29,376 bases of DNA from a virus. Both the position numbers and the translations under genes were made by a program. The notes under the pieces were generated by a model. That model worked only from the letters and a program-made list of their open reading frames with translations. It made no database searches and was not told the origin of the DNA. The DNA lies in IMG/VR virus record IMGVR_UViG_3300028025_004080, positions 1 to 29,376 of that record; one strand, 5' to 3'. This document shows positions 1-29,376 of the stretch, piece by piece. Position 1 is the stretch's first letter. The number at the start of each line of letters is the position of its first letter.

Positions 1-461
1 ATTCACAGAAATATTTACAAAAATATAATATTTCTAATACAAAACAATTTTTTGAAACATTCTATGTTAGAACAATACTTCTTGAACTTGATCTTATAAA
101 ACAACAATATGTAAGAACATATAATCAATTTTTAAGAATAAACCCAGATGTTCTAAACAGTTGCAACAAAAAAATACAACCAAGAACTCTCGTAACAGAT
201 CAAATACTAAATGATGATTATAGGTGGTTAAAATTTCATTATTTTCTTAAATTAAAAGAATTTAATCTTATTAAAGATCAAAATAATTATGATCAACTTA
301 TAAGTGATTTTAATATGCTATATGGTCTTAATAAAGACATATTAATAAAACATATACAAGAAGTAACAAAACCTGTTGTGGCAAATGGTGCAAATCCAGA
401 TCTTGATATGTTGAACTTGACAACAAAAAGACTAAGCTATAAGATCAACTACAAGTTCTAA
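1..461 (+). CDS. C-terminal part of an unrecognised protein (5' end outside window)
   Basis: An open frame runs from base 3 to a TAA at 459-461 and gives 152 residues without any stop, so this is the 3' part of a gene that begins upstream of the window. The peptide is rich in Lys, Asn, Ile and Leu, contains several Tyr/Phe, and ends in a basic stretch (KINYKF). I see no catalytic motif, Cys pair or membrane segment and do not recognise the family. Its stop lies 10 bases before the next start, which suggests cotranscription with the family A polymerase gene. A missing 3'-5' exonuclease partner for that polymerase could lie nearby, but nothing in this fragment shows exonuclease motifs. Confidence 0.6.
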   Translation, partial: SQKYLQKYNISNTKQFFETFYVRTILLELDLIKQQYVRTYNQFLRINPDVLNSCNKKIQPRTLVTDQILNDDYRWLKFHYFLKLKEFNLIKDQNNYDQLISDFNMLYGLNKDILIKHIQEVTKPVVANGANPDLDMLNLTTKRLSYKINYKF

Positions 462-471
462 AGAGGTTGCT

Positions 472-1617
472 ATGCTCGTTGAGCCGCTTGATAGTAAAGG
501 CGATTGTGTAGGCTTTTATTGTAATGGACAAATAGTAAAAGAAGTTCCAGACCATGTTGAATCTTGGGCTTATCATCCTGCTTTTGGAGTAAATGGTGAG
601 TATGCTTACCTTTACTGCCAAGATGAAATTAATAAATTTGTTTCAGATGATTATAAAAGTGATTGGAAAATGCTAAATAACAAGATGAAAGCATTTTTTA
701 AATCTTTTGGTTCAGCAAAGATTAACCTCGATGATAATTGTATCTTTGATATGATTCCAGATCATTTCATTATTAATTATTATGAGGTCAAATCTCAGAT
801 TGTTAAAAATATTTTGGATACAACCAGTAAACCAAAAGATTATGATTATCTTGTAGCTCTTTCTGAAATTCTGTGGGACATTAAAAATAGAAAACTAAAC
901 ATTGATTTGTCTTCTTTAACAGATAAAAAAATAATTCAAAAATATACAGATGTAAGTCACTATATTAATTACAACATCTTTGGAACAAAAACAGGAAGAC
1001 TATCAACTCATAAACATTCATTTCCAATTATGCAGATGGATAAAAATTATCGTTCAATTATTCAACCAACAAATGATTGGTTTATTGAACTTGATTATAA
1101 TGGTGCAGAACTTAGGACGTTTTTGGCTCTTGCAGGTAAAGAACAACCAAAAGAAGACATTCATGATTGGAACAACAATCACATTTATGGCGGAATGAAA
1201 ACAAGAGATGAAGCAAAAGTTGCATTTCTTGCTTGGCTTTACGGAGAAACAAAAAATGAAAAAGCTGAAGTCATTTACAATAAAAAAGAAGTGCTTGATA
1301 AATACTGGAATGGGGAAGTGGTTACTACATTCTACGGTATGGAAATTCCTGCGGATAATCACCACGCTCTCTCTTACCTTATTCAGTCTACATTTGGTCA
1401 ACTTGCTCTTCGTCAGATGATTAAGGTGTTTGAATACCTAAAAGGTCGTAAATCATTTATTGCTTTTACAATTCACGATAATATCGTTATCGACTTAGCA
1501 GAAGAAGATAAAAAAGATCTAAAGAAAATAATTAATGTTTTTTCAAATACTGATCTTGGTATGTTTAAGGTTAATGTAAAAGCAGGAAATAATTACGGAG
1601 AAATGCGTAAGATTTGA
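472..1617 (+). CDS. Short family A DNA polymerase, polymerase domain only
   Basis: At 381 residues this protein carries the family A polymerase core and little else. TGRLS is at 174-178. Motif A, LDYNGAELR, holds the metal-binding Asp208. Motif B is R245-x3-K249-x7-YG (257-258), and YLIQST (about 302-307) precedes motif C, HDN (335-337). There is no room for a 3'-5' exonuclease domain; bacterial Pol I is about 930 residues and T7 gp5 about 700. The position equivalent to E. coli Phe762 is Leu253, a variant known from environmental phage PolA. Motif C has Asn337 where HDE is usual. AGAGG lies just upstream of the ATG. A full Pol III alpha is also present (18250), so this enzyme may be accessory, or work with a separately encoded exonuclease. 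The family is clear; the role is not. Confidence 0.85.
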   Translation: MLVEPLDSKGDCVGFYCNGQIVKEVPDHVESWAYHPAFGVNGEYAYLYCQDEINKFVSDDYKSDWKMLNNKMKAFFKSFGSAKINLDDNCIFDMIPDHFIINYYEVKSQIVKNILDTTSKPKDYDYLVALSEILWDIKNRKLNIDLSSLTDKKIIQKYTDVSHYINYNIFGTKTGRLSTHKHSFPIMQMDKNYRSIIQPTNDWFIELDYNGAELRTFLALAGKEQPKEDIHDWNNNHIYGGMKTRDEAKVAFLAWLYGETKNEKAEVIYNKKEVLDKYWNGEVVTTFYGMEIPADNHHALSYLIQSTFGQLALRQMIKVFEYLKGRKSFIAFTIHDNIVIDLAEEDKKDLKKIINVFSNTDLGMFKVNVKAGNNYGEMRKI

Positions 1618-1642
1618 CTATTTATAGTGTTAGGAGATAATA

Positions 1643-1999
1643 ATGGACCAAATAGTAATGCAACTTGTCCAAATGGAACAACAAATGAGAATCTTCCATT
1701 GGCAAACAAAATCCTTCGCCAGACACTCAGCCTTTGGTGGAATCTACGGAACGCTAGGTGATCTCATAGACACTTTTGCAGAGGCATGGATGGGAAGAAA
1801 TGGAAGAGTGCGTGTTACTGGTCCAATTGAGCTTCAAGACATTGGTGGTGATGTTGAAGGTATTGTTAATGGATACATTGATACACTAATTTCAATGACC
1901 GATACTCTTGACCCACAAAGAGATACAGACCTTCTAAACATTCGTGATGAAATTCTTGGAGAGTTCAATAAACTCAAATACTTATTAACACTTAAATAA
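1643..1999 (+). CDS. Small Dps/ferritin-like phage protein (DUF5856-like)
   Basis: This 118-residue, mostly helical protein begins with a segment (about residues 11-45) reading MEQQMRIFHWQT, then H28, a GG pair, a D-E spaced helix and MGRNGR. The HW-x-T...H...D...E spacing resembles the ferroxidase helices of Dps proteins (HWN...H...D...E). As I recall, the same pattern occurs in the phage family DUF5856. Its function is unknown to me; metal binding is only an inference from those residues. The start has a clear TAGGAG six bases upstream. The stop overlaps the next start (1999) by one base. The leader contains CTATTTAT-N6-AGGAG, an arrangement repeated before the gene at 28081. Confidence 0.6.
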   Translation: MDQIVMQLVQMEQQMRIFHWQTKSFARHSAFGGIYGTLGDLIDTFAEAWMGRNGRVRVTGPIELQDIGGDVEGIVNGYIDTLISMTDTLDPQRDTDLLNIRDEILGEFNKLKYLLTLK

Positions 2000-2988
2000 T
2001 GGATCCTTTAGTAAAACAACTTAGAGAATTATTAACAGAACAAACAGAGCCTTATCAAATGAAGATGAAGGCTAAGCATAGTCGTTTAAAGAAAAGAGTA
2101 ATTGGTCACGGAGGACAAAGTGCTGGTGTTCCTTATTCAGTTAAACCTTCTATGAAACGTTCTAAGTCAGCTCCCCCTATTGGTGAAAATATTGTTTATA
2201 CAAGTCTTGAAGAAGGGTTTGTAGATACAATAAAATCTTTGTTTGGGGGTAAGCAAAAAAAAGAATCTCCGTCATTTTCTGCTTTTGATGTTACAACACC
2301 ACATAATACGATGCCAGATCAACCATTTAATCATTTATACGATAATGTTTATATTGGTCAACAACCTGTAGATATACATGGTAACTTAAAAGAATATGCT
2401 AAAGAATTTGATAAAGTTTACATTGTTGCAAGTGAAGTAGATTATAATCAAAAACCAGAAGAAAAAGATAAAGTTGTGATAAAATCTGTAGGAAGAGATA
2501 CACAACATCCAGATCAACAAACTTTAGATAATATGGAAAATGTTGCTCAAGAAATATCTAAACAAAGTGGAAAAATTTTAGTTACTTGTAAAGCTGGTTT
2601 AAATAGATCTGCATCTATTGCTGCAAGGGCGATAATGTTAAAAGATCCTTCTAAAAAGAACCAAATAGTTAATTTAGTTAGACAATCAAGAGGACCAAGA
2701 TCTTTGAGTTTAGATATACAAACTCATGGTATCGAAGGTGAACACGAAAAATTTATTAATTTTATTCTCAATGGCCCTCCAAAATCTGAAACGGCTATAA
2801 CCGAACGTATTGTTAAGAAAGGTTCTAAATGGTGTTTACATTCAAAAAAGAACAATAAAAATCTTGGATGTTACAGTTCTAAAAAAGATGTAAAGAAAAG
2901 AGAAAAACAAGTTCAATATTTTAAACATATGAAAGAAAGTGCTGTTGAACAAATGGTTAGAGAGGTTATAAGAGAGATACTGAAGTAG
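1999..2988 (+). CDS. Dual-specificity-type phosphatase with virion-type N- and C-terminal tags
   Basis: The middle of this 329-residue protein (about 105-260) looks like a cysteine-dependent dual-specificity phosphatase. It has the P-loop C197-K-A-G-L-N-R203 (CX5R) followed by Ser-Ala-Ser, and a preceding strand KILVT. The flanks are not phosphatase. The N-terminus MDPLVKQLRELLTEQ looks like a T4-style capsid-targeting peptide with an L-x-E cleavage site. Residues 25-60 form a basic segment ending KRSKSAPP. Residues 276-312 form a small module with a WC...GCY core that ends in QVQYFKH, and the C-terminus is MVREVIREILK. These flanking pieces look like interchangeable modules of phage structural or internal proteins, so I infer an enzyme carried in the virion. 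The substrate could be protein or nucleotide. Start overlaps the upstream stop. Confidence 0.75.
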   Translation: MDPLVKQLRELLTEQTEPYQMKMKAKHSRLKKRVIGHGGQSAGVPYSVKPSMKRSKSAPPIGENIVYTSLEEGFVDTIKSLFGGKQKKESPSFSAFDVTTPHNTMPDQPFNHLYDNVYIGQQPVDIHGNLKEYAKEFDKVYIVASEVDYNQKPEEKDKVVIKSVGRDTQHPDQQTLDNMENVAQEISKQSGKILVTCKAGLNRSASIAARAIMLKDPSKKNQIVNLVRQSRGPRSLSLDIQTHGIEGEHEKFINFILNGPPKSETAITERIVKKGSKWCLHSKKNNKNLGCYSSKKDVKKREKQVQYFKHMKESAVEQMVREVIREILK

Positions 2989-2995
2989 GTACAGA

Positions 2996-3400
2996 ATGGA
3001 AAAAAAAGACAGCCTAGATTCTGTTGTAATTGTTGTAACAGATAAAAATAAAATACTCTTAATTAAAAGATCTAAAACAGACGAGTGGATGCCACTACAC
3101 TGGTCATTTCCAGGTGGTCATATAGAAATTGGTGAACCACCCTACAAGGCAGCAAAACGCGAACTAAAAGAAGAAACCAATCTTGACGGTAAAATAAGTT
3201 ATGCTGGTCTTCGTAAAACAAAAACAGGCAAAATGTACATTTATTTATGCGATGAATTTAAAAATGATGTTGAATTAAATTATGAACATTGCGATTATAA
3301 ATGGGTTGAATATAAAGACATTGATGATCTTGAAGACAAAACACCGTATGTAAAACAAATCATTGCTACTGCGCTTGAAATACCAATGGGTTATGAATGA
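2996..3400 (+). CDS. Nudix hydrolase
   Basis: The 134-residue protein carries an almost perfect Nudix box (G-x5-E-x7-REUxEExGU): G41, E47, R55-E56-L57, E59-E60, with Asn62 at the last Gly position. Nudix enzymes hydrolyse nucleoside diphosphates linked to another moiety, using Mg2+ held by the Glu residues. N-terminal strands (VVIVVTDKNKILLIKRS) and a C-terminal YKWVEYKDIDDL segment match the compact fold of mutT-type family members. Substrate cannot be read from sequence; options include oxidised dNTPs, capped RNA or ADP-ribose. The gene starts 7 bases after the phosphatase gene and overlaps the next start by 4 bases (ATGA). Confidence 0.9.
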   Translation: MEKKDSLDSVVIVVTDKNKILLIKRSKTDEWMPLHWSFPGGHIEIGEPPYKAAKRELKEETNLDGKISYAGLRKTKTGKMYIYLCDEFKNDVELNYEHCDYKWVEYKDIDDLEDKTPYVKQIIATALEIPMGYE

Positions 3401-4185
3401 ATGTAATAGGGTTAGGAAAAACTGGTTGTAGTATTGTAGATAAGTTTTCTAAATATCCACAATATAAAATACACAAGGTATCAATACAAGAACAAGACCA
3501 CCCAGAAAAATATGAACAAAATACAAATCACATTCCATTCACATTAGATAATGATGATATTGATTTTTTTGTAAGTGGTGATGAAATATCCTGTGCTGCT
3601 TCTTTAAGAGTTTTGGAAAATTATAAAGGTTCAAACATTAGAATTTTTTACATTAAACCAAATCAAAAGTTCTTAACTGACTTGCAGAGAATGACTGATA
3701 GGGTTGTTTATAACGTACTTCAAGAATATACAAGATCTAAAAAATTTGATTCAATGTATATCATAAATTATGAAGATGTTGCAAAGACTGTAGGTAAGAT
3801 TCCAATAATTGGATATTATGATAAGTTAAATACAGTAATTGTTGATACTATTCATATGATTAATTTTTTTGATCACAATGAATCAATAATTGGAAATGAA
3901 GTTGAATTTTTGCCAACCTATTGTATAAATTCAATAGGTATAATGAATGCTGATACTGGTGTCGAAAACATGTTTTTCAACCTTGACGAGTGTAGAGAGA
4001 AGAGATACTATTACTCCATAGACGAAAAACAGCTAGAAACCGATGGTGATTTATTTGATGCACTTTCAAATCAAATGGAAAGCAAATCGGAAGAGTTTGT
4101 AAAAAACAGTTTTGGGGTTTACTCTAATTCTTTTGGTAAGAATTATTGTTATTTGATTAAAAAATCACCACATATCCAGAGGTAA
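3397..4185 (+). CDS. Unknown protein, possible tubulin/FtsZ-superfamily member
   Basis: This 262-residue protein opens with a strand and glycine loop, MNVIGLGKTGCSIV, like the T1 loop of FtsZ/tubulins or a Rossmann loop. Residues about 54-88 follow the pattern strand (DIDFFVSG), loop with small residues, helix (SLRVLENYKG), strand (IRIFYIKP). Next comes a long helix containing RVVYNVLQEYTRS (about 101-113) and another strand with IINYEDV. This order resembles the FtsZ segment around the T4 loop, but the GGGTGTG signature is missing, so nucleotide binding is uncertain. The GC content is low. ATG overlaps the Nudix stop (ATGA). Alternatives are a Rossmann-fold protein or a phage-specific fold. 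I give the fold as a hypothesis only. Confidence 0.5.
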   Translation: MNVIGLGKTGCSIVDKFSKYPQYKIHKVSIQEQDHPEKYEQNTNHIPFTLDNDDIDFFVSGDEISCAASLRVLENYKGSNIRIFYIKPNQKFLTDLQRMTDRVVYNVLQEYTRSKKFDSMYIINYEDVAKTVGKIPIIGYYDKLNTVIVDTIHMINFFDHNESIIGNEVEFLPTYCINSIGIMNADTGVENMFFNLDECREKRYYYSIDEKQLETDGDLFDALSNQMESKSEEFVKNSFGVYSNSFGKNYCYLIKKSPHIQR

Positions 4186-4187
4186 TT

Positions 4188-4439
4188 ATGAAGGCGTTTA
4201 AAGGAACCTTTCTTAAGAAAGATGGTTCGGAAAGAACAATGCAGTTTGTAAAAATTAAAGACTTGCCAACTGTATTCGTAGAGGGTAGGATTAAGGGAAC
4301 AGAAAAGGTAAGAACCCTTTCTGATGGTTCCGAAACAGTTTATGATGTTGAAGCTAAAGAATTCCGAATCTTCAATCATAAAACGCTAGTAGGAGAGATT
4401 GTTGAAATTGATCTTGACGAAAGCACATTGAGTGGATAA
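4188..4439 (+). CDS. Small conserved phage-type protein of unknown function
   Basis: 83 residues, predicted mostly beta. It starts MKAFKGTFLKKDGSERTM and has alternating hydrophobic residues through FVKIKDLPTVFVEG, ending in an acidic tail (EIDLDESTLSG). Small phage proteins with an FKGTF-x2-KDGS opening are familiar to me, but I know no function. Start is 2 bases after the upstream stop, with CAGAGGTAA providing a Shine-Dalgarno. The end of this gene contains a candidate promoter for the gp32-like gene (4414-4442). Confidence 0.7.
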   Translation: MKAFKGTFLKKDGSERTMQFVKIKDLPTVFVEGRIKGTEKVRTLSDGSETVYDVEAKEFRIFNHKTLVGEIVEIDLDESTLSG

Positions 4440-4442
4440 GAT
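4414..4442 (+). promoter_or_regulatory. Candidate sigma70-type promoter for the gp32-like gene
   Basis: TTGACG (4414-4419), a 17-base spacer, then TAAGAT (4437-4442). The -35 matches 5 of 6 and the -10 matches 4 of 6 consensus positions. A start site about 7 bases downstream would be near 4449, four bases before the predicted pseudoknot at 4453. It overlaps the 3' end of the preceding gene. Confidence 0.5.
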
Positions 4443-4452
4443 AGAAACATGG

Positions 4453-4490
4453 CGGTTGAAGAGATTTGTTTAACCGTTCTTAACAACAAA
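4453..4490 (+). promoter_or_regulatory. Predicted H-type RNA pseudoknot in the gp32 leader
   Basis: Stem 1 is CGGTT (4453-4457) with AACCG (4472-4476), extendable outward by two G-U pairs. Stem 2 is TTTGTT (4465-4470) with AACAAA (4485-4490). The order S1a-S2a-S1b-S2b is that of an H-type pseudoknot, with loops of 7, 1 and 8 nt. TAAGGAG (4492-4498) and the ATG (4507) follow. T4 gene 32 mRNA has a 5'-end pseudoknot that nucleates cooperative gp32 binding and translational autorepression, so the position fits. The stems are short, so this needs a structure test. Confidence 0.45.
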
Positions 4491-4506
4491 CTAAGGAGAC
4501 AATAAA

Positions 4507-5301
4507 ATGGCTATTGATATGAGCAAAATGAAGAACAAGCTTGAGAAGCTTGCTAATAACGGTAAGGAGAGCAATAATTCTGTTAAATGGAAGATGGAAG
4601 AGGGACAACACTCTGTTCGTATCGTTCCAACCGATGATGGTGATCCATTCAAGGAGCTTTTCTTCCATTATAAAGTAGGTGGAAAGACTGTTCTTTGTCC
4701 TAAAAAGAACTTCTCTGATGATTGTCCTGTTTGTAACTTCGCTTCACAGCTTTGGCGTGACGGTGTAGCAAACGAGGATAAGGCAAGCCAGAAGATGGCA
4801 AAAGAGCTATTCCCCAAGCAACGTTTTATGTCTCCTGTTCTCGTTCGCGGAGAAGAGGCAAAGGGTGTACAGGTATGGGAATACGGTAAGCGTGCATATG
4901 AGACTATGATTGGTCTTGTTCTCAACCCAGAGTATGGTGACATTACTGATCCACAGGATGGTCTTGACCTTGTAATTGATTATACTAAGCCTCCTGCTGG
5001 TGCAAAAGACCAGTTCCCAGAGACTAAGATTACACCTCGCCGTAAGTCCTCACCGCTTTGCGATCCATCTTATGGTGGAGCAGCAAAATGCAAGGAACTT
5101 CTCGATACTATCCCAGACTTTGGAGCACTTTATCCACGCCAGAGTACACAAGAGGTTCAAAAGATCCTCGATGCTGCCCTTGCTTCCGATGAGTCTGCTG
5201 AAACTGAGTCCCGTGAGATTGTGAAAGGTGGTAATAAGTCCAAAAAGTCTTCACCTGTTGATGAAGCCTTTGCAGGATTTACTGGAACAGACGACGATTA
5301 A
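4507..5301 (+). CDS. gp32-like single-stranded DNA-binding protein
   Basis: This 264-residue protein matches the T4 gp32 layout. The short basic N-terminus (MAIDMSKMKNKLEKL) would correspond to the cooperativity region. A core follows with a zinc ligand set H54, C64, C73 and C76, in which the last two form CPVC. A C-terminal Ser/Lys linker ends in an acidic tail, GFTGTDDD, the usual partner-binding tip of SSBs. gp32 coats ssDNA during replication, recombination and repair and contacts the polymerase and recombination proteins. Codons are more GC-rich and more biased than those of the neighbours, which fits high expression. The gene has its own candidate promoter, a strong AAGGAG and a strong terminator, and is followed by UvsX. 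The leader pseudoknot suggests autoregulation. Confidence 0.93.
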   Translation: MAIDMSKMKNKLEKLANNGKESNNSVKWKMEEGQHSVRIVPTDDGDPFKELFFHYKVGGKTVLCPKKNFSDDCPVCNFASQLWRDGVANEDKASQKMAKELFPKQRFMSPVLVRGEEAKGVQVWEYGKRAYETMIGLVLNPEYGDITDPQDGLDLVIDYTKPPAGAKDQFPETKITPRRKSSPLCDPSYGGAAKCKELLDTIPDFGALYPRQSTQEVQKILDAALASDESAETESREIVKGGNKSKKSSPVDEAFAGFTGTDDD

Positions 5302-5305
5302 TCTG

Positions 5306-5334
5306 TTGACTAACTAACGAAACGGGTGTATCTT
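5306..5334 (+). promoter_or_regulatory. Promoter nested in the gp32 terminator, driving uvsX
   Basis: TTGACT (5306-5311), 17-base spacer, TATCTT (5329-5334). The spacer contains most of the 5' arm of the terminator hairpin and the -10 runs into its loop. A start near 5341 would fall at the beginning of the 3' arm, so the new transcript could not rebuild the hairpin. Confidence 0.5.
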
Positions 5335-5351
5335 ATGGGTACACCCGTTTT
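5319..5351 (+). terminator. Rho-independent terminator after the gp32-like gene
   Basis: A 12-bp stem (5319-5330 with 5340-5351, one G-U at the base) encloses a 9-base loop, with a short T-rich 3' side (TTTTC). It separates the gp32-like gene from uvsX. Confidence 0.8.
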
Positions 5352-5372
5352 CATTTATCACAAAGGAACCAA

Positions 5373-6497
5373 ATGGCTAAAAAAACTCAAACAACGACAA
5401 ATGGTAAATTATCTATTGCACAAATGAGAGATGCAATTAATAAAAAAGCAGGAATTGAAGTTTCTTTTGATCTTCTTGAACAAAACCCATCAGAAGTAAC
5501 AGAATGGATTCCAACAGGTTCAGATGTACTAGATTCTATTATTTGCAGAGGCAAGAAAGCAGGAATTCCAGTTGGACGTATTACTGAACTTGCAGGTATT
5601 GAAGCCTCTGGTAAGTCTTACTTTGCTGCTCAGATTGCTGCTAATGCCCAAAAGATGGGAATGACCGTAGTTTACTTTGATTCAGAATCTGCACTAGATC
5701 CTTCTTTCCTTAGTAAAGCTGGTTGCAATGTAGGAGAGATAATTTATACTCAAGCAGTAAACATTGAGTTTGTTCTTGAAACTATTGAACAACTTCTTGG
5801 AGAAGGTGATCACTTCTTATTTGTTCTTGACTCGTTTGCATTTACTCCATCACTTGCAGACCTTGAAGGAGACTTTAATCCTCAGTCTTCAATGGCAGTA
5901 AAACCAAGAATTATGTCAAAAGGTCTTGCAAAACTTATTCAACCAATTGCAAACAAGAAAAGCACATTCCTTGTTCTTAACCAGCTAAAACAGAACATTG
6001 TAATGGGTCCAACAGCACATACAGAAATGCTTGTAAATCCATTTATAACTCCTGGTGGTAAAGCACTGTCTTATGCTTACTCACTTAGAATTTGGCTTAC
6101 TCCCAAAAAGAGTAAAGCAAGTTATGTTGTCTCACCAACAGGATTTAGAATTGGGTCAGAGACTAAATGTGTACTAAAGAAATCTCGTTTTGGTACAGAA
6201 GGTAGAGAATGTTCGCTTAAACTATTATGGGGTGGAGAGCGAGTAGAGGTTTCAGATCATGAAGCTTGGCTTGACATTATTTCTAAATCAGATAGAGCTT
6301 CAAGTGGTGCATGGTGGACAATTACTCTACTTGATGGGTCAGAAAAGAGATTTAGATCAGCAGACTTTGCCACAGAACTTCAGAATGAAAGCTTTAGAAA
6401 TGCTGTGTTGAGTATTGTAGAAGAAGAACTTATTACTAAGTTTGATAAGCAAACTGGTAATGCTTCAAATTATTACAACATAGAAAGCGAAGACTAA
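5373..6497 (+). CDS. uvsX: UvsX/RecA-like recombinase
   Basis: This 374-residue protein is a RecA-fold strand-exchange ATPase of the T4 UvsX type. The Walker A motif GIEASGKS spans 75-82. YFDSES follows at about 101-106, with the probable catalytic Glu at 105. The Walker B strand LFVLD ends at Asp153. An NQLK segment near 207 matches the RecA L2/sensor region. The length is close to T4 UvsX (about 390). UvsX pairs gp32-coated ssDNA with duplex DNA in recombination-dependent replication, and the gene directly follows the gp32-like gene. Start has AAAGGAA upstream. No separate UvsY mediator is recognisable in the window. Confidence 0.93.
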   Translation: MAKKTQTTTNGKLSIAQMRDAINKKAGIEVSFDLLEQNPSEVTEWIPTGSDVLDSIICRGKKAGIPVGRITELAGIEASGKSYFAAQIAANAQKMGMTVVYFDSESALDPSFLSKAGCNVGEIIYTQAVNIEFVLETIEQLLGEGDHFLFVLDSFAFTPSLADLEGDFNPQSSMAVKPRIMSKGLAKLIQPIANKKSTFLVLNQLKQNIVMGPTAHTEMLVNPFITPGGKALSYAYSLRIWLTPKKSKASYVVSPTGFRIGSETKCVLKKSRFGTEGRECSLKLLWGGERVEVSDHEAWLDIISKSDRASSGAWWTITLLDGSEKRFRSADFATELQNESFRNAVLSIVEEELITKFDKQTGNASNYYNIESED

Positions 6498-6515
6498 TCT
6501 AACTAAAACAAACAG

Positions 6516-6544
6516 GCTCCGTGGGGTTGACTTCCTCACGGGGC
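6516..6544 (+). terminator. Rho-independent terminator after uvsX
   Basis: An 11-bp GC-rich stem (6516-6526 with 6534-6544, two G-U pairs) has a 7-base loop and is followed by TTTGTT. It closes the uvsX unit. Confidence 0.75.
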
Positions 6545-6555
6545 TTTGTTACTAT
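6527..6555 (+). promoter_or_regulatory. Candidate promoter for the deaminase-helicase-RNR unit
   Basis: TTGACT (6527-6532) lies in the loop of the uvsX terminator. A 17-base spacer leads to TACTAT (6550-6555), just after the T tract. The start site would be near 6562, ahead of TTGGAGAG and the ATG at 6580. Confidence 0.55.
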
Positions 6556-6579
6556 CTATGTGTTGGAGAGAAGAACATC

Positions 6580-7005
6580 ATGGAGAGTCACCCGAGTAAT
6601 AAGCTGTCTAAGAAGAAGCAGCGGTTTATTGAGCTTGCATCGCGTATTGCTATGCAGACTGAGTTTCGCGAGTATAAGCATGGAGCAGTTCTTGTTCGTG
6701 CTGGTGCTGTTGTGAATACGTCTTGTAATAAGAACAAGTATAAGGCATGGGCCAATCAGTTTCGTAAGAAGCAGCGTGGTCATGCTACTGTTCATGCTGA
6801 GATTGGTGCTATTCTTGGTCTTGACCGCTCTGTTACTGAGGGTGCTACTATCTACGTTGTTCGTGTTGGTCGTGATGGATGCCTTCGTAATTCTAAGCCT
6901 TGTGCTATGTGTGAGGCTGCTATGCAGTATGTTGGCATCAAGAAGGTCATTTACTCTAATGAAGATGGACAGATTGAGTCTATGAGGATTTACAATGAGC
7001 TATAA
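6580..7005 (+). CDS. Cytidine/deoxycytidylate deaminase-family enzyme
   Basis: The 141-residue protein has both zinc signatures of the cytidine deaminase superfamily: H72-A-E74 (zinc ligand and proton-shuttling Glu) and PC108-AMC111. Phage members are usually dCMP deaminases that make dUMP for thymidylate synthesis, which fits ThyX and dUTPase in this window. A ComE-type or other small-base deaminase cannot be excluded. The usual nucleotide-specificity loop is short here. The region is noticeably richer in GC, with GGT/CGT/GCT codons, than its AT-rich neighbours, which could indicate later acquisition or strong expression. Start has TTGGAGAG upstream. The 3' end overlaps the next gene by 11 bases. 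Confidence 0.85.
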   Translation: MESHPSNKLSKKKQRFIELASRIAMQTEFREYKHGAVLVRAGAVVNTSCNKNKYKAWANQFRKKQRGHATVHAEIGAILGLDRSVTEGATIYVVRVGRDGCLRNSKPCAMCEAAMQYVGIKKVIYSNEDGQIESMRIYNEL

Positions 7006-7414
7006 TTGTTATGACGATGAAGACGACGTAGATAGATACAAGAATTATGGTTGGAAGTCTGGTTCTTCTAATGTTAAGCCTCAAAATGCTATCGGTAGTA
7101 CAGATAAAATTACTGATAGAGCATATTATCCTAATCGTGATTACCGTAATCCTTGGGATGAACAAGAAGAAGGTTGTTGGGTAATTCGTAAATCTAAAGG
7201 CTGTACTTCTATGAAAAAGGTAAGCCAAGAACAAGGAACTCAAGAACTTGAAGCATTTCATTATGCAATGGCTGTTTGTTACGATGTTATGATAAATGAA
7301 ATCTCAAACACAATTAATAATGGAAAGCCTTATTCAATTTCTGACATAGCTCTAAACACTATTGAAGCTATTGGAAAGGTTGTAAACGAAAGGAGAAAGA
7401 ATGTGGGAATCTGA
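6995..7414 (+). CDS. Unknown phage protein
   Basis: 139 residues with an acidic, Tyr-rich N-terminus (MSYNCYDDEDDVDRYKNYG), a low-complexity middle and a more regular helical C-terminal half containing ELEAFHYAMAVCYDVM and IALNTIEAIGKVVNERRK. I do not recognise it and see no catalytic motif. It overlaps the deaminase gene by 11 bases and the next gene by 14, so it is translated within the same operon. Confidence 0.65.
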   Translation: MSYNCYDDEDDVDRYKNYGWKSGSSNVKPQNAIGSTDKITDRAYYPNRDYRNPWDEQEEGCWVIRKSKGCTSMKKVSQEQGTQELEAFHYAMAVCYDVMINEISNTINNGKPYSISDIALNTIEAIGKVVNERRKNVGI

Positions 7415-7769
7415 AATGTACGATAAGTATCCAAAGACTCTTAAGGGTCTTTCTTACTTTGAAATTAATGAAGGATGGAAGGGACTTGTTGAAGAAATAA
7501 CTTCTAAAATTGAAACTATAAACAACAAGTATTCTCCATCAAGTTACGTTCGTGCTGCACAAGTTAAGCAGAAGTTTGGAGGTCTTAGATATTACATTAG
7601 TATTGAAGACGTTGAAGAACAAGATGTTAGACATATTTATGATATGATTGCAGAAGCAGAAAAAAGATCTTTTACTATCTGTGAGTATTGCGGTTCTCCA
7701 GCAAATATTTCTAGAGATAGACTTTATGTAGAGACACTATGCGATGAACACAGAACTTCAAGAAGGTGA
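7401..7769 (+). CDS. Unknown protein with C-terminal zinc-binding module
   Basis: 122 residues. The segment around 56-66 (KQKFGGLRYYI) and a C-terminal CEYCGSPA...LCDEH arrangement (two Cys pairs or CxxC plus C-x2-H) resemble a small phage/bacterial family of unknown function that ends in a treble-clef-like zinc site. Start has AAAGGAG at a good distance. The stop is overlapped by 26 bases by the next gene. Role unknown; nucleic-acid contact would be the usual guess for such a module but is not shown here. Confidence 0.7.
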   Translation: MWESEMYDKYPKTLKGLSYFEINEGWKGLVEEITSKIETINNKYSPSSYVRAAQVKQKFGGLRYYISIEDVEEQDVRHIYDMIAEAEKRSFTICEYCGSPANISRDRLYVETLCDEHRTSRR

Positions 7770-7971
7770 TTTAGTATGGGTTAATAAGTATGCTAAGTCA
7801 TACAGCTCAGAACTTATTATTCATCGTAAAATAAAACAAATGTCCTTACTAGAGGAATTTACTATTTTGGGTATTGTTGTTACAGCATACCCAGAACTTT
7901 GTTACGTTTGGGTAATGCAGGATGAAGAATACCACTATTTTTTCAAGGAGGATCTTAAATGCCAAGAATGA
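7744..7971 (+). CDS. Small SH3-like unknown protein
   Basis: 75 residues, mostly predicted beta. It begins NTELQEGDLVWVNKY, with several aromatic residues after it (LCYVWVMQDEEYHYFF). The opening resembles a KOW/SH3-type barrel. It overlaps the upstream gene by 26 bases and the nuclease gene by 13. The Shine-Dalgarno is weak, so translational coupling is likely. Confidence 0.55.
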   Translation: MNTELQEGDLVWVNKYAKSYSSELIIHRKIKQMSLLEEFTILGIVVTAYPELCYVWVMQDEEYHYFFKEDLKCQE

Positions 7972-8915
7972 TGATTGTTGATGCTAATAATCAGTATCTT
8001 CGTGCATACATTACTAATCCAACGCTTTCACCAAACGGTCAACCTGTAGGTGGTGTTGTTGGGTTTCTTAAAATTATGCAGAAGCTTTGTAACACAACAA
8101 ACCCAGATCTTATTTTTGTTTGTTGGGATGGCGAAGGTGGGTCTAAGAAACGTAAACTTATGAACTCAAATTATAAAGAGGGTCGTAATCCTCTTCGTTT
8201 GAATCGTGATGTTCGCAACCTTACAGAGAATGAAGAGATTTCCAATAGAATTTGGCAGCAAACTAGAGTTGCAGAATACTTTAATCAAATGCCAATAATC
8301 CAGCTTCTTTATCCAAACATTGAAGCAGATGATTTGATTTCGTATGTAGCAAATCATGAGCATTATAAGAAATGGCAAAAGGTAATTGTGTCTTCGGACA
8401 AAGATTTTATTCAACTTATTAATGATAAAACTGTTCTATATCGTCCTATTCAAGAAGAAATACTTAATGTAGCAAAAGTTGTTGAAAAGTATGGTGTTCA
8501 TCCTAATAACTTTGCCCTAGCAAGAGCAATTACTGGTGATGATAGTGATAATCTAAAAGGCGTGCGTGGTGTTGGAATGGCTACAGTAGCTAAAAAACTT
8601 CCAATGCTTACAGAAGACAAATCATATCTACCAAATGATGTTGTGGAGTTTTCCAAAGATAAGGAAGGAAAAGCATTTATAAGTATTGCATCATCATTTG
8701 AGGCGATTAGAGACAACTATCGCATCATGCAACTTTCATCTCCTCAAATTTCTTATCAAGTTAAACAGCAGATAGACGAGGTAATTGAAGACTTTAAGCC
8801 AGAGTTAAATCAACTTGAGTTTCGTAGAATGTCTATGCAAGATGGTTTTGGTGTTGTTGATTTTTCATCTTTGATGACTACATTCAAGAAGATTGTTGCT
8901 AATAAGACTACTTAG
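7959..8915 (+). CDS. T4 RNase H-like 5'-3' nuclease (FEN/5' exonuclease family)
   Basis: The 318-residue protein carries the FEN-family acidic residues in order: D8, D57 (CWDGEG), the IEADD block (121-125), SDKD (146-149) and GDDSDN (193-198). These are followed by a helix-turn-helix GVRGVGMATVAKKL, the H3TH element that grips duplex DNA. T4 RNase H (about 305 residues) removes RNA primers from lagging-strand fragments together with gp32. Length and motifs fit that role. The start has a strong AAGGAGG. It sits upstream of the helicase in the replication unit. Confidence 0.9.
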   Translation: MPRMMIVDANNQYLRAYITNPTLSPNGQPVGGVVGFLKIMQKLCNTTNPDLIFVCWDGEGGSKKRKLMNSNYKEGRNPLRLNRDVRNLTENEEISNRIWQQTRVAEYFNQMPIIQLLYPNIEADDLISYVANHEHYKKWQKVIVSSDKDFIQLINDKTVLYRPIQEEILNVAKVVEKYGVHPNNFALARAITGDDSDNLKGVRGVGMATVAKKLPMLTEDKSYLPNDVVEFSKDKEGKAFISIASSFEAIRDNYRIMQLSSPQISYQVKQQIDEVIEDFKPELNQLEFRRMSMQDGFGVVDFSSLMTTFKKIVANKTT

Positions 8916-8919
8916 ATGT

Positions 8920-9807
8920 ATGAAGTACAATTTAATTTTAGAGAGCTGGAAGAAGTTTCTTACTGAAGAAGAAACTTTAGTCAAAACAGCCACAGAAGTA
9001 GAAAACTCAATTGAGAATAAACAAGAAGAAGAAGAACAAAAAATTAAAAGTGTTATTGCTGCAATAAAATCTAGTATTGGTACTGGGATTCAATCACAAC
9101 AAGAAGTTATAAAAACTATACCTAACAAGCAAGCAATAAAAGATGCTTTAAAGAATGAAATAGATAGCTTAAGTCTTCAAGAGGCTATTGAAGAAGCTAA
9201 GAAAAGAAAAAGAGCTAAAGTTTCTAAAAAGAAGAAATCTGGTGGAGATAGGTGTACTAGAATAGCCAAACGTAAATATGATGTTTGGCCTTCTGCTTAT
9301 GCTTCTGGTGCTGTTGTTAAATGCCGTCAAGGAAAGATTTGGAAAGGCATAAGTGAAAACGCAACAGATGAAGAAATTGATAGTGAATTACTACTTGAAG
9401 AAGTTGAAGTAATTGAAGAGAAGTGGACTGAAAAATACAAACGTTCTATTGATTGTAAAAATCCAAAAGGTTTCTCTCAAAAAGCTCATTGTCAAGGAAG
9501 AAAGAAAAACGAAGAACTTGAACTTGATGATGAATTAGTTGAAGAAGCTAAAAAAAAAGCTTATAAGCCAAACTTCTCCAAAGAAAAAGAGCAAGGTCTT
9601 CACGGATGGTTTGCCAGAAATAATGGAAAAGGTTGGATAAATTGTAGAACTGGTGGTCCTTGTGGCCGTGATTCTTCTGACAAAGGTGGGAAATATCCAG
9701 CATGTAGACCAACTAAAGCACAATGTAAATCTGCTGGTAAAGGCCCACTAAGAAAAAAGAAATCTTCCAAACCAATTTCTTGGACTAAAAAGAAAAAGAA
9801 GGACTAA
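8920..9807 (+). CDS. Tagged, basic, Cys-rich modular protein; likely virion-internal
   Basis: The ATG at 8920 gives 295 residues starting MKYNLILESWKKFLTEEE, which looks like the T4 capsid-targeting peptide with an L-T-E protease site. After a coiled, acidic stretch come three compact basic modules. One is CTRIAKRKYDVWPSAYASG with a following KCR. The second is KRSIDCKNPKGFSQKAHCQG. The third contains LHGWFARNNGKGWINC, CG and YPACRP. The protein ends in a Lys-rich tail. I have seen modules of this kind repeatedly in large-phage proteins (some are listed as DUFs) but know no function. The modules have four, two and several Cys and could bind zinc. I infer a packaged, DNA-contacting protein. 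A TTG at 8893 would extend the frame but lacks the tag logic. Confidence 0.7.
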   Translation: MKYNLILESWKKFLTEEETLVKTATEVENSIENKQEEEEQKIKSVIAAIKSSIGTGIQSQQEVIKTIPNKQAIKDALKNEIDSLSLQEAIEEAKKRKRAKVSKKKKSGGDRCTRIAKRKYDVWPSAYASGAVVKCRQGKIWKGISENATDEEIDSELLLEEVEVIEEKWTEKYKRSIDCKNPKGFSQKAHCQGRKKNEELELDDELVEEAKKKAYKPNFSKEKEQGLHGWFARNNGKGWINCRTGGPCGRDSSDKGGKYPACRPTKAQCKSAGKGPLRKKKSSKPISWTKKKKKD

Positions 9808-9815
9808 TTAAGAAC

Positions 9816-10229
9816 ATGAGCGATAAACTTACATCATTTAAAGATTTTCAATTATTAACAGAAAATTTTAAGAACTTTATTGAAACTGAAGAAACCGAAT
9901 ATGATGACGCAGTATTAGATGACGGAACTCCTGTTTGTGCTGCTTGTCTTGAAGAGTTGCTTGAAAGTCAAAGAAATGTTATTCAAGAAGCAAAATATCA
10001 AGGTAGAACAGTAACTCTAAATAAGCCAATGAAAGGTGATGTAAAGAAATCAAAAGTTTACGTTAAAGATCCAAAAACTGGTAACGTAAAGAAAGTTAAC
10101 TTTGGCGATAAAAATATGAAGATTAAAAAGTCTAATCCAAAAAGACGTAAATCATTCAGAGCACGCCACAATTGCGAAAACCCAGGACCAAAAACTAAAG
10201 CACGTTATTGGTCTTGCAAAGCTTGGTAG
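9816..10229 (+). CDS. Small tagged basic protein; likely virion-internal
   Basis: 137 residues. The N-terminus reads MSDKLTSFKDFQLLTENFKNFIETEE, with repeated L/I-x-x-E or L-x-E sites like T4 prohead protease targets. A CAACLEEL segment sits near residue 45. The C-terminal half is highly basic and ends in a compact KSFRARHNCENP...YWSCKAW module, with two Cys and one His. It follows the preceding tagged gene by 8 bases and resembles it in design. The same logic suggests packaging into the head, but this is inferred from the tag. No enzymatic motif is visible. Confidence 0.65.
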   Translation: MSDKLTSFKDFQLLTENFKNFIETEETEYDDAVLDDGTPVCAACLEELLESQRNVIQEAKYQGRTVTLNKPMKGDVKKSKVYVKDPKTGNVKKVNFGDKNMKIKKSNPKRRKSFRARHNCENPGPKTKARYWSCKAW

Positions 10230-10264
10230 ATCGTATTACTCTATAACTTCCCAAAAGGTGCAAA

Positions 10265-11656
10265 ATGACTACAGCCTCTACAAACGAGAGGAGTGACTTT
10301 TCTCGTTTCGGAAAAAGCTTTCAAGAGAGTCTAGTACAACTTATCCTTATGGATCGTCCTTTCTGTGACCAAATCCGTGAGGTATTTTCTATTGAATTTC
10401 TTGAGCTAAAGTATCTCCAAGCATTCGTGCAGATTGTATTTAACTACAAAGATAAATACAAAATTCATCCTACATTTGACATTATGACCACACTTATTAG
10501 ATCTGGTCTTGATGATCAAAACGAAACCGTGCAAAAGCAGGTTCGTGATTTCTTTGCTCGTATGCAGGATGCAGAACCAGACGGTGCTCAATTTATCAAG
10601 GAAACCTCTCTTGATTTCTGTAAGAAGCAGAAACTAAAGGAAGCAATGTTGAAGTCCGTTAAACTTCTTCAATCTGCTTCTTTTGATGAAATTTCTAAGA
10701 CAATCAATGAAGCTCTTAAACTTGGTACAACCTCTGATTTTGGTTATGATTATCTTGTAGACTTTGAAAAGCGTTTCCAACTTAAGTCTCGTAATCCAAT
10801 CGGTATGGGTTGGATTGAGGTTGATAGTATTTGTAAGGGTGGTCTTGGTACTGGTGAGCTTGGAGTAGTTATTGCTCCTACTGGTGCTGGTAAATCAATG
10901 GTGCTTGTACATCTTGGAACAGAGGCACTAAAGGCTGGAAAGACTGTAGTACACTATACTCTTGAACTTGCAGACTCTGTTGTTGCTTCACGTTATGATA
11001 GTTGTCTTACTGGCATTGAGTTGAAAGACTTGTTTACTTTCAAAGAGCAAATTTTTCAATCGGTACAGGATTTGGCTGGTAAACTTATTGTAAAGGAGTA
11101 TCCAACCAAGTCTGCATCTACTAATACTATTAAATTGCATCTTGAAAAACTAAAGATTAAGGGTATCAAGCCAGATATGATTATCGTAGATTACGGTGAT
11201 CTTCTTCGACCTATTTCTAACCAGAAAGAGAAGAGACAGGAACTTGAAACTATTTATGAAGAGTTGCGAGGACTAGCACAAGAGTATACTTGCCCTGTTT
11301 GGACGGCATCACAAACTAATCGCTCTGGTCTAAATGCAGAAGTAATTACGATGGAATCAATCTCAGAGGCATTCAATAAATGCTTTGTTGCTGATTTTAT
11401 TTTTTCTGTTTCTAGAACGGTTGAGGATAAAGCTTCAAACTCTGGTAGAATCTTTGTAGCTAAAAACCGTAATGGCCCAGACGGTCTTGTCTATCCAATT
11501 TTTATGGATACAAGTAATGTTAAGATTAAAGTTTTGCCCTCGACAGGAGAGACACCATCGGACATAATGGTTAGAACTTCTAAAGAGCAAGAAGATAATC
11601 TAAAGAAGAAATACTCAAAATATAAAAAGAAAAAAACGGAGGATGGTGATGTATAG
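10265..11656 (+). CDS. gp41/DnaB-like replicative helicase
   Basis: The 463-residue protein has a helical N-terminal domain (about 1-150) and a RecA-like C-terminal motor. The Walker A motif APTGAGKS is at 204-211, followed by TLELADS (232-238), the equivalent of the DnaB H1a motif. Walker B is MIIVDYGDLL (305-314). A QTNRSG segment near 346 and the RTVEDK...AKNRNGP region match the DnaB sensor and arginine-finger areas. T4 gp41 (475 residues) unwinds DNA at the fork on the lagging strand. No primase domain is fused and no primase is visible in the window. The Lys-rich tail overlaps the RNR start by 8 bases. Confidence 0.92.
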   Translation: MTTASTNERSDFSRFGKSFQESLVQLILMDRPFCDQIREVFSIEFLELKYLQAFVQIVFNYKDKYKIHPTFDIMTTLIRSGLDDQNETVQKQVRDFFARMQDAEPDGAQFIKETSLDFCKKQKLKEAMLKSVKLLQSASFDEISKTINEALKLGTTSDFGYDYLVDFEKRFQLKSRNPIGMGWIEVDSICKGGLGTGELGVVIAPTGAGKSMVLVHLGTEALKAGKTVVHYTLELADSVVASRYDSCLTGIELKDLFTFKEQIFQSVQDLAGKLIVKEYPTKSASTNTIKLHLEKLKIKGIKPDMIIVDYGDLLRPISNQKEKRQELETIYEELRGLAQEYTCPVWTASQTNRSGLNAEVITMESISEAFNKCFVADFIFSVSRTVEDKASNSGRIFVAKNRNGPDGLVYPIFMDTSNVKIKVLPSTGETPSDIMVRTSKEQEDNLKKKYSKYKKKKTEDGDV

Positions 11657-14054
11657 TAGAGAGGAAGTTAATAAATCAAGTTTAGAATATTTTGGTGGTG
11701 ATGAACTAGCTGCAAACGTATTTACTACAAAATATGCTCTTAAAAGCAAAAGCGGTGAATATCTAGAGACAACCCCAGATGATATGCATAAGCGAATTGC
11801 AAAAGAGTTTGCTCGTATTGAATCTAAGTTTGGAGGAGAAAGTGCTCTAGATTTTGAAACAATTTATAATGATATTAAAGATTTCAAATACATAGTACCA
11901 CAAGGTTCCCCTATGTATGGAATTGGTAATAATGAAACAATTGCATCTTTGTCAAATTGTGTAGTTGTTGCCTCACCAGAGGACTCAGTTTCATCAATTG
12001 TTGATTCTGGCAAGCATCTTGCAAACCTTTTTAAACGCCGTTGTGGTGTTGGTTTAGATATTTCCAATCTACGCCCAGAAGGAATGACTGTAAATAATTC
12101 AGCAGGTACTACAACTGGTGCTTGGTCGTTTGCTGATTTTTATTCATATGTTTGTCGTATGATTGGTCAGAATGGTCGTCGCGGTGCGCTTATGATTTCT
12201 CTTGACGTAAGACACCCAGACGTTGAAAAATTTGTTACAATGAAACATGATCTAACAAAGGTTACAGGTGCAAATGTCTCAATCCGAATCTCAGACGATT
12301 TCATGGAAGCTGTGGAGCAAGATCAAGATTTTACTCTTAAATTTCCTGTTGATTCCAATAATCCTACTTATTCTAAAACTGTTAGAGCCAGAGATTTATG
12401 GAAAAGTGTCGTTGATTCTGCGACAAAAACGGCAGAGCCAGGACTCCTAATGTGGGGAAACATTGAGAAATACCTACCAGCACAAAGTTATGCAGAAAAA
12501 GGATTCAAAACACTTACAACTAATCCTTGCGGCGAAATTCCTCTTTCTGCCTATGACTCTTGCCGTTTGATCTCAGTGAATCTCAAATCATTTGTAGTTA
12601 ATCCATTTGAAACAAATTCATACTTCCATTTTGAAAAATTTGAAAGTGTTGTAAAACGTGCAATGCGTCTTTCTGACGATCTTGTAGAACTTGAAGTTGA
12701 GAAGCTTACAAAAATTATTGGTGCTTGTGATAGCCAAGACGAAAAAGAGCTTTGGACTAATCTTCTAAGAGCTTGTACTGATGGTCGTCGTACAGGTCTT
12801 GGTACTCACGGTCTTGCTGATGCGCTTGCTTGTCTTGGTATGCCATATGATTCAGCAGACGCACTTGTTACAATTGATAAAATTTATAATACTCTTAAAG
12901 AAAGTGCTTATACAGAATCAGTTTGGCTTGCAAGAGAGCGTGGATCATTCCCAGTATTTGATTGGGAACTTGAAAAAGATAATGGCTTTATTAAATCACT
13001 ATCATCTTCACTTCAAAATGCTATTAAGTCATTTGGACGCAGAAACATTAGCATCTTAACAAATGCTCCAACTGGTTCTGTCTCAATTATGTCACAAACT
13101 TCATCTGGTCTTGAGCCTGTATTCCGCAACTTCTATATTCGCCGTCGTAAACTTTCTCACAATGAGCAAGATCAAATGGCAGCTTTTGTAGATGCTATGG
13201 GAGATAAATGGACTGAATACAAAGTTTATCATCAAAATGTTCAAGAATACTTAAAGCGTTTTGAAACTGAAGAAGTTCCTACTTTCTTTACAGAATCAGA
13301 TAAAATTGATTGGAAACGTCGTGTTGAAATTCAAGGTGTAATTCAAAAACACATTGATCATTCAATTTCCTCTACAATCAATCTTCCAAAAGGTACAGAA
13401 CCAGAAGTAGTTTCTGAGCTTTACCGTCTTGGTTGGAAACTTGGACTTAAGGGTATTACTGTTTATGTTGATGGTTCCCGCGATGGTGTTCTTATTACAG
13501 AAACCAAGAAGGAAATTTTTCCACAACATAATGCTCCAAAACGCCCAACAACTCTTGAAACCGACATTCACAACCTTACAATTAAGGGAGAAAAATGGAC
13601 TATTCTTGTTGGGCTAATGGATGGCAAACCTTATGAAATTCTTGGTGGAGCAAACAAAATTGTTGATCTTCCAAAGAACGCAAAGAAAGGACAACTTGTA
13701 AAAGTATCAACTGGTAAGAATCAAGCTAGATACGATTTAATTGTTGATGATTTAACTGTTAAAGATGTATCTAAAGTATTTGATAATCCAAACTATTCTG
13801 CATTTACAAGACTTCTTTCGTTGTCTCTACGTCATGGTGCCCCAATTAATTATGTTGTAGAACAGATGCAGAAAGAACAAGACTCAGATATGTTCTCATT
13901 TGCCCGTTCTATTTCAAGAGTCCTAAAGCAATATGTTCCAGATGGTACAAAAGCCACAGGCCAAAAGACCTGTCCAGAATGTAATTCAACTAACTTGATT
14001 TACCAAGACGGATGTGTTACTTGTTCAGACTGTGGAAATAGCAAGTGCGGCTGA
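11649..14054 (+). CDS. nrdJ: Class II (adenosylcobalamin-dependent) ribonucleotide reductase
   Basis: 801 residues from the second ATG (11649), chosen because GGAGG (11638-11642) touches the earlier ATG at 11643. The key elements of single-chain B12-dependent reductases are present. SNC near 104 and DSC near 305 are the redox Cys. N-P-C-G-E-I (292-297) carries the thiyl Cys and Glu, and APTGSVSIM lies near residue 473. The C-terminal part has a TSCPD-type domain and a terminal zinc-ribbon-like set (CPEC...CVTCSDCGNSKC). The enzyme reduces ribonucleotides for phage DNA synthesis without an oxygen-dependent beta subunit. No B12 riboswitch precedes it, because the gene overlaps the helicase gene. 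It ends the third unit, before a strong terminator. Confidence 0.93.
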   Translation: MYSREEVNKSSLEYFGGDELAANVFTTKYALKSKSGEYLETTPDDMHKRIAKEFARIESKFGGESALDFETIYNDIKDFKYIVPQGSPMYGIGNNETIASLSNCVVVASPEDSVSSIVDSGKHLANLFKRRCGVGLDISNLRPEGMTVNNSAGTTTGAWSFADFYSYVCRMIGQNGRRGALMISLDVRHPDVEKFVTMKHDLTKVTGANVSIRISDDFMEAVEQDQDFTLKFPVDSNNPTYSKTVRARDLWKSVVDSATKTAEPGLLMWGNIEKYLPAQSYAEKGFKTLTTNPCGEIPLSAYDSCRLISVNLKSFVVNPFETNSYFHFEKFESVVKRAMRLSDDLVELEVEKLTKIIGACDSQDEKELWTNLLRACTDGRRTGLGTHGLADALACLGMPYDSADALVTIDKIYNTLKESAYTESVWLARERGSFPVFDWELEKDNGFIKSLSSSLQNAIKSFGRRNISILTNAPTGSVSIMSQTSSGLEPVFRNFYIRRRKLSHNEQDQMAAFVDAMGDKWTEYKVYHQNVQEYLKRFETEEVPTFFTESDKIDWKRRVEIQGVIQKHIDHSISSTINLPKGTEPEVVSELYRLGWKLGLKGITVYVDGSRDGVLITETKKEIFPQHNAPKRPTTLETDIHNLTIKGEKWTILVGLMDGKPYEILGGANKIVDLPKNAKKGQLVKVSTGKNQARYDLIVDDLTVKDVSKVFDNPNYSAFTRLLSLSLRHGAPINYVVEQMQKEQDSDMFSFARSISRVLKQYVPDGTKATGQKTCPECNSTNLIYQDGCVTCSDCGNSKCG

Positions 14055-14063
14055 TAAAATAAC

Positions 14064-14092
14064 TTGACATAAACCTCCTAATTGATTATTTT
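14064..14092 (+). promoter_or_regulatory. Promoter nested in the nrdJ terminator
   Basis: A perfect TTGACA (14064-14069), 17-base spacer and TATTTT (14087-14092). The spacer is the 5' arm of the terminator and the -10 reaches its loop. A start near 14099 would lie in the 3' arm, which also contains the AGGAGG of the next gene. Confidence 0.6.
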
Positions 14093-14118
14093 AATGATAA
14101 TTGATTAGGAGGTTTTTT
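14071..14118 (+). terminator. Rho-independent terminator after nrdJ; 3' arm carries the next gene's Shine-Dalgarno
   Basis: A 19-bp stem (14071-14089 with 14097-14115, two G-U pairs) encloses a 7-base loop, and six T end it at 14118. AGGAGG (14107-14112) in the 3' arm is the Shine-Dalgarno for the ATG at 14119. Confidence 0.85.
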
Positions 14119-14346
14119 ATGTCTATTAAGTTAAATCATTTAGTACCAAGACAGGATAGGGATAGAAAATGTGATCCACAAGACCCAAACAGTAGAACAC
14201 ATTTCTTTATCTTTACTGGTCATGTAGAATCAAAATTTAATGGTCTTATCCAAGTAGATTTTGTTTGTAAACATTGCGAAAGAAGGGTAACAAGCTTTCT
14301 AACTCAAGAAGATTACCAAACTCACAAAAAATCATTAGGTGCATGA
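14119..14346 (+). CDS. Small zinc-finger-like unknown protein
   Basis: 75 residues from the ATG at 14119, six bases after a perfect AGGAGG. An upstream in-frame TTG at 14101 lies inside the terminator stem and is unlikely. C-terminal CKHCERR with an earlier RKC and a later His gives a possible zinc site. No family recognised. The stop overlaps the next start (ATGA). Confidence 0.65.
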   Translation: MSIKLNHLVPRQDRDRKCDPQDPNSRTHFFIFTGHVESKFNGLIQVDFVCKHCERRVTSFLTQEDYQTHKKSLGA

Positions 14347-14624
14347 TGTATTATTTATCCCCACGAAACAAGTTCTTGCTTGTTGAACATACTGAGGTTA
14401 AGATAGAACAACCTCAACACGCTTTCGTTCTTCCTACAGACTACAGAGAAAAAGAGAAGCCACATAAGGTGGTTCGTGTTATAGAGGATTCAACAGAGAA
14501 GTACGAACCAGAAAGTTTGATTCTTGTTCCAACTCACATGTTAGAAGAAGTTGATTTAGATGGTGAAAAACACTATCTTATTCAAGAAAATTATGTATTA
14601 GCAACCATAACCAAGGAGGGTTAA
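14343..14624 (+). CDS. GroES-like co-chaperonin candidate (T4 gp31 analogue)
   Basis: 93 residues, close to GroES (97) and T4 gp31 (111). The order matches GroES. It starts with a strand KFLLVEHTEV, then a loop leading to FVLP (28-31), where GroES has its mobile loop. KVVRVIEDS (42-50) corresponds to the VLAVG strand and SLILVPTHMLEEV (58-70) to the VKVGDIVIF region. The final ENYVLATI (82-89) mirrors the ESDILAIV end of GroES. T4 gp31 replaces GroES to fold the major capsid protein. I infer the same kind of role from layout only. The start at 14343 overlaps the upstream stop (ATGA); the ATG at 14346 is an alternative. The stop overlaps the next start (TAATG). Confidence 0.6.
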   Translation: MMYYLSPRNKFLLVEHTEVKIEQPQHAFVLPTDYREKEKPHKVVRVIEDSTEKYEPESLILVPTHMLEEVDLDGEKHYLIQENYVLATITKEG

Positions 14625-14881
14625 TGTCAGACGCACTAAGCCGTGAAGAACACATTGCAAATTATGTTCGTAATCTTGCAACTATTGAGGAAGCAATTCA
14701 ACCATTTAAAGATCAAATGAAAGATCTTCGTAAAGAATATGTTGACAATGCTTGGCTTACAAAAGAAGACATTAAAATGGCTGTAAAGGCTTACCGTCTT
14801 TCCAAAGCCAAAGTAAACATGGATGAGCTTGTAGAGAGTCATAATACTCTTGTAAGTAAATTTGTAATTAGTGAGGAATAA
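14624..14881 (+). CDS. Small helical unknown protein
   Basis: 85 residues, nearly all helical, containing IEEAIQPFKDQMKDLRKEYVDNAWLTKEDI then VKAYRLSKAK. The helix-turn-helix hairpin with a conserved-looking KAYRL segment is reminiscent of GapR/DUF2312-type small DNA-binding proteins, but this is a shape likeness rather than a match. Strong AAGGAGGG at the start. It overlaps the GroES-like stop by one base. Confidence 0.6.
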   Translation: MSDALSREEHIANYVRNLATIEEAIQPFKDQMKDLRKEYVDNAWLTKEDIKMAVKAYRLSKAKVNMDELVESHNTLVSKFVISEE

Positions 14882-14882
14882 A

Positions 14883-15365
14883 ATGGAACCAGTAGTAGCT
14901 GAAGAAGTAGCAGTAGAAGGCGTAGTTACTCAAGAACAACAACCAGTTATTGAAGAATTACCCCCGCCAACAGATGTTACTATAACTAGAGCAAGTACTT
15001 ATGAACAAATAGATGGTGTAAGGCAATATCCAAGCTTATATGATACTTATGGTTCAACAATGATTGCGATTGTTTTTGCAGTTGCAATTGTTACAGCAGT
15101 TATTGGTATCGTTCAATATATTTATCGTAAAGCAGCATCAGATCATTCTGCATTGACACAATTTGTTACTACAATGTTTGCTTTGATTGCTGGTATTTTT
15201 GTAGCAGATAAAATTGTTGCTGGTCCATCAACACAACTTCTTCATGGTCAAGAATCTCTTAAAATACTTGAATTTATTCAACAGACTTGTTTGATGGTGT
15301 TTGCTTATTACTTTGGCACTAAAGCACAACCACCAAAAGATGGTCCACTTCACAAAGAGGAATAA
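14883..15365 (+). CDS. Three-span membrane protein, possible holin
   Basis: 160 residues from the ATG at 14883, which has GAGGA upstream; a GTG at 14871 is possible but less likely. An acidic, Pro-rich N-terminus (1-50) precedes three hydrophobic segments at about 59-81, 92-113 and 128-145, then a hydrophilic tail. Three spans and small size fit a class I holin, but no endolysin is adjacent and there is no dual start. A general phage inner-membrane protein is as likely. It lies between small replication-era genes and thyX. Confidence 0.65.
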   Translation: MEPVVAEEVAVEGVVTQEQQPVIEELPPPTDVTITRASTYEQIDGVRQYPSLYDTYGSTMIAIVFAVAIVTAVIGIVQYIYRKAASDHSALTQFVTTMFALIAGIFVADKIVAGPSTQLLHGQESLKILEFIQQTCLMVFAYYFGTKAQPPKDGPLHKEE

Positions 15366-16076
15366 ATGAAATCTATTGATATTTATGGTGATGGAATTGG
15401 TAAAGTAGAACTTGTAGACTATATGGGTTCAGACCTTACTGTTGTAAACTCAGCCCGCGTATCTTTTGGTAAACATAAAGAGGAGTTAGATGAAAAAGAT
15501 GAGAAACTTATCGATTATCTTATTCGTCATAAGCATACTTCTGTATTGGAGCACAATCTAATTACTTTTAGATTTAAAGTTCCTTTATTTGTTCGCTCAC
15601 AACATCATAGGCATCGCACTTGGTCTTACAATGAAATTAGTAGAAGGTACACAGACTTTAATATTGAGTTCTATGAACCAAAGGAATACAGACTACAACA
15701 TGCTTCAAATCGTCAAGCTTCAACTAATGAGACATTTAACCCAAAGTTCTACAATGATGGGTTTGGTATCGAACACTCTGCAACTACAATTGTTGCTGGA
15801 CACTTCAAGCACAGTCTTACTCTTTTCAATAAGTTAATTGAGCATGGAGTGTGTAGAGAACAAGCAAGAATGGTACTGCCACAAGCAATGTATACAGAGT
15901 ACTATGGAACAGTAAATCTTGGTAATCTACTTAAGTTTATTGATCTCAGAAGCCACGAAGGCGCACAATGGGAAATTCAAAAAGTTGCTGAGGCTTGTTT
16001 AGAAATTGCAAGTGAACTTTATCCAAAGACAGTTGCGGCTTATAGAAAGATTGTAAATGAAAGGCATAGTTCATAA
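15366..16076 (+). CDS. thyX: Flavin-dependent thymidylate synthase ThyX
   Basis: The 236-residue protein contains the ThyX signature RHR-x2-S-x-NE-x-S-x-RY at 82-95 (RHRTWSYNEISRRY). A later block, CREQARMVLPQAMYTEYYGT followed by FIDLRSHEGAQWEI, holds the FAD- and dUMP-binding Arg and Gln residues. ThyX methylates dUMP to dTMP using FAD, NADPH and methylenetetrahydrofolate. The dUMP could come from the dUTPase and the deaminase in the same genome. The start is one base after the membrane gene, with AGAGGAA. The last 20 bases overlap the next gene. Confidence 0.95.
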   Translation: MKSIDIYGDGIGKVELVDYMGSDLTVVNSARVSFGKHKEELDEKDEKLIDYLIRHKHTSVLEHNLITFRFKVPLFVRSQHHRHRTWSYNEISRRYTDFNIEFYEPKEYRLQHASNRQASTNETFNPKFYNDGFGIEHSATTIVAGHFKHSLTLFNKLIEHGVCREQARMVLPQAMYTEYYGTVNLGNLLKFIDLRSHEGAQWEIQKVAEACLEIASELYPKTVAAYRKIVNERHSS

Positions 16077-17007
16077 ATATGACAGAATAATAATAGGGGC
16101 TACTATAGAGTCCCTATTATATGCTCTATTTACGAGAACTCCAGTATTTTACGTTGTCCCAAAAGTCCCAACAACTTTCGATACGGCAACAATAGGAACA
16201 AGTTATAAAATACTGAAGATCTTTCCAGAACTAGTCGAAATAGTATCAAACAAAAACAAAGAACTAACCAGACCTCAAAAACAATTAATTTGGGGCAGGT
16301 TAGTTTTTTTGTTATCTATTCTTGGTCTTATGCCAGCTTCAAATTTACAAACAATAAGAATAGAAGATAATATTGTTAAATTAACAACCGAGAACTCTCG
16401 ATTAATTAAATTAGAAGTTAATAAAATTTTACTATTTGATGATGATGGAATTGAAGGTTTAGATCTACCACTAATTGAAAATACACGTTATGTTGTAAAA
16501 GACTTTATTCAATTCAATAATCTTAAATTTATAGATAAAGAGTATGATGTAATTTATACTGATTATGATACCGTAAATCAAATTTGGTTTTTAAAATCAA
16601 AAGATAAAAGAAGAAAGTTTGATGGTTGTCTTGTTTCGTATTGCGAAGATCTAAAAGATCTTCAAGATAATTTAAATGATTATAATATTAAATTTATTTT
16701 AAAAGAACAGTTTAAACAATATAATTTAAAAGGCAGAGAAAACGGTTATGCTGATTCTGGTAAGCAAAAACATAGACCAGTTTCTTATAAATTTACAGAA
16801 AGAATAATACAAAAAGAAAAATGTAATGTTTATGAAAACACACAGTATTTAACTTTTATGAATTATTCTGTTCAAGAAATAATGATTATGTTTGATAAAA
16901 TACCATACAGAGAGTATATGTTATGCGAGAAATTGTTGAAGATCAGTACACAACGCCGAAAATCGCGCACCTCGCAGGGATCGTACCGATTGCGGGTAAA
17001 GCCTTAG
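16057..17007 (+). CDS. Unknown protein with Rossmann-like N-terminus
   Basis: 316 residues. The N-terminal KYDRIIIGATIESLLYALF (8-26) has the look of a dinucleotide-binding beta-alpha start, like flavoproteins, but with GAT in place of GxGxxG. The rest is Lys/Ile/Asn-rich with no motif that I recognise. The last 28 residues, including LLKISTQRRKSRTSQGS, are encoded in an 85-base overlap with the next gene and look like a by-product of its frame. It may work with the next protein, since the two are coupled. Function unknown. Confidence 0.65.
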   Translation: MKGIVHKYDRIIIGATIESLLYALFTRTPVFYVVPKVPTTFDTATIGTSYKILKIFPELVEIVSNKNKELTRPQKQLIWGRLVFLLSILGLMPASNLQTIRIEDNIVKLTTENSRLIKLEVNKILLFDDDGIEGLDLPLIENTRYVVKDFIQFNNLKFIDKEYDVIYTDYDTVNQIWFLKSKDKRRKFDGCLVSYCEDLKDLQDNLNDYNIKFILKEQFKQYNLKGRENGYADSGKQKHRPVSYKFTERIIQKEKCNVYENTQYLTFMNYSVQEIMIMFDKIPYREYMLCEKLLKISTQRRKSRTSQGSYRLRVKP

Positions 17008-17816
17008 ATTTTCAAATGCCTTGGCACGATGCTATGATGCCACTTGCACCAAATTATATAGCAGCAGAAAGAGCAATACTTGAGTGTGCTTGGGCTGGTT
17101 GTGAAACTATTTGGGTTGTTTGTAATGAAGACATAGCAAGAGTTATAAAGAATAAAATTGGAGAGTTTGTTTACGACCCAGTTAGAAGTTATTTTAAACA
17201 TAAAATGCCAGATGGTAAAATAAGCACTATGTTTAAAAAAATACCAATTTACTATGTCCCAGTATTTACAAAGAATAGAGCAAAATTAAGTCTCCCTTAT
17301 TCTGTTATACAGGGTGCTTATAATGCTTACCACGCAAGTTGGGTATTATCCAAGTGGATGCTACCAGCTATGTATTATGTAGCATTTCCATATGGTGTTT
17401 ATTCTCCAAAAATTGTATCAAAGAACAGAGAAAGATTATCTACATATACAAACTATCTTGTAACTAATAGTAACGGAAAAACGGTATTAGATGGTGAGTA
17501 CTTGGGTTTTACATTTTCACGAAAACAATATAAAGAATTTAGAAATATAATAACCAAGAAAAAGGTAGATAAAGATTGGATTGATTATAATCTTGACGAC
17601 GTTTTTAACCGAGTTATTGTAACAGAACATGAGCCAGTGAAGATTAAAAACTATCACAACATTTCAAATTGGGATGGTTATTGTAAATTTTTAGGTTCTG
17701 ATCAAACTAAATACTATACTAATAATACAATAAAAAAGTATTTTGTTGACAAGTCTTACACGTTGTATGGTATGATAGATGAATTAGAGGAGGAAGAACA
17801 AGATGGGAATGTTTGA
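16923..17816 (+). CDS. Unknown protein, possibly nucleotidyltransferase-like
   Basis: 297 residues. The N-terminal part HLAGIVPIAGKALDF (16-30), MPWHDAMMPLAPNYIAAERAILECAWAGCETIWVVCNEDI reads like the first half of a sugar-nucleotide transferase: a strand, a Gly/Pro loop, a helix starting with AERA, then a strand with IWVV. The canonical GxGTR loop is absent. The C-terminal two thirds are AT-rich with many aromatic residues, ending in an acidic tail. The start at 16923 is required to include the strand at 18-22 and forces an 85-base overlap with the upstream gene. Enzyme class is an inference. Confidence 0.65.
   Translation: MREIVEDQYTTPKIAHLAGIVPIAGKALDFQMPWHDAMMPLAPNYIAAERAILECAWAGCETIWVVCNEDIARVIKNKIGEFVYDPVRSYFKHKMPDGKISTMFKKIPIYYVPVFTKNRAKLSLPYSVIQGAYNAYHASWVLSKWMLPAMYYVAFPYGVYSPKIVSKNRERLSTYTNYLVTNSNGKTVLDGEYLGFTFSRKQYKEFRNIITKKKVDKDWIDYNLDDVFNRVIVTEHEPVKIKNYHNISNWDGYCKFLGSDQTKYYTNNTIKKYFVDKSYTLYGMIDELEEEEQDGNV
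17746..17776 (+). promoter_or_regulatory. Candidate promoter upstream of the 17803-dnaE pair
   Basis: A perfect TTGACA (17746-17751), a long 19-base spacer and an extended -10, TGG-TATGAT (17768-17776). It lies in the 3' end of the preceding gene, so chance in AT-rich DNA is possible. A start near 17783 would precede GAGGAGG of the next gene. Confidence 0.35.
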
Positions 17817-18249
17817 TACTATTGAAGTTATTGAAGACATTAAAGACGGCCCAGATGCTGGTGAGTACCAAACTAAAGATCTTGGTTCTTACCTTGATAA
17901 TTATTTTATTAAAGATAATAGGCTTTGGTTAATTAAAAGAAGAATTGAAGTTGTACCAGAAGCCGAAAGAAAACATCCTGTACTTGGCATGTTTCGTTCT
18001 ATTGAAGAGGAAACAGTAGACCTTTGTTATCATGGATGGTTTGAAATGTACGGCCCTTATACAACTTGGAAACTTAAATTTACAGATGGAGAACTTATGC
18101 AAAGTATTTTTGTACCACACGATACTGATACAGCCCCTGTGAGTGGCAGTGCAGCAGAAGATTGCCAAGATGATACTGAAGAAGTAGTTGCACATTGGAA
18201 GGGTGATGGTTATGTTCCAGAACCAGACTATGACGACTACGAGGGGTAA
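17803..18249 (+). CDS. Conserved small phage protein of unknown function
   Basis: 148 residues beginning MGMFDTI, with EYQTKDLGSYLDNYFIK (about 21-37) a little further on. This opening is common in tailed-phage hypothetical proteins. The middle is predicted beta and the C-terminus is very acidic (DYDDYEG). No catalytic motif. It starts 9 bases after GGAGG, overlaps the upstream gene by 14 bases and abuts dnaE directly. Confidence 0.65.
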   Translation: MGMFDTIEVIEDIKDGPDAGEYQTKDLGSYLDNYFIKDNRLWLIKRRIEVVPEAERKHPVLGMFRSIEEETVDLCYHGWFEMYGPYTTWKLKFTDGELMQSIFVPHDTDTAPVSGSAAEDCQDDTEEVVAHWKGDGYVPEPDYDDYEG

Positions 18250-21200
18250 ATGAATAACGAAATTAAGTTTGTTGGACTTCACGCACATTCTGTAGCAGGT
18301 TCAATCTTTGATGGTATGGGATATCCACCAGACCACATGGACTTTGCTTATTCTAATGGAATGAATGCACTTGCTTTGACTGACCACGGAAATATGAATG
18401 GTCTTTCGTGGCAAGTTCTACATGCAAAAAAGATGAAAAAGGAAGGTAAGGACTTCAAACCTATTTTTGGTGTTGAGGCTTACTTTATTCCTTCTATTGA
18501 AGATTGGCGTGCAGAATATGAAAAGCATAAGGAAGATAAGAAGAACAAGACGGAAGATGAATCCGTAACAGGTGCAATTGTAGAGGATGAAGGTGCATCA
18601 AAGAAGGAGATTAAGTCTCTTCTTAATCGTCGTCGTCACCTTGTTCTTCTCGCAATGAATCAGCAGGGTCTAAATAACATTTTCAAGCTTGTTTCTGAAA
18701 GTTACAAGACTGAAAATTATTATCGCTATCCTCGCATGGATTACACAATGCTAGAGAAGTACAATGAGGGTGTAATTGCCCTTTCTGCTTGTCTTGGCGG
18801 TGTTTATGCTGGATGTTATTGGGAGAATAAAGACAAGGGTGAGGAAGCAATTCTTGATTCTTTTCGCACAGTAACCAAGCGAATGGTTTCCATTTTTGGT
18901 GACCGTTGGTATGGCGAGCTACAATGGAATAATGTACCAGAGCAGCACATTCTAAATAAGTATATTATCAAGATGCACGAAGAGTTTGGTATTCAACTTG
19001 TAACTACTTGTGACAGTCATTATCCAAATCCAGATGCTTGGAAAGACCGTGAGCTTTATAAGCGTCTTGGTTGGCTAGGTAAAGGCAAGCCAGAGTGGGC
19101 AGAGGGGAATTCAGAACTTCCTGCTGGTGTTGATGAAATTGGATACGAACTTTATCCAAAGAATGGCGAGCAAGTATTTGAGTCTTTTCAAAAGTATTCA
19201 AAAGAATGTGGTGTACATTATCAACAGAGCCTAGTTCTTGAAAGCATAACAAATAGTTATAAAATTGCACACGAACGTATTGAAAGCTTTATGCCAGATA
19301 ATACCGTTAGACTTCCTAACTTTGTAGTACCTGCTGGTTATACTGCTGGTGAGGCTCTACGTCATTATTGTATGGAAGGTATGCGTAATCTTGGTCTACT
19401 TGATAAGCCAAATTACATTAAGCAACTTGACCAAGAACTTGATGTTATTGAAGACAGAGGGTTTAGCAAATACTTCCTCACAATGAAGGCTATTTCTGAT
19501 AAAGCTCAAGGAATGCAACTAGTTGGCCCAGGCCGTGGTTCTGCTGCTGGTTCACTTGTTTCTTATGTACTTGGAATTACTCAAGTAGACCCAATTAAAC
19601 ATGGTCTTCTATTTGAGCGTTTTATGACAAAGAATCAAGATGGATTCCCAGACATTGACTATGACGTTTCTGACCCAATGGTTCTTAAAGACGTTCTAAT
19701 CAAAGAGTGGGGAGATACTACGGTAGTTCCAATTTCTAACTGGAATACTCTACAACTTAAATCTCTTGTTAAAGACATTAGCAAGTTTTACAATATTGAA
19801 TTCAAAGAGGTAAATGAAGTCACTTCTAAAATGATGCTTGAGGCTACACCACTTGCCAAGCAAAAGCATGGGATCAAATCTGGTGTTTATACACCAACAT
19901 TTGAGGAGGTAAAAGAGTATTCTGTAACACTACAGGGATTCCTCAAAAAGTATCCACATATTGCAAATCACATTAATGCTCTTTATGGACAAGTTCGTTC
20001 TTGTTCCCGTCATGCTGGTGGTGTTGTAGTTGGTGAGAATCTTGATCAATACATGCCTCTGATTAATTCTGATGGTGTACGTCAAACTCCTTGGTCAGAG
20101 GGTCAAAACGTTCGTCACCTTGAACCAATGGGATTTATCAAATTTGACATTCTTGGTATTGCTTCTTTGCGAATGATTGAAGGTGCAATTCGACACATTC
20201 TTAAGCGTACAAAGGGAATTAAAAACCCAACATTTGAAGATGTTAAGGCTTTCTACAATGAAAACCTACATCCAGATAAAATGAACATGAGCGACAAGAA
20301 AGTTTACAAGAATGTATTTGAGAAAGGCAATTTTGCTGGAGTATTTCAATTTACAGAAGCACCAGTTCAAGAATTCTGTAAGAAAGTAAAGCCAAAGAAT
20401 ATCATCGATGTATCAGCAATTACTTCTATTTACCGTCCTGGCCCTCTTGGAGCAGATGTAGACAAACTCTACATTGCAGCAGTAGAAGACCCAGAAAGCA
20501 TTAAATATGTTCATCCAATAATTAAAGAAGTAACAAAGCAAACTCATGGCTTTTTGATCTTCCAAGAGCAAATTGCTATTCTTGCTCACAAACTTGGTAA
20601 AGATGTTGACCTAGATGAAGGAAACAAACTTCGTAAACTTCTAACCAAGAAAGGAACAGGTAAAGGATTTGAGGAAAAAGACAAGATTCATCACAAATTT
20701 ATCGAAGGTTGTGTGGAAAAGGGTATTGATAAAAAAGAAGCGCAGAAACTTTGGGAAACATTTGAGTATTTTTCGGGTTACGGCTTCAATAAGTCTCATG
20801 CCGTTTGTTATTCGATCCTTTCATATCAATGTGCTTGGCTTTTAACTTATTATAAAGCAGAATGGATGGCAGCATTTTTGGATAAAGAGGATGCAAAGAA
20901 TAAAGAGTATGCAATTAATCTTGCAAAATCTATGGGCTTCAAGATTGAGCCTCTAAACATCAATACTTCTGGTATGGTTTGGGAGATTTCTGAAGATGGA
21001 GAAACACTAATTCAGCCTCTTTCTTCGATTAAAGGTCTTGGAGAAGTAGCAATTCAACAAATCTTCAATAATCGACCATTCAAGACAGTTGAGGACTTTA
21101 TTTTCAACGAGAACATTGTTTATAGCAAACTCAACAAAAAAGCTCTTGATGTTCTGATTCGTTCTGGTGCTTGTAGTACTTTGATAGACGAAAGATTTAC

Positions 21201-21669
21201 AGGTGCCAAACATTTCTGGTCAGCAGTAGCAGTTGATAGACCTCGTAAACTCAAGAATCTTATCGAGAACATTGAAACCTATAAACCAGAAGGTGAATTC
21301 TCAAATGAAGAAAAAATTGAGTATCTTACAGAACTAACTGGTGTTTATCCAATGAATCTTGTTGTATCTCCAGAAATTATGATTAGACTTCAAGAAAAGA
21401 TGGTTCCACCAATTTCTGAGTATGATGAAGAACTAGGACTTGCTTGGTTTGTTGTACGAGAGATTGAAAAGAAGAAAACAGCAACTGGTAAAGATTATTG
21501 GGTTCTTAATACAATTGACAGTACAAATACCGAAGTTAAAATTAAATGCTGGGGTATAAAAGAAAAAGACATTGTGTTTACTAATCGTCCTTATATGGTA
21601 AAACCAAATTATGATGATTGGGGATTTAGTGTGAATAATGTAGCCAAACAACTTAGATTGTTGGCATAA
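18250..21669 (+). CDS. dnaE: DNA polymerase III alpha subunit (DnaE) with apparently intact PHP domain
   Basis: 1139 residues, near the length of E. coli DnaE (1160). The polymerase motif GPGRGS is at 426-431. The metal-binding Asp residues are in PDIDYD (467-472) and KFDILG (Asp633). The N-terminal PHP domain keeps its putative metal ligands: H11-x-H13, TDHGN (44-48), GVEAY (Glu76), H130, Cys181 and CDSHY (255-259). In Thermus and related DnaE proteins this set gives a proofreading exonuclease, whereas it is degenerate in E. coli. A charged insertion occupies about 86-120. C-terminal helix-hairpin-helix and OB-type regions follow. It is the likely main replicase, an unusual choice beside T4-type gp32/gp41. 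A strong terminator follows. Confidence 0.95.
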   Translation: MNNEIKFVGLHAHSVAGSIFDGMGYPPDHMDFAYSNGMNALALTDHGNMNGLSWQVLHAKKMKKEGKDFKPIFGVEAYFIPSIEDWRAEYEKHKEDKKNKTEDESVTGAIVEDEGASKKEIKSLLNRRRHLVLLAMNQQGLNNIFKLVSESYKTENYYRYPRMDYTMLEKYNEGVIALSACLGGVYAGCYWENKDKGEEAILDSFRTVTKRMVSIFGDRWYGELQWNNVPEQHILNKYIIKMHEEFGIQLVTTCDSHYPNPDAWKDRELYKRLGWLGKGKPEWAEGNSELPAGVDEIGYELYPKNGEQVFESFQKYSKECGVHYQQSLVLESITNSYKIAHERIESFMPDNTVRLPNFVVPAGYTAGEALRHYCMEGMRNLGLLDKPNYIKQLDQELDVIEDRGFSKYFLTMKAISDKAQGMQLVGPGRGSAAGSLVSYVLGITQVDPIKHGLLFERFMTKNQDGFPDIDYDVSDPMVLKDVLIKEWGDTTVVPISNWNTLQLKSLVKDISKFYNIEFKEVNEVTSKMMLEATPLAKQKHGIKSGVYTPTFEEVKEYSVTLQGFLKKYPHIANHINALYGQVRSCSRHAGGVVVGENLDQYMPLINSDGVRQTPWSEGQNVRHLEPMGFIKFDILGIASLRMIEGAIRHILKRTKGIKNPTFEDVKAFYNENLHPDKMNMSDKKVYKNVFEKGNFAGVFQFTEAPVQEFCKKVKPKNIIDVSAITSIYRPGPLGADVDKLYIAAVEDPESIKYVHPIIKEVTKQTHGFLIFQEQIAILAHKLGKDVDLDEGNKLRKLLTKKGTGKGFEEKDKIHHKFIEGCVEKGIDKKEAQKLWETFEYFSGYGFNKSHAVCYSILSYQCAWLLTYYKAEWMAAFLDKEDAKNKEYAINLAKSMGFKIEPLNINTSGMVWEISEDGETLIQPLSSIKGLGEVAIQQIFNNRPFKTVEDFIFNENIVYSKLNKKALDVLIRSGACSTLIDERFTGAKHFWSAVAVDRPRKLKNLIENIETYKPEGEFSNEEKIEYLTELTGVYPMNLVVSPEIMIRLQEKMVPPISEYDEELGLAWFVVREIEKKKTATGKDYWVLNTIDSTNTEVKIKCWGIKEKDIVFTNRPYMVKPNYDDWGFSVNNVAKQLRLLA

Positions 21670-21690
21670 TTGATGGTTCCTTACTATTTA
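21661..21690 (+). promoter_or_regulatory. Weak candidate promoter nested in the dnaE terminator
   Basis: TTGGCA (21661-21666, 5 of 6), 18-base spacer, TATTTA (21685-21690, 3 of 6) in the hairpin loop. The geometry matches the other nested promoters but the -10 is poor. Confidence 0.3.
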
Positions 21691-21711
21691 ATTGGTAAGG
21701 AACCATTTTTT
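21673..21711 (+). terminator. Rho-independent terminator after dnaE
   Basis: A perfect 12-bp stem (21673-21684 with 21695-21706), a 10-base loop and six T. The 3' arm contains TAAGGA, the probable Shine-Dalgarno of the ATG at 21712. Confidence 0.85.
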
Positions 21712-22248
21712 ATGAAAAGAATAACAGAGGCGCAAATCAGACAAGTAATCAGAGAAGAAATACTTGGATTATTAAATGAGATACAGGCTTATGAAAGATA
21801 CCCAGAAATGGCACCAGAAAGCATAAGAAATAAAGGTGAATATTTAGGAAACATTACAGTTGAACAACTAATAAATGTGCTAGAAAAATTACCTGCCCCA
21901 TATACTTTAAATCAATTTGAATTTATGCAATTAAACTTTGATAAAAGACAAAAACCAATACTTCAAAATCAAGTTCACATTTTTAAATCAAATGTAGGTG
22001 ATTACTATTCATTTGCTTATTATGATGGTGATGGTTATCGTGACTTAACTTTATCACCAAAAAATGTTACAGGGCCAGCAAGCGGCAGATTTGAAACAAA
22101 ACCAAATGATTATATTTTTAAAGCTGTGCAAGAACAATACTCAAACAAAATTAGAATGCCTCATGCTAGTATTTCTTCTAACAAACCATTAGATACATCT
22201 GGAAATATTGCTGGTCTACCAAAAGACTTGCCTAGACCAGAAAGATAA
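21712..22248 (+). CDS. Tagged unknown protein, likely virion-associated
   Basis: 178 residues from the ATG at 21712. An in-frame ATG at 21673 would translate the terminator hairpin and is rejected. The N-terminus MKRITEAQIRQVIREEILGLLNE is an amphipathic helix with I-R-x-x-I-R-E-E and L-x-E features, closely similar to the C-termini of the phosphatase (1999) and acidic protein (28081). The remainder has a segment QVHIFKSNVGDYYSFAYYDGDGYRDLTLS, likely beta, and a Pro-rich end. Unknown function. It is a one-gene unit between two terminator/promoter elements. Confidence 0.65.
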   Translation: MKRITEAQIRQVIREEILGLLNEIQAYERYPEMAPESIRNKGEYLGNITVEQLINVLEKLPAPYTLNQFEFMQLNFDKRQKPILQNQVHIFKSNVGDYYSFAYYDGDGYRDLTLSPKNVTGPASGRFETKPNDYIFKAVQEQYSNKIRMPHASISSNKPLDTSGNIAGLPKDLPRPER

Positions 22249-22250
22249 GC

Positions 22251-22279
22251 TTGACACCCTAACCCTCCTTAGATAGTAT
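22251..22279 (+). promoter_or_regulatory. Promoter nested in terminator-like hairpin, driving the uvdE unit
   Basis: A perfect TTGACA (22251-22256), 17-base spacer and TAGTAT (22274-22279, 5 of 6). The -10 lies in the hairpin loop. The expected start near 22286 coincides with the GGAGG that serves as Shine-Dalgarno, giving an extremely short leader. Confidence 0.65.
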
Positions 22280-22293
22280 GTCTCTGGAGGGTT
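22261..22293 (+). terminator. Terminator-like hairpin before uvdE
   Basis: AACCCTCC (22261-22268) pairs with GGAGGGTT (22286-22293). An extra AGA/TCT pairing sits inside the 17-base loop. The T tract is interrupted (TTTCTCTTG), so termination may be partial. The 3' arm sequesters the Shine-Dalgarno. Confidence 0.6.
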
Positions 22294-22297
22294 TCTC

Positions 22298-23218
22298 TTG
22301 TCTATCAACCTCGGCTATGCCTGCATCAATATGGGATTTTCTGAGCGTCCAGCAAAGTCCCGAATTACTACAAACCGTACAATGATTCGTAAGACGTTTG
22401 ACGCAAAGGGAATCAATTATGCTGGAGAACTTATCGAGCAGAATCTCAATGACCTGTATACGATCCTACAATGGAATACAGCAAACGGAATTGGGTTCTA
22501 TCGTATGTCCTCCGATATGTTTCCTTGGGCATCCGAATACGGTGTCGCTAATCTCCCGAACATTGAGCGTGTTGCAGCTCTTCTTCGTAAGTGTGGGGAA
22601 TATGCTATTTCCACAAATCAGCGACTTTCTTTCCATCCTGGCCCATTCAACAAGCTCACATCTTCTAATCCTTCTGTAACCGAAAATACCATCAAGGATT
22701 TGACGGTTCATGCAGACATTATGGATTTGATGGGTCTTTCTCGTACTCACTACAACAAGATCAACATTCACGTTGGAGCAACTTACAAGAATAAGCCTAT
22801 GGCTGTAGAGCAGTTTCTTCGTAATTTTGAACTTCTTGAAGATAAGATTAGGAGTCGTTTTACGCTTGAGAATGATGATAAGGAATCTCTGTATACTACT
22901 GAGGAACTTTACAATCTTGTCTACAAGCATACCAACATTCCTATTGTTTTTGACTACCATCATCATAAGCTAAATAATGGTGGTATGTCTGAAAAAGATG
23001 CACTTGAAATTGCAATCTCTACTTGGCAAAACATCAAGCCTGTGGTACATTACTCAGAATCGCGGGCAGAAGAGCAAAATATCAAGTGCCCAGCGCAAGC
23101 ACACTCTGATTATGTTTACAAGCGTATTGACACCTATGGTCACGATGTAGACATTATGATTGAAGCAAAGATGAAGGAACTTGCAGTATTCAAGTATCGC
23201 GAACTACATAATGTATGA
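22298..23218 (+). CDS. UV-damage endonuclease UvdE-like
   Basis: 306 residues from a TTG start, chosen because GGAGG ends 7 bases upstream and the N-terminus SINLGYACINMGF is the first UvdE strand. The TIM-barrel metal site residues follow in order: FHPG (His113), NIHVG (His158), LEND (Glu191), FDYHHH (219-223), HYSES (His251) and HSDYV (His269). UvdE nicks DNA 5' of UV photoproducts and other lesions. Its C-richer codons differ from those of the neighbours, possibly reflecting acquisition. It is the first gene of the 22298-28647 unit. The stop overlaps a micro-ORF. Confidence 0.92.
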   Translation: MSINLGYACINMGFSERPAKSRITTNRTMIRKTFDAKGINYAGELIEQNLNDLYTILQWNTANGIGFYRMSSDMFPWASEYGVANLPNIERVAALLRKCGEYAISTNQRLSFHPGPFNKLTSSNPSVTENTIKDLTVHADIMDLMGLSRTHYNKINIHVGATYKNKPMAVEQFLRNFELLEDKIRSRFTLENDDKESLYTTEELYNLVYKHTNIPIVFDYHHHKLNNGGMSEKDALEIAISTWQNIKPVVHYSESRAEEQNIKCPAQAHSDYVYKRIDTYGHDVDIMIEAKMKELAVFKYRELHNV

Positions 23219-23304
23219 TAGATTTGTTGCCAATTGTGTTTGTTTCGCTTTTTCCTTTAATGGTTCTACTTTACCTATCAAGAAACGATAAGGACGAAAA
23301 ATAA
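23215..23304 (+). CDS. 29-residue membrane micro-protein candidate
   Basis: ATG (23215) overlaps the uvdE stop (ATGA). TAA (23302-23304) overlaps the next start (TAATG). The peptide has a hydrophobic span of about 18 residues (LLPIVFVSLFPLMVLLYL) followed by a charged tail, SRNDKDEK. Coupling at both ends and a clean transmembrane pattern argue that it is translated. Function unknown; many phages encode such peptides. Confidence 0.5.
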   Translation: MIDLLPIVFVSLFPLMVLLYLSRNDKDEK

Positions 23305-23933
23305 TGAAACTTACTTTTATTTCTGACACGCACAATAAACATAACCAAGTTACAGTCCAAGAAACTGACATTTTGTTTCATACTGGTGATATGACCTCTA
23401 GAGGTAAACTACCAGAGGTAAAAGCGTTTCTTCATTGGTTCAACAAACAGCCAGCAGAACACAAAATATTAATTGCTGGTAATCATGATTGGTTATTTGC
23501 AAAAGACCCAAATACAGCTAAACTTCTTCTTGAAGAGTATCCAAATATTACTTACCTTCAAGATCAAACTGTTGTAATCAATAATCTAAGAATTTATGGT
23601 TCTCCTTGGCAACCACGCTTTTATGATTGGGCTTTTAATGCAGATAGCCCACAGCTTTATGAACTGTGGGATAAAATACCAGGAAATACTGACATTCTTT
23701 TAACTCACGGCCCACCACATAAATTTCTTGATCTTACTTATGATAATAGAAATGTCGGGTGTGAGATACTTCGCATGAATGTCTTGAAACGTGTGAAACC
23801 TATGATTCATGCTTTTGGACATATTCACGAAGCAAGACTAAAATTAAAGTTTGATGATACTACTTTTATCAATTCTTGTTGTCTTGATGATGATTACATT
23901 TATAAAAATGAACCAATTATTATGGAGATTTAA
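23304..23933 (+). CDS. Calcineurin-like metallophosphoesterase
   Basis: The 209-residue protein has all five metallophosphoesterase blocks: SDTH (Asp8, His10), TGD (27-29), GNHDW, a THGPPH block and GHIHE. These bind two metal ions and hydrolyse phosphomono- or diesters. Phage members act on nucleic acids, cyclic nucleotides or nucleotide signals, and the substrate cannot be told here. GATAAGGACG provides the Shine-Dalgarno. TAATG coupling occurs at both ends. Confidence 0.9.
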   Translation: MKLTFISDTHNKHNQVTVQETDILFHTGDMTSRGKLPEVKAFLHWFNKQPAEHKILIAGNHDWLFAKDPNTAKLLLEEYPNITYLQDQTVVINNLRIYGSPWQPRFYDWAFNADSPQLYELWDKIPGNTDILLTHGPPHKFLDLTYDNRNVGCEILRMNVLKRVKPMIHAFGHIHEARLKLKFDDTTFINSCCLDDDYIYKNEPIIMEI

Positions 23934-24424
23934 TGACAATGGATAAAGAAACCCTTGAATGGCTAGAGTTTGGTTCTAATCCCACACAGGAGAATAAAAT
24001 GAGTCTTAATCTTAAAGTTGTTAAAATGAGTGGATTTATAAATCTCACTCAACGTTCAGAAGGAAATGCAGGATTTGATCTTTATGCTACAGAAGAAGGC
24101 ATTTTAGCTCCAAATGAAAGAGTAGCAGTACCAGTTGGTATTTCTACGTCTTTTAGCCCAGAGTATTATATGCGGGTTGCTCCTCGTTCTGGCCTTGCAG
24201 CTAAGAATGGTATTAATGTTCTTGCTGGTGTTATTGACTCAAGTTATAGAGGAGAATGGAAAGTGATTCTTCATAACACATCAACGCTCCATTTTGATTG
24301 GGACATTGGTGATAGAATTGCACAAGCAATTCCAGAGAAGATTTCTACTGACCAATTTGAGTTTGTGGAGTCTTTAAGTGAAACTGATAGAGGAAGTGGT
24401 GGTTTCGGTTCGTCGGGACGTTGA
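23933..24424 (+). CDS. dut: dUTPase
   Basis: 163 residues from 23933. A second ATG at 23999 has a stronger AGGAG six bases upstream, lies closer to the first dUTPase strand (LNLKVVKM) and may be the true start, giving 141 residues. All five trimeric dUTPase motifs are present: AGFDLYA, APRSGLA, LAGVIDSSYRGEW, GDRIAQ and the C-terminal GSGGFGSSGR arm. The enzyme converts dUTP to dUMP, keeping uracil out of DNA and feeding ThyX. The 3' end overlaps the next small gene by 47 bases. Confidence 0.95.
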   Translation: MTMDKETLEWLEFGSNPTQENKMSLNLKVVKMSGFINLTQRSEGNAGFDLYATEEGILAPNERVAVPVGISTSFSPEYYMRVAPRSGLAAKNGINVLAGVIDSSYRGEWKVILHNTSTLHFDWDIGDRIAQAIPEKISTDQFEFVESLSETDRGSGGFGSSGR

Positions 24425-24617
24425 ACCACAAGAAGGAGACATTGTAAGGTATCACGTTGATAATATGGATTTTGACGGCATGTACATTACAAAAGTGTTT
24501 GATGATAGAGGTTTTGATATTAAAGAGTCTGTAGAATTTCACGAAGTTTTTGTGTTTGACACAGGCCACATGGAAAGATTTTTTGCTTTTGAACTACTTG
24601 GAGTTTTGGAACTATGA
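24378..24617 (+). CDS. Small unknown protein overlapping dut
   Basis: Up to 79 residues from GTG 24378; GTG 24396 or 24399 after AGAGGAA are alternative starts. Predicted beta-rich with VEPQEGDIVRYHVD, as in small SH3-like proteins, and an aromatic end (MERFFAFELL). The 47-base overlap with dut is long, but after the dut stop the frame stays open to the purA start, where it overlaps by 4 bases. Confidence 0.55.
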   Translation: MKLIEEVVVSVRRDVEPQEGDIVRYHVDNMDFDGMYITKVFDDRGFDIKESVEFHEVFVFDTGHMERFFAFELLGVLEL

Positions 24618-25636
24618 AAACTATTGATAATGTTGATGTTGTGTACGGGGCTTCGTGGGGCGATGAAGGCAAAGGAAAAATTACACATTTCTTAGCATCA
24701 AAACCAAACTATTATAATTTTGTTTGCAGATGGAACGGTGGGAGTAATGCTGGTCATACCATTTTTCATAATGGTAAGAAGTTTGCTACTCACATCGTAC
24801 CATCTGGTATTTTTTATGGTATTAAATCTGTAATTGGCCCAAATTGTGTAGTTAATATTGATTCTTTTTATAAAGAAGTTAATGAACTTGCTCTTGGAGG
24901 TCTTAATACCTCACTTATTAAAATTCATCCATTAGCACACATTGTAACTAGTGAACATATTGAAGAAGATAAAGCTAAGCTAGGGCATCTTGGAACAACT
25001 TCACAAGGTATAGCACCAGCATATCGAGACAAAGCCGCCAGAAAGGGTCTACTTGCCAAAGATAGCACAATAGATAAATCCTACATTTTAAATGAAGAAC
25101 TATACGGGAACATTCTTTGTGAAGGCGCACAGGGATACCATCTTGATATTAATTATGGCAATTATCCATTTATTACATCAAGTGAATGTTTACCATATGG
25201 TGCTTGTTCACTAGGCTTTCCACCACAAAAGATTAAGAATGTTTTTGCTTGTGCTAAAATTTATGATACTCGTTCTGGTACAGACCCTTTGTTTCCAGAA
25301 AGTTTACTTGAAGATCCTACTCTTTTAAGTATAGCTGACGCTGGAAAAGAATACGGTACAACAACTGGTCGTAGACGTAAAGTTAATTGGTTAAATCTTG
25401 ATAAACTTATTGAGGCGATTAAGATTGGTGGTGCCACACATCTTGTAATAAACAAATGTGACATTCTTAAACAAATTGGTATCTATAAAGCGTTTCACGA
25501 AGGAAAACTAATTGAGTTCAAAACATTTGATGAATTACAAGACTTTATTGATTTTGTTTGTTATAATAGTTCTGATTTGCTAGAGTACATTTACTTTAGT
25601 GGAAACCCAGAAATTATTGAAGGATTTGAAGTATGA
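24614..25636 (+). CDS. purA: Short adenylosuccinate synthetase (PurA/PurZ-family)
   Basis: 340 residues, against about 430 for bacterial PurA and about 340 for archaeal PurA. The P-loop W15-GDEGKGK is at 15-22 with the catalytic-base Asp17. NAGHT (45-49) follows, then a GTTSQGIAPAY...ARKGL block, EGAQG...LDINYGNYPFITSS, GTTTGRRRKVNWL and NKCD. PurA joins aspartate to IMP with GTP. PurZ enzymes of 2-aminoadenine phages use dGMP and, as I recall, replace the catalytic Asp by Ser/Gly. Here Asp is kept, so ordinary IMP chemistry, or the Asp-retaining PurZ0 type, is favoured. A guaB-like gene lies about 1 kb downstream. Confidence 0.9.
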   Translation: MKTIDNVDVVYGASWGDEGKGKITHFLASKPNYYNFVCRWNGGSNAGHTIFHNGKKFATHIVPSGIFYGIKSVIGPNCVVNIDSFYKEVNELALGGLNTSLIKIHPLAHIVTSEHIEEDKAKLGHLGTTSQGIAPAYRDKAARKGLLAKDSTIDKSYILNEELYGNILCEGAQGYHLDINYGNYPFITSSECLPYGACSLGFPPQKIKNVFACAKIYDTRSGTDPLFPESLLEDPTLLSIADAGKEYGTTTGRRRKVNWLNLDKLIEAIKIGGATHLVINKCDILKQIGIYKAFHEGKLIEFKTFDELQDFIDFVCYNSSDLLEYIYFSGNPEIIEGFEV

Positions 25637-25881
25637 GTTCAGCACGCAAGATCAAAAAGCAAAATAGAATAATTCAAGAAAAAGCACTTTTATTTGATGC
25701 ATTACCACAAAAATGTAATGGTTGTAGCACACCATACGATAGAAATAATAGAGATCAAGCTTTTTCTTGGTCTGTAATGGTGTTCAATGAAAGTAAACAA
25801 GTTAAATTATTCTGTCCTACTTGCTATAAAGATGTTCAAGCATGGGCAGAAGATACAGTTAAAGAGGCTGAAAATGAGTAA
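25633..25881 (+). CDS. Small zinc-binding unknown protein
   Basis: 82 residues: basic N-terminus (ARKIKKQNRIIQ), then C-N-G-C and, 40 residues later, CPTC. The four Cys probably hold one zinc. The intervening WSVMVFNESKQVKLF is a beta hairpin. ATGA overlap with purA; 8-base overlap with the DUF3310 gene. No function known. Confidence 0.65.
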   Translation: MSSARKIKKQNRIIQEKALLFDALPQKCNGCSTPYDRNNRDQAFSWSVMVFNESKQVKLFCPTCYKDVQAWAEDTVKEAENE

Positions 25882-26161
25882 CTACGATTATATTCCAAGT
25901 GCGGAACAAATGACTAAAGCACTTGAGAAGTTAAATAAAGTCCAAGAAATGGTGGATCATCCAGCTCATTATAACTTTGGTGAAATTGAAGCTATTGACA
26001 TTATTGAAGATCAAGGTTTAGGTGAAGCTTTTTGTGCTGCAAACATAATTAAATATGTTTTGAGATATAAGCATAAAGGTACACCACTAAAAGACCTTCA
26101 AAAAATTAAATGGTACACAGAGAGGTTAATAAGTTATTATGAAAATAGTAGTAAAAAATAA
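25874..26161 (+). CDS. DUF3310 (SaV-like) protein
   Basis: 95 residues with the family core from about 27 to 90: VDHPAHYNFGEIEAIDIIE, FCAANIIKYVLRYKHKGTP and DLQKIKWYTERLI. DUF3310 proteins are common in phages and often sit among nucleotide-metabolism genes. Their activity is not settled. Its place between purA and the guaB-like gene is in line with that. Start at 25874 overlaps the upstream gene; a longer frame beginning at 25787 has no support. Confidence 0.85.
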   Translation: MSNYDYIPSAEQMTKALEKLNKVQEMVDHPAHYNFGEIEAIDIIEDQGLGEAFCAANIIKYVLRYKHKGTPLKDLQKIKWYTERLISYYENSSKK

Positions 26162-26513
26162 TTCAATTGTAAAAGAACTTGGTTTTGAAGATTTTGAAGA
26201 AATAACTAAATCTGGTAAACCATATGTTGTAAAATTTACAAGTGCTACATGCCATTTGTGTAAAGGTCTTAAACCAATTTTTGAGCAAATAGCAGAACAA
26301 TATAAAGACAAGTTTAAGTTTGGAAACGTAAATTCTTCTACACAAAGAAAATTATTTAGATTGTTTAATATTGATGGAGTACCAGAAATTTTTATAATAC
26401 ATGGTAATGATTTGTACCATATAGAATATCCAGAAGATAATGCAGATCCAATTTCTGGTTATCCAAAAGATTATATAACTGAACATTTGGACAATTACCA
26501 TGATAGCATCTAG
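26139..26513 (+). CDS. Thioredoxin-like protein
   Basis: 124 residues with a thioredoxin fold. Active site C38-H-L-C41 follows strand YVVKFTSAT, and the cis-Pro segment GVPEIFII lies near residue 80. The CHLC sequence is unlike the usual CGPC, so redox potential may differ. A natural role would be to reduce the class II ribonucleotide reductase. Overlaps both neighbours (23 and 14 bases). Confidence 0.85.
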   Translation: MKIVVKNNSIVKELGFEDFEEITKSGKPYVVKFTSATCHLCKGLKPIFEQIAEQYKDKFKFGNVNSSTQRKLFRLFNIDGVPEIFIIHGNDLYHIEYPEDNADPISGYPKDYITEHLDNYHDSI

Positions 26514-26688
26514 AGCAGTAGAGATACATAATTTAATTTATATGCTTGAAATGGCTATGAAAAAATATCCAGATTTAAGGCTAATGCAACTTCTTGGTAA
26601 TGGGTTTCCTGCTGTAGATAACTACTATGTTGACGATAAAAAAGTAATGGATTATCTTGTAAAGCTTGTGAACCAAGTGGAGGATTGA
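26500..26688 (+). CDS. Small unknown protein
   Basis: 62 residues: helix AVEIHNLIYMLEMAMKKYP, then LRLMQLLGNGFP and a C-terminal helix. It looks like a small phage protein that I cannot name. Its stop overlaps the guaB-like start, and a candidate promoter for that gene lies within its 3' half. Weak Shine-Dalgarno, so coupled translation is likely. Confidence 0.6.
   Translation: MIASRAVEIHNLIYMLEMAMKKYPDLRLMQLLGNGFPAVDNYYVDDKKVMDYLVKLVNQVED
26630..26658 (+). promoter_or_regulatory. Candidate internal promoter for the guaB-like gene
   Basis: TTGACG (26630-26635), 17-base spacer, TATCTT (26653-26658). The -10 is the same as that of the uvsX promoter. It is inside a coding region, so chance cannot be ruled out. 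Confidence 0.35.
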
Positions 26689-27722
26689 TGTTTCGGGAAG
26701 CACTTACATATGATGATGTACTTTTAGTTCCACAATATAGTGATATTGAAAGTCGTAAAGAAATAAACCTTGGAAATTGGCTTGATGAAGAAAGAGGTTT
26801 GTGGTTTGACTTACCAATCATTTCTTCTCCTATGGATACTGTAACCGAAGATAAAATGGCTATTCTTATTGGCAAAATGGGTGGTCTTGGAATTGTTCAT
26901 AGATATAATACTATTGAAAGACAATGTGAGATTGCAGATACTATTTGTGAAGAAATTGGTTCAAATAAGTTTGGTTGTGCTATTGGAATTACAGGAGATT
27001 ATCTTGAAAGAGCAACAGCACTAGTAGAATCAAATGTTAAAATTCTTTGTTTAGATGTTGCTCATGGTGACCACATTTTGATGAAAAACGCCCTAATTAC
27101 TCTTAGGGAGAAACTAGGCAATGGACCACACCTCATGGCAGGAAATGTTGCAACGCTTAGTGGTTTTGATAATCTTGTTTCTTGGGGAGCTAATTCAATT
27201 CGTGTTGGTATTGGTGGGGGTAGCATTTGTTCTACTCGTATTCAAACTGGTCATGGAGTTCCTTCTTTGGATAGCGTAATGGATTGTGTAAGGACTGATA
27301 AGAATGTTTCGATTATTGCTGACGGTGGCATTAGAAATTCTGGTGATATTGTTAAAGCTCTTGGTATTGGGGCTGATTTTGCTATGCTCGGTTCAGTTCT
27401 TGCTGGAAGCGATAAAACTCCAGGTGAAACGTATATTAGTGCAAGGACAGGAGAAGCTTCTAAAACCTATCGTGGCATGGCTTCTAAAGACGCACAAATG
27501 GATTGGAGAGGTAAGGCATCTTCGCTTGAAGGAATTTCAACAACAATTCCATATAAAGGAGAAACAAGAGCAATTATCGAACAACTTGATAATGGTATAC
27601 GTTCTGGTTTTTCTTATTCTGGAGCGAGAACCATTAATGAATTCTGGTATAAGGCAAGGTTTGTTAAACAAACCTCAGCAGCAGCAAGAGAATCAGATAC
27701 CCACATCCTACACAGAAGATAA
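26688..27722 (+). CDS. IMP dehydrogenase/GMP reductase-family enzyme without CBS domains
   Basis: 344 residues from the ATG at 26688, with GGAGG 4 bases upstream. The (beta/alpha)8 barrel shows LTYDDVLLVP (6-15), SSPMDTVTE (47-54), the catalytic-loop GIGGGSICSTR with Cys181, and ADGGIRNSGDIVKAL (211-225). MLGS and YKGE follow. The N-terminal DTVTE and ADGGIR fit IMP dehydrogenase. The short flap between YRGMAS and SLEG, lacking an obvious RYF, looks more like GMP reductase. The two CBS domains of typical IMPDH (about 490 residues) are absent, so allosteric control by ATP/GTP is probably lost. It would act at the same IMP branch point as the PurA-like enzyme. Confidence 0.85.
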   Translation: MFREALTYDDVLLVPQYSDIESRKEINLGNWLDEERGLWFDLPIISSPMDTVTEDKMAILIGKMGGLGIVHRYNTIERQCEIADTICEEIGSNKFGCAIGITGDYLERATALVESNVKILCLDVAHGDHILMKNALITLREKLGNGPHLMAGNVATLSGFDNLVSWGANSIRVGIGGGSICSTRIQTGHGVPSLDSVMDCVRTDKNVSIIADGGIRNSGDIVKALGIGADFAMLGSVLAGSDKTPGETYISARTGEASKTYRGMASKDAQMDWRGKASSLEGISTTIPYKGETRAIIEQLDNGIRSGFSYSGARTINEFWYKARFVKQTSAAARESDTHILHRR

Positions 27723-28030
27723 TGAGCGAAATTTCTAGAGTTTCATTTAAATTTCCCACAGTAAAATGTGCTGAACTTGCAGTAAAAATGAAAAATGATA
27801 ATGTTAGAAAACAACAATTTTTTCAAGCAATTGCACAAGCATATCTATCAGATGATGATGAATTTATTAAATGGTGGCATAATCATTTAAAAAATATCAA
27901 AATTCCTAAAGCTAGATTAAAAGCAAAAATTCAACTAATTAATGAAGGCAAAGAACTTGAAAAAGACTTTGCTCTTAATGAAGAAGAAATAGAAAATATT
28001 TTTGATATTTTAGAAAATTTTGAAGATTAA
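27722..28030 (+). CDS. Unknown helical phage protein
   Basis: 102 residues, helical: RKQQFFQAIAQAYLSDDDEFIKWW, a basic middle and an acidic C-terminus (EEEIENIFDILENFED). The FFQAIAQAYL-x-D segment looks like a small DNA- or transcription-associated phage protein, but no match is certain. It overlaps the upstream stop (TAATG). Confidence 0.6.
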   Translation: MSEISRVSFKFPTVKCAELAVKMKNDNVRKQQFFQAIAQAYLSDDDEFIKWWHNHLKNIKIPKARLKAKIQLINEGKELEKDFALNEEEIENIFDILENFED

Positions 28031-28052
28031 AAAGTATTTTTAAAAAAAGCGC

Positions 28053-28072
28053 ACTATTTATTCGTGTAGGAG
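28053..28072 (+). promoter_or_regulatory. CTATTTAT-N6-AGGAG leader, possible late-promoter variant
   Basis: CTATTTAT (28054-28061), six bases, then AGGAG (28068-28072) before the ATG at 28081. The same arrangement stands before the gene at 1643 (1618-1636). The block resembles T4 late TATAAATA at 5 to 6 of 8 positions. The role is inferred. Confidence 0.3.
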
Positions 28073-28080
28073 CAATACAA

Positions 28081-28647
28081 ATGAGCAAGAAACCTTTATT
28101 ATCAGAAAGTCAAGTAGCAAAATGGATGAAACTTGCTAACATTGACAAAAATGCAACACAAAATTTCCTTACAGAAAATAAAAAAAGCAACAAAAAGTTA
28201 GTTAAAGAGAATATGTCTTATGCCCGTCAAGATGAAGAATCCCCAGTAGATGATATGGAAAGCATGGACGATATGGGTGGTATGGATGATATGGGTGATG
28301 GTGCTATGGGCGAAGAACCATCCGTAGAAGAACCAATGGATGATATGGGAGCCGATGAAGGCGAAGTAGAATTTGATTCAGTAGATGATTTAAAAACAGT
28401 AATTAAAGATGCAGTAATGGACGCTCTTAGCGAACTTGGCCTTGCCGATGAAATGGGTGGTGGCGAAGAAGAAGCAGAAGAAGAGCTTGATCTCGGCATG
28501 GAGGGAGGCGATGAAGGGGGTGATGACTCTGCCGAACCCGCCGAAGATGACGAGGACGATGTACCACTTGCAGAAGGTGTAGAAGTCCTTACCGACAATG
28601 AGGTTATCAACGAAGTCCTCAAACGTGTTATTCGTAGATTAGTCTGA
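28081..28647 (+). CDS. Very acidic tagged protein, possible head scaffold/core component
   Basis: 188 residues. The N-terminal 50 are basic with NFLTEN (28-33), a T4-like L-x-E protease site. Residues 51-165 are almost all Asp/Glu/Gly/Met with short DDM and MGGMDDMG repeats. The C-terminus is a basic amphipathic helix, EVLKRVIRRLV. Acidic, helical and cleavable is the pattern of T4 internal core proteins and small scaffolds. The next genes include a ClpP-like protease, suggesting a head-assembly neighbourhood. A DNA-mimic or ion-binding role is an alternative. Antisense open frames here are composition artefacts. Confidence 0.6.
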   Translation: MSKKPLLSESQVAKWMKLANIDKNATQNFLTENKKSNKKLVKENMSYARQDEESPVDDMESMDDMGGMDDMGDGAMGEEPSVEEPMDDMGADEGEVEFDSVDDLKTVIKDAVMDALSELGLADEMGGGEEEAEEELDLGMEGGDEGGDDSAEPAEDDEDDVPLAEGVEVLTDNEVINEVLKRVIRRLV

Positions 28648-28666
28648 TAAAATAAAATAATAAAGG

Positions 28667-28695
28667 TTGCTCTTTTGACTACGCAGGGTTATAAT
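28667..28695 (+). promoter_or_regulatory. Promoter nested in terminator, -10 in the loop
   Basis: TTGCTC (28667-28672, 4 of 6), 17-base spacer, perfect TATAAT (28690-28695), which forms the hairpin loop. A start near 28702 would fall in the 3' arm. TTGACT at 28676 is only 9 bases from the -10 and cannot be its -35. Confidence 0.55.
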
Positions 28696-28713
28696 GACTC
28701 TGCGTAGTTTTTT
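28678..28713 (+). terminator. Rho-independent terminator after the acidic protein gene
   Basis: A 12-bp stem (28678-28689 with 28697-28708), 7-base loop (TATAATG) and six T (28708-28713). Confidence 0.85.
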
Positions 28714-28725
28714 ATTTGGAGAAAA

Positions 28726-29109
28726 ATGATTTATTTATCATGGTTTTTGTTCTTCTTGGCTGGAGTTTTGTTTTCTAAACTGTTTTCGGCTATGCTAGAT
28801 CTTGGTGTTGTTGTTTCGTTCTCAAGAACAATCTCAGATAGAATTTTAGTTTCCTTGCTTATGCTGACGCAGGAGTTAGAATACTTAAGAGAATTGAAGA
28901 TAGAAGTGTTGAAAGAAAAAGGTGCTACAGAAGACCAGATAAACTTTCAACTATCTTTATTTGATAAATGGTTTACACATTGGAAAGAAGCGGTTATAAT
29001 TAATTTTGTTTCATCTTACCCACAACCACTAAAGAAAGACCTACAATTTCATGATTGGGCAAGTATGACAAAGTACGTTGAAAAGATTGTAAAAGAAAAA
29101 AGAATTTAA
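28726..29109 (+). CDS. Unknown protein with N-terminal membrane anchor
   Basis: 127 residues. The hydrophobic segment 3-20 (YLSWFLFFLAGVLFSKLF) is followed by helices rich in Leu and charged residues (LTQELEYLRELKIEVLKEK) and a C-terminal WASMTKYVEKIVKEKRI. It looks like a single-pass inner-membrane protein with a cytoplasmic coiled region. No signal-peptidase site is evident. The gene has TTTGGAG before the ATG and follows the nested promoter directly. Confidence 0.65.
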   Translation: MIYLSWFLFFLAGVLFSKLFSAMLDLGVVVSFSRTISDRILVSLLMLTQELEYLRELKIEVLKEKGATEDQINFQLSLFDKWFTHWKEAVIINFVSSYPQPLKKDLQFHDWASMTKYVEKIVKEKRI

Positions 29110-29122
29110 CAAAGAGGTATAA

Positions 29123-29376
29123 ATGCTATTCAATAAATCTCGTAAGAAAGTAAATGACGAACATGAACACGATGATGAAGCAGAAGAGGTAGCAGAGGCT
29201 GGTTCTAAGCCACCTATGCCAATGACCCTATTTATGCCTCCTGCTGGTGCTGGTAAAGCAGAATCACGTTCAATTGGTCTGTTTGGTGAAGTAGAGGAAG
29301 CAAAGATTGCTCAGATTGTTGCGGTAATGCTTGATTTGGCAGAAAATTGTGAGGTTGATTATCCAGTAAACCCAGA
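29123..29376 (+). CDS. N-terminal part of a ClpP-like protease (3' end outside window)
   Basis: The frame opens at ATG 29123 (AGAGG upstream) and runs off the end with 84 complete codons. A charged N-terminus (KSRKKVNDEHEHDDEAEE) precedes SRSIGLFGEVEEAKIAQIV and LDLAENCEVDYPVNP. The R-x-I-x-L-x-GE-x(4)-A/I pattern followed by a helix and a strand is how ClpP and phage ClpP-fold head proteases begin. The catalytic Ser and His would lie past the window. Because it follows a tagged acidic protein, a head-maturation role is possible. Partial, so the family is tentative. Confidence 0.55.
   Translation, partial: MLFNKSRKKVNDEHEHDDEAEEVAEAGSKPPMPMTLFMPPAGAGKAESRSIGLFGEVEEAKIAQIVAVMLDLAENCEVDYPVNP

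Follow-up and report, generated by a model that had tools for sequence, protein, structure and literature searches.

Several short gaps between the genes of this viral stretch hold a promoter motif and a hairpin in the same bases. This raises the question of what such an overlap would do for the gene upstream and for the gene downstream. The window, i.e. the whole stretch analysed, comprises 29,376 nucleotides of the virus record IMGVR_UViG_3300028025_004080, which represents an uncultured phage, and all features given below lie on its plus strand. A preliminary description had placed promoters inside the terminator hairpins of the preceding genes, with a 17-base promoter spacer forming the 5' arm and the 3' arm following the -10 box.

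Promoters and hairpins at the gene boundaries

The five highest-scoring hairpins of the window (14071, 21672, 28677, 5319 and 6514, by first position) lie in five of the six gaps listed in the preliminary description. The suggested scan against shuffled sequence was run on the window, with score thresholds that were set after the sites had already been seen: a raw hairpin score of at least 28 occurred in 5 of 11 gaps (shuffled mean 0.025), and 3 of 11 gaps had the motif TTGAC-N16-18-TANNNT nested in a hairpin, whereas 500 shuffles gave a mean of 0.0. Promoter-like matches alone did not exceed the shuffle frequency in the window (50 versus 50.6 and 59 versus 57.3), so the evidence rests on the conjunction of promoter and hairpin and on conservation.

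The shared geometry of -35 box, 17-base spacer as an arm, -10 box and 3' arm stands at 5306, 14064 and 22251. The sigma70-type promoter of uvsX (5306-5334; TTGACT, 17-base spacer, TATCTT) runs into a terminator-type hairpin at 5319-5351 with arms at 5319-5333 and 5337-5351 (15 pairs, z -3.55) and a TTTT end at 5348-5351 that is followed by C; the uvsX Shine-Dalgarno sequence (5363-5367) is outside the hairpin. The boundary after the class II ribonucleotide reductase (RNR) precedes a 75-aa open reading frame with its start codon at 14119. Here, the promoter (14064-14092; TTGACA, 17, TATTTT) overlaps a hairpin at 14071-14115 with arms at 14071-14090 and 14096-14115 (20 pairs, z -8.9), and the Shine-Dalgarno sequence AGGAGG (14107-14112) is inside the 3' arm, next to a T-run at 14113-14118. 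The uvdE promoter (22251-22279; TTGACA, 17, TAGTAT) overlaps a hairpin at 22261-22293 (arms 22261-22268 and 22286-22293; z -5.1), of which the 3' arm GGAGGGTT is the uvdE Shine-Dalgarno sequence; the gene has a TTG start at 22298.

Two further boundaries depart from this geometry. The gap at 6516, upstream of the dCMP deaminase gene, had been described as differing from the others, its -35 box lying in the loop, and our results agree with this. The hairpin at 6514-6546 holds the -35 box in its loop, and its 3' arm is the spacer of the promoter (6527-6555; TTGACT, 17, TACTAT, extended -10 TGT). The claim for 28667 was sustained in part: a strong hairpin of the terminator type (28677-28709; arms 28677-28691 and 28695-28709; T-run 28708-28713; z -5.5) and a strong -10 box, TATAAT, are present, but the properly spaced -35 box of this weaker promoter (28667-28695; 17-base spacer) is TTGCTC, which matches in 3 of 6 positions. 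A better match to the -35 box exists at 28675 (TTGACT), but with a spacing of only 9 bases to the -10 box. The Shine-Dalgarno sequence GGAG (28718-28721; start codon at 28726) lies outside the hairpin. Both boxes, TTGCTC and TATAAT, are kept in the three relatives found (loci L232, L233 and L234); one of these is near-identical to the window, and two form a near-identical pair. Sigma70-like hexamers with a spacing of 16-18 and conservation in relatives were found at 5306, 6527, 14064 and 22251.

An immediate U-tract of six T follows the stems at 14071, 21672 and 28677; it is weak at 22261 (TTTCTCTT) and 6514 (TTTGTT). The Shine-Dalgarno sequence is paired in the 3' arm at 14071, 22261 and 21672, and not at 5319, 28677 and 6514. 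Where the 3' arm holds the Shine-Dalgarno sequence of the next gene (boundaries 14064, 22251 and 21683), pairing can make the ribosome site inaccessible, besides or instead of termination; at 28667 and 5306 the sequence is outside, and hiding cannot be the function there. The label of a preceding gene's terminator covers only part of this, since the 3' arm carries the Shine-Dalgarno sequence at three of the sites. RNA folding at five sites gave z values between -3.6 and -8.9 when the 5' arm was included and between 0.6 and -0.6 for RNA beginning at the predicted start. By their placement, the promoters at 14064 and 22251 and a ACTATTTA box at 21683 are predicted to give RNA that lacks the 5' strand. 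The sequences of the arms differ from boundary to boundary within the window genome.

Conservation and wider distribution

Distinct relatives were compared at each boundary. At uvsX, with at least 75% UvsX identity, the TTGAC-TANNNT promoter was present in 7 of 8 relatives and nested in 6 of 8; L007 has the hairpin without TTGAC, and L010 has the hairpin with TTGACC-N17-TAAACT upstream of it. The promoter at 14064 was nested in 17 of 19 relatives with at least 75% identity. Among 14 sequences of this boundary 95.3% of cells were paired, and 13 of 20 pairs were altered on both sides. The uvdE promoter was kept in 19/19 and 9/9 relatives of the two upper identity bins, with 9 of 14 pairs altered on both sides among 19 sequences. 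For the dCMP deaminase gene (at least 75% identity), the promoter was found in 14 and the hairpin in 15 of 16 relatives. The layout with the -35 box in the loop, at a stem score of at least 22, occurred in 15 of 861 distinct motifs from the loci L002-L234 and the window; the reversed-motif control yielded 0/395.

Nested stems with a score of at least 28 were present at 54 of 1077 distinct TTGAC-N16-18-TANNNT sites (51/684 for spacer 17 alone), counts that come from related sequences and not from independent events. The controls gave 0/542 for the motif written backwards, 0/326 and 0/394 for two others, and 93/60000 for random positions; wrong spacers also yielded stems (13/249 for 19, 11/531 for 22-24 and 3/521 for 10-12). 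Nesting was rare in more distant regions, with 0/99 at uvsX, 1/36 after RNR (28 + 8) and 4/39 at uvdE. The nested device is lineage-bound.

Among 60 strong nested sites of the relatives and the window, 37 had a Shine-Dalgarno sequence in the 3' arm, before six gene families; 17 of these 37 rest on a 4-base match only. Eight of the 37 lack a U-tract; a stem can therefore persist after the terminator has been lost. The bases between the Shine-Dalgarno sequence and the start codon were T-rich at nested sites (0.51, n=15) compared with 910 other genes (0.28), and for this reason termination is still likely at many sites.

Across the entire viral collection, 108 stretches combined CCTCC in the spacer with GGAGG past the -10 box; a non-complementary control gave 17 and exchanged arms gave 3. 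In cellular genomes, among the matches listed, a paired GGAGG with a stem score of at least 22 occurred at 18 of 117 distinct sites, three of them with a U-tract, compared with 37 of 74 sites in viral contigs (22 with a U-tract). The layout therefore also occurs outside viruses. A TCCCC control gave 0/14 such stems but counts for less than the comparison with cellular genomes, as the search pattern itself supplies five pairs. A broad scan for any 9-of-12 promoter with any hairpin was discarded as too permissive, with a weak strand contrast.

The dnaE boundary and a possible second promoter box

The gap at 21661 had been described as a fifth site with a weak -10 box. The hairpin is present (21672-21707; arms 21672-21686 and 21693-21707), with AAGGA at 21697-21701 in its 3' arm, a T-run at 21706-21711 and a start codon at 21712, but the promoter class was wrong. 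TTGGCA at 21661 represents the final two sense codons of dnaE, and a sigma70 promoter (TTGAC-TANNNT) was found in 0/7 distinct relatives with at least 75% identity in the DnaE C-terminus. The same seven relatives all have the hairpin (7/7) and a ACTATTTA box (7/7). In the window this box lies within the hairpin (21683-21690) as a candidate promoter, apparently of a second class. Two ACTATTTA boxes serve as comparison, at 1617-1624 before the gene at 1643 and at 28053-28060 before the gene at 28081, both in gaps without a hairpin.

ACTATTTA followed by a Shine-Dalgarno sequence and a start codon within 50 nt was observed at 162 of 368 distinct sites, compared with 281 of 6704 sites for 25 anagrams. 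Nesting with a stem score of at least 24 was found for 18/368 sites, 10 of which represent this dnaE boundary, versus 16/6704 for the anagrams. The ACTATTTA class possibly represents late promoters. Proteins in G015 and G007 matched the late sigma family phrog_234, and G005 has a 60% identical homologue at 109060-109716; the corresponding tblastn search included the window and listed no match in it. Of 19 genes found after ACTATTTA in G005, ten were scanned. Six had no match, and the four matches were PhoH, endonuclease VII, an HNH/endonuclease and one protein of unknown function. The T4-type sliding clamp PF02916 was found in 0/9 related contigs, in a search whose control matched 1/14 genomes, none over the cut-off, so this negative carries no weight. 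Sigma70 region 2 gave E values up to 0.05 in 3/9 related contigs, none over the cut-off, and region 4 was over the cut-off in 1/9.

Proposed function, alternatives and known systems

The boundaries probably act as firewalls against read-through that contain a promoter. The 17-base promoter spacer would encode the 5' arm of the hairpin, with the 3' arm just past the -10 box, and a polymerase arriving from the upstream gene would transcribe the whole hairpin. At the sites with a U-tract (14064, 21672 and 28677; short at 5306) much of the read-through RNA should terminate. At the sites with a Shine-Dalgarno arm (14064, 21672 and 22251) the RNA that continues would have its ribosome site paired and be poorly translated. 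The nested promoter is predicted to start in the loop or the 3' arm; its RNA, without the 5' arm, could not fold the hairpin and would be translated from a leader of approximately 12 to 32 nt. We infer promoter activity, start positions, termination efficiency and the translational block from the sequence, and the presumable purpose is that each gene depends on its own promoter and hence on its own timing. The proposed asymmetry between read-through and nested-start RNA follows from the sequence, with support from conservation, covariation and G.U pairs on the sense strand, but the terminator role applies only in part. The hairpins begin 2 to 29 nt past the stop codon of the gene upstream, where terminators can be suppressed by translating ribosomes (PMC4824070), and this counts against a firewall here.

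Space saving would offer another explanation, in which a compact phage overlaps terminator and promoter in gaps of 42 to 82 bases without any regulatory meaning. The promoter/hairpin sites do occupy such short gaps and have T-rich tails, and the terminator-type sites at 5306 and 28667 require nothing further. We consider this reading unlikely, as it predicts neither the Shine-Dalgarno sequence within the 3' arm (37/60 sites) nor stems without a U-tract (8 of those 37); the excess of CCTCC-first over GGAGG-first arms (108 versus 3 stretches) is also not predicted, although a GGAGG site after a promoter explains part of it (control 17). The hairpins could also be terminators of the upstream genes only, with nested boxes that are weak or due to chance and downstream genes expressed by read-through. 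The overall shuffle frequency of promoter-like matches is consistent with this, as are the uvsX hairpins of L007, which has no -35 box, and of L010, whose promoter lies elsewhere than in the hairpin. Such a reading is very improbable in view of the -35 and -10 boxes that are kept while the arms change (uvdE 19/19 and 9/9; after RNR 17/19) and of the near absence of such stems with control motifs.

Dyad symmetry over a promoter is also the usual form of an operator, and the palindromes could be DNA sites that bind a repressor or an activator at each promoter instead of RNA structures. This is hardly credible: the arms differ across the boundaries of one genome, and the relatives show compensatory changes. 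In stems scored symmetrically at 72 sites, 115 G.U pairs were counted on the sense strand versus 34 A.C pairs, with G.U in excess at 48 sites and the reverse at 11. Such a bias is unexpected for a DNA dyad, and the operator reading was rejected on this ground.

The proposed firewall resembles other genes protected by folded RNA. In IS10/Tn10 and IS200, read-through RNA folds into a structure that terminates transcription or hides the ribosome site. The protection from outside transcription is alike, but those structures shield a mobile gene from foreign surroundings, whereas the genes here belong to phage DNA metabolism. A Pfam scan of 10 window proteins, two of them without a match, revealed no IS10-type mobile-element gene; the matches were gp32, RecA, dCMP deaminase, 5'-3' exonuclease, DnaB, RNR, PolIII alpha and UvdE. 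In one account, 5' terminators before transposases are said to prevent the expression of insertion sequences inserted in a transcribed region (PMC2965389). Intrinsic terminators share the stable stem and T-run at 14071, 21672 and 28677 (short at 5319); the stems here differ in containing a promoter, in the Shine-Dalgarno sequence of the 3' arm at three sites and in several relatives without a T-run.

Two accounts of phage T4 describe the closest arrangement (PMC3014915, PMC2988022). For gene e and I-TevI, upstream transcripts fold into a hairpin and thereby conceal the ribosome site; a promoter encoded within the 5' strand yields RNA without the hairpin, which is translated. I-TevII, I-TevIII, segB and Aeh1 mobE are grouped with them, with a late or middle promoter, and soc and 49 are given with inhibitory structures; in T4, a late promoter in a ribosome-site hairpin can keep early read-through silent, which these reviews describe for a handful of genes (PMC3014915, PMC2988022). 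As in gene e, read-through RNA would here fold over the ribosome site and nested-start RNA would not, judged by sequence. The differences are the promoter, which is the late box TATAAATA in T4 and mostly TTGAC-N17-TANNNT plus the separate ACTATTTA class here, and the U-tract that is added here at many sites. The T4-type late promoter (TATAAATA, late sigma gp55) was not found at 14064 and 22251, which have TTGAC-N17-TANNNT, nor at 21683, which has ACTATTTA. As a positive control, a T4 scan with TATAAATA singled out 1 of 32 sites, located immediately upstream of gene e, and missed the other T4 genes reported with such structures. At a stem score of 22, TTGAC-TANNNT was nested at 0/29 sites in T4 and at 23/339 in the window together with 13 related contigs. 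No description of sigma70 promoters nested in phage terminator or ribosome-site hairpins was found in the open-licence literature searched. What seems new here is the presence of sigma70-type and ACTATTTA boxes in one slot, often with a superimposed U-tract, at several genes and across many related contigs.

More tentatively, and with less confidence than in the firewall itself, the boundaries might represent one standard slot of about 60 bases that combines terminator, ribosome-site lock and promoter and seats either a sigma70-type early or a ACTATTTA late promoter. The box would set the timing, and the hairpin would make the downstream gene unresponsive to neighbouring genes of the other class. 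More speculatively still, a polymerase terminated at the U-tract, about 20 bases past the nested -10 box, may restart there. If true, the firewall logic would explain how independent promoters are maintained in a compact genome with genes on one strand. Ordinary annotation would then call the terminator and miss the promoter and the lock, and the arrangement would provide a compact, testable insulator for synthetic circuits.

Hairpins with nested promoter boxes in the window

The 29,376-base virus record stems from an uncultured tailed phage. All called genes lie on the + strand, and their products include a gp32-like SSB, RecA/UvsX, dCMP deaminase, a 5'-3' exonuclease, DnaB helicase, a class II ribonucleotide reductase (RNR), the PolIII-alpha DNA polymerase and UvdE. 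Among 50,697 phage records, none matched UvsX, RNR, UvdE or the polymerase at 60% identity or more.

All hairpins of the window were scored blind to the six gaps for which the preliminary description had claimed hairpins. Five of these gaps hold the top-scoring hairpins of the window (14071-14115 after RNR, 21672-21707 after dnaE, 28677-28709, 5319-5351 before uvsX and 6514-6546 at the dCMP deaminase); the sixth, 22261-22293 upstream of uvdE, has an 8-bp stem. With score thresholds chosen when the sites were already known, hairpins of raw score at least 28 occurred in 5 of the 11 gaps of at least 20 bases (shuffled mean 0.025), and the proposed shuffle comparison recovered nested TTGAC-N16-18-TANNNT promoters, whose spacer forms the 5' arm, at stem score at least 18 in 3/11 gaps (mean 0.0, 500 shuffles). 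Lone promoter-like matches in the window were not commoner than in shuffled sequence.

The gap at 6516 had been described as a separate layout, and the hairpin 6514-6546 bears this out: the -35 TTGAC makes up the loop and the spacer makes up the 3' arm, an arrangement that recurs in relatives. With altered arms it was found at 15/861 distinct motifs (loci L002-L234 of relatives and the window; control 0/395). RNA from this promoter is predicted to include no part of the stem. In distant relatives (<65% identity), the deaminase stands behind the nested layout in 9/31. The longest gap (23219-23303, 85 bases) has no TTGAC-TANNNT promoter, ACTATTTA box or good hairpin, and at 4414-4478 the ORF that precedes SSB carries TTGACG-N17-TAAGAT at its end, after which comes a weak, non-nested hairpin (4451-4478).

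Enrichment and conservation in relatives

Across loci L001-L292 and the window, a nested stem of score at least 28 was present at 54 of 1077 distinct TTGAC-N16-18-TANNNT sites, as against 0/542 for the backward motif, 0/326 and 0/394 for two permuted motifs and 93/60,000 random positions; because the sites are related, these counts are not independent events. Nearly all had a 17-base spacer (51/684; 16 bases, 3/269). Other spacers also gave stems (19, 13/249; 14, 2/147; 22-24, 11/531; 10-12, 3/521), some of which are probably the same hairpins counted with a different TANNNT.

Exact matches to TTGAC-N5-CCTCC-N8-TATANT, followed after 4-30 bases by GGAGG, occurred in 108 stretches of viral contigs, compared with 17 when non-complementary TCCCC replaced CCTCC and 3 with the arms exchanged. 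Among the distinct viral sites read, GGAGG was paired (stem score at least 22) in 37/74, 22 of them with a U-tract, and in 0/14 TCCCC controls, although the real pattern presupplies five pairs and the control none. The cellular genomes are the fairer comparison; among the matches listed there, GGAGG was paired in 18/117 distinct sites, 3 with a U-tract, and thus the layout is found beyond phages too. Downstream of 21 of the 37 viral sites, the encoded proteins look, on visual inspection, like the dCMP deaminase (16) or UvdE (5) of the window. Five bacterial contigs (L472:2919, L519:5811, L523:1187, L441:6192 and L486:6010) carry very long near-perfect palindromes with TTGAC/TATANT and GGAGG inside, before proteins resembling, by eye, an antitoxin-type regulator, ATPases and unknowns; these palindromes could be operators or locks.

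Conservation was counted over distinct regions of relatives at stem score at least 17. At identities of at least 75%, 65-75% and below, the nested geometry was kept in 6/8, 2/2 and 0/99 upstream of uvsX, 17/19, 1/28 and 0/8 after RNR, and 15/19, 9/9 and 4/39 upstream of uvdE, where the promoter boxes themselves were present in 19/19, 9/9 and 31/39. The nested device is therefore a property of one lineage and grows rarer with distance. At uvsX, L007 has the hairpin and no TTGAC promoter, and L010 has TTGACC-N17-TAAACT upstream of the hairpin, not in it. Stem covariation was strong in the chosen sets after RNR (14 distinct sequences; 95.3% of cells paired, both sides changed in 13/20 pairs, score 0.569 vs 0.250 in shuffles) and at uvdE (19 distinct sequences; 83.8%, 9/14 pairs, 0.437 vs 0.206).

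Folding and ribosome sites

A transcript begun inside had been expected to be unable to fold the hairpin, and the computed folds agree. Five leaders including the 5' arm gave -21.7 to -28.9 kcal/mol (z -3.6 to -8.9) and from the predicted start at most -2.9 kcal/mol (z 0.6 to -0.6), the start used for the 21672 leader being an assumed one, 21692. For the 6514 layout the values were -31.8 with the stem and 0 from the predicted start. A DNA dyad was considered for the stems. Over 72 sites, a few within coding sequence, they held 115 G.U and 34 A.C pairs under scoring equal for both; such an excess is expected of sense-strand RNA, not of a DNA dyad, and speaks against the latter reading.

At 60 sites of stem score at least 24, the downstream gene was recognised in 51 (9 protein families by BLASTP linkage). 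The Shine-Dalgarno lay within the 3' arm at 37 sites from 6 families (U-tract strong 15, weak 14, none 8), the anti-Shine-Dalgarno match being only 4 bases in 17 of them, and downstream of the hairpin at 13 (strong 10, weak 2, none 1); it was partly in the arm at 1 and not recognised at 9. In the window, the Shine-Dalgarno lies downstream at 5319 and 28677 and in the 3' arm at 14071, 21672 and 22261; at the latter three the hairpin may mask the ribosome site besides terminating, or in place of it, and the earlier view of a terminator of the preceding gene is only one part of the picture. A bolder possibility is that polymerase terminated at the U-tract restarts there. The 21672 hairpin starts two bases past the stop codon; ribosomes may weaken termination close to a stop codon, according to PMC4824070.

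Between Shine-Dalgarno and start, nested sites averaged T 0.51 and A 0.12 (n=15), other genes T 0.28 and A 0.46 (n=910); T reached at least 0.6 in 5/15 and 80/910, respectively. This T-rich stretch suggests that many elements fuse terminator with promoter and ribosome site, with -35, -10, hairpin, U-tract, Shine-Dalgarno and start codon packed into ~60 bases.

A candidate second promoter class and the T4 arrangement

The hairpin at 21672 had been taken for a fifth site with a weak -10; no sigma70 promoter is there, and the hairpin holds ACTATTTA instead (21683-21690), as in 7/7 close relatives. ACTATTTA favours the coding strand (G005 32 vs 7, G008 11 vs 0, G003 10 vs 0, window 4 vs 0) and is followed within 50 nt by a Shine-Dalgarno and start codon at 162/368 distinct places vs 281/6704 for 25 anagrams. 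It was nested in stems of score at least 24 at 18/368 vs 16/6704; 10 of the 18 belong to the dnaE boundary of different relatives and 8 lie in about six other places, and several of the stems span the Shine-Dalgarno or start codon. Distant relatives encode members of the late sigma family phrog_234 (L286:14469-15170 and, on the minus strand, L280:15353-16129; contigs G015 and G007), and a homologue (60% identity) lies at G005 109060-109716. We regard ACTATTTA as a candidate late promoter. Behind ACTATTTA in G005, 6 of 10 genes scanned gave no match; in the window, a 118-aa protein (1643-1999) behind a ACTATTTA box matches phrog_858 (starvation-inducible transcriptional regulator). At L239:10904-10937 (G005 90104-90137), before a PhoH-like gene, TTGACA-N17-TATACT overlaps the ACTATTTA box (TATACTATTTA), and both classes apparently use one -10 region. 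At L090:12133 (G005 19022), ACTATTTA is nested in a hairpin at the ribosome site of an HNH/endonuclease VII-like gene, which brings to mind the T4 homing endonucleases and their hairpins of this kind.

PMC3014915 and PMC2988022 describe RNA structures sequestering the ribosome sites of T4 genes e, soc, 49 and I-TevI, with late-promoter RNA of e and I-TevI lacking the 5' part; similar arrangements at I-TevII, I-TevIII, segB and mobE are mentioned in PMC2988022. To provide a positive control, T4 was scanned in a similar way with its late box TATAAATA, which gave 1/32 sites, just before gene e; soc, 49 and I-TevI were not returned, and the sensitivity of the scan is therefore limited. Nested TTGAC-TANNNT (stem score at least 22) was found at 0/29 sites in T4, 0/58 in P-SSM4, 0/9 in SPO1 and 0/1 in lambda, and at 23/339 across the window plus 13 related contigs, of which some are near-identical to the window. 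Since the TTGAC sites of this phage lack the defining late promoter, the device of the window, judged from its sequence, would be a variant of the T4 arrangement and not a member of it.
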